Shown in pieces: positions 1 through 47,361 of a stretch of 47,361 bases of DNA. The stretch's first letter is position 1, and every line of letters starts with the position of its first letter. The position numbers and the translations under genes are program-made. A model generated the notes under the pieces. That model worked only from the letters and a program-made list of their open reading frames with translations. It was not told the origin of the DNA and ran no database searches. Origin of the DNA: an uncultured Oscillospiraceae bacterium (GTDB taxonomy: Bacteria > Bacillota > Clostridia > Oscillospirales > Oscillospiraceae); assembly GCA_951801655.1 (NCBI GenBank), contig CATONV010000012.1:1-47361 (forward strand), in the 5' to 3' direction.

Positions 1-29
1 AAAAACGACAAAATTTCTTCGGCGTTTTC

Positions 30-101
30 TTACAATTTCATATCGGCGTTGACATCAAGACCCTCCATCATAAAAAATACCATGTAAAGCCGTTCTTTCA
101 T
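30..101 (-). CDS. Possible 23-aa small ORF
   Basis: A 24-codon frame starts with ATG a few bases after a GGAGG ribosome site at about 109-115 and ends in TAA. The predicted peptide starts MKERLYMVFF and is hydrophobic at its N-terminus, but it is too short to classify. It faces away from the ribbon-helix-helix gene at 507, leaving a non-coding region of about 400 bases between the two. It could equally be the leader or the end of something outside the window. The only support is the ribosome site and position. Confidence 0.3.
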   Translation of the reverse strand: MKERLYMVFFMMEGLDVNADMKL

Positions 102-121
102 TTTCTTTACCTCCATTGCGC

Positions 122-184
122 TGGACACAATGGACAATATGGACACAATTAGGGCGACGGCGGGTATTCTGTCCATTCTGTCCA
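122..184. repeat. 9-bp-phased TGGACA / TGTCCA array
   Basis: TGGACA occurs at 122, 131 and 140, exactly 9 bp apart. Its reverse complement TGTCCA occurs at 170 and 179, again 9 bp apart, with one more copy at 271. The halves face each other, so 131-145 can pair with 170-184 at 13 of 15 positions around a 24-base loop. It could be a multi-site protein target (regulator or replication initiator) or an RNA hairpin. No known family is recognised. Confidence 0.55.
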
Positions 185-352
185 CGGTGTACCTCCTTCA
201 AATTTTAGGGGCTTGTCCCGGTGGCTGGGGGCTGTTAAGGGTTCCTTACCTTACTGTGTCCCTTCTATCCTGTCCAGCTCTTGCCTTGCGCTCCCTATTG
301 TTTCTACCGCCTTGACCGGGGCTGTTCCCTCCTGACAATGATAAGTATACAC

Positions 353-433
353 TATTCACGGGAATATGTCTATTGGCAGAGTGTACATATTTACGGGAAT
401 ATATTTGTTGATGTTTGCTATTTACGGGAGTAG
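353..433 (+). repeat. Three direct 15-bp repeats (TATTTACGGGAATAT type)
   Basis: Copies lie at 353-367, 388-402 and 419-433, with starts 35 and 31 bp apart, close to three helical turns. The first two differ at one base; the third diverges at its right end. The third overlaps the -35 box of the promoter ahead of the ribbon-helix-helix gene at 507, so they are probable operators for that protein or a replication-type iteron set. Confidence 0.6.
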
Positions 434-449
434 ATTTCTGTGGTATAAT
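421..449 (+). promoter_or_regulatory. Promoter of the ribbon-helix-helix gene
   Basis: TTTACG at 421-426, a 17-bp spacer and a consensus TATAAT at 444-449 form a sigma-A-type promoter reading into the gene at 507. The -35 box sits inside the third 15-bp repeat, so a protein bound to the repeats would block it. Confidence 0.65.
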
Positions 450-506
450 TAGACCATAATGGAGGAGGTGCAAACAAAAGAAAGCGCCCCCCTGGAGGTG
501 AAATAT

Positions 507-863
507 ATGCCAGTATCAAAGGCACAGCAAAAATCAGTTCATAAATACGTCAAAAACAATTATGACCGAATGGAACTAACCGTCCAAAAAGGCCGTAAGG
601 ACCTTATTAAGGCTCATGCAGAGGCCCGTGGCGAGAGCACCAACGCATTTATAGGCCGGGCCATTCAGGAGACTATGGAGCGGGACACAGGAGGCCCCCA
701 GGAGGCCGCAGGAGCGCCCGCAGGGGTAGGGGTAGTGTCCCTACCCCCGGAGGCCCTTAAAATGGCCCAAGAGGCCGCACAGGCCGCAGGAGAGGGTGTC
801 CCGCAGTTTGTTGCCCGTGCCATTGAAAGCCGGGCCGCATTGGATGAACAGGAAAGGGGGTGA
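507..863 (+). CDS. Arc/MetJ-type ribbon-helix-helix DNA-binding protein
   Basis: The 118-aa product starts MPVSKAQQKSVHKYVK and then has a short basic segment around residues 15-55 (MELTVQKGRKDLIKAHAEA, then ESTNAFIGRAIQETME). This is the beta-strand plus two-helix pattern of the Arc/CopG/MetJ family, common in Clostridia mobile elements. The last 60 residues are rich in Ala, Pro and Gly. I chose the ATG at 507 because GGAGGTG at 494-500 sits at good spacing; the in-frame ATG at 459 overlaps a Shine-Dalgarno-like GGAGGAGG and would add 16 unconserved-looking residues. Three direct repeats and a promoter lie just upstream, so it is probably a self-repressing regulator of the element, possibly with a copy-control role. 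Confidence 0.75.
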   Translation: MPVSKAQQKSVHKYVKNNYDRMELTVQKGRKDLIKAHAEARGESTNAFIGRAIQETMERDTGGPQEAAGAPAGVGVVSLPPEALKMAQEAAQAAGEGVPQFVARAIESRAALDEQERG

Positions 864-868
864 ATGAT

Positions 869-1033
869 ATGACCGAGAAGGAACAGGCTACAAGCATGAT
901 TGCAAAGTATATGGATTTGCTTCGCATCGAAAAGGCAGAGGACCGTGACCGGGAGATCAAGAACCAGCTCCGTGAAACGAAAGCCATGCTGGAGGCGCTC
1001 GGGGTCGTGGTAGAGGATTTGGTCATTGAATGA
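869..1033 (+). CDS. 54-aa charged small protein
   Basis: An ATG at 869 follows the stop of the ribbon-helix-helix gene by five bases and has an AAAGGGGG ribosome site inside that gene's end, so the two are translationally linked. The peptide (MTEKEQATSM..., ending VVVEDLVIE) is strongly charged and looks wholly helical, possibly a short coiled coil, with Leu/Ile/Met spaced through residues 10-45. I recognise no family. The tight coupling to a DNA-binding protein suggests an accessory or partner role in element control. Confidence 0.6.
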   Translation: MTEKEQATSMIAKYMDLLRIEKAEDRDREIKNQLRETKAMLEALGVVVEDLVIE

Positions 1034-1040
1034 CAGCAGA

Positions 1041-1068
1041 AGGACCGGGGGAATTCTCCTCCGGTCCT
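1041..1068. terminator. Stem-loop between convergent genes
   Basis: AGGACCGG at 1041-1048 pairs with CCGGTCCT at 1061-1068 eight bases after the stop of the 54-aa gene. No U-run follows, so an intrinsic terminator is only possible. It lies between that gene and the convergent gene ending at 1176. Confidence 0.35.
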
Positions 1069-1175
1069 CTGTATTTCCCCGGCGAGACCGGGCGCTTCCA
1101 CATGGTCAAGGTATAGGGGTATAGTTACCCTCTGCCATAGTTGCAACCTGTGTAACTCCCCGGCCCCGGCTGGCT

Positions 1176-1457
1176 TTAAGCCTTATTTTTGGCTTTCTGG
1201 AGTGCTGCCATTGCCGCCGCCTTTTGCGCTTCACTGGCGACACGGGGAGGACGAATTTTAATCCAGCTTTTCGGTATGTAATACTCTACTGCTTGCCCAT
1301 CATGACAGGTTTTGACAAGTCGGCAATCCTCCGGGCGTTCCTGGGCCAGCTGCTCCAGCCGCCGCCGCATGGTGCCGTTGTGGGTGTAGACGCTGGCTGT
1401 TTTTTCCTCCTCGTTGAAATTGATAATCGTCTCTTGCTCATATCGTGTTAAATTCAT
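1176..1457 (-). CDS. 93-aa conserved-type element protein, unknown function
   Basis: The frame starts at an ATG at 1457 behind GGAGGAC, giving MNLTRYEQETIINFNEEEKT; an in-frame extension to 1493 has no such ribosome site. The sequence has an acidic N-terminus with a short beta-rich stretch (ASVYTHNGTMRRRL), a Cys at about residue 52 and a basic, Ala/Lys-rich tail. It lacks membrane segments or a recognised catalytic motif. It is the last gene of the leftward element operon. Proteins beginning like this occur in Clostridia phages and integrative elements, but I cannot assign a role. Confidence 0.6.
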   Translation of the reverse strand: MNLTRYEQETIINFNEEEKTASVYTHNGTMRRRLEQLAQERPEDCRLVKTCHDGQAVEYYIPKSWIKIRPPRVASEAQKAAAMAALQKAKNKA

Positions 1458-1676
1458 GTAGTCCTCCTTTTTTAGTGCAACTTTTTGCAACAATGTTTGC
1501 TGTATCTGAGGTTTTCTAAGGTTTTGCAGCTCTTTTTAGGGCCTGCGAAATCTGCGGTTCAATCTCACGTTGGCGAGCAAACACAAGTTTTCCCAAGCCG
1601 CCGGAAAATGATCCGTCTTTTTTATGTTTGCACTTTCTTGCATTTTCAACACTTTCCAGCTAGAAAAAGGGGGAGG

Positions 1677-2162
1677 TCACATCTGGCCTAAGAGCCATTC
1701 AAAGCCGGGGAGCGTGGATATCTGCGCTCCCTGAATCCCCTGCTTCTCCAGTTCGGCGGTGGCTTCCTCCCTACTGCATCCCAGGACAGCGGCTATATCA
1801 TCCAGGCTGAAAAGCTCCTCCTTGCCGCTCTCCATCGAGAGGGCCAGCCGGGCACCGACTAGACAAGCCTCCAAGGAGAGGTCACGGTCAAGGCCACTTT
1901 TGACAATCCTCTGTACCTCTCTCAGATGAACACCAAACCTGTCTGCAATAGACTGGAGCTTGTCCGCATTCTCAAACATGGGCATATGCTTTGCGGAGCA
2001 CTTTTCACAGAAAGCGCTTGCCTCCTCCACATCTCCTCCAGTACATTCCAGAATATCGGCAAGGTCGATCTGGTGCATGGTGCCGCACTTCGGGCACTTT
2101 GCAAAGGTATTGCCATAGTTGATAGGGGTAAACTCCCCAGATTCGCTTTTCACGTACAGCAT
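1677..2162 (-). CDS. 161-aa zinc-ribbon/HTH-like element protein
   Basis: Residues 20-60 contain two Cys pairs, CPKC at about 23-26 and CEKC at about 52-55, typical of a zinc ribbon. The middle (QSIADRFGVHLREVQRIVKSG) and the C-terminal part (SLDDIAAVLGCSREEATAEL) look like helix-turn-helix segments. It is therefore plausibly a DNA-binding or transcription-accessory protein. The start at 2162 follows AAGGAGAAT. It sits 31 bases downstream of the resolvase-like gene on the same strand. The family is not recognised and the DNA-binding role is inferred. Confidence 0.6.
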   Translation of the reverse strand: MLYVKSESGEFTPINYGNTFAKCPKCGTMHQIDLADILECTGGDVEEASAFCEKCSAKHMPMFENADKLQSIADRFGVHLREVQRIVKSGLDRDLSLEACLVGARLALSMESGKEELFSLDDIAAVLGCSREEATAELEKQGIQGAQISTLPGFEWLLGQM

Positions 2163-2193
2163 AATTAATTATTCTCCTTTTTCGTAAATTTTC

Positions 2194-2553
2194 CTATTTT
2201 TTCCGGTTTTCGCCGGTTTCTGCCGCTTGATAGAAGGTCAGAAAATCGCTCAACTCCATGCAAATCAACCACTTAGAGCGGGAGCGCCGAAAAATCACAG
2301 TTGGCACACCGTCCCCGAATCGCTGGGCGTCTTTTTGGCTCTGTTCCATCCATGCCCACACCTGGGCACGTTCAGCCCTCTTAATCTCCAGGTGGACACC
2401 ATCAAGCCCATAGAGGTCTGGACGCTGCCCAAAGGACTGTGTACCGCCCCGCTCCACAGGGTAGCCGTGATCTCGCAGTATAGCCATAACCTCCCGCTCC
2501 CCGGCGGCGCCTTTACGTGCGCTTTTAGCTCCCGTGGTGCTCACCATCCTCAT
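2194..2553 (-). CDS. Holliday-junction-resolvase-like PD-(D/E)XK nuclease
   Basis: The 119-aa protein carries the pattern of Hjc-type or VRR-like nucleases: KGAAGEREVMAILRDHGY (Glu in the first helix), RPDLYG (catalytic Asp) and LEIKRAE (E-x-K). Together these make the PD-(D/E)XK metal site. The length fits this family. Likely roles are resolving branched replication or recombination intermediates of the element, or a nicking function. Its 5' end overlaps the 46-aa gene by 29 bases in another frame, so the start is uncertain: the ATGs at 2553 and 2547 are both possible. It is in the primase/helicase operon. Confidence 0.7.
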   Translation of the reverse strand: MRMVSTTGAKSARKGAAGEREVMAILRDHGYPVERGGTQSFGQRPDLYGLDGVHLEIKRAERAQVWAWMEQSQKDAQRFGDGVPTVIFRRSRSKWLICMELSDFLTFYQAAETGENRKK

Positions 2554-2665
2554 GCACGTCCACGCCTACGATTTTACCGTTGGCTGACTTATGTATGGTC
2601 ACGGGCTTGCCGTCATAGGCCGCACATAGCAGCTTGTCCAGTAATGCCCATTCAGTTTTATCCAT
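2525..2665 (-). CDS. 46-aa small protein
   Basis: A frame of 47 codons starts with ATG at 2665 after AAGGAGT at spacing seven and stops inside the next gene. The peptide begins MDKTEWALLDKLLCAAYDGK and ends VDVHEDGEHHGS, so it is acidic and His-rich at its C-terminus. It lies between the primase/helicase and the nuclease and overlaps the nuclease start, the usual packing in phage-like operons. No function is recognised; support comes from the ribosome site and gene packing. Confidence 0.55.
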   Translation of the reverse strand: MDKTEWALLDKLLCAAYDGKPVTIHKSANGKIVGVDVHEDGEHHGS

Positions 2666-2709
2666 GAAATACTCCTTTCTGGTTGCCGCTTTTTGCTAGG
2701 CGTAGAAAC

Positions 2710-2763
2710 CGTCAACTTCGGCAACTTTGGTTACTCTGGTTGCCCCGGTTGCCGAAGTTGACG
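2710..2763. repeat. 16-bp perfect inverted repeat with 9-bp-phased GGTTGC units
   Basis: CGTCAACTTCGGCAAC at 2710-2725 is perfectly complementary to 2748-2763 around a 22-base loop. The loop and right arm contain GGTTAC at 2729 and GGTTGC at 2738 and 2747, each 9 bp apart. It lies between the end of the primase/helicase gene and the 46-aa gene. No U-run flanks it, so it is not a clear terminator. An origin-type hairpin, protein site or mRNA processing site are all possible. Confidence 0.6.
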
Positions 2764-2786
2764 AAACTATACCCTAACAAAAACCA

Positions 2787-4652
2787 TCAACCGCCGTCTG
2801 GAATGGCAACCTGCTCCGCTTCCGTACTGTCAATGCGCTGGATCATGAATCCATTACAAGATTGCCCTTCCTTCTTGACCTTGCACACCTTCAAATAATA
2901 CCCGTCATCAGCCAGCCTATCCTTGACGGCATCCAGGGCTTTCTTTGGCTGTGATCCGCCGAAAATCAGTTCCCCATATATCCCCTTGAACTCTTCATAA
3001 GAATACCGTGTGGGCACAAACTGATTAGCAGAGTCCTCTATCGCTTCGACTAGGGCGTTATTTATAGCGCTGTGCTCCTTATCACCCTGTATGACTTCCC
3101 ACGGAGTAGACCGCCGCCGGGCCGCTGCTTCCAGCGTCTGCTTGGTCACATCGGAAAAGCCGTCCCACACTAACCCGCCGTCGTCGATCCTGTACCGGAC
3201 GGACTTTCCATAGGCGGCGTAATTGGTCTTGGTGTGGATCATCACCCGGCAATCTTCGTCTGAATCATCGAAGATCACCCGAAATGCAGACCGGGAGGCG
3301 TTGATAAAGTCGCTGGACCCTGTGGCGGCGTTGTTGGCGTTCTCCCCCTGGGCGCGTTTATTTACATGAGATACCAAGATCATAGCGCACTGGCAGTTCT
3401 TTGCAAGGTGCGCCAGCTTTTGAAAGACAGGCCGCAGAGCGTTTACCCGGTTGATATCCACTCCAGCTCCCAGAAATGCGTGCCAGGGGTCAATGATAAC
3501 CAGCGCTGGAGCATAGGTTTTTACCGTGGCTTCAAATTCGTCGTAAGCGTCGGAAAAGTTCATCCCGATAGAATCGGAACAGTCCAGAATCATAACCTTG
3601 TCCAGATCAGCACCGGACCGATATAGGCGTTTCCTCAGAATTTCCCCGCTGTCCTCAGCGGAAATAATCAGGACAGGCTTTCCCTCACCGTCAAATTCTT
3701 CTCCAGGCAGTGTTTTCCCAGTGCTCACCGCAGCAGCGATACCACAACAGAGGATCGTCTTGCCGGTGCCGCCGTCCGCCATCATCACGGAGTAGTCACC
3801 AATGGGAAGATAGGGATACCATAGAAAGCAGGTGTTATCCTCACCGAAAGAGGAGGCCGCTTTTGCGACACGGCCTTTTGTGGGCTGTTCTGGTCTGTCA
3901 GCCGGGGGTGGTGCCCACTGCGGGGTGTCTGTGGTCAGCTGTGCGATCATCTCCACGGCTTTCTCCACCCCGGCCCAGGCAATCAGGTCGGACACGTCCC
4001 CATGTTCGGGAATCTCCGGCCACACCGTGGAAATGTCCAGTACCTGGACGCTAGCGGCAGCACCATACAGGGCGGCAGCTGTTTCCTGTGCATAGGTCCG
4101 GCCCACATCGTCATGGTCTTGGAAGATACACACAGGCAGACCTCGAAGCTGTTCCGTGTACTCCTGCCGCCATTTTCCCGGTCCTGCTCCATCTTCGCCG
4201 CTGACGGCGTCATAGCCCAGCCTGTGGAGATTGTCGGCATCCTTTTCGCCCTCGCAAATGAACACGGCCCCGGACAGCTCCCCGGCTATGTGGAGACTAT
4301 GGGGGACACCCTGGCGGTTGTAAATCCATCCGCCCTTGCCGTCCGGCCTGCGCCATGAAAAGGACTTGTCCGCCCTGCGCAGCTTCTGAGTTCCGTTAGG
4401 ATAGGTATAGGTGGCAACCACTGGAGGACGGCCTTTTACCGGAGCGTCTTTAGGCTTGTCCACGAACAGGTCCTTGACTGACAACCCCAGCGCCCCGGCA
4501 ATATCCTCCACACCGCAGCCAGCGTGACATTTCAACAGTATGCGCCCATCCTGGCCCGTGGAAATAGATAGTCTCCCGTGTTGGTCATCATGGGCAGGGC
4601 AGCGGGCGGACCACTGACCCCTGCCGCCCTTTACATCTTTGAGTTTGGTCAA
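2787..4652 (-). CDS. Element primase/helicase (CHC2-type zinc finger, TOPRIM, RepA-like ATPase)
   Basis: The 621-aa protein combines three parts. A primase-type zinc finger has C18, H21, C42 and C46. A TOPRIM domain has the Glu of CEGEKD at about 132-137 and the Asp cluster in FQDHDDVG at about 178-184. A RecA-fold ATPase has Walker A DGGTGKT at 293-299 and a Walker B (ALVIIDPWHAF). This arrangement is used by phages and integrative elements to prime and unwind their own DNA. The only in-frame start is TTG at 4652. Just upstream a GTG overlaps the preceding stop but is out of frame because of a 4-bp AGTA repeat, so the native start may have been lost or shifted. It follows the 134-aa gene by 20 bases. 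Confidence 0.85.
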   Translation of the reverse strand: MTKLKDVKGGRGQWSARCPAHDDQHGRLSISTGQDGRILLKCHAGCGVEDIAGALGLSVKDLFVDKPKDAPVKGRPPVVATYTYPNGTQKLRRADKSFSWRRPDGKGGWIYNRQGVPHSLHIAGELSGAVFICEGEKDADNLHRLGYDAVSGEDGAGPGKWRQEYTEQLRGLPVCIFQDHDDVGRTYAQETAAALYGAAASVQVLDISTVWPEIPEHGDVSDLIAWAGVEKAVEMIAQLTTDTPQWAPPPADRPEQPTKGRVAKAASSFGEDNTCFLWYPYLPIGDYSVMMADGGTGKTILCCGIAAAVSTGKTLPGEEFDGEGKPVLIISAEDSGEILRKRLYRSGADLDKVMILDCSDSIGMNFSDAYDEFEATVKTYAPALVIIDPWHAFLGAGVDINRVNALRPVFQKLAHLAKNCQCAMILVSHVNKRAQGENANNAATGSSDFINASRSAFRVIFDDSDEDCRVMIHTKTNYAAYGKSVRYRIDDGGLVWDGFSDVTKQTLEAAARRRSTPWEVIQGDKEHSAINNALVEAIEDSANQFVPTRYSYEEFKGIYGELIFGGSQPKKALDAVKDRLADDGYYLKVCKVKKEGQSCNGFMIQRIDSTEAEQVAIPDGG

Positions 4653-4672
4653 AATATCTCTGGTGTCCGTAC

Positions 4673-5077
4673 TTACTCACCGCCTATCGTTCCCCGCTCG
4701 ACGGCCTCAGCTACCTTGACAATCTCAGCGGCCCGGCCACGCATGGACTTTATGAATTTCTCCCGCTCCTGGGCATCACCGGCCAAATAGTAGCCATTTA
4801 TGTTGTCTGACAGGATCGGGATACCCCGCAGCCGTTCTGCCTGGATCATCCTCCGCACCTCCCGGCCAGGGAGACCGGCCAGCTCTTTCAGGTGCCGGAG
4901 CGGGACGGCGGCACTTTGGCCGTGGCCCAGCAAATCGGAAATTTTCACCGCTTGCCCCGGCGGCGCTGATGTGGTAGACTGAGAATCGGAAGTGGAGGCC
5001 CCTGCAAGTCCCGCTCCCGCCTCGACCCGCTCCACGGTTGCCGCCGTGGGGTGGGTCATTTTTGTGCTGTCGCTCAT
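4673..5077 (-). CDS. 134-aa element protein with HTH-like segment
   Basis: ATG at 5077 overlaps the stop of the excisionase-like gene (ATGA), a sign of translational coupling; GAGGTGAGC provides the ribosome site. The first 50 residues are Ser/Thr/Ala-rich and probably disordered. Residues 55-110 form a compact domain (VPLRHLKELAGLPGREVRRM, then RGIPILSDNINGYY) resembling a winged-helix fold. The C-terminus is a charged helix. Similar proteins precede primase/helicase genes in Clostridia elements. A replication-accessory or regulatory role is inference. Confidence 0.6.
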   Translation of the reverse strand: MSDSTKMTHPTAATVERVEAGAGLAGASTSDSQSTTSAPPGQAVKISDLLGHGQSAAVPLRHLKELAGLPGREVRRMIQAERLRGIPILSDNINGYYLAGDAQEREKFIKSMRGRAAEIVKVAEAVERGTIGGE

Positions 5078-5265
5078 GCGCTCACCTCCGTCTGTCGTTT
5101 CACCCATTCCCGCAGTCCATCGACATAAATCAGTGTGCGATTTCCTAGCTTGAACGATGGAAAATCAGCCCGTCCTATGTATTGGTAAATCGTGGGCCTT
5201 GATACTCCCAGCAGCCGGGCCGCTTCTGCGGCACTGACGGCCAGAGGCTCCAGTTTGTCTGCCAT
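5074..5265 (-). CDS. AlpA/excisionase-like MerR-fold DNA-binding protein
   Basis: The 63-aa product has the classic short excisionase pattern: AAEAARLLGVSRPTIYQYI (helix-turn-helix), then FPSFKLGNRTLIYVDGLREWVKRQ (wing and tail). ATG at 5265 follows GGAGGTGGTC and overlaps the upstream gene's stop (TGATG). Upstream in-frame codons lack a ribosome site. With an integrase on the same element it probably acts as a recombination directionality factor, though proteins of this type can also be transcription activators. Confidence 0.75.
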   Translation of the reverse strand: MADKLEPLAVSAAEAARLLGVSRPTIYQYIGRADFPSFKLGNRTLIYVDGLREWVKRQTEVSA

Positions 5266-5444
5266 CAGACCACCTCCCCAGCCAGCTCCCGGATAATGGA
5301 AAAGATTTTTTCCTTTTCCTCGGCGGGCAACTCCCGGCGGAGTTTGCGGGACAGAGAACAGTCCGCAATCCCCAGCGCCTCCGCTATCTGCCACAGCTTC
5401 ACGCCTGCTCCGGCTGCGGTTCGTCTAATGTCTTGGTTACTCAT
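5265..5444 (-). CDS. 59-aa HTH regulator, first gene of the element operon
   Basis: ATG at 5444 follows GGAGGTGTGACCA. The product begins MSNQDIRRTAAGAGVKLWQI and continues AEALGIADCSLSRKLRREL, a complete helix-turn-helix, with an acidic helical tail. It ends in TGA overlapping the next ATG. Small proteins of this layout are frequent beside excisionase genes in Clostridia integrative elements. It is the promoter-proximal gene, divergent from the AT-rich gene at 5600, so it may control the shared intergenic region containing the CAACGTTG palindrome. Confidence 0.7.
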   Translation of the reverse strand: MSNQDIRRTAAGAGVKLWQIAEALGIADCSLSRKLRRELPAEEKEKIFSIIRELAGEVV

Positions 5445-5468
5445 TGGTCACACCTCCAAGAATTGTTG

Positions 5469-5497
5469 TTGACAGCCCTGTAGTTAGCTGTTATAAT
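5469..5497 (+). promoter_or_regulatory. Perfect consensus promoter for the AT-rich cargo gene
   Basis: TTGACA at 5469-5474, 17 bp, then TATAAT at 5492-5497. Both hexamers match the sigma-A consensus exactly. It reads towards the gene at 5600 and leaves an untranslated leader of roughly 95 bases. Confidence 0.75.
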
Positions 5498-5498
5498 T

Positions 5499-5527
5499 AT
5501 TTTAGCAAACAACAACGTTGCTTGCAA
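5499..5527 (-). promoter_or_regulatory. Divergent promoter of the leftward element operon with palindrome
   Basis: On the minus strand TTGCAA (5527-5522), a 17-bp spacer and TAAAAT (5504-5499) read towards the HTH gene at 5444. The palindrome CAACGTTG at 5513-5520 lies within the spacer. This promoter is immediately next to the rightward TATAAT at 5492-5497, so one bound repressor could affect both. Confidence 0.55.
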
Positions 5528-5599
5528 GTGATTTGAATATCGTTTGATAACAACTTGTCTGTAAAAAGAAAAATTGTAGCAGATAACGGAGTGAGCGCC

Positions 5600-6625
5600 T
5601 TGACTCTTTATGAATGTGACTTTAAAAAATTGGAAGAATATCTGTGTGATGATACTGAGGATGACCAACAACCGTTTCCGCTTGGGGAATTTTTATGTAA
5701 TTTACTATCAATAAATTTTGAAAATGTTGCAAAATCTATTAGTTTGTTTCTGGAAGAAAGTTGGATAAAAGGTAACGAGTTTCCAACAGAACAGCTCCAG
5801 GAACTAGTAAACAGGCTATGTGTAACATCGGAATTTGGTGAAATGCGAGGTATGTTCACAATGTTGAAATACCTTTATTCAAAAGGTGAGACGCAAGAAG
5901 TAATCAATGTTTATGGAAATTTGAAAGATGCATTTTTCTTTGAAACGTTTGAATGCTTCAAGGTTGGTGCAGTTTTACAAGCGTATTTAGAAGAAAGTGA
6001 AAACATCCCCGAAATGACATCCGCAACTAATTTTGAACGGTTTATAAATGGGTTTCTTGAAGTGAAAATAATGCGTAACGATCAAGCTGCATCATTAAGC
6101 GAATATAGTCTAAGTCAGGATATTTTCCCTGGATGTGATATCAGAGGAATTGTCAAAGATGTATTTTTAAATTTGGAACAGTTTAATGATAGTTATTCTG
6201 TTTTTGCTTTAGATCATTTAGATACATTACTAATTTCTTCAATTTACTACTTCTTTTTGAATGGATTTTGTTTTAAGCGTTGTAAAAACTGTGGTAAATT
6301 TTTTGTTCCTCTGTCCCGGTCAGACGAAATGTATTGTAACAATGTGTCACCACAAGATCAAATGAGAACGTGTAAAGAATATGGTTCACAAAAATTGTGG
6401 TATGACAGGCTTAAAAGTGACGAAGTTGCGAAATTGGCCCGAAATATTTACAGTGCAAAACAAATGCTGGTTCGACGAAACCCGGACATTGTCGGCTATA
6501 AGAAAATGTTTGACTATTTTAAGCTAGAGCGCAAGAAGTGGGAGACTTTGGTCAAATCGGGCGAAAAGAGCAAAGAAGAATATTTAAGTTGGCTAAATGA
6601 AATGAAAGCAAAAAAGACATTATAA
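5600..6625 (+). CDS. AT-rich cargo gene, DUF6076-like zinc-finger protein
   Basis: The 341-aa protein has a mostly helical N-terminal 230 residues without a known domain. A Cys motif, CKNCGKFF with later Cys in YCNN and TCKEYG, follows around residues 245-280 and recalls the C-terminal region of DUF6076-type proteins. A charged helical tail completes it. I favour the TTG at 5600 because GGAGTGAG lies eight bases upstream; an in-frame TTG at 5555 is the alternative. The gene is visibly AT-rich, unlike the GC-rich genes around it, and has its own perfect promoter, so it looks like recently acquired cargo. Function unknown; an accessory or defence role is speculation. Confidence 0.65.
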   Translation: MTLYECDFKKLEEYLCDDTEDDQQPFPLGEFLCNLLSINFENVAKSISLFLEESWIKGNEFPTEQLQELVNRLCVTSEFGEMRGMFTMLKYLYSKGETQEVINVYGNLKDAFFFETFECFKVGAVLQAYLEESENIPEMTSATNFERFINGFLEVKIMRNDQAASLSEYSLSQDIFPGCDIRGIVKDVFLNLEQFNDSYSVFALDHLDTLLISSIYYFFLNGFCFKRCKNCGKFFVPLSRSDEMYCNNVSPQDQMRTCKEYGSQKLWYDRLKSDEVAKLARNIYSAKQMLVRRNPDIVGYKKMFDYFKLERKKWETLVKSGEKSKEEYLSWLNEMKAKKTL

Positions 6626-6628
6626 AAA

Positions 6629-6659
6629 CCGCCCCCGGTGCTTGCAACACCAGGGACGG
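6629..6659. terminator. GC-rich stem-loop after the cargo gene
   Basis: CCGCCCCCGGTG and CACCAGGGACGG pair at 10 of 12 positions around CTTGCAA, starting three bases after the stop of the 341-aa gene. The U-run is on the minus-strand side, so it would terminate leftward transcription best. It may also weaken read-through into the integrase. Confidence 0.35.
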
Positions 6660-6726
6660 CTATAGGGGCAACAAACTTTGCGGGCCTGTTGCTCCTCCAT
6701 CATATCAAAAACAGGAGGAAAAATCA

Positions 6727-7905
6727 ATGGCAAGAAAATCAACACGAAATGCTCAGGGGAGCGGGACGATCAGGCAGCGGAGCGACGGACGGTGGGAGTG
6801 TCGATACACCGTGGGCCGGGACCCTGGCACCGGGAAGCAGATTCAAAAATCTATCTATGGCAGCACTCAGGCGGAGGTTCGGAAAAAGTTGGCCCAGGCC
6901 GTGGCTGCTCTGGATACTGGGGATTATTTTGAACCGTCAAAAATGACACTGGCCCGGTGGGTGGAAATCTGGCTGGAGGAGTACACCGGCGACAAAAAAT
7001 ATTTGACAGTGAAGCACTACAAGGCTCAATGCAAAACCCACATTGTCCCCAACTTGGGTGCTGTGAAGCTGTCGGAGTTGACCACACCGCAGATACAGGC
7101 TTTTTACAACAAGCTCCAGCGGGGCGGGCTGGCCCCTAAAAGCGTCCGCAATGTTCACGGTATCCTCACCAAATGCCTGTCTACGGCGGTACAGGTGGGG
7201 TATCTGAGGGATAATCCAGCTTCCAGGGTCACGTTGCCGAAGATCGAGAAAAAGGAGATATGCCCGCTCACAGACGAACAGGTAAAAGCGTTCCTTGAAG
7301 TATCCGCTGAGGACGATTATGAAATTATCCTGAAGGTGATCCTGTTCACCGGCCTCCGTGAAGCTGAGGCCACCGGCTTGACTTGGGATGTGATCGACTT
7401 CAAGGCTGGGACGATTAAGGTCTGTAAGCAGCTCCAGAAGCGCCCTCTGAAAGACGGCGGCTTTACCTTCGCCCCACTGAAGAATAGCAAGACCCGGATA
7501 CTCAGACCCGCTCCCTTCGTTATGTCTCTATTGGAGCGCAGGAAACAGGAACAGATTACCCAAAAGCTGAAAGCGGGGCCCCTCTGGCAGGGGTGGGCCA
7601 GTCCGGAGGAGCAAAAGACAGCGCTGGTCTTCACCACGGCCACCGGCGGAAATCTTCACCCACAGACTGTCTATGAACATTACAAAAAGTTGGCTAAAAA
7701 AATCGGAGCACCAGAAAGCCGGGTGCATGATCTTCGTCATACCTTTGCCGTTTTGTCTCTCCAGAACGGTGACAGCGTGAAAACCGTACAAGGGAACTTG
7801 GGCCATGCCACCGCCGCTTTCACCCTGGATGTCTACGGCCATGTCAGCGAGAAGATGAAAGAGGACAGTGCCCAGCGTATGGAAAAGTACATTTCAAACC
7901 TGTAA
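6727..7905 (+). CDS. int: Site-specific tyrosine recombinase (integrase)
   Basis: The 392-aa length and domain order fit Tn916-type/phage integrases: an N-terminal arm-binding domain (residues 1-60), a SAM-like core-binding domain (about 73-165) and the catalytic domain. Visible active-site residues are R211 (GLREAE), H334 and R337 (HDLRH), H360 (LGHAT) and the nucleophile Y370 (DVYGH). The start ATG follows AGGAGGAAAAATCA. It ends 117 bases from the tRNA-Gln 3' end and points at it, the usual arrangement for elements integrated in a tRNA gene. It catalyses integration and, with the excisionase-like protein, excision. Confidence 0.95.
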   Translation: MARKSTRNAQGSGTIRQRSDGRWECRYTVGRDPGTGKQIQKSIYGSTQAEVRKKLAQAVAALDTGDYFEPSKMTLARWVEIWLEEYTGDKKYLTVKHYKAQCKTHIVPNLGAVKLSELTTPQIQAFYNKLQRGGLAPKSVRNVHGILTKCLSTAVQVGYLRDNPASRVTLPKIEKKEICPLTDEQVKAFLEVSAEDDYEIILKVILFTGLREAEATGLTWDVIDFKAGTIKVCKQLQKRPLKDGGFTFAPLKNSKTRILRPAPFVMSLLERRKQEQITQKLKAGPLWQGWASPEEQKTALVFTTATGGNLHPQTVYEHYKKLAKKIGAPESRVHDLRHTFAVLSLQNGDSVKTVQGNLGHATAAFTLDVYGHVSEKMKEDSAQRMEKYISNL

Positions 7906-7924
7906 AGGGTCAATTAAAGGGTCA
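7904..7924 (+). repeat. Direct repeat beside the attachment site
   Basis: AAAGGGTCA occurs at 7904-7912 and 7916-7924, 12 bp apart, directly after the integrase stop and about 100 bases from the tRNA end. Short direct repeats at this place are typical arm-type integrase or excisionase binding sites; the function is inferred from position. Confidence 0.35.
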
Positions 7925-7980
7925 GACTTCGGTGCAGAAATCAGCACCGCAATTTTTAAACGCTATTTCACGCTATGGAT

Positions 7981-8015
7981 AAGAAAATCCCCTGGAATCT
8001 TTACAATTCCAGGGG
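7981..8015 (-). terminator. Intrinsic terminator of tRNA-Gln
   Basis: On the minus strand a perfect 10-bp stem (7989-7998 with 8006-8015, seven-base loop) is followed by ATTTTCTT. It begins eight bases after the tRNA CCA end. Because it lies on the integrase side of the tRNA, it may have been supplied by the element at integration. Confidence 0.7.
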
Positions 8016-8022
8016 TATTCTT

Positions 8023-8096
8023 TGGCAGCCGGAGAAGGATTCGAACCCTCACAAACAGAGTCAGAGTCTGTCGTGCTACCCTTACACAATCCGGCT
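8023..8096 (-). tRNA. tRNA-Gln (anticodon CTG), element integration site
   Basis: The reverse complement folds into a full cloverleaf. The acceptor stem is AGCCGGA/TCCGGCT, the anticodon stem ACAGA/TCTGT with loop CTCTGAC (anticodon CTG, reading CAG), and the T-arm is GAGGG-TTCGAAT-CCTTC. The discriminator is G and CCA is encoded at 8023-8025. The 3' end faces the integrase, so the attachment core most likely lies in the T-arm/acceptor part (about 8023-8060). The matching copy at the other element end is outside the window. Confidence 0.93.
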
Positions 8097-8188
8097 ATTG
8101 GCCCTGCGCTTGCAGGGACGAATGCTATTATAGCAAATACTCGGAAATTGTCAAGAGGTATTTTCAACTTTTTTCCGGGAACTGAAGA

Positions 8189-9238
8189 TTACCCCTCCAT
8201 CAGAGAAAAGCGGAAGCGGGTGGTCTGGTCGTAGCGGCCACCAGCCTTCAGGGTGGCGCAGGGGAAATCGGGCTGATTGGGGGTATCCGGGAAGTGCTGC
8301 GTCTCCAGGCAGAAGCCGTGACGGAAGCCGTACGCAGCCCCTCCCTTGCCCTTGCGTCCGTCCTCCACAAAGTTGGCGGTGTAGAACTGGACTCCGGGGC
8401 TGTCGGTCTCCACCTCCATCACCACACCGGTAGCCCTGCTGCGGGCCGCCGCGGCCGGCCGCATGGTTCCGGGCTGACCGTCCACCACAAAGTTATGGTC
8501 GTAGCCCCGGCCCCACTCCAGCTGCTGGAAGCACTCGCCGATATGGGCGCCGATCGGGGTGAAGACACGCAGGTCCATGGGCGTACCCTCCACCGGCTCC
8601 ACGGTGCCAAAGGGAATGCTGGTGTTGTCGGCGGGGGTATAGGAGGAGCAACACAGCCTGATCTCCTGGTCCAGCACATTGCCGCTGCCCTGGCCGGCCA
8701 GGTTGAAGTAGCTGTGGTTGGTGAGATTGCAGGGAGTATCTTTGTCGCTGACCGCCTGGTAGTGGATGGACAGGGAATCTCCCTCCAGGGCGTAGGTCAC
8801 CTTCGCCTGAAGATGGCCGGGGTAGCCCTCCTCGCCGTCGGGGCTGTCCAGGGTGAGGACGGCTTTGTCCGCCGCCGCTTCCTCCACTGTCCAGACCCGG
8901 TGGGAGTACCCCACATTGCCCCCGTGAAGGTGGTTGGGGCCGTCGTTCAGGGCCAGAACGTACTCCCTGCCGCCAAGGGTAAACTTTCCCTTGGCGATAC
9001 GGTTGGCATAGCGGCCCACCAGAGAGCCGAAAAATCCGCCGTTGGTCTCGTATTCCGCCAAAGTATCGTAGCCCAGCACCACGTCAACCGGGCCGTCCTT
9101 TCCCGGCACTGTGAGGGAGAGGAGAGTCCCGCCAAAGGTAATAATCCTTGCCGACAGCACTCCGTTGTCCAGGGTCAGCTCCCGGACCTCCTCCCCGTCT
9201 TTTGTCACGCCGAAGGGCACTCCAAATTCCTGACTCAT
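8189..9238 (-). CDS. galM: Aldose 1-epimerase (galactose mutarotase)
   Basis: The 349-aa enzyme interconverts alpha and beta anomers of aldohexoses in the cytoplasm, feeding the Leloir pathway. Diagnostic segments are GGTLLSL near the N-terminus, VVLGYDTLAEY, FFGSLVGRYANRI, LNDGPNHLHGG, the catalytic-His motif CNLTNHSYFNLAG, the C-terminal DSPGVQFYTANF and the catalytic Glu region CLETQHFPDTPNQP. Length is normal for the family and no key residue is missing. The start at 9238 follows GGGAGGCC, and a good promoter lies 33-61 bases upstream. It is a single gene, transcribed away from glmS; no galK or galT is nearby. Confidence 0.95.
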   Translation of the reverse strand: MSQEFGVPFGVTKDGEEVRELTLDNGVLSARIITFGGTLLSLTVPGKDGPVDVVLGYDTLAEYETNGGFFGSLVGRYANRIAKGKFTLGGREYVLALNDGPNHLHGGNVGYSHRVWTVEEAAADKAVLTLDSPDGEEGYPGHLQAKVTYALEGDSLSIHYQAVSDKDTPCNLTNHSYFNLAGQGSGNVLDQEIRLCCSSYTPADNTSIPFGTVEPVEGTPMDLRVFTPIGAHIGECFQQLEWGRGYDHNFVVDGQPGTMRPAAAARSRATGVVMEVETDSPGVQFYTANFVEDGRKGKGGAAYGFRHGFCLETQHFPDTPNQPDFPCATLKAGGRYDQTTRFRFSLMEG

Positions 9239-9270
9239 GATATGGCCTCCCTACTTATTGTTCTGGAGCC

Positions 9271-9299
9271 AGTATACCATATTTTTCTCAAAAAGGCAA
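9271..9299 (-). promoter_or_regulatory. galM promoter
   Basis: On the minus strand TTGCCT (9299-9294), a 17-bp spacer and TATACT (9276-9271) precede galM. The region is AT-rich against a GC-rich background. Confidence 0.65.
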
Positions 9300-9313
9300 T
9301 TTTCATTTTTCGC

Positions 9314-9342
9314 TTTACATCCTGCGGCGGGACACGTATAAT
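9314..9342 (+). promoter_or_regulatory. glmS promoter
   Basis: TTTACA at 9314-9319, 17 bp and TATAAT at 9337-9342 give a near-consensus promoter. Transcription would start around 9349, about 80 bases before the ribozyme cleavage site. Confidence 0.75.
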
Positions 9343-9424
9343 GGACAGACGTATGGGACAAGGCGGACGCCGCATAACATCCCATATATCGCAGAGAGGA
9401 AAGGAGGTCCATGGGCACAGCCCA

Positions 9425-9610
9425 TCAGAAGCGCCAGCGCCTGCCTCCGGGCAGGACGACGAGGTGAGGGGAGCATCGAAGATTCGGCGGATGCCCCTCC
9501 GCGCCGGCTCCGGGCGCGCACGCGGCCTACAAAGCCCGCAGGCAACTGCGGAACAAAAGGGCCGTGACCGGGGAACGAGGTCAAATAGCTGCGAGTTTGC
9601 CCTCCTATTT
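9425..9610 (+). ncRNA. glmS ribozyme (glucosamine-6-phosphate-activated self-cleaving RNA)
   Basis: The glmS leader carries the hallmark ribozyme core: A followed by GCGCCAG at 9430-9437 (predicted cleavage between 9430 and 9431), then GACGAGGTGAGGGGAGCATC from about 9458 and the partner GATTCGGCGGATGCCCCTCC from 9481, which form the conserved pseudoknotted core. GC-rich P3/P4 helices follow. In this class glucosamine-6-phosphate is the cofactor; cleavage destabilises the mRNA and lowers GlmS. The 3' limit is approximate. Confidence 0.9.
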
Positions 9611-9626
9611 CTCTGCCATGATCACA

Positions 9627-9651
9627 GCGTCCCCGCCGGAGGCGGGGACGC
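9627..9651 (+). promoter_or_regulatory. Perfect 11-bp hairpin between ribozyme and glmS start
   Basis: GCGTCCCCGCC and GGCGGGGACGC pair perfectly around GGA. No U-run follows. It lies 20 bases before the AGGAGG ribosome site of glmS and could insulate that site from the ribozyme or stabilise the cleaved mRNA. Confidence 0.5.
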
Positions 9652-9686
9652 CAGGTCCATGGCAGACCCAAGGAGGAAAATTGAAT

Positions 9687-11516
9687 ATGTGCGGAATTGT
9701 AGGCTATATCGGGCGGGAGCAGGCTGCTCCCATTCTGCTGGAGGGTCTGTCCCGGCTGGAGTACCGGGGGTACGACTCCGCCGGCGTGGCGGTGTTCGAC
9801 TCTCAGACGGAGGCGCTGGCCGTCCACAAGGCCAAGGGGCGGCTCCAGGTGCTTTCGGAGAGGCTCCACGGCGGGGCGGACCTGGACAGCACCGTGGGCG
9901 TGGGCCACACCCGCTGGGCCACCCACGGCGCCCCCAGCGACGCCAACTCCCACCCCCAGGTGAGCCACAGCGGAAAAATCGCCGTGGTCCACAACGGCAT
10001 CATTGAGAACTACGCCGAGCTGAAAGCTTTTCTCATGGAGCAGGGCGTCCCCTTTACGTCGGAGACCGACACCGAGGTGGTGGCCCAACTCATCGAGTAT
10101 TTCTACCAGGGCGACCTTTTGCAGGCCGTGGGTCGGGTTCTCCGCCGTATCCAAGGCGCCTACGCCCTGGGTATTTTGTGCGCCGACTGCCCCGATCAGC
10201 TTGTGGCCGTACGGAAGGACAGCCCTCTCATTCTGGGCCTGGGCGAAGACTGCACCTTCATTGCCAGCGACGTCACCGCCATCCTGCGCCACACCAGAAG
10301 GGTGTACTATATGGAGGACGGGGAGCTGGCTGTCCTCACCCGGGAGGGCATCCAGTGCTTCAACCACCTGATGCAGCCCATCGAAAAAGAGGTCGCCGCC
10401 GTGGACTGGGAGATCGACGCCGCTGAGAAGGGCGGGTATGAGCACTTCATGTTCAAGGAGATCATGGAGCAGCCCGAGGCCCTGCGCCGCTGCCTCTCCC
10501 CCCGTATCCGGGACGGGGAGATCGTCCTTGAGGATTTTCCCCCGGACTTTCTCCGGGACATCAGCCGCATCTGCATCGTGGCCTGCGGCTCCAGCTACCA
10601 TGTGGGCATGGTGGGCAAGTACCACCTGGAGAGACTCACCCGCATTCCCGTGGAGACCTCTCTGGGCTCTGAGTTTCGGTACATGGACCCCATTGTAGAC
10701 CAGCACACCCTGGTCATTGTCATCAGCCAGTCAGGAGAAACCCTGGACACCATGGCCGCCCTCCGGGAGGCCCGCCGGCTGGGAGGACGCATCCTGTCCA
10801 TTGTCAACGTGGTGGGCTCTTCCATCGCCCGGGAGTCGGACCAGGTGTTGTATACCTGGGCGGGACCGGAGATCGCCGTGGCCACCACCAAGGCCTACAC
10901 CACCCAGCTGGCCCTTCTCTCTCTGCTGGCCCTGAAGCTGGCCCGGGCGCGGGGGACACTCTCCGATTCGGAGTACCACGCCTCTCTGGACGCCTTTCAG
11001 GCGCTGCCCGACAAGATGGAACAGATTCTCTCCCGCCGGGACGACATCCAGTATTTCGCCTCGCAGTACTTCAACCACAACTCCATCTTTTTTATCGGCC
11101 GCAACCTGGACTATGCCCTGGGACTGGAGGGCTCGCTGAAGCTGAAGGAAATCTCCTACATCCACTCAGAGGCCTACGCCTCCGGGGAGCTGAAGCACGG
11201 CACCATCAGCCTCATTGAGGACGGCACCCTGGTGGTGGCCCTGAGTACCTACGAAAAGCTGTTTGCCAAGGCCATGAGCAACGTGGTGGAGGTGAAATCT
11301 CGTGGGGCCAGCGTGCTGGCCCTGACCACCGAGAGGCGCCGGGAGGAGATGGCACGCATCGCCGATGCGGTGATGACCATACCGGACATCCATGACCTCC
11401 TCCTCCCCTGCCTGGGGGTGGTCCCCCTCCAGCTCTTCGCCTATTATGTGGCCCTCATGCGGGGCTGCGATATCGACAAGCCCAGAAATCTGGCCAAAAG
11501 TGTGACCGTGGAGTAA
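9687..11516 (+). CDS. glmS: Glutamine--fructose-6-phosphate aminotransferase (isomerizing)
   Basis: The 609-aa enzyme makes glucosamine-6-phosphate from fructose-6-phosphate and glutamine, the first step of UDP-GlcNAc and peptidoglycan synthesis. It starts MCGIVGYIGREQ, so Cys2 becomes the N-terminal nucleophile of the glutaminase domain. GHTRWATHG and HNGIIENY are intact. Two SIS domains follow (CGSSYH, ISQSGETLDT, then SEAYASGELKHG), and the C-terminus ends DKPRNLAKSVTVE. An open frame runs upstream to 9564, but those codons overlap the leader; AGGAGG at 9671-9676 and Cys2 fix the start at 9687. Expression is governed by the ribozyme. Confidence 0.97.
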   Translation: MCGIVGYIGREQAAPILLEGLSRLEYRGYDSAGVAVFDSQTEALAVHKAKGRLQVLSERLHGGADLDSTVGVGHTRWATHGAPSDANSHPQVSHSGKIAVVHNGIIENYAELKAFLMEQGVPFTSETDTEVVAQLIEYFYQGDLLQAVGRVLRRIQGAYALGILCADCPDQLVAVRKDSPLILGLGEDCTFIASDVTAILRHTRRVYYMEDGELAVLTREGIQCFNHLMQPIEKEVAAVDWEIDAAEKGGYEHFMFKEIMEQPEALRRCLSPRIRDGEIVLEDFPPDFLRDISRICIVACGSSYHVGMVGKYHLERLTRIPVETSLGSEFRYMDPIVDQHTLVIVISQSGETLDTMAALREARRLGGRILSIVNVVGSSIARESDQVLYTWAGPEIAVATTKAYTTQLALLSLLALKLARARGTLSDSEYHASLDAFQALPDKMEQILSRRDDIQYFASQYFNHNSIFFIGRNLDYALGLEGSLKLKEISYIHSEAYASGELKHGTISLIEDGTLVVALSTYEKLFAKAMSNVVEVKSRGASVLALTTERRREEMARIADAVMTIPDIHDLLLPCLGVVPLQLFAYYVALMRGCDIDKPRNLAKSVTVE

Positions 11517-11567
11517 ATTCCCCGCTGCCCCGCACACCTCCACATCGGTCCATTTCCCCATATGATT

Positions 11568-11611
11568 GCCCCCTGATGTAGTTCTTCTGTTTTCTACATC
11601 AGGGGGCTTTT
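11568..11611 (+). terminator. glmS terminator
   Basis: A 14-bp perfect stem (11568-11581 with 11594-11607) is followed by TTTTG. It lies between glmS and the convergent end of the 13-gene cluster at 11627. It lacks a U-run in the leftward direction, so it mainly serves glmS. Confidence 0.85.
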
Positions 11612-11626
11612 GTCTGTTGTCCGGTT

Positions 11627-12697
11627 TTACCGGGGCAGTTCGTCATACCTGCAGTGTACGCCGGATTGATTCATCATTCCCTGAACGCACCTGCCGTTGC
11701 AGCGGGTACAGCGTCGAATTCTCTCCGCCCTTCCGCCGCACACCTTGCTGACCCAGTCCGGATCCGCAATCAGCTGCCGGCTCATTGCGGCGCAGTCCAT
11801 ACGGGAAGAAGCGAGCTGTTCCTCAATAAAATCCGGGTCTGTCAGCCCTCCCACCCCGCATACCGGCAGCTCAGTACAACTGCGCACCACATCGCAGAAT
11901 TTCAAAAAACAGCCCTCCGCGCCGAAATAGGGGTGCCTGGCGGCAGGAATCACATCATCCAGCCCGCAGTGGTTGGCCAGCGTCACATGAAAGCTTGTCA
12001 CTCCGGCCCGTTCTAAAATCGGTACGAAGTCCGGAATCTCGTCCAGCAGTACCCCGGCATTCCCGTAATGGGGATTTTCCTGCCGGACGGTCAGCTTATA
12101 ATCAATCGGCAGACCGGGGAAGCGAGAGCGAATGGCACGCACGCACTGCGCTGCAAAGCGCGCTCTGTTCTCCACATTCCCGCCATAGTCGTCACGGCGG
12201 CCGTTAAAGATGGCAGAACACAGGCTGCCCAGCATACGGTCGCCCAAAACCTGAACCATGTCAAAGCCGGCCCTTTGGGCCAGCAGGGCGGCCTCGCCAA
12301 ACATCGCCGCATACTTTCTCAGCTCATCTGCGGGCAGGCGGAAGATATAGTCTTTCAGTTCGTTTTTGCCTATGGGTCGAAGTCCTCCTCGCCCGTCCGG
12401 CGCTGTCGAGTCGGACAAATACAGCTGTGCACAGATTCTGCATTGCGTTTCATGTACCTCCTCCGCCAGGCGGGCGTAGTAGGCAAAGCCGTCCGGCTCA
12501 TACAGCGACGGCTCCTTGGACCACGAGCTGACCGGCACATCGCCAATGATAATCATCGCACAGCCGCCAGAACCGATCGCCCTCAGCTTTTGGATCAGCT
12601 CCTCTTCGGAAAGCCCCATGGTAGTCGGCGCAAAAATAATCCGGTTTTTTAAAAGAATCCCGCCGTAGTTGATGGGAGACATGATGGTATTGTACAT
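11627..12697 (-). CDS. Old-yellow-enzyme-type FMN reductase with [4Fe-4S] site, lacking the C-terminal flavin/NAD(P) domain
   Basis: The 356-aa protein is the FMN TIM barrel of the 2,4-dienoyl-CoA reductase / enoate reductase / BaiCD group. It has the signature FNGRRDDYGGNVENR at about 165-179 and GVGGLTDPDFIEEQL near the phosphate-binding end. The C-terminal C330-x2-C333-x3-C337-x11-C349 spacing matches the [4Fe-4S] ligands of dienoyl-CoA reductase. Full-length relatives are about 650 aa because of an FAD/NAD(P) domain, absent here. Electrons must therefore come from a partner, and the adjacent BFD-like [2Fe-2S] protein is the obvious candidate. It is the last gene of the cluster and starts 18 bases after the BFD-like gene. 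It probably reduces an activated C=C bond; substrate unknown. Confidence 0.85.
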   Translation of the reverse strand: MYNTIMSPINYGGILLKNRIIFAPTTMGLSEEELIQKLRAIGSGGCAMIIIGDVPVSSWSKEPSLYEPDGFAYYARLAEEVHETQCRICAQLYLSDSTAPDGRGGLRPIGKNELKDYIFRLPADELRKYAAMFGEAALLAQRAGFDMVQVLGDRMLGSLCSAIFNGRRDDYGGNVENRARFAAQCVRAIRSRFPGLPIDYKLTVRQENPHYGNAGVLLDEIPDFVPILERAGVTSFHVTLANHCGLDDVIPAARHPYFGAEGCFLKFCDVVRSCTELPVCGVGGLTDPDFIEEQLASSRMDCAAMSRQLIADPDWVSKVCGGRAERIRRCTRCNGRCVQGMMNQSGVHCRYDELPR

Positions 12698-12715
12698 ATT
12701 CGCCGCCTCCGGAAC

Positions 12716-12928
12716 TCAGTTTTTTTCGCCGCCTCTTCGGCCGTCCCGCGCCGCAAGCGTGCGTCCGATTTCCCCTTTGATTTCGTCCGCGCACATGGAG
12801 CAGCTCCGCGCGCATCCGGTTCTCTGACAGACTTCTTCAAAGGTCTCCGCCCCCTGTTCCACGGCGTGCCTGATCGCTTCGGCGCCGACATTCATACACA
12901 GGCACAATATCCTTTCATCCATTTTCAT
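12716..12928 (-). CDS. BFD-like [2Fe-2S]-binding protein
   Basis: The 70-aa protein has the exact Cys spacing of bacterioferritin-associated ferredoxin-type domains: C9-x-C11, a gap of 32, then C43-x2-C46, with the family helix AIRHAVEQGAETFEEV between. The last 15 residues are basic and probably disordered. Its ATG overlaps the MFS stop (ATGA). BFD domains bind a [2Fe-2S] cluster and serve as electron carriers or as a module of larger oxidoreductases. Here it lies between a carrier gene and the FMN reductase that lacks its electron-input domain, so an electron-delivery role is the best inference. A second in-frame Met at residue 3 is an alternative start. Confidence 0.85.
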   Translation of the reverse strand: MKMDERILCLCMNVGAEAIRHAVEQGAETFEEVCQRTGCARSCSMCADEIKGEIGRTLAARDGRRGGEKN

Positions 12929-14160
12929 TCCCCCTGAAACAGGCCGTCCCGCCGCAGCAGCGGGACCATCCCAGCGGCAAACGCGACTAACAGGGCGATT
13001 GCAATATTCATAATCACGTCAAAGCTTCCCGCGGCGTTGTACAGCTGTCTGATTGCCGGCATTCCCACCAGAGAGCAGCAGCACATCAGCGTCTGGGTAA
13101 AGCCAATATATTCTGAGAGATATTGTTTCCCGAACAAGCTGATGGAGACCGTTACGCCATACAGCACGCACATCGTCGGCCAAAAGCCGAGCAAAGCGGA
13201 AAAAAGGACCGCCCCCATTGCGCCGCTGACCACCCTTATCCATACAAAAGCCGAAGCGGTGGCCGCCGTGCAGTACAATGCCACCAGCCTGAAGCCGCGC
13301 CGGTCGGCAATGATTCCGGCGCTCGCCTTGCTGAACATGTCCACAACCGCAAATATGGACAGGCAGGCGGCCGCCAGGTCCTCTGAAAATCCTTTTTCAA
13401 TCAAAATAGTAGACTGATACAGTGTAATCATCTGATAGATCACCGCAATCACAACCATACCAACGGCAAACAGCAGGAAGCGGGCCGTTTTTGCGCCCTC
13501 TTTCAGGGGAATTCCACTCTGCGGCTCCGGGCCTCTTCCATCCTGTAAAGTCTCGGATCGGGTATAAGGGGGCAGATTCATACAGCCAGGATCATTTTTC
13601 AGCAGGAACGCTCCCTGGACACATACGAAAATCACTATCAGCACGCCGATTACAACGCACGTCTCTCTCCATCCCCAGCTGCGGATCATCCGTCCGATCA
13701 GCGGACTGCCCAGCGCCGTTCCAATTCCGCTGGCTGACGCCACCAGGCCGGTCACCCTGCTGCGGCAGTCGGAAAACCATCTGGCAATTACCAGCTGCAC
13801 TGCCGCAGTGCCGGCGAATACCGTGGAGGCTCCCACCAGCATCCCTCCCGCGAACAGAAATTTCAATTCGTTCGCGCGGGAGAAGATCATGTACCCCGCC
13901 GCGCTCATCAGCCCGCCGAACACGACCAGCCCCTTGAGGGGAATGTATTTCAGCAGCTTATTCAGACCCGCGGCGGCCATCGCACTGCCAACGCCGTAAA
14001 AGATATAGACAATGGCAAAATCACCACTGCTGATCCCAAATGTCTTGGTCATGGACGTTACAAACAGCGAGATGCTGTAGTAACCCACGCCGCAGTTAAA
14101 CATCATAATCAGGAACAGGGACACTGCGGTAATCCAATACCAGACGCTGGTTCGTTTCAT
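12925..14160 (-). CDS. MFS transporter, oxalate/formate antiporter-like
   Basis: The 411-aa protein has 12 predicted hydrophobic segments with a central cytoplasmic loop around residues 195-220 (PPYTRSETLQDG...). The first half carries ARWFSDCRSRVTGLVASASG and GSPLIGRMIRSWGWR, typical of the OFA/monocarboxylate group of the major facilitator superfamily. Such carriers exchange or co-transport small carboxylates. As it lies in a cluster that also encodes a TRAP importer, it may export a product acid or act as an exchanger, but direction cannot be read from sequence. The start ATG at 14160 follows GGAGAAGT, 74 bases after the last decarboxylase-fold gene. Confidence 0.88.
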   Translation of the reverse strand: MKRTSVWYWITAVSLFLIMMFNCGVGYYSISLFVTSMTKTFGISSGDFAIVYIFYGVGSAMAAAGLNKLLKYIPLKGLVVFGGLMSAAGYMIFSRANELKFLFAGGMLVGASTVFAGTAAVQLVIARWFSDCRSRVTGLVASASGIGTALGSPLIGRMIRSWGWRETCVVIGVLIVIFVCVQGAFLLKNDPGCMNLPPYTRSETLQDGRGPEPQSGIPLKEGAKTARFLLFAVGMVVIAVIYQMITLYQSTILIEKGFSEDLAAACLSIFAVVDMFSKASAGIIADRRGFRLVALYCTAATASAFVWIRVVSGAMGAVLFSALLGFWPTMCVLYGVTVSISLFGKQYLSEYIGFTQTLMCCCSLVGMPAIRQLYNAAGSFDVIMNIAIALLVAFAAGMVPLLRRDGLFQGE

Positions 14161-14234
14161 ACTTCTCCTTTACTTTGCAAGCAAAAGCGGGAGAGGCAAT
14201 CTATGGCTGCCCCACACACAAAACGCAGCATGTT

Positions 14235-14999
14235 TTATTTCTGTTTCAGATCCCTGAGAACTCTCCAGCCCGAAGTGGAAAATCCGATTTCAAAATAGTA
14301 TGCGTCCATGATCTCATACTCCCAGTCCTTCATAAAGCCCCCCAGCTTCAAATGGCCCACGCCTTTGAACACGTCTCCCTTGATCTCAGAATCGTGGTAC
14401 TCAATCAGAACATCGTCAATCAGCTTTTCTCCCTCGGGATCCAGCATATCCTCAATCTGTCGGCGGCCGTAGCAGACCATATACTCCTCTTCCGGGTACT
14501 GAACTTTCTGCGTCAATTCAATCCAGCCGGAAATCAGTCTCTCGCCGTTCTGCCGAACTACCCCTTTGATCTTGCTGCCCACGTGGGGCGCATACAGCTT
14601 GCGCAGCCTCCCGGGAAAACGGTTGATGTGAACCTCAGCCAGCTCTGTCTGGTAGCCCAGCATGGGCCCCCGCTGAACGGCCCAGTCTCTGTCCTGCCAG
14701 ATCCTGGCCAGATAGTTTCCGGGCTTTCCTTCAAATTTACAGGGAATGCTGATCAGGCCCTCCTGCATGGTGGTGTAGTAGGGGTATACAAAATCTGCGG
14801 CGGCCTCGGCCCTTTGCGTCATGTCCTCATCATGGCCATAGTAGTCGGCCAGCATGATGGTCAGCTCCCCCTCCCGGTTCGTCTCGAAGGGAGGCGGCAG
14901 ATACCGGGCGATCACGCTCGGGTCAAGCTTCAGGCGCAGGGAGATAATATTCTCCGCAACATGGCGGCGGGCAGCCCCCTTCTCTTCATTCAGAACCAT
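14235..14999 (-). CDS. Acetoacetate-decarboxylase-fold protein, type B' (second pair)
   Basis: The 254-aa protein resembles the acetoacetate decarboxylase (ADC) family and is closest to the gene at 15831-16589. Both share DRDWAV (about 103-108 here), a following RFP, then SKIKGV/SRLKAV, at similar spacing. In clostridial ADC the Schiff-base Lys115 lies in PKKLGY; here the aligned stretch reads GPMLGY (111-116), so both lysines are absent. Its ATG lies 10 bases inside the end of the type A' gene, so the two are translationally coupled and may form a hetero-oligomer. Without the lysine it is probably not a classical decarboxylase; ADC-fold aldolase/dehydratases and cyclases exist. The alignment was made by eye. 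Confidence 0.75.
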   Translation of the reverse strand: MVLNEEKGAARRHVAENIISLRLKLDPSVIARYLPPPFETNREGELTIMLADYYGHDEDMTQRAEAAADFVYPYYTTMQEGLISIPCKFEGKPGNYLARIWQDRDWAVQRGPMLGYQTELAEVHINRFPGRLRKLYAPHVGSKIKGVVRQNGERLISGWIELTQKVQYPEEEYMVCYGRRQIEDMLDPEGEKLIDDVLIEYHDSEIKGDVFKGVGHLKLGGFMKDWEYEIMDAYYFEIGFSTSGWRVLRDLKQK

Positions 15000-15793
15000 T
15001 TCCAGTCCCCCTTTTCATCAATGGCAGTCACCTGAGAATCGCTGCCGTAACAATATCCAAAATTGTAGAAGAAGCCGTCCAGCGCCTCGATCTCTCCCAG
15101 ATCCAGCCATTTTCCATAGTAGTCCTCTCCGAATTTCAGTGTCGTCCGGCCGCGCCAGCAGTCGACGCCGTCCAGCCCGTTGGTAAACTCAAACAAGGGA
15201 ACGTCCTTAATAAACGGCTCGTTGTGATTGGCCGGGTCCTTCAGATAGCGGGCGTGGGCAAACCGCTTGCACCCGATGGGCAGCGCGTCGAAATCATAGG
15301 GCTCGGTCAGCTCAATAGACAGCTTGCACACCATCTCCCCGTGGGGGCGGTGGGAGATTCCATACAGCTTTGTACCCGCGCCAAGCCCGCTACGCCCTGT
15401 CAGCAGGGGCTGCACATCCGTCATCTGGGTATAGGTAATGTTGCGCAGTATACCCCGGCGCAGTCCGGCTGTCTGGCGGTCCAGGCAGACCTGAGACATA
15501 TAGCCGAACTCAAAGCCCCGGTAGACGGCGGGCATGCCAATGGCCAGCTCGTGGAATTCCGTCATGTCAGGGTCGGGCGGCTCGCCGTCCTCCACCTCCC
15601 GGAGGCCGGGCATGGCGGTATCCACCATGTAGACCCAGCCGATATCGCCGTCTCCCACCGGCTCCAGCGGCTTGGGCAGCATGCGCGCCTGAAGCTTTTT
15701 CGGGTCGGCGCGGAAGGGGACCATAATAAGACTTTGCGTCATCACATACTTTTCACCGGGCGCAGGATTTACCTTTGTGTTCAGTTCAGGCAT
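14990..15793 (-). CDS. Acetoacetate-decarboxylase-fold protein, type A' (second pair)
   Basis: The 267-aa protein is a clear paralogue of the gene at 16602-17399. They share PxPLEP, a VD-x-A-x-P region, REV-x-DGE-x-PDP-x-x-TEF (about 65-80), an AG-LRRG block (109-114) and a Tyr-rich C-terminal region ending YGS. The LRRG block occupies the place of the ADC lysine pair, so no Schiff-base Lys is seen there. The C-terminus extends by about 18 residues past YGS. It starts 37 bases after the type B gene and overlaps the type B' gene by 10 bases. Biochemical role unknown; it probably pairs with B'. Confidence 0.75.
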   Translation of the reverse strand: MPELNTKVNPAPGEKYVMTQSLIMVPFRADPKKLQARMLPKPLEPVGDGDIGWVYMVDTAMPGLREVEDGEPPDPDMTEFHELAIGMPAVYRGFEFGYMSQVCLDRQTAGLRRGILRNITYTQMTDVQPLLTGRSGLGAGTKLYGISHRPHGEMVCKLSIELTEPYDFDALPIGCKRFAHARYLKDPANHNEPFIKDVPLFEFTNGLDGVDCWRGRTTLKFGEDYYGKWLDLGEIEALDGFFYNFGYCYGSDSQVTAIDEKGDWKWF

Positions 15794-15830
15794 TGAATTG
15801 TCCCTCCGTTTCAGATTTTTGCCGTACCGT

Positions 15831-16589
15831 TTACAGAATACTGATCCCCTTGGCGTTGTAGCCCATCATAAACCAATAGGCGTTTTCCACCTCATAGGAA
15901 AACCTGCCGACCTCCTTTTCGTCCAACACCAGCTGAATGTCCCGGCCCTGCCAGAAGTCCCGGTATCGGATATCGGTGATGATCTCCCGGGTAACGTCGT
16001 CGCACACCACCTCTCCCCTGCGCTCCTCCACCAGCTGCATCACCTTGCGCAGGCCGATCCGGTTGGCAAAGAGAAAGTCAAAATTCAGGTCTCCGGCGGG
16101 TCTGTCCGCGTCGAATCCAAGGCTGATGGGCTTTCTCCCCTCGTCTATGGCCACCGCCTTCAGGCGGCTCCCCTCCTGAATGTGGTAAAATTCCATCATC
16201 TCTGTGGGAAACCGAGTGGTCCTGATATTAGCGTAAAACGCGTCAAAGCCCTTGATGCGGCTCTCCATCACTGCCCAGTCCCTGTCAAAGTAGCGGACGG
16301 CGTAGGTCCAGCCCCGGTGCCCCCGCGCCTCTGCCTCCACCAGAATGCCGGCCGAGTAATACTGGGAATAAATCGGATTGATAAAGGGATAGTCTGTACT
16401 CTTTTCGTCCCGCAGGGAGGCCTCCGACATCACAACGTACGCCCGGTCGGAGACAACCTGAAATCCCTCGGGCACCCGGTGGGCAAACTGCGCCGGATCA
16501 ATTTTCAGTTCCGCCAGAAAAACTGTCTCGCCAACCTTTCGGATATTGCCCACAATGGGCTCATAGGGTACATACTTAAAGTTTTGCAC
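15831..16589 (-). CDS. Acetoacetate-decarboxylase-fold protein, type B (first pair)
   Basis: The 252-aa protein starts 12 bases after the type A gene. It carries DRDWAV at about 102-107 and RFP at about 125-127 in common with the type B' gene. At the ADC active-site stretch it reads ESRIKGF (109-115): the position aligned with Lys115 is Arg111, while a Lys is present at 113, two residues displaced. A displaced lysine role cannot be excluded. The length is normal for ADC (about 245 aa). It has no signal peptide, so it is presumably cytoplasmic. The strict A-B-A'-B' order suggests A and B are partners. Confidence 0.75.
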   Translation of the reverse strand: MQNFKYVPYEPIVGNIRKVGETVFLAELKIDPAQFAHRVPEGFQVVSDRAYVVMSEASLRDEKSTDYPFINPIYSQYYSAGILVEAEARGHRGWTYAVRYFDRDWAVMESRIKGFDAFYANIRTTRFPTEMMEFYHIQEGSRLKAVAIDEGRKPISLGFDADRPAGDLNFDFLFANRIGLRKVMQLVEERRGEVVCDDVTREIITDIRYRDFWQGRDIQLVLDEKEVGRFSYEVENAYWFMMGYNAKGISIL

Positions 16590-16601
16590 TGTCTGTCCTC
16601 C

Positions 16602-17399
16602 TCACTTGGCGTCGCAGAGAAATTCTTCACTGCCATAGGTGTAGGCAAATGTGACGAAAAACGCGCGTTTGACCTTGATTTCCCCCAGGCTCTGGAACAG
16701 ACCGTACATCGTATCGCCAAATTCCAGCGTTCCGTCCCCCACATAGACCTTGCTCACATCAAACTTGGCCGGGAAATGATACAGGGACGCCTGCTGAATC
16801 AGAGGTCTGACGTCATCTCCATGGGCAAGGTCCGGCAGATAGCGCAGCTGCCCCCAGTCGAAAAAGTGCTTGTCCAGCCAGTCGGGCGAATGGATTTCCT
16901 TCACCTCAAGGCAGGCCCTGGCATACAGCGCGCCGTCGTTGGTGCAGGTGGCAAACATCCTGCTGCCGATACCGACATGTTCTTCGCCCTCCAGCATGGG
17001 GTGGTTGCGGGTACGGGAGAAGCTGTCGATCACGCTGCGGTTAAACCCCCGGCGCAGCGCGCCGGCGTAGTGGTCCAACAGAATCCAGGTGTTCATAATA
17101 TTGGGCTTGCCGTTCACCGTGCAGGACATGCCCAGCGCACATTCAGAAAACTCCGTCGTGTTGGGGTCCGGGATCTCCCCGTCCACTTCCCGCATGGGCG
17201 GAAAGGCGGAATCCACAAATCCGCAGGTCAAAATCACATCCCCGTCCTCGTCCGCCCGCGGCTCAAGCGGCTCGGGAAGAAACATTTTTTTGGCAGCCTC
17301 CATATTGGACACGGTAAAATCGAAATTGATAAAGTTTTGTATAATCGCGTGGGGGCAGCAGTTTTCCCGGGGCTTCATACCCAAAGTGTTTATTTCCAT
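16602..17399 (-). CDS. Acetoacetate-decarboxylase-fold protein, type A (first pair)
   Basis: The 265-aa protein begins MEINTLGMKPRENCCPHAII and then follows the ADC-family pattern: LPEPLEP, VDSAFPPMREVDGE-IPDP-TEF (62-84), YAGALRRGFNR (111-121), then a beta-rich C-terminal half ending TYGSEEFLCDAK. Residues 116-117 (Arg-Arg) fall where ADC has Lys115-Lys116. It is the first of the four family members, 26 bases after the TRAP permease. Its paralogue is the type A' gene. It could be a decarboxylase using another mechanism, a dehydratase/aldolase, or a structural subunit for B. Confidence 0.75.
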   Translation of the reverse strand: MEINTLGMKPRENCCPHAIIQNFINFDFTVSNMEAAKKMFLPEPLEPRADEDGDVILTCGFVDSAFPPMREVDGEIPDPNTTEFSECALGMSCTVNGKPNIMNTWILLDHYAGALRRGFNRSVIDSFSRTRNHPMLEGEEHVGIGSRMFATCTNDGALYARACLEVKEIHSPDWLDKHFFDWGQLRYLPDLAHGDDVRPLIQQASLYHFPAKFDVSKVYVGDGTLEFGDTMYGLFQSLGEIKVKRAFFVTFAYTYGSEEFLCDAK

Positions 17400-17425
17400 C
17401 TCGCAGTACCTGTCCTTTCTTTTCG

Positions 17426-19444
17426 CTACGCCGCCTGCGGCGCATCAGAACCGCCGGCTGATCTCTTCACGTTCAGTCTGTGGACAACAAAGGCCGCAAT
17501 GGTCAGCGCCAGGCCAATCAGCGTAATATCCGTTCTTGGGAACGCGATCAAAATACCGCCCATAGCGAACAGCAGTCTCTCAGGCATGTTGTACATCCGG
17601 CCCAGCTTTATCATATAGCCGCCGATTCCGCTGGCCAGGATAAAGGTGCCCAGGGCCACAAAGGCCATGTGATACAGACTCAGCAGGATATTGTTCCCCT
17701 GGAGCAAAATTGCGGGCTGATACAGAAAATACAGGGGCAGGAAATACACCACACAGCCCAGCTGACATGCCTTCCAGCCTGTTTTCATCGCGGGGGCGCC
17801 CGCCACGGAAGAGGCGACAAACGCGACCGTTGCCACGGGAGGCGTAATAACGGCCAGCAGCGGATAATAGATCAGGAACAGATGAACTGCCATCTTGTCC
17901 AGGCCGGTGCCCACCAGGGCGGGGGCGACGGACACGGCAAAGAACATATAGGCCACAATATCCATCCCCATCATGCCCATGAGATAGCAGGCCAAGATGG
18001 TAAGCGCCACCACTGACACAATACTCTCGCCGCCCAGGCGGGTAATGCTGGTGGCAAAGGAGGCGGCCATACCGGTGGTAATCAAACCGGCTATGGTAAA
18101 CGTAAACGGGAGCATCAGAGCGCAGATCTGCGTAATGGCCTTGCCGATCAGGGCACAGGCGTTGTACAGATTCCTGGGGGTAAGCCTGTTTTTGGGATCT
18201 TTGTCAAACCAGGACAGCACAATCAGCAGACCGGAGGCGTAATAGGGGGTAACCTCACCCCAGCGGAAATATACCAGACCGACGCACAGGAAGATCAGTA
18301 CAACAATCACATACCAGCCGTGTTTTATGGTCTCCCCCACGCGGGGGCACTGATCGGCCGGCAGACCCTTCATCCCGTGGTTGGCCGCGTAGGCGTCCAC
18401 CTGGAGCAGCAGGCCGCCGTAGTAGCATAGCGCGGGGAAAATGGCGGCCACCATGACCTGGGCATAGGTAAACCCGGACATGGCCACCATGACAAACACA
18501 ATGGAGCCCATGACAGGGGGCATCAGAATGCCGCCTGTGGCCGCCACCGCCTCAATGCCGCCGGCGTAGACGGCGTCGTAACCGGATTTTTTCATCGCCG
18601 GAATGGTGATTGAGCCGGAAGAAACTACGTTGGAAATGGGAGAGCCGGAGAGCATCCCGAAAAATGCGGAGGTCAACACGGCAACCTTGGCGGTGCCCCC
18701 CCGGTATTTGCCGCACAGAGCCTGGGCCAAATCGATAAAAAACGGTCCCGCTCCGGAACAGATCAGCAGGTTGGCAAACATTAAAAATCCGATCAGAATG
18801 GTGCCGGTGATGTTGCCGGGCAGGCCGGCAATTCCTTCTGAGCCGTAGCAGTAGTAGCTGAACAGCGTCTTCAGATCAAAACCGATTCCAGCCAGCATAC
18901 CGGGCAGGCGTTCACAGACCAGCGGGTACAGGCCGAAAAACACGCAGATGACAAAAAACGCTCTGCCCGCACCCCGGCGGACCATCTCCAGCAGCATCAG
19001 GGAATAGACCACTGCAATGGCCAGTTTAAAGGGATCGGGCGCTGGAACCCAGCCTACCATGTTGATCTCAATGCCGTGGACGGCAAAATAGAGAGGAATG
19101 ACCAGGGCCAGCAAGGTCAGAACATAGTCAAACCAAGGGATATGTTTCTCATATTTTTTGGTCGCCGGCGTCAGCAGAAACGCGCTGCATCCAAAGACAG
19201 CAAAAATGGTGTAATAGTAAGTGGTCGCAGACATCACGCCGAACCAGCGAATGTGCATCATGTAGTAGCACGCGATCAGAATGCCGATGATGGAGAGAAT
19301 GGTGAACCCATGCCGCACCAGCGGCGGCATCACGGCCAAACGAGAATTGTCCTTGTTAACTTCCTCTTCCGCTTCCGCCTTTCGTTTTTCGTCTCTCAGC
19401 TCGTCCAGTTCTTTGTCATGCAGCCTTTTTCGATTCAAAGCCAT
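17426..19444 (-). CDS. TRAP transporter fused permease (4TM/12TM)
   Basis: The 672-aa membrane protein fuses the small (DctQ-like) and large (DctM-like) TRAP subunits, as usual in TAXI systems. A charged N-terminus of about 35 residues is followed by roughly 16-18 hydrophobic segments. Family landmarks include GSPISNVVSSGSITIPAMKK, GGIEAVAATGGILMPPVMG and YPLLAVITPPVATVAFVASS. It uses the ion gradient to import the ligand delivered by the TAXI binding protein encoded just upstream. The 96-base gap between the two genes contains a strong hairpin, which may keep permease expression below that of the binding protein. Confidence 0.93.
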   Translation of the reverse strand: MALNRKRLHDKELDELRDEKRKAEAEEEVNKDNSRLAVMPPLVRHGFTILSIIGILIACYYMMHIRWFGVMSATTYYYTIFAVFGCSAFLLTPATKKYEKHIPWFDYVLTLLALVIPLYFAVHGIEINMVGWVPAPDPFKLAIAVVYSLMLLEMVRRGAGRAFFVICVFFGLYPLVCERLPGMLAGIGFDLKTLFSYYCYGSEGIAGLPGNITGTILIGFLMFANLLICSGAGPFFIDLAQALCGKYRGGTAKVAVLTSAFFGMLSGSPISNVVSSGSITIPAMKKSGYDAVYAGGIEAVAATGGILMPPVMGSIVFVMVAMSGFTYAQVMVAAIFPALCYYGGLLLQVDAYAANHGMKGLPADQCPRVGETIKHGWYVIVVLIFLCVGLVYFRWGEVTPYYASGLLIVLSWFDKDPKNRLTPRNLYNACALIGKAITQICALMLPFTFTIAGLITTGMAASFATSITRLGGESIVSVVALTILACYLMGMMGMDIVAYMFFAVSVAPALVGTGLDKMAVHLFLIYYPLLAVITPPVATVAFVASSVAGAPAMKTGWKACQLGCVVYFLPLYFLYQPAILLQGNNILLSLYHMAFVALGTFILASGIGGYMIKLGRMYNMPERLLFAMGGILIAFPRTDITLIGLALTIAAFVVHRLNVKRSAGGSDAPQAA

Positions 19445-19485
19445 TAGGGAACAACCTCCTCAATCAGCCCTGCAAAGGGCGCGTT

Positions 19486-19515
19486 GGGCGGAGTGCAAAG
19501 CACCGCACTCCGCCC
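19486..19515 (-). promoter_or_regulatory. Hairpin between TAXI binding protein and permease genes
   Basis: GGGCGGAGTGC at 19486-19496 pairs perfectly with 19505-19515 around eight bases. No U-run follows in the direction of transcription. Such stem-loops after binding-protein genes often stabilise the upstream message and lower downstream expression; that role is inference. Confidence 0.5.
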
Positions 19516-19540
19516 GTCCGGTGTGGGCCGCCAACTATGT

Positions 19541-20806
19541 TCAGAAGCCGGCGGCCAGGGCCTGGGCGATCTCCGCGTCGGACATGATGACCACGGGAGG
19601 CAGTTCACGGGCCTGCTTGAAGGCCTCCCAATAATCCAGCCACTCCTGATTCTGGGGATCAATGTTAATCCCGTCCGTATTAGCCTGCGCAATGCAGTCG
19701 CTGTAGGCCTCCATGTACAGGTCAATCAGTTTGATATTGTACTCCTGACGGGCATCATCCGCCTCGGTCCACTTGCCGATCTCTTTAAAATACCGGATGG
19801 TCCCTTCCGCGATGGGCACATAGGAGCGGTCTAAAACCTCCCGGGCATAGTCCACAGACCAATAGTAGGAGTAGGTCTCAAAGGCATCCCGAATCTCCTC
19901 CTGAGACTCAGCAAAGAACTTGACCAGATTGTAAATCAGATCCTGGTCGGCAGTTTCGGCGCTGATCCAGCCCCCGTCAGAGCCCCAGCCGTGCTTTCCC
20001 ACAGCGGCCTCGTTTCCAAAGCCGATTTTATTAAAGCTGTAGACAGGCTGCTTCGACTGGAACGCCGCGCACCACTCAGGGTACAGCTCTGGGTTGAAGT
20101 CCATAACCCGGATCCCCTGAGGGGCGGCAGAGGCCTCAATGATGGAGCTGGAGGTGGGTGTCACATAGGCGCACAGCTCCGCCGCGCCAGTTGTAACCAG
20201 CTTGGGCATTTCGCCGTAGGAGGAGCAGTAAATCCAGTTCATTTCGTCCACGGAGACGCCGGCGGCGGCGGCGAGAGACGCCTTTACATTCTCCATGGCG
20301 GAGTCGATGGTACAGGCAATCGGAGTATCCTTGGTAATGTCGGTAGGCTTTTCGATCTTGGAATCGCCGCGGACGAACATCACGCTGTTGGAGGCAAAAT
20401 CGGGCCATACCCAGCGGACCTGATAAGGGCCGCCTGTCTGTGTGGCGTAGCCGAACTTGGCGCCGATCAGAGTGGACACATCGCCCATCGTGTCATAGGT
20501 CATGAGAGTCTCGCCGTTTCTGACCCGCTGGAATTTGGTGGCGTTGGAGTCCTCCGGGAGCAGACGCACTTTGGTATTGCCGGTGCCCTCCAGAATGTTG
20601 GACCAGGCCAGCGTGCCCGCGTAGGCGGTGGTGCCGCTGCCGGTGATACTCAGCTTGACCATGTTGGGCCACTTAAAATCACCGCCGGAGGTCTGCGAGG
20701 CGCCTGCGCTGCCGCTGTTGGACTTGGCCGGGTTGGACCCGCCGCCGCAGGCCGCCAGAGAGAGGGACATCGCCAGTACAAGGACCAGAGATAACATCCT
20801 TTTCAT
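19541..20806 (-). CDS. TAXI-family TRAP transporter solute-binding lipoprotein
   Basis: The 421-aa protein starts with a lipoprotein signal: basic MKR, a hydrophobic stretch and lipobox LAAC with the lipidated Cys at about residue 20. A Gly/Ser/Ala-rich linker follows. The mature domain has the TAXI pattern (LSITGSGTTAYAGTLAW, TYDTMGDVSTLIGAKFGYA). TAXI proteins capture small carboxylates such as glutamate or 2-oxoglutarate and pass them to a fused TRAP permease. It lies directly downstream of the amidohydrolase gene. The ligand is not predictable from sequence but should be the cluster substrate or a relative. Confidence 0.92.
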   Translation of the reverse strand: MKRMLSLVLVLAMSLSLAACGGGSNPAKSNSGSAGASQTSGGDFKWPNMVKLSITGSGTTAYAGTLAWSNILEGTGNTKVRLLPEDSNATKFQRVRNGETLMTYDTMGDVSTLIGAKFGYATQTGGPYQVRWVWPDFASNSVMFVRGDSKIEKPTDITKDTPIACTIDSAMENVKASLAAAAGVSVDEMNWIYCSSYGEMPKLVTTGAAELCAYVTPTSSSIIEASAAPQGIRVMDFNPELYPEWCAAFQSKQPVYSFNKIGFGNEAAVGKHGWGSDGGWISAETADQDLIYNLVKFFAESQEEIRDAFETYSYYWSVDYAREVLDRSYVPIAEGTIRYFKEIGKWTEADDARQEYNIKLIDLYMEAYSDCIAQANTDGINIDPQNQEWLDYWEAFKQARELPPVVIMSDAEIAQALAAGF

Positions 20807-20846
20807 TGTTCTTTCTCCTTTACAATTTTATATTGCCGCCGCAAAA

Positions 20847-22271
20847 TCAGCATGGGCGTTTGACATATTTGCCGCTGGCCTGGCCCAGAATCTGCCCCTT
20901 TTCATAGACCTTTTTCCCCCGGAGTATCGTTATAACGGGCCATCCCTTCAGCTTAATGCCTTCAAAGACGTTGTACTCCTGTGCGGAGAAATCTTCGCCG
21001 GCACGGACCGTCTTTTCCATCTCCAGGTCAATCAGCGCGAAATCCCCATCGGCCCCCACCTCTATGCTGCCTTTTTGGGGCCAGGCGGCGTGGGCCTTGG
21101 CGGGATTTTCCGCCACCAGCTGTGCAATCTGCGGCAGCGACAGTCCATGTCTCAGGCCCTCGGAAATCATGAAGGGATACACCAGCGAGGTGCCGCCGAA
21201 GCCGCAGCAGGAGCCCCACATGTCGTCATCCAGCTTCAGCGCCTTGGGCGTCATGGCGTGGTCAGAGCCCACCCAGTTAATTTCGCCGTTTTTCAGGGCT
21301 TCCCACAGCGCCTCGTTGTCGGCCGCGGTCCGCAGGGGCGGATTGACCTTGGCGCAGTTGTTGCCCTGAAGCATCTCCCAGGTAAGGCCCAAGGCGTGGA
21401 GGGTACATTCCCGGCGTAGTTGAATGTCCGGATAGATTTTCAGCAGATCCCTGGTAGCCTGAAGGGCCTCTGCACTGGTGATGTGCAGAACATTCAGCTT
21501 GGCGCCGGTGGCGTTGGCCACAGTGCCCGCCTTCATGATGGCCACCCTCTCGGCCAGAGGGGGACGTGCTTCGCTGTAGGCTTGCAGTCCCTCCAGTCCC
21601 GCGGCATTCACCTTGCGGATAAAGGCTTTAATGATTTCGTCGTCCTCACAGTGGACGCTGACGGATACCGGCTTGTTTTTCAGCATGGTATTCAGCCGGG
21701 CCGCCTCCTCCATAATGTCGTACAGGTGCCCCAGGTCGTAACAGTCGGACATGGTGGGGGAGACGGTGGAATTCGCCCCCAGGTTCAGGCCCTTATAGAA
21801 CATAAAGTATTTAAAGGTGACAACCCCCTGTTCCACCAGCCATTCCATCTCCTTCACCTGGAGGTGATCCATGGGCGCCAGATGGAAACAGTAGTCACAG
21901 TAGGCATTTCCGGCGGCCTGTTCCAAGGCCTCTGCGTATATCTCATGGTAGGGCCCCGTCTTGTTCATGTAGTGGGCGCCGGTGCGGAAATAACTCATCA
22001 TGGTGGTCACGCCGCCGGTCAGCGCCGCCTTGCTCTCACTGCTGACATCCTGGTCCATGGGCGCGTAGATGCCGAAGTGGGTATGGCAGTCCACGGCGCC
22101 GGGCATTACGGTCAGCCCCTTGGCGTCCAGAATCTCCCTCGCCTCCTCATCGCCTATCTCCGTGAGGCTAAGAGAGGCAATTTTCCCATCTTTAACGGCA
22201 ATCGTGCAGTTTTCCACCCTGTCCGGCAGAACAACCGCCCCATTTTTGATTAACAGGTCATATTTTTCCAT
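20847..22271 (-). CDS. Dihydropyrimidinase/dihydroorotase-like cyclic amidohydrolase
   Basis: The 474-aa protein is a binuclear-metal amidohydrolase: DCHTHFG gives H63 and H65, TFKYF gives a probable carboxylated K154, with H207 (SVHCEDD), H263 (LHITSAEA) and D337 (GSDHAM). All metal ligands are present. Relatives hydrolyse ring amide bonds in hydantoins, dihydropyrimidines, dihydroorotate and allantoin; enamidase of nicotinate fermentation belongs to the same superfamily. No pyrimidine or purine genes are near, and the neighbours are a lyase and a TRAP importer. It more likely opens a cyclic amide or imide as an early step of this cluster's pathway. Substrate unknown. Confidence 0.88.
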   Translation of the reverse strand: MEKYDLLIKNGAVVLPDRVENCTIAVKDGKIASLSLTEIGDEEAREILDAKGLTVMPGAVDCHTHFGIYAPMDQDVSSESKAALTGGVTTMMSYFRTGAHYMNKTGPYHEIYAEALEQAAGNAYCDYCFHLAPMDHLQVKEMEWLVEQGVVTFKYFMFYKGLNLGANSTVSPTMSDCYDLGHLYDIMEEAARLNTMLKNKPVSVSVHCEDDEIIKAFIRKVNAAGLEGLQAYSEARPPLAERVAIMKAGTVANATGAKLNVLHITSAEALQATRDLLKIYPDIQLRRECTLHALGLTWEMLQGNNCAKVNPPLRTAADNEALWEALKNGEINWVGSDHAMTPKALKLDDDMWGSCCGFGGTSLVYPFMISEGLRHGLSLPQIAQLVAENPAKAHAAWPQKGSIEVGADGDFALIDLEMEKTVRAGEDFSAQEYNVFEGIKLKGWPVITILRGKKVYEKGQILGQASGKYVKRPC

Positions 22272-22322
22272 TTTAAACGCCCCTTTTTTGGTATTATTTG
22301 TAATCGTGTTCCTCTCAATTTC

Positions 22323-23219
22323 TCACCTGTGGTAGCGCGCATCCAGCTCTGAGGTGTCCAGATAGCGTTTTTCCAGCTCCTTGATCAGGGGCAGTCCAAC
22401 CAGATCTGTAAACTCAGAGAATTCAAAGATTTCCCCGTCCATAGAGCCTACGCTGTCGTTGACAATGGCGGTGTAAGCCTTTTCCAGCGCACGGGAGGCC
22501 GCAAACAGAGGCATAACCGGAATGCTGACCCGGGCCGCTCCCCACTCCTCCAGCTGCTTGATGGAAACTGCCGGTGTCTTGGAACCCTTTGCGTAGATCA
22601 TATTGATACTCACCGGGGCATCAATAGACTGAATAACCCGCTTGATATCCTCCACCTTCTCCGGGGCTTCCACAAAAATAAGGTCCGCGCCGGCTTTGGC
22701 AAAGGCGTTGCCTCTTCGAATCGCCTCATCAACGCCGTCCACCGCAATCGCATCCGTGCGGGCGTTGATTACAAAGTCTTTGTCCGTTCTGGCTGCCGCG
22801 GCGGCCTCAATTTTTTTCACAGCCTCCCCAAAGGGGATAATCTGTTTTCCCCCCATGTGGCCGCATCGCTTTGGAAAGAACTGGTCCTCCAAATTGATGC
22901 CTGCCGCGCCGGCCTCCTCAAATTCCTTGACCGCATAGTAAAGATTGATGGCGTTTCCAAACCCGGTATCTCCATCCGCCATCACCGGGATCCTCACCGC
23001 ACGGCAGATATTGCGGACCTGTTCCACCATTTGCGTCTTGGTCATGATACCCACGTCCGGCAGCGCAAGGCCGGCGCCCGCAAGGCCATAGCCGCTTACC
23101 TGCACAGCTTTTACGCCGCACTTCTCCGCAATTCTGGCGCTCAGCGCATCATAGACGCCGGGCATAACCAAAATCTCTTTGGCTTGGATCAGCTGTTTAA
23201 GCTGAGTCGTCCGATTCAC
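22323..23219 (-). CDS. Isocitrate lyase/PEP-mutase superfamily C-C lyase (methylisocitrate/dimethylmalate lyase-like)
   Basis: The 298-aa protein has a short-form ICL/PEPM barrel: ADGDTGFG at 81-88 (metal/substrate Asp), ED at 111-112, and the lyase motif KRCGH at 117-121 with catalytic Cys119. The Cys motif separates true 2-hydroxyacid C-C lyases from phosphonate-acting family members. Such enzymes cleave substituted malates, e.g. 2-methylisocitrate to pyruvate plus succinate, or 2,3-dimethylmalate to pyruvate plus propionate. It follows the hydratase small subunit by 30 bases, so the hydratase product is probably its substrate. Confidence 0.88.
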   Translation of the reverse strand: MNRTTQLKQLIQAKEILVMPGVYDALSARIAEKCGVKAVQVSGYGLAGAGLALPDVGIMTKTQMVEQVRNICRAVRIPVMADGDTGFGNAINLYYAVKEFEEAGAAGINLEDQFFPKRCGHMGGKQIIPFGEAVKKIEAAAAARTDKDFVINARTDAIAVDGVDEAIRRGNAFAKAGADLIFVEAPEKVEDIKRVIQSIDAPVSINMIYAKGSKTPAVSIKQLEEWGAARVSIPVMPLFAASRALEKAYTAIVNDSVGSMDGEIFEFSEFTDLVGLPLIKELEKRYLDTSELDARYHR

Positions 23220-23249
23220 ACAGTCTCCTCCTTTCTTCTGCTTTCCCCG

Positions 23250-23735
23250 CTATTCCAGTACAAAATCCCCCTTTTCCCTTAAAAAAGGGACCAACCCGCC
23301 GGCGGACAGAATATTTCGCATAATGGGCGAAAGTGTCTGACAGGCTATCTCCCGGGTCCCGTTCACGGTGACGATACCGGCTGACATGTCCACCTCAACC
23401 GTGTCGCCATACCGGATCGAGGAGGTGTCGCAGATCAGTGCCGGGAGGCCCACATTGATGGCGTTCCGGTAAAAAATCCTGGCGAAGGATTTGGCCAGAA
23501 TGGCGCTGATTCCAGCATACTTAAGCGCCAGAGGGGCCTGTTCCCGGGAGGAGCCGCAGCCGAAGTTGCTGCCTGCCACCAGCACATCCCCCTGCCGCAC
23601 ACGCTGGGAAAACAGCGGGTCCAGATCCTCCATGCAGTGGGCGGCCAACTCCTGAAAATCCAACGTCTTGGTGTATTTGCCGGCAATCACCAGGTCTGTA
23701 TTGATATGATCGCCATAGACCAACGCCTTTTTCAT
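23250..23735 (-). CDS. Aconitase-family hydratase, small (swivel) subunit, LeuD/DmdB-like
   Basis: The 161-aa protein matches the LeuD/HacB swivel domain: start DHINTDLVIAGKYT (residues 9-22), then GSNFGCGSSREQAPL at 55-69, and RNAINVGLPALI. Its ATG overlaps the large-subunit stop by four bases (ATGA), so the two are made in step. With the large subunit it forms a [4Fe-4S] hydro-lyase. In this family, substrate range is set partly by loops in this subunit; 3-isopropylmalate, homocitrate, citraconate and dimethylmaleate are all possible classes. No leuA or leuB is nearby, which argues against leucine synthesis. Confidence 0.88.
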   Translation of the reverse strand: MKKALVYGDHINTDLVIAGKYTKTLDFQELAAHCMEDLDPLFSQRVRQGDVLVAGSNFGCGSSREQAPLALKYAGISAILAKSFARIFYRNAINVGLPALICDTSSIRYGDTVEVDMSAGIVTVNGTREIACQTLSPIMRNILSAGGLVPFLREKGDFVLE

Positions 23736-24955
23736 TGCCTCATCACCTCCCTGGGATCAGTCAAAACGCCGGTAAGGGCCGAAGCCGCCGCCGTTACCGG
23801 GGAGGCCAAAAACACCCGCGCCTTGCTGTTGCCCATACGTCCCTTAAAGTTCCGGTTTGTAGTGGACAGCACCGTCTCCCCGTCCCCGGGGACGCCGCCC
23901 AGCGTACCCACACACAAGCTGCACCCCGGGGTGTTGATGGTCGCCCCGGCAGCCAGAAATGTTTGGATGTACCCTCTTTCGATGGCCCGCAGCAGCACCC
24001 GGTTAGAGGCCGGACAGACGATCATACGGACTGCGGGAGAAATCTTTTTCCCCTCCAAAATCCGGGCGGCCGCAGCAAGGTCTCCCAGTCGGCCGTTGGT
24101 ACAGCTGCCAAGATAAACGACATCAATCCTCTCCTGTCCCGCTTGCGTCACCGGCCTCACATTGTCCACTGTATGCGGACAGGAGACCACGGGAACCATG
24201 CTTGCCGCGTCATAGCGCAGTACTCTCTCGTAGACCGCATCCTCATCCGGAATCAGGCCGGGATCTTTCAGCGCCGGAATAAAAACGCCGTTTTTTCCGC
24301 CCATCTCAATGGTCATGTTGCAAACCGTAGTCGCTTCTTCCGCCGTAAAGCGGGCAAAGCCGTCCCCGGCAAACTCCACCGATTCATAGGAGACTCCGTC
24401 ACTTCTCAGATCTCCAATGATTTGCAGAATCACATCTTTGGCGCATACCCCCGCAGGCAGCTGTCCGGTCAGCTCAATCCTGGTAGTCTTGGGGACCATC
24501 AGCCAGGTCTTGCCGGTCAGCATGGCGGCCCCCAGCTCCGTGGACCCGACGCCGGTGGAGAACGCGCCCACCGCGCCATAGGAGCAGGTGTGGGAGTCGC
24601 CCCCCAAAATCAGGTCGCCCTCATGAACAAGTCCCTCCTCTAGCATAACCTGGTGACATACTCCGTAATTCTGATCGAAAAAAACACACTGCTGTTCCTG
24701 GCAGAACTCCCGAATCAGCTTGTGCAGCGCAGCGATTCTCTCATTGGGACAGGGGGTGGCATGGTCCAAAACAAACACGGTGCGTTCTTTTTTTTTCAGC
24801 TTTCTGCCCCCCATTCTCTCAAAGGCTTTCATCGCAATGGGTCCGGTGGTATCGCTGGCCATCATCACGTCCACATCGACAATCACGCAGTCTCCCGCAC
24901 GGACCGCCTGATGTGCTTTTCGCCCCAGCAGTTTTTCCGCAAAGGTCAGGCCCAA
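23732..24955 (-). CDS. Aconitase-family hydratase, large [4Fe-4S] subunit, LeuC/DmdA-like
   Basis: The 407-aa protein is a short HacA/LeuC-type subunit. The three cluster ligands are visible as C285 (GSCTNGR), C345 and C348 (TPGCSLCVG). GGDSHTCSYGAVGAFSTGVGS at about 118-138 is the substrate-binding loop. It hydrates an unsaturated dicarboxylate or isomerises a malate derivative. The start is TTG at 24955, supported by GGGGGAG at 24961-24967; no in-frame ATG fits. It is the first catabolic gene of the cluster, 123 bases after the regulator, with its own promoter and operator. Confidence 0.88.
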   Translation of the reverse strand: MGLTFAEKLLGRKAHQAVRAGDCVIVDVDVMMASDTTGPIAMKAFERMGGRKLKKKERTVFVLDHATPCPNERIAALHKLIREFCQEQQCVFFDQNYGVCHQVMLEEGLVHEGDLILGGDSHTCSYGAVGAFSTGVGSTELGAAMLTGKTWLMVPKTTRIELTGQLPAGVCAKDVILQIIGDLRSDGVSYESVEFAGDGFARFTAEEATTVCNMTIEMGGKNGVFIPALKDPGLIPDEDAVYERVLRYDAASMVPVVSCPHTVDNVRPVTQAGQERIDVVYLGSCTNGRLGDLAAAARILEGKKISPAVRMIVCPASNRVLLRAIERGYIQTFLAAGATINTPGCSLCVGTLGGVPGDGETVLSTTNRNFKGRMGNSKARVFLASPVTAAASALTGVLTDPREVMRQ

Positions 24956-24974
24956 GTTTAACTCCCCCTCTTTT

Positions 24975-24991
24975 GTTCCGTATAGCGGAAT
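24975..24991. promoter_or_regulatory. Palindromic operator candidate at the hydratase promoter
   Basis: GTTCC-GTATAGC-GGAAT contains the perfect palindrome TTCCG-N5-CGGAA (24976-24990). An overlapping second palindrome GGAAT-GTT-ATTCC spans 24987-24999. The same GTTCC-N6-CGGAAY layout recurs at 25878-25894 in front of the IclR gene. It overlaps the -10 box and start region, a repressing position. The likely binder is the IclR-family regulator next door. Confidence 0.6.
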
Positions 24992-25019
24992 GTTATTCCA
25001 TTTTAATCTTTTTGATCAA
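24990..25019 (-). promoter_or_regulatory. Promoter of the 13-gene catabolic cluster
   Basis: On the minus strand TTGATC (25019-25014), an 18-bp spacer and TAACAT (24995-24990) precede the hydratase gene. The box match is moderate, but the position between operator and upstream hairpin supports it. Confidence 0.5.
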
Positions 25020-25047
25020 ACTTCAAAGGGTTTCCCCTTTGAAGTTT
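25018..25047 (-). terminator. Perfect 13-bp stem-loop after the IclR gene
   Basis: AAACTTCAAAGGG (25018-25030) and its exact complement (25035-25047) form a hairpin with a four-base loop, 31 bases past the IclR stop. On the transcribed strand it ends in TTT and then GATCAAAAAG, so termination would be weak. It overlaps the -35 box of the next promoter and probably reduces read-through from the regulator. Confidence 0.5.
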
Positions 25048-25078
25048 AAAACAGATCGGCCCTTAAACAGGCGGCGTC

Positions 25079-25876
25079 TCAGTTCACAGAGTCGTATCCC
25101 AGTTTCAAGGAGATATTCTTTGCCGCTTCCAGCAGCTTTGTCCGATACAGCGCGACATTTTCGTCCGCAAACAGGTAGACGGGCCCGGATATGGTAATGG
25201 ACGCGACCACCTGCCGGGTATAGTCGTACAGCGGGGCGGAAACCATAGCCGTGGACGGGTCACGCTCCCCCTTGGTAACGGAATAGCCGTCCTTCAGGAT
25301 CTGCTCCAGTTCTTCTCTGAGTCTCTCCGGATCGGTTACCGTATTGTCGGTGTATTTTTCAAATTTTGTCACCGCAAAATACTGCTCCTGCACTTCCCGG
25401 CCTGCATAGGCCAGCAGAAGCTTGCCCGCGCCACAGTACAGCGGGTGCCGGGCGCCCAGATATGAAAATCGCTTTACATACTCTGTGCCCTCCACCTGGC
25501 CGACGCATCTGCGCTCAAAGCCGTCCCGGATATAGAGGTTGCAGGTCTGCTGGGTTTCACGGCTGAGCCGTTCCATATCCGCATGCGCCACACGCTGCAA
25601 GCTGTTGCCCGCGTGGGCAATACTCCCCATCTTGATGATTTCATATCCCAAGCGGTATTTTCCCGTCTGCGGGTCCTGCACCACCATGTTCCGCTTTTCC
25701 AGCGTGGTCAGGATACGGTAAGTGGTCGTTTTGGGGAGATTGGCCTGAACACATATCTGTGCCAGAGGCAACTCCTGCGACTCGAAAGAAAATACCTGAA
25801 GGATATCGACCATCCGGTCTACCGCCCGGACGGAGTCCTTCGACTCCGAAGTACTCGCACCTTGTTTGTTCTTCAT
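25079..25876 (-). CDS. IclR-family transcriptional regulator
   Basis: The 265-aa protein has the IclR layout: a winged helix-turn-helix at about 18-80 (RMVDILQVF, LPLAQICVQANLPKTTTYRILTTLE) and a GAF-like effector domain with GAGKLLLAYAG around 150 and GYSVTKGERDPSTAMVSAPLYDYT around 195-220. IclR proteins bind short palindromes and sense organic acids or aromatic compounds. It is transcribed in the same direction as the 13 genes that follow and is the only local regulator, so it is the likely controller. It probably regulates itself too, since a matching palindrome overlaps its ribosome site. Confidence 0.93.
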   Translation of the reverse strand: MKNKQGASTSESKDSVRAVDRMVDILQVFSFESQELPLAQICVQANLPKTTTYRILTTLEKRNMVVQDPQTGKYRLGYEIIKMGSIAHAGNSLQRVAHADMERLSRETQQTCNLYIRDGFERRCVGQVEGTEYVKRFSYLGARHPLYCGAGKLLLAYAGREVQEQYFAVTKFEKYTDNTVTDPERLREELEQILKDGYSVTKGERDPSTAMVSAPLYDYTRQVVASITISGPVYLFADENVALYRTKLLEAAKNISLKLGYDSVN

Positions 25877-25877
25877 T

Positions 25878-25894
25878 GTTCCACCTCTCGGAAC
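25878..25894. promoter_or_regulatory. Palindromic operator candidate at the IclR gene
   Basis: GTTCC-ACCTCTC-GGAAC has the same arms, spacing and preceding C as the site at 24975-24991. It covers the ribosome site of the IclR gene, about 30 bases downstream of its -10 box. A roadblock or autoregulatory role is likely. Confidence 0.5.
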
Positions 25895-25921
25895 TTCATT
25901 CCTTTTATTCTTTCAATTTAA

Positions 25922-25950
25922 AATATACCGCGCTTTCTCGCGCTTGTCAA
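25922..25950 (-). promoter_or_regulatory. IclR gene promoter
   Basis: On the minus strand TTGACA (25950-25945), a 17-bp spacer and TATATT (25927-25922) give a near-consensus promoter. The spacer itself contains the inverted repeat GCGC-GAGAAA-GCGC. Apart from this and the terminator at 26117-26153, I see nothing in the gap 25877-26182. Confidence 0.7.
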
Positions 25951-26116
25951 GCTGTTTTCCTTTTTGGCCAATGTTTTCTCCATTTCCACACACTCATATA
26001 TCTCGTTTTTAGTTATTTTGCACAGCCTAAGCGGCGGGGAATTCTGTCCCGTCTTCAGATGGCCCCTCTTCCCCGGCATGGCCGGGCAGTTGTCTGCCGG
26101 CTGTTCATGCCGACAT

Positions 26117-26153
26117 GAGAAAACGGGCGATGCCTCTCCGGCTTCGCCCGTTT
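26117..26153 (-). terminator. Terminator of the aminotransferase gene
   Basis: On the minus strand AAACGGGCGA and TCGCCCGTTT (26144-26153 with 26121-26130) pair around 13 bases and continue into TTTTCTC. It lies 30 bases past the aminotransferase stop. Confidence 0.65.
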
Positions 26154-26182
26154 CCCTGTGGCGGCGGGACAATCACTTCGCT

Positions 26183-27367
26183 TTATGTCCTGTAGGAGTC
26201 AGCCAGCTCCTTAAACTTGGGCAGGGAGCGGCGGATGGTCTCCGTCTGGACGCAGTAAGAAATCCTCACATGTCCAGGGGCACCGAAGCCGCCGCCGGGA
26301 ACGATAAGCAGGTCCAGCTTTTTGGCCCTCTCACTAAAGGCCGCATCGTCAGGCTCCAGACTGCGGGGGAAGAGGTAAAACGCGCCGTTAGGTTCCACCA
26401 CATGGTAGCCCATCTCCCGCAGAGAGGAGACAAACAGCCTGGCATTCTCCTCATAAATTTTAATATCGGAAGTCATATCGCAGCACATTGACGTCACCTG
26501 CTGGAACAGGCTGGGGGCGTTCACATAGCCCAGCGAGCGGCCCGCCCCAGCCACTGCGGCGTAGACATCGTCTCCCTCCGTCACCTCTTGCGGAACAAAA
26601 ACGTAGCCGATACGCTCGCCGGGGAGGGACAGGGACTTGGAGAAGGAGTAGCACACGATGGTATCCCGGTATATGTGGGGCACCCAGGGAACTTCCACTC
26701 CGGCGTAGACAATCTCCCGGTAGGGCTCGTCCGAGATCAGGTAGATGGGGTGGCCGAACTGCGCACTCTTTCGGGAGAGAAGACCGGCCAGCCGTTCCAG
26801 CGTGTCTCTGGAGTAGACCACGCCGGAGGGATTGTTGGGGCTGTTCACCAGCACGCCCTTGGTGTTCTCATTCAGGGACTGCTCCAGGGCGTCGAAATCA
26901 ATTTGGAAGGCCTCTATTTCTGGCGGAATAAGAACCATTTTTGCCCCGGCTCCCTCAATAAACACCTTATATTCCGGAAAATACGGGGCGAAAACCACAA
27001 ACTCGTCCCCCGGACAGGTCAAGCCGTTGAACACGCAGCACAGAGAGGCGGCGGCCCCCACGGTGAGATAGAGGCGGTCCGGGGTGCAGCCGGCATCGAA
27101 GCGGCGGTTCAGAGAGTCGGCAAACCGCTGCCGGGCGTCGGCAGCCCCCTGGGCGCTGGTATAGGCATGAATCAGGTCGGGCTGCTCCCGGAGAAGGCGG
27201 ATGGCCGTCTCATTGACAGCGTCGGGGGCTGGCACGCTGGGGTTGCCGATGGAAAAATCAAAAACATTCTCAGCGCCCACCTGGGCCGCCCGCACCTTTC
27301 CATACTCAAACAGCTCACGGATCACGGACCGGGCGGTACCCAGTCCCTTCATACGTTCAGAAACCAT
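26183..27367 (-). CDS. Class I/II PLP-dependent aminotransferase
   Basis: The 394-aa enzyme has the fold-type I aspartate aminotransferase pattern: FDFSIGNPSVPAP near the N-terminus, NSPNNPSGVVY (substrate and PLP contacts), SDEPYREIVY (PLP-binding Asp and Tyr), CYSFSKSLSLPGERIGY with the Schiff-base Lys, and a C-terminal Arg in HVRISYC. It transfers amino groups between amino acids and 2-oxo acids. The exact amino acid cannot be fixed; aspartate, alanine or aromatic are all possible. It is a single-gene unit with its own promoter and terminator, so it is probably separate from the IclR cluster. Confidence 0.9.
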   Translation of the reverse strand: MVSERMKGLGTARSVIRELFEYGKVRAAQVGAENVFDFSIGNPSVPAPDAVNETAIRLLREQPDLIHAYTSAQGAADARQRFADSLNRRFDAGCTPDRLYLTVGAAASLCCVFNGLTCPGDEFVVFAPYFPEYKVFIEGAGAKMVLIPPEIEAFQIDFDALEQSLNENTKGVLVNSPNNPSGVVYSRDTLERLAGLLSRKSAQFGHPIYLISDEPYREIVYAGVEVPWVPHIYRDTIVCYSFSKSLSLPGERIGYVFVPQEVTEGDDVYAAVAGAGRSLGYVNAPSLFQQVTSMCCDMTSDIKIYEENARLFVSSLREMGYHVVEPNGAFYLFPRSLEPDDAAFSERAKKLDLLIVPGGGFGAPGHVRISYCVQTETIRRSLPKFKELADSYRT

Positions 27368-27418
27368 AAGAAAACCTCCTGAGTAAAAATCGCCTGGGGC
27401 ATTGGGACGTTGTCAGGT

Positions 27419-27447
27419 ATTATACCACAGTAATTTATCGGAGTAAA
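27419..27447 (-). promoter_or_regulatory. Aminotransferase promoter
   Basis: On the minus strand TTTACT (27447-27442), 17 bp and consensus TATAAT (27424-27419). It lies in an AT-rich 270-base gap that otherwise holds only the divergent promoter for the gene at 27642. Confidence 0.65.
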
Positions 27448-27565
27448 GTGTCAAAATAGATGTTGTACCAAAAAATTCCCGTGGAAAAATGCTAAAAACT
27501 GCCAAATAGAGAGAAGTAGACAAGAAAAATTTTTGATAAGTTGCCATATTTGGAAATTTCTGACC

Positions 27566-27594
27566 TTTACAAAGGAAAGGCCCGGAGCTATAAT
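27566..27594 (+). promoter_or_regulatory. Promoter of the Enzyme I-like gene
   Basis: TTTACA at 27566-27571, 17 bp and consensus TATAAT at 27589-27594, 47 bases before the start codon. Confidence 0.7.
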
Positions 27595-27641
27595 TTTTTA
27601 AATGAACCGGGAAAATTCTTTCACCGGAGGGAGGCGGCAAG

Positions 27642-28400
27642 ATGCAGGTATTGACGGGCAAGGCTATCATGGAACAAATCGTCGCCGGGCGTCTGTGCTT
27701 CTACCGCCGTCCCGCGCCCCAGGTCCAGCTGTACACCCAGGGGGACTGGCGGCAGGAGGTTAACCGCTTCCACCGGGCCCAGCAGGCGGCCATCATGGAG
27801 CTGACCACTCTCTACCATCGGGCGCTAAACCAGGTGGGCGAAGGAGTGGCCTCCATCTTTTTGATCCACGGCATGCTGCTGGAGGACCACGATTATGTGG
27901 AAACCGTGCGCAGTCTCATCAATGGCCAGGGGGCCACGGCGGAGTACGCCGTCCAGATGGCGGAGATCAGCTTTTCCGCCGCCTTCGCCGCCATGGACAG
28001 CCCCTACATGCAGGCCAGAGCGGTGGATATCCGGGATATTTCCCAGCGTGTGCTGCGCTCCCTGATGGGCGGACGACAGACTCTGCTGATGGATGAGCCC
28101 GCCATTTTGGTGGCCGACGAGTATCTGCCCAGCGAGGTGATGGACTTTGATCAGCGCCGGCTGCTTGGCCTCATCACCCGGAAGGGCAGCCTGGACAGCC
28201 ACACCGCTATGCTGGTGCGGGCCTATCACATCCCCGCTATTGTGGAGGTGCCCCTTACTCCCAGGTGCGAAGGGCACCTGGCCCTGATGGACGGCTATAC
28301 CGGAAACGTGTACATAGACCCGGAACAGGCGCAGCTCAACCAGCTTCGGGAGCTCTATCAGGCCAACGGACGGCCCAAGGGGCTGAGCCTTCGGGTATAA
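27642..28400 (+). CDS. Stand-alone N-terminal half of PTS Enzyme I
   Basis: The 252-aa protein matches only the N-terminal part of Enzyme I (about 570 aa). It has a helical HPr-binding region (about 35-145), then the swivelling phosphohistidine domain with GSLDSHTAMLVRAYHIPAIV, whose His187 corresponds to the phosphorylated His189 of Enzyme I. The PEP-binding barrel is absent and no downstream remnant is seen. The gene has a strong promoter and ribosome site (GGAGGGAGG) and ends cleanly, so it looks functional rather than decayed. It cannot take phosphate from PEP by itself but could exchange phosphate with HPr-like proteins, suggesting a regulatory or phosphate-relay role. Confidence 0.85.
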   Translation: MQVLTGKAIMEQIVAGRLCFYRRPAPQVQLYTQGDWRQEVNRFHRAQQAAIMELTTLYHRALNQVGEGVASIFLIHGMLLEDHDYVETVRSLINGQGATAEYAVQMAEISFSAAFAAMDSPYMQARAVDIRDISQRVLRSLMGGRQTLLMDEPAILVADEYLPSEVMDFDQRRLLGLITRKGSLDSHTAMLVRAYHIPAIVEVPLTPRCEGHLALMDGYTGNVYIDPEQAQLNQLRELYQANGRPKGLSLRV

Positions 28401-28415
28401 AACGGACTTCTCTTC

Positions 28416-28448
28416 TTGGGAGGAACTTCGTAAAGAAGTTCCTCCCAA
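28416..28448. terminator. Perfect 14-bp hairpin after the Enzyme I-like gene
   Basis: TTGGGAGGAACTTC (28416-28429) pairs perfectly with 28435-28448 around five bases, 15 bases past the stop. A U-run is lacking, so terminator function is uncertain. Beyond it 28449-28546 shows no feature. Confidence 0.5.
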
Positions 28449-28546
28449 ACAGCTTGTCCAAAAACATTCAAATCAGGCAAGCAGGGGGAGGAACTCAGAG
28501 GAAAAGCGGAAAGTGGACTCCTATAAAATTCAGCCGTGCCAATGAA

Positions 28547-28579
28547 ATATGGAGGAGGCCTTACCTGCCTCCTCCATAT
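28547..28579 (-). terminator. Perfect 13-bp hairpin past the membrane-protein gene
   Basis: ATATGGAGGAGGC (28547-28559) pairs perfectly with 28567-28579 around seven bases. On the minus strand it is followed by TTTCATT, a weak U-tract. It lies 46 bases past the end of the gene at 28626. Confidence 0.5.
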
Positions 28580-28625
28580 GAACAATGTCTTTACACGGGG
28601 CTGTTCTTCCGGCGGAAGGCGCCCG

Positions 28626-29129
28626 TCAGGTGGTGGTGGGGACGGCGCTGTCTTCGGCCGCCGGCGGCTGGGCGGTCTCTTCCTCCATGTCCGCCAGGGC
28701 GTAGGGAACCCGGAACACGGACAGGCGGGACAGCCGCTTCTCTCCCCCGTCCTTGGGGTAGCCCAGCTCCTGAGAGGGCAGACGGCTTGCGCCGGACAGC
28801 TTATCCTCCCGCTGCCAGGTGACAACGCCGTTTTCCACCTTCAGGTTGGGCCCGTAGGCGCTCCCGCCGAGAACGCCCTTGGAAGCCCTCTCCTCCTGGT
28901 AGGCCTTCTGCTGCGCCTCATACTGCCGCAGGGCCAGGCTGTTTCGATAGGTGCCCAGACCAAAGCAGCCCCACAGGCCGGCCTCGCCCAGACCAACCAA
29001 CACCAGAAGGATGGTTAAAAAGATCAGGAGAGGACTGCGCTTCTTGGGAAGCTTAGGGGGCTTGGGAGATTCTGCCGCCTGGTTCTCCGTCTGACTCGCT
29101 TCCTCCGGCTGTTTGTCTTTTTTCTTCAT
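28626..29129 (-). CDS. Single-pass membrane protein, unknown function
   Basis: The 167-aa protein has a charged, Pro/Lys-rich cytoplasmic N-terminus (about 30 residues), one membrane helix (SPLLIFLTILLVLVGLGEAG, about 32-51) and an external domain of about 115 residues ending in an acidic, Thr-rich tail. No known domain is visible. I start at the ATG at 29129 because GAGGGTGAG sits eight bases before it; a GTG at 29138 is the alternative. It is a single gene, divergent from the HAD phosphatase. Confidence 0.65.
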   Translation of the reverse strand: MKKKDKQPEEASQTENQAAESPKPPKLPKKRSPLLIFLTILLVLVGLGEAGLWGCFGLGTYRNSLALRQYEAQQKAYQEERASKGVLGGSAYGPNLKVENGVVTWQREDKLSGASRLPSQELGYPKDGGEKRLSRLSVFRVPYALADMEEETAQPPAAEDSAVPTTT

Positions 29130-29220
29130 CCGACTCACCCTCTTTGTGCATCTGTATCCCTATCGTACCATAGCTCGCCGGGGAAGTCAATCGGCGGATT
29201 GGAATCGGAGGAAAAACAGG

Positions 29221-29250
29221 TTGCCTTGTCCCGGCGGCATGGGGTACAAT
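29221..29250 (+). promoter_or_regulatory. Promoter of the HAD phosphatase gene
   Basis: TTGCCT at 29221-29226, 18 bp and TACAAT at 29245-29250, 45 bases before the ATG. Confidence 0.5.
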
Positions 29251-29295
29251 AGGCTGACCGGACTGGCCGAGAGTCGGGAGAAAGGAAGTGGTTTT

Positions 29296-30072
29296 ATGCG
29301 CGATGGCATTCGTCTGATTGCCAGCGATATCGACGGAACCCTACTGCGGGAGGGCGCAGCGGAGATTCCTTTGGAACTATTTGTCCATATCCGCCGCCTT
29401 GCGGACCGGGGGATTCTGTTCTGCCCGGCCAGCGGGCGGCAGTACCAGAGTCTACGAAAGCTGTTTGCGCCGGTGGCGGACAGCCTGCCCTATCTGTGTG
29501 AAAACGGCGCGGTGGTATACGGGCCGGGAAATCCTGCCCCGGTGTGGAGCAAGACGGTGATGGACCGCACCAAGGCGGAGGAGCTGAGCAGAGACATTCT
29601 GGCGCAGCCGGGGGCGGAGGTTCTCATCTCTGGGGCCAATACCAGCTATTTGTGTCCTAAAAGTCCGGATTTCGAGGGGCACATCCGCTGGTTCACAGGT
29701 AATAATATCATCTGCGTCTCCGGGCCGGAGAAGATTCCGGAGGAGATTGTCAAAGTGTCCGCCTACTGCCCCGGCATCCTGGAGAAGGTGCGGGCCGCCC
29801 TGTGCCCCAAGTGGGAGGCGCACTTCCACGCCGCCGTGGCGGGGGCCGCCTGGCTGGACTTTACCCTGGCGGACAAGGGGCTGGGCCTGGAAATGCTGTG
29901 CCGCGCCCTGAAGATTCGCACGGAACAGGTGATGGCCTTCGGGGACAACTTCAACGATGTCCCCATGCTTCGCGCGGCGGGTCAGCCCTACATCATGGAC
30001 TCCGCCCACCCCCAGCTGCGGGAGGAGTTCCCCGTCTGCTCCCAGGTGGAGGAGATCCTGAGAACGCTTTGA
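29296..30072 (+). CDS. Cof-type HAD-superfamily hydrolase (sugar-phosphate phosphatase-like)
   Basis: The 258-aa protein has HAD motif I as SDIDGTLL (nucleophile D11, acid/base D13), a type IIB cap in the middle and motif IV as GDNFNDVPML near residue 205. Cof-like phosphatases remove phosphate from sugar phosphates, nucleotides or flavin/PLP compounds with Mg2+. The start at 29296 follows AAAGGAAGTGG. The open frame extends to 29113, but those codons overlap the promoter. It lies 117 bases before the butyrate genes, with no sign of functional linkage. Confidence 0.88.
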   Translation: MRDGIRLIASDIDGTLLREGAAEIPLELFVHIRRLADRGILFCPASGRQYQSLRKLFAPVADSLPYLCENGAVVYGPGNPAPVWSKTVMDRTKAEELSRDILAQPGAEVLISGANTSYLCPKSPDFEGHIRWFTGNNIICVSGPEKIPEEIVKVSAYCPGILEKVRAALCPKWEAHFHAAVAGAAWLDFTLADKGLGLEMLCRALKIRTEQVMAFGDNFNDVPMLRAAGQPYIMDSAHPQLREEFPVCSQVEEILRTL

Positions 30073-30189
30073 GCAATACGGCGCGGCGGGCAAAACCGGG
30101 CCGCTGCTGGAAACGGGTAATTTCCCGCTATACATTTTCATGAAATGATGTTAAAATGGATCGAGAAACCAAAGAAAAGAGGATGCAAT

Positions 30190-31089
30190 ATGGTCATTGC
30201 CAGCTTTCCTGAGCTGAAGGCCCGGCTGCGCGACCTCCCGCCGAAGACGGCGGTGGTGGCGGCGGCCCACGACGAGCACACCCTTCAGGCGGTCTTTGCC
30301 GCCCGGCGGGACGGCTTGATCCAGCCTGTCCTGGTGGGACACAAGGCGGAAATTCTCTCCATTGCCCGGGATTTGAAAGAACCTCTGTCCCCCGACCAGG
30401 TGGTGGACGCGGCTGACGACGTCCGGTGCGCTGAAGACTCCGTGGCTTTGATCCGCTCCGGAGGGGGAGACATTCTCATCAAGGGCCTTCTCCAGACGGG
30501 GACGCTGCTTAAGGCTGTAGTCAGCCGGGAGACAGGCATCCGAGCCGGTGGAGTGATGTCCCACGTGGCCATTCTGGATGTGCCCAGCTACCACAAGCTG
30601 CTCTACGTCACCGACGGCGGCATGGTGGTGGCCCCCGACCTGGAACAAAAGCGGCATATTTTGAAAAACGCCTTGGACTTTTGCCGTTTTCTGGGCTACG
30701 ACTGTCCCAAGGCGGCCGCCCTGTGCGCCGTGGAGACAGTCAGCCCCGCCATGCCTGAGACGGCGGACGCCGCCTCTCTGAAGGCGGAGGGGGAGAGGGG
30801 GGACTTCGGCCCCTGTGCGGTGGAGGGCCCCATCGCCCTGGACCTGGCCACCGACGCCGAGGCAGCCCGGGTAAAGGGCTACCACAGCCCGGTGGCCGGA
30901 GACGCCGACATCCTGCTGGCCCCCTCCATTGCGGCGGGCAACCTGCTGGGCAAATCACTCTACGGCCTGGCTGGGGGCGAGATGGCTGGGGTAGTCCTGG
31001 GCGCCAAAGTTCCCATTACGGTCAATTCCCGAGGGGCCACGGCGGAGGAGAAATACTGGTCCATCCTGATCTGCGCGGCGATGAAATAG
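30190..31089 (+). CDS. ptb: Phosphate butyryltransferase
   Basis: The 299-aa enzyme converts butyryl-CoA and phosphate to butyryl-phosphate and CoA. The phosphate acetyl/butyryltransferase family pattern is clear: KGLLQTGTLLKAVV, SHVAILDVPSYHKLLYVTDGG, a VEGPIALDLATD segment and DADILLAPSIAAGNLLGKSL near the C-terminus. Length fits Ptb (about 300 aa) rather than Pta. The start ATG at 30190 follows AAGAGG; the in-frame ATG at 30145 lacks a ribosome site. The butyrate kinase gene follows at 96 bases, giving the Ptb-Buk route to butyrate with ATP formation. Branched acyl-CoAs are possible alternative substrates. Confidence 0.93.
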   Translation: MVIASFPELKARLRDLPPKTAVVAAAHDEHTLQAVFAARRDGLIQPVLVGHKAEILSIARDLKEPLSPDQVVDAADDVRCAEDSVALIRSGGGDILIKGLLQTGTLLKAVVSRETGIRAGGVMSHVAILDVPSYHKLLYVTDGGMVVAPDLEQKRHILKNALDFCRFLGYDCPKAAALCAVETVSPAMPETADAASLKAEGERGDFGPCAVEGPIALDLATDAEAARVKGYHSPVAGDADILLAPSIAAGNLLGKSLYGLAGGEMAGVVLGAKVPITVNSRGATAEEKYWSILICAAMK

Positions 31090-31185
31090 GGGGCGGCCTC
31101 AGCGCCACCCCGGCCCCATCCACTGCTTTCCGCTGGGCGGCACAGAGACCGCCCCCTGCCGGAAATGGAAAAATGGAGGTTACCC

Positions 31186-32277
31186 ATGTCTTTTGATATC
31201 CTTGTACTGAACCCCGGCTCCACCAGCACCAAGGCGGCGGTGTACCGGGATGAGACTCCCCTGATGTCTCGGAGTATGGTCCACACAAACCCGGATCTGG
31301 CACCCTATCCCGCCCTCAACGATCAGCTGGACTACCGGGTAGGCATGGTGCGCAGCTGGCTGGCGCTGGAGGGTTACGACCTGGCCCGGCTGTCCGCAGT
31401 TGTGGGACGGGGAGGTATCATCCCCAATATTGTCTCCGGAGGCTACGCGGCAGACGACGCCCTGGCCGACTGCCTTCTCCACCACACCGTCTTTGACCAC
31501 GCGTCCAACCTGGGGGGGCTGATGGCCCGGGAGTTTGCCACCCCCCTGGGCATCCCCGCCTACATCTACGACGCCGTCACCAGCGACGAGCTTCTCCCCG
31601 AGGCCCGGGTCACCGGCTTTAAGGAGGTCACCCGCACCAGCTTCTGTCACGTACTCAACGCCCGGGCCACCGGCCACAAGTATGCCCAGGCCATGGGCCG
31701 GAAGTATCAGGACATGAATCTTGTGGTGGCCCATCTGGGAGGCGGCATCTCGGTGTCCGCTCACAGCTTCGGGCGGATCATTGACTCGGTGTCTGACGAC
31801 GCCGGCCCCTTCTCCCCCGACCGGGGAGGAAGCCTGAATATGCTCTATGTGCTGGATATGTGCTACTCCGGTAAATACACCAAGGCGGAGATGATGAAAA
31901 AGCTCCGGGGCGAGGGGGGCATGTCCGCCCTGCTGGGCACCCACGACTGCCAGGAGGTGGAACGGCGCATCGCCCAGGGGGACGAGTGGGCCGCCCTGGT
32001 CTACCAGGCCCAGGCCCTTCAGATTGCCAAGGGCATCGGCACCATGCTGGCCTGTTTTACCGGTCTGATCGACGCAGTGATTCTCACCGGCGGACTGGCT
32101 AACTCCAAAATGCTCACCGGAAAGGTGATCGATTACCTGCACAACCTGTGCCGGGTGGTGGTCATCCCCGGAGAAAACGAGATGGAGGCGCTGGCCTTGG
32201 GCGGGCTGCGCCTCCTCCGGGGAGAGGAGGAGGTCCACCAGTTTCACCCGGTATGTTCTATGACGCAGGGGCGCTAA
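31186..32277 (+). CDS. buk: Butyrate kinase
   Basis: The 363-aa enzyme transfers phosphate from butyryl-phosphate to ADP. ASKHA-fold markers are the N-terminal phosphate loop LNPGSTSTKAAVY, NARATGHKYA, VVAHLGGGISVSAHSFG and the C-terminal LTGGLANSKML. Length matches butyrate kinases. The ATG at 31186 follows AATGGAGG. With ptb it forms the terminal energy-conserving step of butyrate fermentation, a useful marker of the organism's lifestyle. No terminator is obvious before the release factor 3 promoter. Confidence 0.95.
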   Translation: MSFDILVLNPGSTSTKAAVYRDETPLMSRSMVHTNPDLAPYPALNDQLDYRVGMVRSWLALEGYDLARLSAVVGRGGIIPNIVSGGYAADDALADCLLHHTVFDHASNLGGLMAREFATPLGIPAYIYDAVTSDELLPEARVTGFKEVTRTSFCHVLNARATGHKYAQAMGRKYQDMNLVVAHLGGGISVSAHSFGRIIDSVSDDAGPFSPDRGGSLNMLYVLDMCYSGKYTKAEMMKKLRGEGGMSALLGTHDCQEVERRIAQGDEWAALVYQAQALQIAKGIGTMLACFTGLIDAVILTGGLANSKMLTGKVIDYLHNLCRVVVIPGENEMEALALGGLRLLRGEEEVHQFHPVCSMTQGR

Positions 32278-32321
32278 AAAACACCCGTCTCCTCATTTCA
32301 TTGGCACGTCTGAATTTCCTC

Positions 32322-32350
32322 TTGCCACCTCCGCCGTCTTATGGTAAAAT
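32322..32350 (+). promoter_or_regulatory. prfC promoter
   Basis: TTGCCA at 32322-32327, 17 bp and TAAAAT at 32345-32350, 41 bases before the TTG start. Confidence 0.6.
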
Positions 32351-32391
32351 AATCTGCCAAATATGAAATATATGTGAGGGAGTGGACCCTT

Positions 32392-33999
32392 TTGTCAAAA
32401 TATGAAGCTGAAATCAAGCGCCGGCGCACCTTTGCCATCATCTCCCATCCGGACGCGGGCAAAACGACCCTGACGGAGAAGTTCCTCCTCTACGGCGGGG
32501 CCATCGCCCAGGCGGGACAGGTAAAGGGAAAGAAGAATACCCGGGCGGCCACCTCTGACTGGATGGAGATTGAGAAGCAGCGTGGAATTTCGGTTACCTC
32601 CTCGGTAATGCAGTTTCAGTACGAGGGCTTCTGCATCAACATTCTGGACACCCCCGGCCACCAGGACTTCTCCGAGGACACCTACCGCACCCTGATGGCG
32701 GCGGACAGCGCGGTGATGGTCATCGACGGGGCCAAGGGCGTGGAGGCCCAGACCCGGAAGCTGTTCAAGGTGTGCGCCATGCGGGACATCCCCATCTTCA
32801 CCTTCATCAACAAGATGGACCGGGAGGCCCGGGACCCCTTTGAGCTGTGTGAGGAGCTGGAGCACGAGTTAGGGCTGGACACCTACGCCATGAACTGGCC
32901 CATCGGCTGCGGCAAGCAGTTCATGGGAGTATACGACCGGCACAACCGAAAGGTGATCCACTTCACCTCCAACACCAACGCCAAGGCGGCCACCGCCACT
33001 CAGATCGAGCCCGACGACCCTGCCCTGGCCGATCTCATCGGCCAGGGCAAGCGGGATCAGTTGGTGGACGAGATCGAGCTGCTGGACGGGGCCTCCTGCG
33101 ACTTCGACCTGGATCGGGTGCGCCACGGCAAGCTGTCGCCGGTGTTTTTCGGTTCCGCCCTGACCAACTTCGGCGTGGAACCCTTTTTGGAGGAGTTTCT
33201 CCGTATGACCACCGCCCCCCTGGCCCGGAAAGCCGGAGATGAGGTGATCGATGCCTTTGACGACGACTTCTCCGCCTTCGTCTTCAAGATTCAGGCCAAC
33301 ATGAACAAGGCCCACCGGGACCGCATCGCCTTTATGCGGGTGGTGTCGGGGAAATTTGAGGCAGACAAGGAGGTCTACCACCTCCAGGGAAACAAGAAAA
33401 TTCGCCTGTCCCGTCCTCAGCAGCTGATGGCCGCCGAGAGAGAGATCATCGAAGAGGCCTACGCCGGCGACATCATCGGCGTGTTTGACCCAGGCGTCTT
33501 CTCCATTGGCGACACCCTGTGCGCCCCGGGGAAAAAGTTTGCCTTCGACCCCATCCCCACCTTCGCCCCGGAGCACTTTGAGCGCATCCGCTCCATGGAC
33601 ACCATGAAGCGCAAGCAGTTTTTAAAGGGCGTGGAGCAGATCGCTCAGGAGGGCGCCATTCAAATCTTTAAAACCCCCTACTCCGGCATGGAGGAGGTCA
33701 TTGTAGGCGTGGTGGGTACCCTGCAATTCGACGTACTGGAGTACCGCCTGCTCTCGGAGTACAACGTGGAGCTGTACAAGGAGGGCCTGCCCTTCGAGTA
33801 TCTGCGGTGGATTGTCAAGGAGGACGAGGAGGCCCCGCCCCTGAAGGAGGAGGACCTGCTGCTGCCCAACGACGCCAAGCTGGTGGAGGACTACAAGGGC
33901 AATCAGCTGCTGCTGTTCGCCTCCCGGTGGTCCATTCAGTGGGTCACCGATAGGAACAAGGGTCTGAAGCTGGCCGAGTTCGGGGGAGAGAAATTTTAA
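32392..33999 (+). CDS. prfC: Peptide chain release factor 3
   Basis: The 535-aa GTPase recycles release factors 1 and 2 after termination on the ribosome. It has the P-loop SHPDAGKTTLTEK near residue 19, switch II DTPGHQDFSED, and the guanine motif NKMDREARDPFEL that is typical of RF3 among translational GTPases. The most likely start is TTG at 32392 (MSKYEAEIKRRRTFAII), preceded by GAGGGAG; an upstream GTG at 32374 would extend it by six residues that overlap that ribosome site. It is followed by a bidirectional terminator shared with the ferredoxin gene. Confidence 0.94.
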   Translation: MSKYEAEIKRRRTFAIISHPDAGKTTLTEKFLLYGGAIAQAGQVKGKKNTRAATSDWMEIEKQRGISVTSSVMQFQYEGFCINILDTPGHQDFSEDTYRTLMAADSAVMVIDGAKGVEAQTRKLFKVCAMRDIPIFTFINKMDREARDPFELCEELEHELGLDTYAMNWPIGCGKQFMGVYDRHNRKVIHFTSNTNAKAATATQIEPDDPALADLIGQGKRDQLVDEIELLDGASCDFDLDRVRHGKLSPVFFGSALTNFGVEPFLEEFLRMTTAPLARKAGDEVIDAFDDDFSAFVFKIQANMNKAHRDRIAFMRVVSGKFEADKEVYHLQGNKKIRLSRPQQLMAAEREIIEEAYAGDIIGVFDPGVFSIGDTLCAPGKKFAFDPIPTFAPEHFERIRSMDTMKRKQFLKGVEQIAQEGAIQIFKTPYSGMEEVIVGVVGTLQFDVLEYRLLSEYNVELYKEGLPFEYLRWIVKEDEEAPPLKEEDLLLPNDAKLVEDYKGNQLLLFASRWSIQWVTDRNKGLKLAEFGGEKF

Positions 34000-34003
34000 G
34001 CAT

Positions 34004-34035
34004 AAAAAAACCTCGCCAAGTGGCGAGGTTTTTTT
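34004..34035. terminator. Bidirectional terminator between prfC and the ferredoxin gene
   Basis: AAAAAACCTCGCC and GGCGAGGTTTTTT pair around AAGT, giving U-runs on both strands. It serves prfC rightwards and the ferredoxin leftwards. Confidence 0.92.
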
Positions 34036-34037
34036 GA

Positions 34038-34208
34038 TCAGCCCTGGGAAATCGCGCCCATGGGGCAGGTACCAGCGCAGGAGCCGCAGTCGATGCAGGC
34101 GCCGGCGTCGATGACGTACTGAGAGTCGCCCTGGGCGATCGCGCCCACAGGGCAGCCATCAGCGCAGGAACCGCAGCTGATGCAAGCGTCACTGATAACA
34201 TAGGCCAT
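34038..34208 (-). CDS. 2x[4Fe-4S] ferredoxin
   Basis: The 56-aa protein is a clostridial-type ferredoxin with two CxxCxxCxxxC(P) motifs: CISCGSCADGCPVGAI and CIDCGSCAGTCPMGAI. All eight ligands are present. It carries low-potential electrons in the cytoplasm, e.g. for hydrogenases, pyruvate:ferredoxin oxidoreductase or the dehydratase activases. The ATG at 34208 follows GGAGGTGTACATATC; the frame extends upstream to 34268 without a ribosome site. It is a single gene with its own promoter. Confidence 0.96.
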   Translation of the reverse strand: MAYVISDACISCGSCADGCPVGAIAQGDSQYVIDAGACIDCGSCAGTCPMGAISQG

Positions 34209-34240
34209 GATATGTACACCTCCATTAAAATGGTATCCCC

Positions 34241-34268
34241 ATTCTACCACAAATTTTAAAAAATGCAA
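34241..34268 (-). promoter_or_regulatory. Ferredoxin promoter
   Basis: On the minus strand TTGCAT (34268-34263), a 16-bp T-rich spacer and TAGAAT (34246-34241). Confidence 0.6.
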
Positions 34269-34269
34269 T

Positions 34270-34349
34270 GCTAAATTTTTGGAGAGAGTCGGAATTTATT
34301 TCGCCGCCGGAGTCGAAAACATCATTTGGGAGGTCTGGCTAAATTTTTG
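34270..34349 (+). repeat. Direct repeat GCTAAATTTTTG between ferredoxin and clpC
   Basis: The 12-mer occurs at 34270-34281 and 34338-34349, 68 bp apart, in the divergent intergenic region. No regulator is known for it; chance in AT-rich sequence is possible. Confidence 0.35.
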
Positions 34350-34396
34350 AAAAACCGGGCATGATGGAAGAAGACTTCATACCGAGGTGATTTTAC

Positions 34397-36826
34397 ATGG
34401 CAGACAGCCAATTCACATCCACCGCCCTGGGCGCCATCCGTCTGGCCCAGCAGAACGCGGCCAAACTGGGCCACAGCTATGTGGGCAGTGAACATCTGCT
34501 GCTGGGGCTGGCCGGTCAGGAGTTCAGTCCCGCCGCCATGGCGCTGCGCCGGGCGGGGGCGGACAGCAAGGCGCTGCGCGCCGCCATCACCCAGCGGGTG
34601 GGCACAGGGGTGCCGGCCCAGTCCAGCTTTCAGGGCCTGACCCCCAACTGCTGCCTGGCCATTCAGGGGGCGGTGGAGGAGAGCCGTCGTCTGGGCCAGG
34701 CCGCGGTAAACTCTGAGCACCTGCTGCTGGGACTGCTGCGCACCAAGGGCAACGGGGCCTCCCGCCTGCTGGCCCACTGCGGCGTGGAGGCCGAGGGGCT
34801 GTACCGGACGGTTTCCGCCTCTCTGGGCGGAGAGGAGACGCCGATTCCCAAGTCCCGCCCCCGGGAACCGGAGTCCCGCCCCAGCGGTGACACCCGCCAG
34901 CTGGACCAGTGCGCCCGGGACTTGACCCGCATGGCCGCCGAGGGCAGGCTGGACCCCATGATCGGCCGGAAAGAGGAACTGGGGCGAGTCATCCAGATCC
35001 TGTCCCGCCGTACCAAGAACAACCCGGCCCTCATCGGCGAGCCCGGGGTGGGCAAAACGGCCGTGGTGGAAGGGCTGGCCGCCGCCATTGCCGACGGCAC
35101 CGCCCCCCAGCATCTGACGGGCAAGCGGGTATACGCCCTGGACCTGTCCGCCATGGTGGCGGGCACCAAGTACCGGGGTGAGTTTGAGGAAAAGCTGAAG
35201 CATGTCCTCAATGAGGTCCGTCGGGCAGGGAACATCATTTTGTTTATCGATGAGCTGCACACCATTGTGGGTGCGGGCAGCGCCGAGGGGGCCATCGACG
35301 CTGCCAACATCCTCAAGCCCGCCCTCAGCCGGGGGGAGCTCCAGGTCATCGGGGCCACCACCATCGACGAATATCGGAAATATATTGAGAAGGACGCCGC
35401 CCTGGAGAGGCGCTTCCAGCCCATTACCGTGAAGGAGCCCACCCGGGGGGAGACACTGGAAATTCTCCAGGGTCTCCGGGGCCGGTATGAGGCCCACCAC
35501 CACCTGATTATATCCGACAGCGCCCTGGAGGCGGCGGTGGATCTGTCCTGCCGCTACCTGCCCCAGCGGTTCCTGCCCGACAAGGCCATCGACCTGGTGG
35601 ACGAGGCGGCGGCCCAGGCCCGGCTGTCGGGCAAGGCCCTGCCTCCGGAGCTCCAGCGCCTAGAGGGCCGGGTGGCCCAGGCTGGACGTCAGCTCAGCGA
35701 CGCGGTACGCCGCCAGGACTTTGAACAGGCCGCCATCCTGCGCAATGTGGAAAGGGACTTCCGCCGGGAACTGGAGGGAGAGAGGCAGAAGTGGCAGTCG
35801 GGCCAAGGGCAATTTGCCGTGGAATCCCACCACATTCAATCGGTTCTCTCTCAGTGGACGGGGGTGCCCGTCCAGGACCCGGACGAGGCGGATAAAAAGG
35901 CCCTGGCTGGCCTGGACCAGAGTCTGCGCCGGCACATCCTGGGCCAGGACAGGGCGGTGGAAACGGTGGTCCGCGCCATCCGTCGGGGCCGCCTGGGGCT
36001 GAAGGACCCCCGCCGGCCGGTGGGCTGTTTTTTGCTGCTGGGGCCCAGCGGCGTGGGCAAGACTCAACTGTGCCGCTCTCTGGCCGCCGCCCTCTTCGGC
36101 AGCGAGGAGGCCCTACTGCGTTTTGACATGTCCGAGTATATGGAGGGGCACACTGTCTCCCGTCTCATCGGTTCCCCTCCGGGCTACGTGGGTCACGAGG
36201 AGGGAGGCCAGCTCACCGAGAGGGTGCGCCGCCACCCCTGGTCGGTGGTGCTGCTGGACGAGCTGGAGAAGGCCCATCACGACATCTGGTCTCTCCTCCT
36301 CCAGGTAATGGAGGAGGGCGTCCTCACCGACGCCCAGGGGCGGAAGACCGACTTTCGCAACACTGTACTGGTGATGACCTCCAACCTGGGGGCTCAGCGG
36401 TTTGCCAAGGGCAAACGGCTGGGCTTCAACGCCGGGGGCGAGGCGGAGAGAGAAGAACTGGAGAAGGCGGTTCTCTCCGATGCCGGAAACACCTTCGCCC
36501 CGGAGTTTCTCAACCGGCTGGACGCCACCCTGGTTTTCCACCCCCTGGACGAGAGGACGCTGCACGCCATCACCCGGCAGCTGCTGTCCGAGACCCGAAA
36601 GCGGCTGGACAAGCTGGGTATCGCCATGGCGGTGGAGGAGGAGGCCGTTTCCCTGCTGGCCGACCAGGGAAGCAGCCGGGAGTACGGCGCCCGGCCCCTG
36701 CGCCGGGCCATCGCCTCTCTGGTGGAGGACCCCGCCGCCGACCTGATGCTCTCCGGCCGGTTGAAAAAGGGGGATACCCTGTGCGTAGCCGCTCAGGGGG
36801 ATGAGGTGAAGGTGAGATTGGTGTAA
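34397..36826 (+). CDS. clpC: ClpC-type AAA+ protease-associated ATPase
   Basis: The 809-aa unfoldase has two Clp N repeats (residues 1-145), a first AAA+ module with Walker A GEPGVGKT at 214-221 and Walker B LFIDELHT, and a UVR-like middle segment ([20 protein letters not shown]). A second AAA+ module has Walker A GPSGVGKT at about 549-556 and [14 protein letters not shown], followed by the C-terminal D2 domain. Length and UVR segment fit ClpC rather than ClpB. ClpC delivers adaptor-bound or damaged proteins to ClpP. The usual ctsR-mcsA-mcsB partners are not next to it, so it is a stand-alone gene here. Confidence 0.9.
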
Positions 36827-36831
36827 AAGAC

Positions 36832-36864
36832 CGGGGGCCGTCCAAGTTGGACGGCCCCCGTTTT
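36832..36864 (+). terminator. clpC terminator
   Basis: CGGGGGCCGTCC and GGACGGCCCCCG pair perfectly around AAGTT and are followed by TTTTA, six bases after the clpC stop. Confidence 0.9.
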
Positions 36865-36885
36865 ACTGGAATCTGTACGCTGTGG

Positions 36886-37254
36886 TTATGATGTCTGTAT
36901 CAGCTTTTGTATGGCCTCCTCTTTGGTGGCCACAAAAAAGAAGTTTTTTCCTTGGTTAGACTCGTAAATAAAATCCTTCAGCGGCTTGCTGGTGTAGCGG
37001 GAGAAGTCGCCGTAGATGGCAGCCCGCACATGGTAGTTGACAAACTTTTGCAGGATTTCTCCGGCCACGCCGGTGCTGAGGATAAAGAAGTCCTCGCAGA
37101 TCAGTTCTTTATCCAGCACCAGATTGGTCGCGCCGGTCTCATATTTCACCGTCATCGCCAGGTCCAGGGCGGACTGTGTGTCAACAATTACCTTCCCGTC
37201 GCTGGAAACGACCGCAATATCTTCTCCGTTTTGTTTGATCAGTTCGATATTCAT
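36886..37254 (-). CDS. DUF4180 protein
   Basis: The 122-aa protein fits the DUF4180 pattern: an SSDGKVIVDTQSALDLAMTV segment, then ICEDFFILSTGVAGEILQKF, YGDFSRYTSKPLKDFIYESN and a final FFVATKEEAIQKL. It is a small cytoplasmic alpha/beta protein of unknown role; related sequences are widespread in Firmicutes as solitary genes. The ATG at 37254 follows AGGAGGATACT, and a good promoter lies upstream. No operon partner. Confidence 0.85.
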   Translation of the reverse strand: MNIELIKQNGEDIAVVSSDGKVIVDTQSALDLAMTVKYETGATNLVLDKELICEDFFILSTGVAGEILQKFVNYHVRAAIYGDFSRYTSKPLKDFIYESNQGKNFFFVATKEEAIQKLIQTS

Positions 37255-37303
37255 AGTATCCTCCTAAAACCAGATTTGCAGTACAAATTCCAGCCGAGGA
37301 GAG

Positions 37304-37332
37304 ATGTTAACACAAAACAGACAGTTTGTCAA
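37304..37332 (-). promoter_or_regulatory. DUF4180 gene promoter
   Basis: On the minus strand consensus TTGACA (37332-37327), 17 bp and TAACAT (37309-37304). Confidence 0.65.
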
Positions 37333-37366
37333 ACGTCCGGGGACAGACACTGTGCGGAAAAGAGAA

Positions 37367-37882
37367 TTACGCGAAGAGATCAACCTCAATGCCCAGCTCC
37401 TCCAGGTGGTCCACCAGCTCGTCGGGAGGCGTGTGGTACATGTTAAAGGTGATTGTTTTCAGGTTGGGAAACTGCTTCAGCTCCCGGTCACTGATGGCCA
37501 CGATGTCGAAGTCGGCGCCATCGTCAAAGTAGTCCTCAAAGTCCAGCCACTGGGGGTTGATATGGTAATACACATCCAGCTCCTCGCCCACGTAGAGCCC
37601 GGTCACCTTGTCCGCCAGGGAAAGGGGGATGTTCAGCGACTCAAAAAAGTGATTTCCCTGTTCAATATAGGGAATCAGCCGGTCGATGGAGACGCGCTCA
37701 GAGACGTTGGACACATCTCCATAGGTCTCAAAATACTGGTCTCCGCCGTAGTACTTGTCCCCCAGCAGGCCGGACTCGTACATCAGCTGCTGGATGACGG
37801 CCAGCTTAAAGGGGTAATTGTCAAAGACCAGAAAAGACTCGTCGGGCATCGTATTCTGTTTTGATTGGTTCCACATTTCCAT
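37367..37882 (-). CDS. 171-aa acidic protein, unknown function, last gene of the dehydratase operon
   Basis: The protein is very acidic and Tyr/Asp-rich (e.g. DYFDDGADFDIVAISDREL around 117-135), without Cys clusters, membrane segments or a signal peptide. The N-terminal half has a probable helical region (FKLAVIQQLMYESGLL) and the C-terminus ends LVDHLEELGIEVDLFA. It starts 19 bases after the dehydratase-like subunit, so it is probably co-transcribed with it. I do not recognise the family. Confidence 0.7.
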   Translation of the reverse strand: MEMWNQSKQNTMPDESFLVFDNYPFKLAVIQQLMYESGLLGDKYYGGDQYFETYGDVSNVSERVSIDRLIPYIEQGNHFFESLNIPLSLADKVTGLYVGEELDVYYHINPQWLDFEDYFDDGADFDIVAISDRELKQFPNLKTITFNMYHTPPDELVDHLEELGIEVDLFA

Positions 37883-37901
37883 CTGAATTACCTCTGCGGC
37901 A

Positions 37902-39239
37902 TTAAATATTTGCGTGGGCCAACTGGGGCTGACGTTCCGCCCGAGGCGTCTCTTCCCTGGGACGGACGGGCTGCTGTTGGGTGAGACCTCTGGCGTTGGC
38001 CAGCATCAGCTTGATGCGGTTCTCTTGGTTGATCCGGGTGGCGCCGGGGTCGTAGTCGATGGCCACCACGTTGCTGTAGGGATAGTCGTCCTTCAGCTTG
38101 CGGATCATCCCCTTGCCCACGATGTGGTTGGGCAAGCAGCCGAAGGGCTGGGTACACACGATGTTGTTGGTGCCCGAGTGGATCAGCTCCAGCATCTCGG
38201 CGGTGAGCAGCCAGCCCTCGCCCATCTTGTTGCCGTCCCCCAGGTAGCCCTGGACCAGCCTGTGCAAGTCCTGGAAGGTGCCCGGGGCGCGGAAGCGGCC
38301 CGACTGCTCCAGGGCCTCGATCATGTCCCGCTGACAGGCCTCAATGTACTTCATAAACAGGGAACAGCCGACTTTCTTGATCCACTTGCCCCCGTAGAGC
38401 TCCACATCGGCCACCCGGTTGTAGATCTTGAAAATGATGAAGTCGGTCAGGCCTGGGACCACCGGCTCCACCCCCTCGGACAGCAGGAATTTCTCCAGGT
38501 TGTTGTTGCCCAGAGGGGCAAATTTCACATAGATCTCCCCCACCACGCCCACGCGGATCTTGGGGTCTCCCTCCACGGGGATGGCGGCAAAGTCGGCGCA
38601 TATCTCATCAAAGTTGGCCCGCATCTGCTTGCGGCTCATGCCCCTGCCCGCCTGAAAACCGTCCACCAACCGCTGGGACCAGCAGTCGATCATGTTGTCG
38701 GCGGCCCCGGACTCCACTTCGTAGGGACGGACCTGGTTGGCCACGTTGACGATGATGTCGCCGTACATCATGGCGTACACCGCCTTGCGGATGAAGGGGA
38801 GAGTCAGAGAGAAACCGGGATTTTTCTCCAGTCCGGACAGGTTCACCGACACCACGGGGATATAGGCCATATCCGCCTTCTCCAAAGCTTTGCGCAGCAG
38901 GTGGATGTAGTTGCTGGCCCGGCAGCCGCCTCCGGTCTGGGTGATGAGCAATCCCACCCTGTGGGGATCGTAGCCCCCGTGCTTCACCGCGTCAATGAGC
39001 TGGCCGATGACCAGCAGGGCGGGGTAGCAGGTGTCGTTGTGGACGTACTTGAGGCCCTCGTCCACAATTCCCCGGTGGTTGGTGGTGAGCATGTCCACCT
39101 TGTAGCCCTCGCACTCCAGCAGTTTTTTCATCATGCCGAAGTGGACGGGCAGCATCTGGGGCATGAGGAGGGTGTACTCCTCCTTCATCTCCTTCGTGAA
39201 CAGCAGGCGTCCGGTGTTGTCATAGACCAGTTTTGCCAT
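37902..39239 (-). CDS. 2-hydroxyacyl-CoA dehydratase-like subunit (HgdB/DUF2229-system type)
   Basis: The 445-aa protein resembles the C-terminal part of the large activase-dehydratase fusion proteins of Clostridia: CYPALLVIGQLIDAV with HNDTCYPAL, TQTGGGCRASNYIHLLRKAL, and a C-terminal CTQPFGCLPNHIVGKGM with conserved Cys. These Cys groups probably hold Fe-S clusters. The true reaction of this sub-branch is not established; it need not act on 2-hydroxyacyl-CoA. The ATG at 39239 follows AAAGGAGTTCCCACC. It follows the activase gene after a 127-base gap that contains an inverted repeat. Confidence 0.8.
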   Translation of the reverse strand: MAKLVYDNTGRLLFTKEMKEEYTLLMPQMLPVHFGMMKKLLECEGYKVDMLTTNHRGIVDEGLKYVHNDTCYPALLVIGQLIDAVKHGGYDPHRVGLLITQTGGGCRASNYIHLLRKALEKADMAYIPVVSVNLSGLEKNPGFSLTLPFIRKAVYAMMYGDIIVNVANQVRPYEVESGAADNMIDCWSQRLVDGFQAGRGMSRKQMRANFDEICADFAAIPVEGDPKIRVGVVGEIYVKFAPLGNNNLEKFLLSEGVEPVVPGLTDFIIFKIYNRVADVELYGGKWIKKVGCSLFMKYIEACQRDMIEALEQSGRFRAPGTFQDLHRLVQGYLGDGNKMGEGWLLTAEMLELIHSGTNNIVCTQPFGCLPNHIVGKGMIRKLKDDYPYSNVVAIDYDPGATRINQENRIKLMLANARGLTQQQPVRPREETPRAERQPQLAHANI

Positions 39240-39277
39240 GGTGGGAACTCCTTTCATAGGTGTGCCGGTGGATGGTT

Positions 39278-39362
39278 TGTAGGGCGGGACGACTCGGCCC
39301 GCCGTTCGTTCAAGGGGTGTGCTATTGGGAAAGCGGCGCGCCGGGGTCGTCGCGCCCTACGC
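39278..39362. repeat. Imperfect inverted repeat (GTAGGGCG type) between the split dehydratase genes
   Basis: The left arm starts GTAGGGCGGGACGACTCGGC at 39279. The reverse complement of the right arm (from about 39360 back to 39333) reads GTAGGGCGCGACGACCCCGG. The arms match at about four of five positions around a 28-base loop. A shorter relative (TGTAGGGGCGGATA...) lies at 44443. It resembles a dispersed palindromic element or small non-autonomous insertion. Confidence 0.6.
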
Positions 39363-39366
39363 GCGT

Positions 39367-42300
39367 CTATGGAACCTTTCTCGCTTCAATAGCCGCCATC
39401 AGAGAACGAATTCGGATTTTTACCGCGCCCAGGTTGCTGATGTCGTCGATCTTCAGCTGGGTATACAGCTTGCCGCCCTCCTCCAGAATGGAGCGCATCT
39501 CGTCGCCGGTAATGGCGTCGATGCCGCAGCCGAAGGAGACCAGCTGGATGACCTCCATGTCGGGCTGGGTGCATACGTACCGGGCGGCGTTGTACATCCG
39601 GGCGTGGTAGGTCCACTGGTTGAGGACGTGGCGGGGGGCCTTGTCCTCCAGGTAGGCCACCGCGTCCTCGGTGACCAGAACGAAGCCGTAGGAGGTTACA
39701 AGATCGTTGATGCCGTGGTTGATTTCCGGGTCCATGTGGTAGGGCCGACCGCACATCACCAGGATGGGGCGGCCCTCGGCCCGGGCCTGGTCAATATAGG
39801 TGCGTCCTGTGTTGCGCAGGTCGTTTTTATAGGCGTTGTAGGCGATGTAGGCCGCTTTCACTGCGGCGGCCGTCTCCCGCTTAGGGACCTGGAATTCGTT
39901 GAAAAACCACTCCCCGGCCTTTCTCTCCATGTCGCGGGGGCGATGCAGGCCGAAGTAGGGGTACAGGTAGCGGGTCGTTTTCAGCTCCGGCACATTGGCG
40001 GCGATGAGCTCGGGGTAGTAGGCCACCACGGGGCAGTTGTAGTTGTTGTCCCCCGCCCCCTCGTCGAAGTTGTAGGGCATACAGGGGTAGAAGATGGCGT
40101 CCACCCCCGCCTCCACCAAGGCCTCCACGTGGCCGTGGAGCAGCTTGGCGGGGTAGCACACCGTGTCCGAGGGGATGGTGCGCTGGCCCTTTAGGTAGAC
40201 TTTCCGGGAGGACTCCGGAGAGAGGACTACCTCAAAGTTGAGCCTGGTGAACAGCTCAAACCAGAAGGGTAGGTTCTCGTACATGTTCAGCCCGAAGGGG
40301 ATGCCGATCTTTCCCCGAGAGCCGTCCCCCTCCCCCCTGCCCTGGAGGGCCCGGAGTTTTCCGTACTTGTACCGCATCAGGTCGGGCAGGCGGCTGGGTT
40401 CCTCCCCAAGGGGGCGGGAACACCGGTTGCCCGACACAAACCGCCGTCCGCCGTCGAAGGAATTCACCGTGAGGGAACAGTGGTTGGTACACAGCCCGCA
40501 GGTGGCAGGTTTGGCGGTGTGGGTAAAGGACTCCAGCGCCCGGCGGGACAGCAGGGCGGACTTCTCCAGCCCCAAGTCCCGGGCGGCCAAGGCGGCCCCA
40601 AAGGCCCCCATGATACCGGCAATCACCGGGCGGGTGACCTCCCGTCCAATCTCTTTCTCAAAGGCCCGAAGTACTGCGTCGTTGAGGAAGGTGCCCCCCT
40701 GGACCACAATGTGCTGGCCCAGATCGTCGGCGGAGGCGGCCCGGATGACCTTGTAGATGGCGTTCTTCACGATGGAGGTGGACAGCCCGGCGGAGATGTC
40801 CTCCACACTGGCCCCGTCCTTCTGGGCCTGCTTCACACTGGAGTTCATGAATACGGTACACCGGGAACCCAGATTCACCGGCTTGGGGGTAAACAGGCCC
40901 AGCCTGGCAAAGTCGGCGATGTTGTAGCCCAGGGCCTTGGCAAAGGTCTCGATGAAGGAGCCGCAGCCGGAGGAGCAGGCCTCGTTGAGCATGATGGAGT
41001 CTACCGCCCCGTTGCGGATCTTGAAGCACTTCATGTCCTGGCCACCGATGTCAATGATAAAGTCCACATCGGGCCGGAAGTGGGCGGCAGCCTTGTAGTG
41101 GGCCATGGTCTCCACCAGCCCCAGGTCGCAGGAGAAGGCGTTTTTGATCAGGTCCTCCCCGTAGCCGGTGACGGCGGCGCCCTTGATCACAATGCGGTCC
41201 CCGCACAACCGGTAGATTTCCTGGAGCTGCTCCAGCACAATGGCCACCGGGTTGCCCTGGTTGGAGTGGTAGTAGGTGTACAGCAGCCCGCCGTCGGGGG
41301 CGATAAGGGCCAGCTTGGTGGTGGTGGAACCGGCATCCAGCCCTAAATAGGCCGGGCCGGAATAGGTCGCGATGTCCGCCTCGGGGGGGCGGCTGGCGTT
41401 GTGCCGGGCAGTAAAGGCGTCGTACTCCTCCCGGCTGGCAAACAGGGGGGGCATGGTATCCACCAAGGTGGTAGCCTGGGCGCTGTCCTCCAGCTTCTTC
41501 ATAACCTCCTCAAAGGGGGCGGGGGGGTAGTCGGTGGCGCACAGGGCGGCCCCCATGGCGGCAAAGCAGTCGCCGTCTTTGGGGAAAATGGCGTGTTCCT
41601 CGTCCAGCTTCAGGGTCTCTGCAAACCGCTGGCGCAGGCCCGTGAGAAAGTGCAGCGGCCCGCCCAGAAAGACGATTTTTCCCTTCAGCTCCCGGCCCTG
41701 GGTGAGGCCGGCCACGGTCTGGTCCACCACGGCCTGGAAGATGGAGGCGGCCACGTCCTCCTTCCGCCCGCCCTGGTTTAGGATGGGCTGGATGTCGCTT
41801 TTGGCAAACACGCCGCAGCGGGAGGCAATGGGGTAGATTTTCTCGTGCTTTAACGACAGTTCGTCCAATTCATTGACGGTCACGTTCATCAGAGTGGCCA
41901 TCTGGTCGATGAAGGCCCCGGTGCCTCCAGCGCAGGAGCCGTTCATTCTCTCCTCCAGGGCGCCGCCGAAGAAGATGATCTTGGCGTCTTCGCCCCCCAG
42001 CTCGATGACCGCGTCGGTATCCGGGATGTAGGTATTGACGGCGGCGGCGGTGGCGTAGACCTCCTGGACAAAGTCGATGCCGGCGGCGGTGGCCACGCCC
42101 AAACCGGCGGAGCCGGTGATGGTCACCTTGATGTCCTGCCCGGAGAGCATGTCCCGGATGGAGTTCAGGCTCTCCAGGGCCCTCTCTCTGGTTTTGGAGA
42201 AGTGCCTCTCGTAGGAGCGGAACAGCAGCTTATCCTGTTCGCTGAGGACCACCACCTTCACTGTGGTGGAGCCGATATCAATGCCGACGCGCAGACTCAT
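39367..42300 (-). CDS. Acyl-CoA dehydratase activase-related protein, two ASKHA domains plus DUF2229
   Basis: The 977-aa protein has two BadF/BcrA-type ATPase domains. The first (1-270) has GIDIGSTTVKVVVL and NGSCAGGTGAFIDQM. The second (about 305-580) has YLGLDAGSTTTKLALI, IIDIGGQDMKCFKI and NEACSSGCGSFIETF. Each carries the Cys that would bridge a [4Fe-4S] cluster. A DUF2229 region with CGLCTNHCSL follows. Activases of this family use ATP to push an electron into a dehydratase-type partner. In many Firmicutes, activase and dehydratase-like parts are one polypeptide of about 1,400 aa; here they are two genes. ATG at 42300 and a promoter upstream. Confidence 0.88.
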   Translation of the reverse strand: MSLRVGIDIGSTTVKVVVLSEQDKLLFRSYERHFSKTRERALESLNSIRDMLSGQDIKVTITGSAGLGVATAAGIDFVQEVYATAAAVNTYIPDTDAVIELGGEDAKIIFFGGALEERMNGSCAGGTGAFIDQMATLMNVTVNELDELSLKHEKIYPIASRCGVFAKSDIQPILNQGGRKEDVAASIFQAVVDQTVAGLTQGRELKGKIVFLGGPLHFLTGLRQRFAETLKLDEEHAIFPKDGDCFAAMGAALCATDYPPAPFEEVMKKLEDSAQATTLVDTMPPLFASREEYDAFTARHNASRPPEADIATYSGPAYLGLDAGSTTTKLALIAPDGGLLYTYYHSNQGNPVAIVLEQLQEIYRLCGDRIVIKGAAVTGYGEDLIKNAFSCDLGLVETMAHYKAAAHFRPDVDFIIDIGGQDMKCFKIRNGAVDSIMLNEACSSGCGSFIETFAKALGYNIADFARLGLFTPKPVNLGSRCTVFMNSSVKQAQKDGASVEDISAGLSTSIVKNAIYKVIRAASADDLGQHIVVQGGTFLNDAVLRAFEKEIGREVTRPVIAGIMGAFGAALAARDLGLEKSALLSRRALESFTHTAKPATCGLCTNHCSLTVNSFDGGRRFVSGNRCSRPLGEEPSRLPDLMRYKYGKLRALQGRGEGDGSRGKIGIPFGLNMYENLPFWFELFTRLNFEVVLSPESSRKVYLKGQRTIPSDTVCYPAKLLHGHVEALVEAGVDAIFYPCMPYNFDEGAGDNNYNCPVVAYYPELIAANVPELKTTRYLYPYFGLHRPRDMERKAGEWFFNEFQVPKRETAAAVKAAYIAYNAYKNDLRNTGRTYIDQARAEGRPILVMCGRPYHMDPEINHGINDLVTSYGFVLVTEDAVAYLEDKAPRHVLNQWTYHARMYNAARYVCTQPDMEVIQLVSFGCGIDAITGDEMRSILEEGGKLYTQLKIDDISNLGAVKIRIRSLMAAIEARKVP

Positions 42301-42375
42301 AAAAATAACCTTGCCTTTCGAGTTGAGGTGCCAACGGGCGCGGTGGAGCAGCGGCCCGTTTTCAGGGTGCTCTTT

Positions 42376-42404
42376 ATGATACTGATTTTTTGTCGGAAAG
42401 ACAA
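42376..42404 (-). promoter_or_regulatory. Promoter of the activase operon
   Basis: On the minus strand TTGTCT (42404-42399), 17 bp and TATCAT (42381-42376). Three CCGTTAA repeats lie immediately upstream (42410-42459). Confidence 0.6.
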
Positions 42405-42409
42405 CGGAA

Positions 42410-42459
42410 TTAACGGCTTTTTAACGGGGCAAAAGGGAAGAAAAGCGGGAAGTTAACGG
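42410..42459 (-). repeat. Three helically phased CCGTTAA repeats upstream of the activase promoter
   Basis: CCGTTAA (plus strand TTAACGG) occurs at 42410-42416, 42421-42427 and 42453-42459, with spacings of 11 and 32 bp, i.e. one and three helical turns. The nearest copy is five bases from the -35 box. This is the layout of an activator site; no binder is known. Confidence 0.5.
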
Positions 42460-42480
42460 CCTTTCCGTGAGCAAAAGCGA

Positions 42481-42512
42481 CAAAACCCCCGGCGGATTCA
42501 ATCCGCCGGGGG
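42481..42512 (-). terminator. Terminator of the BlaI/BlaR1-like operon
   Basis: On the minus strand CCCCCGGCGGATT and its complement (42512-42486) form a GC-rich stem followed by TTTTG, eight bases past the stop at 42520. Confidence 0.9.
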
Positions 42513-42519
42513 ATGCGCT

Positions 42520-45042
42520 TTAGTTGCCGGTGACCGGGTGAACCCGATCCGGTTCCTCGTCCCGGGCCGGCTCGGCCCGCTGGTTGTATACGTTGTCGGG
42601 AAGGGTGGCCAGAAACAGGTTGTAGTTCGCCTCTCCGGGGAGAACCCCCACCCGGCAGAAACTCGCTATCTTCTGAGTGTCTTCCGCCGGATATTCTGAT
42701 ATGGGCAAGACGAGATAGTCGACGTTGCTCATGGGGCGGCGGTTGATGTAGTAGGTGACCGTCCCTCCCGCCTCGTCGGTGAGCGTAATGGCGTAAAAGC
42801 CGCCGCCCACCGCACGCCGCAGTTCCTCCTCACTGGCGCTGGTAAGAATGTTCACGTCGTCGGGGAGAGGGGCCAGCGACAGCAGGGCGGCCCGGGCCTC
42901 CTCCAGCCGCCGGGGGTCGGTGATGGCGGTCAGCTCGCCATCTCCCGTCTGGACCTGGATGGAGACCGCCCCCTCGGTCTGCTCCAGAAAGGACTCGCGG
43001 CGGATTGGCGGGATGTTATCCGGGACCCAGGCCAGTTCTTGCAGCTGGGCGATGGTGTTGCCGGGGAGAGACGCCAAAATCTCCACGGTGTTCTCCTCCC
43101 TCTCCGGATACCACTGGACCAGCAGACAGAGTGTGTTCCACGGGACCAGCCAGGCGGTTTCCGAGTCCTGCTGGGAACCGGGGTAGAGGACGAGGGGGTA
43201 TCCCCCGATGAAAAACTGCTGCTCCAGCTCCTCCTGAGTGATGGGCTCCGGTGGATGGTTTGAGTCCAGGCTGAGTTCCTCCCAGCCGATGTTCTCCAGA
43301 TATGCCACCGGCCTGGTTTTGGAGAGCAGCTGCTTGGCCTGGATCAGGGCCTTCGGGTGATCGATCAGCCCGGGGGGATTGGCGCTGGAGAGACTGGGCT
43401 GGTCCACATAGATGAATTGGGCCGCTTCCAGTTGGGTGAAAAACTCCTCCAGCTCGGGTGTGACGCCGGGCGTTATCATCGTCTTCTCGGTCCTCGCAAA
43501 CTGCTGCAAGGCCAATTCAGCCACAGCGGAGAATACCCGGTCGCCGGGCTGTGACCGCATGGTCCCGCTGACGCCCACCAGCCGGGCGGTCTCCCCTTCT
43601 TCCTTCACCAGCTCCTCCTGCTGTTCCCACAGGTCTCCCAGGAACAGATAGGTGTAGTTGTTCTGCCACATGAGGGTGTATTCCGTCTCATTCTCTCCGC
43701 AGGTCAGGACGATCTTGGGATTCTGATAGGGAGAGAGTCCGCTCAGGTCGGGATAGGGATCATCCTCTCTCAGGTAAGTGAAGGTGGACAGCCTTTCCCT
43801 GGCCTGAGTCAGCAGGTCCTCGTCGGTGATGGGCACGGGATAGACGCGGCTGCTGTAGGCGGTCGGGATGTACTGGATAGCGGTGGTCTGCTCCAGCAGG
43901 CTGAGGAACATGGTATTGGGCTGGGGCTGTCCCCGCCCGGCGAAGACGAACACCGCCGCCAACACCACCACCGACACGGCGGCAAAGAAAGCGGTCTTCA
44001 CCGTCTCCGGCTTTTTCACAATCTGAGCCACCCGCTGCTGGATGGACTTCTTCCCGCCTGTCATGGCGGTGGAGACGGACAGCAGGTCCCCGGGGCGCAA
44101 CGACCGGGCGGCCACCATGTTCACCAGGGTGCGGCCATAGGGGATGCGCTCCCCCTCCCCCAGCCGGGTAATGGCCCCCTCGTCGCAGGCCAGCTCGCCG
44201 TCCTGCTTGGACAGCCCCACCGCCAGCCACACCAGGGGGTTGTACCAGTGCAGCGCCAGGGCCAGGCACCGCAGCAGGGACCAGATGTGGTCCCTGTGCC
44301 TGTAGTGGGTCAGCTCATGGGCCAGCACATGACGCAGGGTATCGGGGTTGTCCGCCGCCCCGGGATTGAGGTAGACGGCAGGCCGGATCACCCCGAACAG
44401 ACAGGGGGAGAGAAGACCTTCCACTGTGTAGACCGGGACAGCCTGTAGGGGCGGATATAATCCGCCCGCGGCTCCCTGGGATACACTCTCCAACGGCTTC
44501 CGCCGCTTTCTCAGCGATAGGCCGAAGCGCAGGTTGGAGATCAGGATCACCAGCGCCGCCAGGGCCGTGCCGGCGATCCAGATAAGCACCACCACCTCCA
44601 GCGCGGTCATCATAAAGGCGTACCGGGTGACGTGTCCCCCGTCGTAGACTATGCCGCCGGAGTAATATTCCCAGTCATCGTAGAGTCCATTCCGGGCGTA
44701 TTGGGGCGGCAGTCCCGCCGGTGCTTTATCCGTGGGCTGACCTTCGATGGGGACGGCGTACAGCATGGCGTCATCCAGCCGGGGCGTTATATCCTGGGCC
44801 AGATTGGCGGCCAGCATCGGCAGAGAATCGGAAACCGGGGCGGGCAGTTCCACCTGGAAGGGCACCAGCAGCCGCAGAAGGACCACCCCCCACAGGGCGT
44901 ATTTCAGACGGGCGGACAGCCGGTCCTTAAGAAAAAACCGCGCCGCCAGCACGATCAGAATGAGTACACTGGAGGTAATCGCCCACTGAATGATCAGCTT
45001 CATGTCAATGGCCTCCCGAATCAGCTGGAGAATCAGATTCAT
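42520..45042 (-). CDS. BlaR1/MecR1-like M56 membrane metallopeptidase sensor
   Basis: The 840-aa protein has three to four N-terminal membrane helices (about 16-37, 45-62, 143-168) and the M56 peptidase site HELTH at 242-246 with a distal ELACDEG. Another membrane helix lies near 355-372, followed by an external region of about 460 residues. That region does not show the Ser-x-x-Lys penicillin-binding pattern of BlaR1, so the signal is probably not a beta-lactam. Family members cleave their partner repressor on stimulation. The start overlaps the repressor stop (TAATG); an internal Met at residue 14 is an alternative. A palindromic repeat is embedded in the frame at 44443-44470. Confidence 0.87.
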   Translation of the reverse strand: MNLILQLIREAIDMKLIIQWAITSSVLILIVLAARFFLKDRLSARLKYALWGVVLLRLLVPFQVELPAPVSDSLPMLAANLAQDITPRLDDAMLYAVPIEGQPTDKAPAGLPPQYARNGLYDDWEYYSGGIVYDGGHVTRYAFMMTALEVVVLIWIAGTALAALVILISNLRFGLSLRKRRKPLESVSQGAAGGLYPPLQAVPVYTVEGLLSPCLFGVIRPAVYLNPGAADNPDTLRHVLAHELTHYRHRDHIWSLLRCLALALHWYNPLVWLAVGLSKQDGELACDEGAITRLGEGERIPYGRTLVNMVAARSLRPGDLLSVSTAMTGGKKSIQQRVAQIVKKPETVKTAFFAAVSVVVLAAVFVFAGRGQPQPNTMFLSLLEQTTAIQYIPTAYSSRVYPVPITDEDLLTQARERLSTFTYLREDDPYPDLSGLSPYQNPKIVLTCGENETEYTLMWQNNYTYLFLGDLWEQQEELVKEEGETARLVGVSGTMRSQPGDRVFSAVAELALQQFARTEKTMITPGVTPELEEFFTQLEAAQFIYVDQPSLSSANPPGLIDHPKALIQAKQLLSKTRPVAYLENIGWEELSLDSNHPPEPITQEELEQQFFIGGYPLVLYPGSQQDSETAWLVPWNTLCLLVQWYPEREENTVEILASLPGNTIAQLQELAWVPDNIPPIRRESFLEQTEGAVSIQVQTGDGELTAITDPRRLEEARAALLSLAPLPDDVNILTSASEEELRRAVGGGFYAITLTDEAGGTVTYYINRRPMSNVDYLVLPISEYPAEDTQKIASFCRVGVLPGEANYNLFLATLPDNVYNQRAEPARDEEPDRVHPVTGN
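44443..44470. repeat. Palindromic TGTAGGGGCGGATATAATCC-type repeat inside the M56 gene
   Basis: The core GGGCGGATATAATCCGCCC (44449-44467) is almost fully self-complementary. It encodes part of the linker around residues 190-198 (AAGGLYPPL), between the membrane helices and the peptidase site. It shares the TGTAGGG start with the intergenic inverted repeat at 39278, suggesting a dispersed element that inserted in frame. Confidence 0.55.
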
Positions 45043-45419
45043 TACTCTCCCCCCTCCGCCTTGCGCAGAATTTCATACAGCTCGTCGATTTCCTGCTTTG
45101 ACAGTGCCTTATCCTGGGCCAGTGCGGACACCATCAGCCCCACACTCCCCCGGTAGACCTTATTCAGGAAGGAGAGGGTCTCCCCCCGCACCGCCCGGTC
45201 CCGGGGGAGGTTGGGGGCGTAGTGCTTTGCCCGGCCCTCCACCGCACAGCGGACCAGCCCCTTGTCCTCCATCCGCCGCAGGGTGGTGATGGTGGTACTC
45301 TTGGCCCAGCCCAGCCTCTCCCCCAGCGCCGCCACCAGCTCCATCACCGTCATGGGAGATTTCTCCCACAGGCAGTCCAAAACGTACCACTCGCTGTTGG
45401 TCAGGTTGATGTCATCCAT
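45042..45419 (-). CDS. BlaI/MecI-family transcriptional repressor
   Basis: The 125-aa protein has the winged-helix pattern of BlaI/MecI/CopY: LTNSEWYVLDCLWEKSPMTVMELVAAL, GWAKSTTITTLRRMEDKGLV (recognition helix), then a C-terminal dimerisation part with ALSKQEIDELYEILRKAEGGE. It binds as a dimer to palindromes and is inactivated by cleavage by the membrane peptidase. The next gene starts inside its stop codon, so the pair is translationally coupled. Its own promoter carries a 9-bp inverted repeat, indicating autorepression. Confidence 0.93.
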   Translation of the reverse strand: MDDINLTNSEWYVLDCLWEKSPMTVMELVAALGERLGWAKSTTITTLRRMEDKGLVRCAVEGRAKHYAPNLPRDRAVRGETLSFLNKVYRGSVGLMVSALAQDKALSKQEIDELYEILRKAEGGE

Positions 45420-45442
45420 GGGAAAACCTCCATTGGTTTACT

Positions 45443-45481
45443 TTGTAGACCTATCGTATCACAGTTGGTCTACAATGTCAA
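45443..45481 (-). promoter_or_regulatory. Promoter and operator of the repressor/sensor operon
   Basis: On the minus strand consensus TTGACA (45481-45476), 17 bp and TACGAT (45458-45453). TTGTAGACC at 45443-45451 and GGTCTACAA at 45467-45475 form perfect 9-bp inverted arms with 15 bp between. They enclose the -10 box and most of the spacer, the expected position for repression. Confidence 0.75.
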
Positions 45482-45523
45482 CCATTTTTCCGGAAACAGC
45501 GTGCAGGACGAGCCGATCATCCG

Positions 45524-45552
45524 TTGACAGCCGCCTTCGCGTCTGCTATACT
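45524..45552 (+). promoter_or_regulatory. Promoter of the riboflavin transporter gene
   Basis: Consensus TTGACA at 45524-45529, 17 bp and TATACT at 45547-45552, about 28 bases before the riboswitch. Confidence 0.75.
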
Positions 45553-45579
45553 GGCAGGGACAACTGAATCAGGTATGAT

Positions 45580-45688
45580 GTCTTCAGGGCAGGGTGAAAT
45601 TCCCGATCGGCGGTACAGTCCGCGAGCGCGAAAGTGCTGATTTGGTGCAACTCCAAAACCGACAGTATAGTCTGGATTTGAAGAAGGT
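45580..45688 (+). ncRNA. FMN riboswitch (RFN element)
   Basis: The conserved core is clear: TCTTCAGGGCAGGGTGAAAT at the 5' side, CCCGATCGGCGGT and AGTCCGCGAGCG, then GATTTGGTGCAACTCC, ACCGACAGTATAGTCTGGAT and closing GAAGAAGG, pairing with the first TCTTC. FMN binding should favour the terminator at 45774-45822 and lower expression of the transporter. Confidence 0.95.
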
Positions 45689-45773
45689 GTATGGAACTGC
45701 TCAGCAGTAAAGCTGATGCTTGCACTTTTTCAAATCCGGAGGGCCTCTCTGTTGACATGCCGATACACCTGAA

Positions 45774-45822
45774 ACGATCAACACCTGACGGCATTACCAT
45801 GCCTTCAGGCGTCGATTTTTTT
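45774..45822 (+). terminator. Riboswitch-controlled terminator
   Basis: CACCTGACGGCAT and ATGCCTTCAGGCG pair around TACC and lead through TCGA into seven T residues, 14 bases before the start codon. It is the expression platform of the FMN riboswitch. Confidence 0.75.
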
Positions 45823-45836
45823 CAGGAGGTTTTTTT

Positions 45837-46385
45837 ATGAAGAACAAGACAAAAAAACTGGTAACGGCAGGCATTCTCTGCTCCCTGGCCTATGCGGCGG
45901 CAGCCCTGGGCCGGGTTCCCCTGGTTCTCTTTCTAAAGTACGACCCCAAAGACGTGGTAATTGCGATAGGCGGCCTGCTGTTCGGACCGCTGACCGCCTC
46001 TGCCATTGCGCTGACCGTCTCGCTGGCGGAGATGTTTACCATCAGTGAAAACGGCATTCTGGGCTGTTTCATGAATGTCGTCTCCAGCTGTTCTTTCGCA
46101 TGCACGGCGGCCCTGATTCACCAAAAAAGGCGGACCTTTGCGGGGGCGGCCGCCGGGCTTCTGTGTGGATGGGGGTGCATGGTTGCGGTCATGCTGCTTT
46201 GGAATTACCTGGTAGCGCCGGTGTACATGGGCTGCCCAAGGGAATCGGTTGTCAAATTGCTGCTGCCGGCCTTTTTGCCCTTTAATCTGATCAAGGGTGG
46301 ACTGAATGCGGCCATCACGATGCTGGTATACCGGCCTGTTGTGAGATCAGCCGGGGTGATTTTTCGGGATATTCCGCGTAATTGA
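45837..46385 (+). CDS. ribU: ECF transporter S component for riboflavin
   Basis: The 182-aa membrane protein has about six hydrophobic segments and the RibU-like pattern FLKYDPKDVVIAIGGLLFGP near residues 30-50, where KYDPKDV follows the first helix. S components bind the vitamin and work with the shared EcfAA'T module, which is not encoded here. The FMN riboswitch directly upstream identifies riboflavin (or a close precursor) as the substrate. AGGAGG sits seven bases before the ATG. Single-gene unit. Confidence 0.92.
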   Translation: MKNKTKKLVTAGILCSLAYAAAALGRVPLVLFLKYDPKDVVIAIGGLLFGPLTASAIALTVSLAEMFTISENGILGCFMNVVSSCSFACTAALIHQKRRTFAGAAAGLLCGWGCMVAVMLLWNYLVAPVYMGCPRESVVKLLLPAFLPFNLIKGGLNAAITMLVYRPVVRSAGVIFRDIPRN

Positions 46386-46483
46386 CGTCAGGAATACCAA
46401 TTCCTGTTTTGTTTCTGGACTTTTGGGCTAAACTATGGTAGACTGACAACAGCCATTCACATCAATCACTAGGAGGAACATTT

Positions 46484-47104
46484 ATGGACAACAAGGTCAT
46501 GTATTCCCTGAGCTACGGCCTGTTTGTGCTGTCCGCCCGCCGGGGGGACAAGGACAACGGCTGCATCACCAACACCTGCATCCAGGTGACCACCGATCCC
46601 AACCGCATTGTCGTGGCCATCAACAAGAGCAATTACACCCACGACATGGTGAAGGAGACGGGCCGCTTCACCGTCTCCATCCTGTCGGAGGAGGCCAAAT
46701 TCGACTTATTCAAGCGGTTCGGTTTCCAGTCGGGCCTAGATGTGGACAAGTTTGCCGGCTTTGAGGCCCACACCGCCACAGACGCCGACGGCATCCGCTA
46801 CGTCACCCAGGGCGTCAACGCCTGGCTGAGCTGCAAGGTGGTATCCGCCACCGACCTGGGCACCCATACTCTGTTCCTGGCCGACGTGCTGGATGGCGGA
46901 GTCATCTCCAGCGTGCCCAGCGCCACCTATTCCTACTACCAGGCCCACATCAAGCCCAAGCCCGGCGCCTCCGCCGCCCCCAGCGAGAAAAAACGCTGGG
47001 TGTGTAAGGTGTGCGGCTACGTCTACGAGGGGGACGAGCTGCCTGCCGACTATATCTGCCCTCTGTGCAAGCATCCAGCCTCTGACTTTGAGCCGCTGGC
47101 ATAA
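46484..47104 (+). CDS. Flavin reductase-rubredoxin fusion (high-molecular-weight rubredoxin type)
   Basis: The 206-aa protein has an N-terminal FMN-binding flavin reductase-like domain (1-155: [54 protein letters not shown]). A C-terminal rubredoxin (about 168-206) has [12 protein letters not shown] and [12 protein letters not shown], all four Cys ligands present. Proteins of this layout pass electrons from NAD(P)H to flavodiiron proteins that reduce O2 or NO, protecting anaerobes. The ATG follows AGGAGGAAC. It is a single gene with a terminator after it. Confidence 0.92.
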
Positions 47105-47112
47105 AATTTTTA

Positions 47113-47152
47113 AAAAACCGCGCCGGGGTGGAAACCTTTGGCGCGGTTTTTG
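47113..47152 (+). terminator. Terminator of the flavin reductase-rubredoxin gene
   Basis: AAAAACCGCGCC and GGCGCGGTTTTTG pair around 15 bases, nine bases after the stop, and end in a U-run. Confidence 0.9.
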
Positions 47153-47227
47153 CGTCTGTTATGAGAGAGAGAAAAAAGCCTCCTTACCCGCTGCGGCGGG
47201 TACAAGAGACGAAAGGAGTGGCCGACT

Positions 47228-47361
47228 ATGGAGGACGACAAGATTATCGACCTGTACTGGGCCCGGTCCCAACTGGCCATCTCGGAGAGTGAGAAAAAAT
47301 ACGGTTCCTACTGCCACACCATCGCCCGGCGGATTCTGGACCGGGAGGAGGACGCGGAGGA
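47228..47361 (+). CDS. Sigma-70-family (ECF-like) sigma factor, 5' part only
   Basis: The frame starts with ATG at 47228 behind AAAGGAGTGG and runs off the window end. The visible 44 residues (MEDDKIIDLYWARSQLAISE, then KKYGSYCHTIARRILDREEDAEE) match region 2 of a group of Clostridia sigma factors whose N-termini read DLYWxRSExAI. The remaining domains and any anti-sigma partner lie outside. A small hairpin (TACCCGC/GCGGGTA, 47186-47203) lies in the leader. Confidence 0.8.
   Translation, partial: MEDDKIIDLYWARSQLAISESEKKYGSYCHTIARRILDREEDAE

Follow-up and report, generated by a model that had tools for sequence, protein, structure and literature searches.

We analysed a 47,361-nucleotide stretch of DNA (the window) from a Flintibacter-related gut bacterium. 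It holds a cluster consisting of an IclR-family regulator gene and 13 co-directional genes, all 14 on the minus strand (Table 1). The order of these genes in relatives is more than chance, and a module of cyclic amidohydrolase, isochorismatase-type amidase, aconitase-type hydratase and C-C lyase recurs in other genomes, which is the new evidence of this analysis. Judging from the encoded enzymes, we propose, and give an even chance, that the cluster is one catabolic unit under IclR control; it would take up a nitrogen heterocycle, itself a cyclic imide or converted into one, open the ring and split the product into central metabolites.

Organization and conservation of the cluster

The cluster of 14 genes described in the initial annotation is confirmed, with 12 of the 13 intergenic gaps shorter than 100 bp (in transcription order 123, -4, 30, 51, 40, 96, 26, 12, 37, -10, 74, -4 and 18 bases). 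In the TAXI-TRAP pair the permease exceeds the cut-off of TIGR02123 and the binding protein that of PF16868; the binding protein scores 47.2 bits with TIGR02122 (cut-off 84.35). Flintibacter muris DSM 110149 (G022) has all 14 genes in the same order at 62-94% protein identity, plus one extra gene, and an uncultured MAG (G036) keeps the order from the TRAP permease onward, a contig edge cutting off the remainder (identities: TRAP 93%, the four ADC genes 87-94%, MFS 67%, BFD 57%, reductase 72%). ADC-fold protein A occurs in 3 of 149 relatives, the source genome counted. The synteny and this distribution support the earlier view of a single co-inherited catabolic unit, and the co-occurrence in other genomes on which that view was to stand or fall was found, the whole set being conserved within the genus. 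The gene glmS, just past the last cluster gene in the window, was not found in the 14 kb and 5.6 kb of DNA downstream of the relatives' clusters, and on the upstream side the contigs end. The gene set looks mobile as well as conserved. Outside the genus, no ADC, BilR-like or MFS genes were seen beside the core in the loci examined; in one genome (G169, L052) a lyase 62% identical to that of the cluster adjoins IclR and TRAP permease genes.

We propose that the cluster forms one unit under IclR control. The palindrome GGAAT-N3-ATTCC resembles what we take to be an IclR box, and its count is not significant alone (3 found with at most one mismatch, 1.94 expected). A 24-base inverted repeat, CTTCAAAGGG..CCCTTTGAAG, matches once in the window against 0.00 in shuffles, the pattern being derived from the window itself; it was also seen in L009 and L023, which belong to the same Flintibacter contig, and the MAG contig stops short of the region. 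We regard this repeat as a candidate operator or RNA hairpin.

Table 1. Genes and putative regulatory elements of the cluster, with positions in the window.
Feature	Position	Strand	Evidence
IclR-family regulator, first gene of unit	25079..25876	-	PF01614 and PF09339 over cut-off; 81% identity in Flintibacter muris
24-base inverted repeat, leuC leader	25021..25044	-	conserved in Flintibacter
Palindrome, iclR-leuC intergenic	24987..24999	-	same place in Flintibacter
Aconitase/LeuC/HacA-type hydratase, large subunit	23732..24955	-	NF001614, TIGR02086, TIGR01343 over cut-off
LeuD/HacB/DmdB-type hydratase, small subunit	23250..23735	-	TIGR02087 over cut-off
ICL/PEP-mutase superfamily lyase, KRCGH catalytic motif	22323..23219	-	PF13714; motif alignment
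Cyclic amidohydrolase, dihydropyrimidinase/hydantoinase/allantoinase group	20847..22271	-	PF01979; metal-ligand positions kept
TAXI-type TRAP solute-binding lipoprotein	19541..20806	-	PF16868 over cut-off
Fused TRAP permease	17426..19444	-	TIGR02123 471.6 bits (cut-off 320.65)
ADC-fold protein D (type B/D)	16602..17399	-	without Pfam ADC match
ADC-fold protein C (type A/C)	15831..16589	-	PF06314 45.3 bits
ADC-fold protein B (type B/D)	14990..15793	-	PF06314 38.7 bits; 94% identity in both relatives
ADC-fold protein A (type A/C)	14235..14999	-	PF06314 70 bits; aligned to 5upb and MppR
MFS carrier, nearest monocarboxylate and oxalate/formate types	12925..14160	-	PF07690; all NCBIfam matches below cut-off
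BFD-type [2Fe-2S] ferredoxin, 70 residues	12716..12928	-	PF04324 over cut-off
Short OYE reductase, BilR paralogue, LGDR motif, C-terminal cysteine cluster	11627..12697	-	NF045592; motif and tree

Ring opening and the recurring module

In its motif blocks the cyclic amidohydrolase keeps the ligands of a binuclear metal site, HxH, K, H, H and D (ligand identities as we take them to be). Among the best 25 of its 70 matching NCBIfam models it falls below every cut-off, the highest of the matches listed being allantoinase (250.8, cut-off 631) and dihydropyrimidinase (238.7, cut-off 393.25); its links to imidases are at family level only, which counts against a cyclic-imide substrate. Both relatives carry, between the MFS and BFD genes, an isochorismatase-family amidase that the window's cluster lacks. 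No half-amidase match was found at E <= 0.001 in the window's own genome (assembly 89% complete), so the amidase step there would need another enzyme. Solved relatives matched by the amidase include N-carbamoylsarcosine amidohydrolase and 3ot4/3uao, 3uao presumably being maleamate amidohydrolase, and the metal and catalytic motifs of the active site are kept in the amidohydrolase, the lyase and the relatives' amidase.

Matches of this kind could also point to ureides, hydantoins or pyrimidines, whereby the amidohydrolase would open a hydantoin or dihydropyrimidine, the amidase would cleave the N-carbamoyl product, and hydratase and lyase would act on another branch. The best-matching models (among the 25) and the amidase's resemblance to N-carbamoylsarcosine amidohydrolase are consistent with such a substrate, but hydratase and lyase accompany the amidohydrolase/amidase pair in unrelated genomes, for which an amino-acid product would not account, and we think it rather improbable.

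The module was also seen in two further genomes of the phylum and on plasmids, one from Shinella and two from haloarchaea, with differing transporters and lyases. G259 (L068) and G171 (L070) hold lyase, LeuC, LeuD, amidohydrolase (34% in each) and amidase (59% and 38%, respectively) together, beside other transporters. The Shinella plasmid combines lyase, AcnA, amidohydrolase and amidase, and the Haloferax and Halorubrum plasmids combine amidase and amidohydrolase with CoA transferase, HMG-CoA lyase, LeuC and LeuD. The amidohydrolase-hydratase-lyase logic put forward in the initial annotation therefore recurs in unrelated genomes. The amidohydrolase was found in none of 15 stretches chosen without the lyase as criterion, which speaks for the cyclic-imide interpretation. 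Against it, of 20 lyase stretches retrieved, only two carry the amidohydrolase together with the amidase; in a further one (L064, nicotinate-like) the amidohydrolase match is weak and spans 96 residues. The core was also not seen around the amidase in five of seven phylum genomes that have it, nor in one of four plasmids examined.

Cyclic imides are broken down by an imidase and then a half-amidase. The dihydropyrimidinase-type hydrolase and, in the relatives, the isochorismatase-type amidase resemble this scheme; the difference is that hydratase and lyase follow here, the substrate presumably being a substituted unsaturated imide. A further difference concerns the fungal imidase HxnM, which in the available part of PMC9304392 is likened by its authors to the allantoinase PuuE and HpPgdA, and not to the group of the cluster's amidohydrolase.

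Hydratase and lyase

The LeuC/LeuD pair belongs to the LeuCD/HacAB hydratase family (TIGR02086, TIGR01343 and TIGR02087 over cut-off) and scores below the homoaconitase equivalogs HacA (NF040615, 410.2 vs 550) and HacB (NF040604, 185.8 vs 230). The best solved relative of the LeuD-type subunit is 2pkp, a homoaconitase small subunit, and K stands at the homoaconitase R position (YTKT vs YLRT); in a survey of this loop G259 also had K, the haloarchaeal versions V and L056 YAMS. Solved relatives of the lyase include methylisocitrate lyases and 2,3-dimethylmalate lyase, with petal death protein (1zlp) the best match. The lyase shares superfamily and KRCGH motif with the PrpB step of the methylcitrate cycle, but it scores 246.2 bits against the PrpB equivalog TIGR02317 (cut-off 354.4), and the cluster has neither prpC nor prpD.

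One close comparison is the anaerobic nicotinate fermentation cluster of Eubacterium barkeri, of which L056 (B12 protein, PrpF, an amidohydrolase of 386 residues and a HIBADH-type dehydrogenase) is presumably a look-alike. In both clusters a LeuCD-type hydratase and an ICL-superfamily lyase would end a route in which an amidohydrolase opens the ring, and the studied cluster might encode a variant of this fermentation. However, no B12 mutase, PrpF, molybdenum hydroxylase or hydroxyisobutyrate-type dehydrogenase was found in it, and it has TAXI-TRAP, four ADC-fold proteins and a BilR-like reductase. PrpF-type methylitaconate isomerase (PF04303) and molybdenum nicotinate dehydrogenase (PF02738) are each found in none of the three cluster-bearing genomes, and no B12-binding match, such as a B12-dependent 2-methyleneglutarate mutase would give, was seen among the cluster proteins scanned. 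The missing PrpF and molybdenum hydroxylase genes largely refute the variant, which we regard as highly improbable.

Citrazinate-like glutaconimide can be converted through cis-aconitamide to cis-aconitate, and a pyridine carboxylate might follow this route by way of a six-ring imide, with hydration and isocitrate-type cleavage thereafter. The same enzyme types would serve, the K of the small-subunit loop may suit a third carboxylate, and the available part of PMC9304392 describes cyclic-imide opening in fungal nicotinate breakdown. But PF02738 was found in none of G000, G022 and G036, so ring hydroxylation would occur elsewhere, and such a substrate seems to us distinctly improbable.

Reductase and ADC-fold proteins

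BilR, as described in the available part of PMC10769871, is a gut enzyme with an HGDR motif that reduces the bile pigment bilirubin. The cluster reductase scores 474.7 bits with NF045592 (cut-off 425), and in a genome search with this model the three cluster copies scored 472-485 bits and four congeners' BilR 532-567. In our tree it is sister to the congeners' BilR, at 58-60% identity. It keeps GDR, but all three cluster copies have Leu for the His of HGDR, which all four congener BilRs retain; a BFD gene stands in place of BilS, and the context is a catabolic operon. The NF045592 cut-off does not ensure the motif, since the more distant L081 passes with HGDH, and sequences without HGDR were excluded from the BilR set in PMC13252198. 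Short BilR forms are paired with the flavodoxin-like BilS and often with BilQ. ORFs of bilQ/bilS size, named by position and size alone, flank congener bilR in L110 and L112, and R. gnavus bilR stands alone in the available part of PMC10769871, so a BilS partner is not universal. The FMN/Fe-S-type reductase gene reported earlier thus stands, its identity refined to a close BilR paralogue with LGDR.

The cluster's ADC-fold proteins qualify for that fold, and the Schiff-base lysine is missing in all four. In ADC-A the KK of ADC, presumably the catalytic lysine site of acetoacetate decarboxylase, reads TE (alignment to 5upb); ADC-C has no lysine pair at the corresponding place, and profile alignment places no lysine there in ADC-B or ADC-D. 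Of the earlier interpretation, the co-inherited unit and the amidohydrolase-hydratase-lyase logic hold, but reshaping of an intermediate by known ADC chemistry is not supported, because the catalytic lysine is missing, and neither is reduction as the opening step. The BilR-like reductase, the lysine-less ADC proteins and the relatives' extra amidase had been overlooked in the initial annotation.

A pyrrole-derived ring from bile pigments or other tetrapyrroles, such as a hematinic-type methyl-carboxyethyl-maleimide or a related pyrrolinone, might be the substrate, the resulting diacid methyl-homoaconitate going through 2-methylhomoisocitrate to pyruvate and glutarate. The sister relationship to HGDR BilR above the NF045592 cut-off, the K at the homoaconitase R position, the methylisocitrate-lyase-like lyase, and the gut role of BilR given in the available part of PMC10769871 all suggest this. 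Against it are LGDR in place of HGDR and the missing BilS; the loop K of G259, whose one scanned OYE is not a BilR (202.5 bits vs 425); the V in the haloarchaeal loops; and the open-access literature searched, in which no paper joined hematinic acid, imide, degradation and bacteria. We consider this substrate unlikely. More specifically, the BilR-derived reductase and a complex of the lysine-less ADC proteins (two tandem A/B pairs) might process a bilin pyrrole unit to methyl-carboxyethyl-maleimide, imidase and half-amidase then yielding methyl-homoaconitate, and a HacAB-like hydratase and PrpB-like lyase pyruvate and glutarate; this we hold to be fairly improbable. Bile pigments and pyridine carboxylates alike are narrower forms of the cyclic-imide proposal, and their probabilities are contained in the even chance given to it.

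Proposed pathway and implications

For the cyclic imide, the reactions that we infer would begin with uptake by TAXI-TRAP, the MFS carrier or both. The ring may then be readied, in no assigned order, by the ADC-fold proteins and by the BilR-like reductase, which the BFD ferredoxin would feed. The dihydropyrimidinase-type amidohydrolase would cut the imide ring to a half-amide, from which the isochorismatase-type amidase (the relatives' gene) would take off ammonia to leave an unsaturated di- or tricarboxylate; the LeuCD/HacAB-type hydratase would add water, and the ICL-superfamily lyase would split the hydroxy acid into a 2-oxoacid (e.g. pyruvate) and a carboxylate. The genes for these last four steps are those that recur. 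Two points count against this scheme: it gives no definite step to the reductase or the four ADC proteins, and an OYE could saturate the double bond needed for hydration. In keeping with the earlier claim of novelty, no described pathway with this gene set was found among the matches listed in the open-access literature searched.

If the module reading is true, amidohydrolase, amidase, hydratase and C-C lyase together form a gene signature of imide-type ring catabolism that spans Bacillota, Alphaproteobacteria and haloarchaea and would be usable for genome mining. Four lysine-less ADC-fold proteins would mean that a familiar fold has been put to a new purpose. If the substrate is derived from bile pigments, gut bacteria could feed on the rings, beyond reducing the pigment.

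Gene order, relatives and local signals

On the minus strand, iclR and 13 further genes follow one another, separated by successive intergenic gaps of 123, -4, 30, 51, 40, 96, 26, 12, 37, -10, 74, -4 and 18 bases. The cluster that the initial annotation had described is real. Pfam and NCBIfam agree with the families it had assigned, the sole exception being ADC-D, which has no Pfam match. Its proposal that these genes form one catabolic system is supported too, by gene order in two relatives. ADC-A was present in three of the 149 genomes searched as relatives, counting the genome itself, and the other two carriers are Flintibacter muris DSM 110149 and one uncultured MAG. In Flintibacter the gene order is complete, one gene is added and the proteins are 62-94% identical; the contig of the MAG starts within the TRAP permease and keeps the remainder of the order. 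When genome contigs were scanned with patterns, 33 stretches matched and two encode a relative, namely these same two, although the patterns are narrow and such a scan is no proof of absence elsewhere. In a 398-genome sample of the phylum, ADC-A had one weak match (25% identity) besides the genome itself, and 14 genomes, own included, had a PF06314 match. The unit is one inherited unit. The window's glmS, directly past the last unit gene, was not found adjoining the cluster in either relative; therefore the unit moved, or its surroundings did. The G+C content of the cluster is 0.56, against 0.60-0.62 for the flanking genes on both sides.

Positions of the gene unit and of features in and around it, and in the compared loci
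Feature	Sequence	Position	Location	Remark
iclR plus 13 genes	window	25876-11627	minus strand	
Promoter-like site TTGACA-17-TATATT	window	25950-25922	before iclR	11/12 consensus match only; region has 15 such sites, 8.6 expected
24-base inverted repeat	window	25021-25044	between iclR and leuC	kept in Flintibacter
Palindrome GGAAT-N3-ATTCC	window	24987-24999	between iclR and leuC	same place in Flintibacter
Four ADC-fold genes	window	14235-17399		
Phage-type integrase gene (PF00589) with nearby tRNA-Gln gene	window	6727-8096	integrase gene ends ~120 bases from tRNA-Gln gene	
Low-G+C region	window	1-8000		G+C 0.51, against 0.60-0.62 further on
PEP-mutase/ICL-family gene	L112, congener bilR locus	4593-5450	adjoins gene immediately upstream of bilR	
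PEP-mutase/ICL-family gene	L113, congener bilR locus	2807-3646	adjoins gene immediately upstream of bilR	
hemC	L075, Shinella plasmid	17405-18337	~8 kb from amidohydrolase-amidase pair	annotated hemC; reads as open frame

The inverted repeat and the palindrome would be compatible with local control by the IclR protein. The repeat pattern was derived from the window itself, where it is present once, against 0.00 times in shuffles; the count of the palindrome is not significant (3 found, 1.94 expected). Separately, the beginning of the window looks like an integrated element, because an integrase gene lies near a tRNA-Gln gene and G+C is low.

ADC-fold proteins and the BilR-like reductase

The ADC-fold and BilR-like components are the surprising pieces of the unit. 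The four ADC-fold genes form two alternating pairs, each of a B/D-type and an A/C-type gene, an arrangement which suggests that a heteromeric pair was duplicated. A known ADC reaction was rejected because the catalytic lysine is missing, and the predicted structure of ADC-A was unusable (pLDDT 31.5). On plasmids, ADC-B had no match, and the ADC relatives amounted to seven weak matches (best 28% identity); three of these seven neighbourhoods were opened, and the core genes of the recurring module were not found there at 1e-15. One of the three, L027, has an annotated isochorismatase close to its ADC gene.

On the HGDR test, the cluster reductase was not classed as BilR. The BLAST alignment behind it took in 25 loci and the window, omitting L017 (the window itself), L019, L021, L022 and L098-L109. 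In three congeners (L110, L111 and L112), a bilR with HGDR lies at most ~3 kb from a TRAP permease 27-31% identical to that of the cluster, and the contig of a fourth, L113, is too short to tell. The PEP-mutase/ICL-family genes of L112 and L113 are ~33% identical to the cluster lyase.

Proposed chemistry and substrate

Among the enzyme families present, those of the dihydropyrimidinase type act as ring openers on cyclic amides and imides, and half-amides and carbamoyl groups are cleaved by isochorismatase-type amidases. LeuCD-type enzymes add water to substituted maleates, and ICL-superfamily lyases cut the hydroxy acids. Acting in the order amidohydrolase, amidase, LeuCD and lyase, such enzymes would convert an unsaturated cyclic imide to ammonia, a 2-oxoacid and a carboxylate. 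The window's amidohydrolase and lyase, as well as the amidase of the relatives, retain their metal-ligand and catalytic motifs. Support is moderate for a pathway of this type, with imide-like ring opening, hydration and cleavage. In the small subunit of the hydratase, K stands in place of the R found in homoaconitase (YTKT versus YLRT); the loop concerned is linked to specificity. Judged from this residue, the sequence hints at a third carboxylate on the substrate. The same position is K in G259, another genome of the phylum, and V in the haloarchaeal versions, as in the isopropylmalate/citramalate isomerase 3vba. An origin of the substrate from tetrapyrroles is an attractive reading, but its basis is a single paralogue and a single residue of the loop.

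Of the systems described, the anaerobic fermentation of nicotinate comes closest. As an identity for the unit it was rejected because the markers PF04303 and PF02738 are missing, each found in none of the three cluster-bearing genomes; a B12 protein was likewise not found among the cluster proteins. A fetched stretch, L056, does resemble the anaerobic nicotinate cluster, with a HIBADH-type dehydrogenase, LeuCD, a B12 protein, PrpF, a lyase and a 386-aa amidohydrolase. Fungi degrading nicotinate use a cyclic imidase and then an amide hydrolase; however, the authors of that work liken the imidase to a family other than that of this amidohydrolase (PMC9304392). Among the open-access papers listed in literature searches, no description of such a gene cluster was found.

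Recurrence of the module

Across 299 genomes of the phylum, 37, own included, matched the lyase at 1e-40, and 20 stretches were fetched from 19 of them. At 1e-15, LeuC lay nearby in 16 of the 20 and both LeuC and LeuD in 15, and amidohydrolase and amidase were present in two, L068 (G259) and L070 (G171), where lyase, LeuC, LeuD, amidohydrolase and amidase all stand together. The amidohydrolase was found in none of 15 further stretches compared at the same threshold. L068 additionally has an IclR gene, an OYE distinct from BilR (202.5 bits) and, farther out, a TRAP-permease match; other genes there look to us like an ABC transporter of the branched-chain type and ETF. L070 contains an apparent TRAP set of the DctPQM type and a protein that looks MmgE/PrpD-like, for which an NCBIfam scan at 1e-20 returned no family. 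A search of 299 phylum genomes with the amidase (1e-25) matched seven, and the core was not found in the five new neighbourhoods, one of which has LeuC and LeuD. L052 (G169) holds a lyase with 62% identity to that of the window, together with IclR and a TRAP permease, and no hydratase match was found in its 20 kb; this locus may likewise use the substrate of the lyase.

Plasmid records matching the amidase numbered 200, and four of them were opened. Two haloarchaeal plasmids carry amidase, amidohydrolase, CoA transferase, HMG-CoA lyase, LeuC and LeuD, and a Shinella plasmid carries lyase, AcnA, amidohydrolase and amidase; the core was not found on the fourth, from Roseomonas. We take the presence of hemC on the Shinella plasmid as coincidence. 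The amidohydrolases of the three core-bearing plasmids are 31-33% identical to the window's. Lyases and hydratases differ within the same gene set, which argues that what is conserved is a chemistry rather than a single operon.
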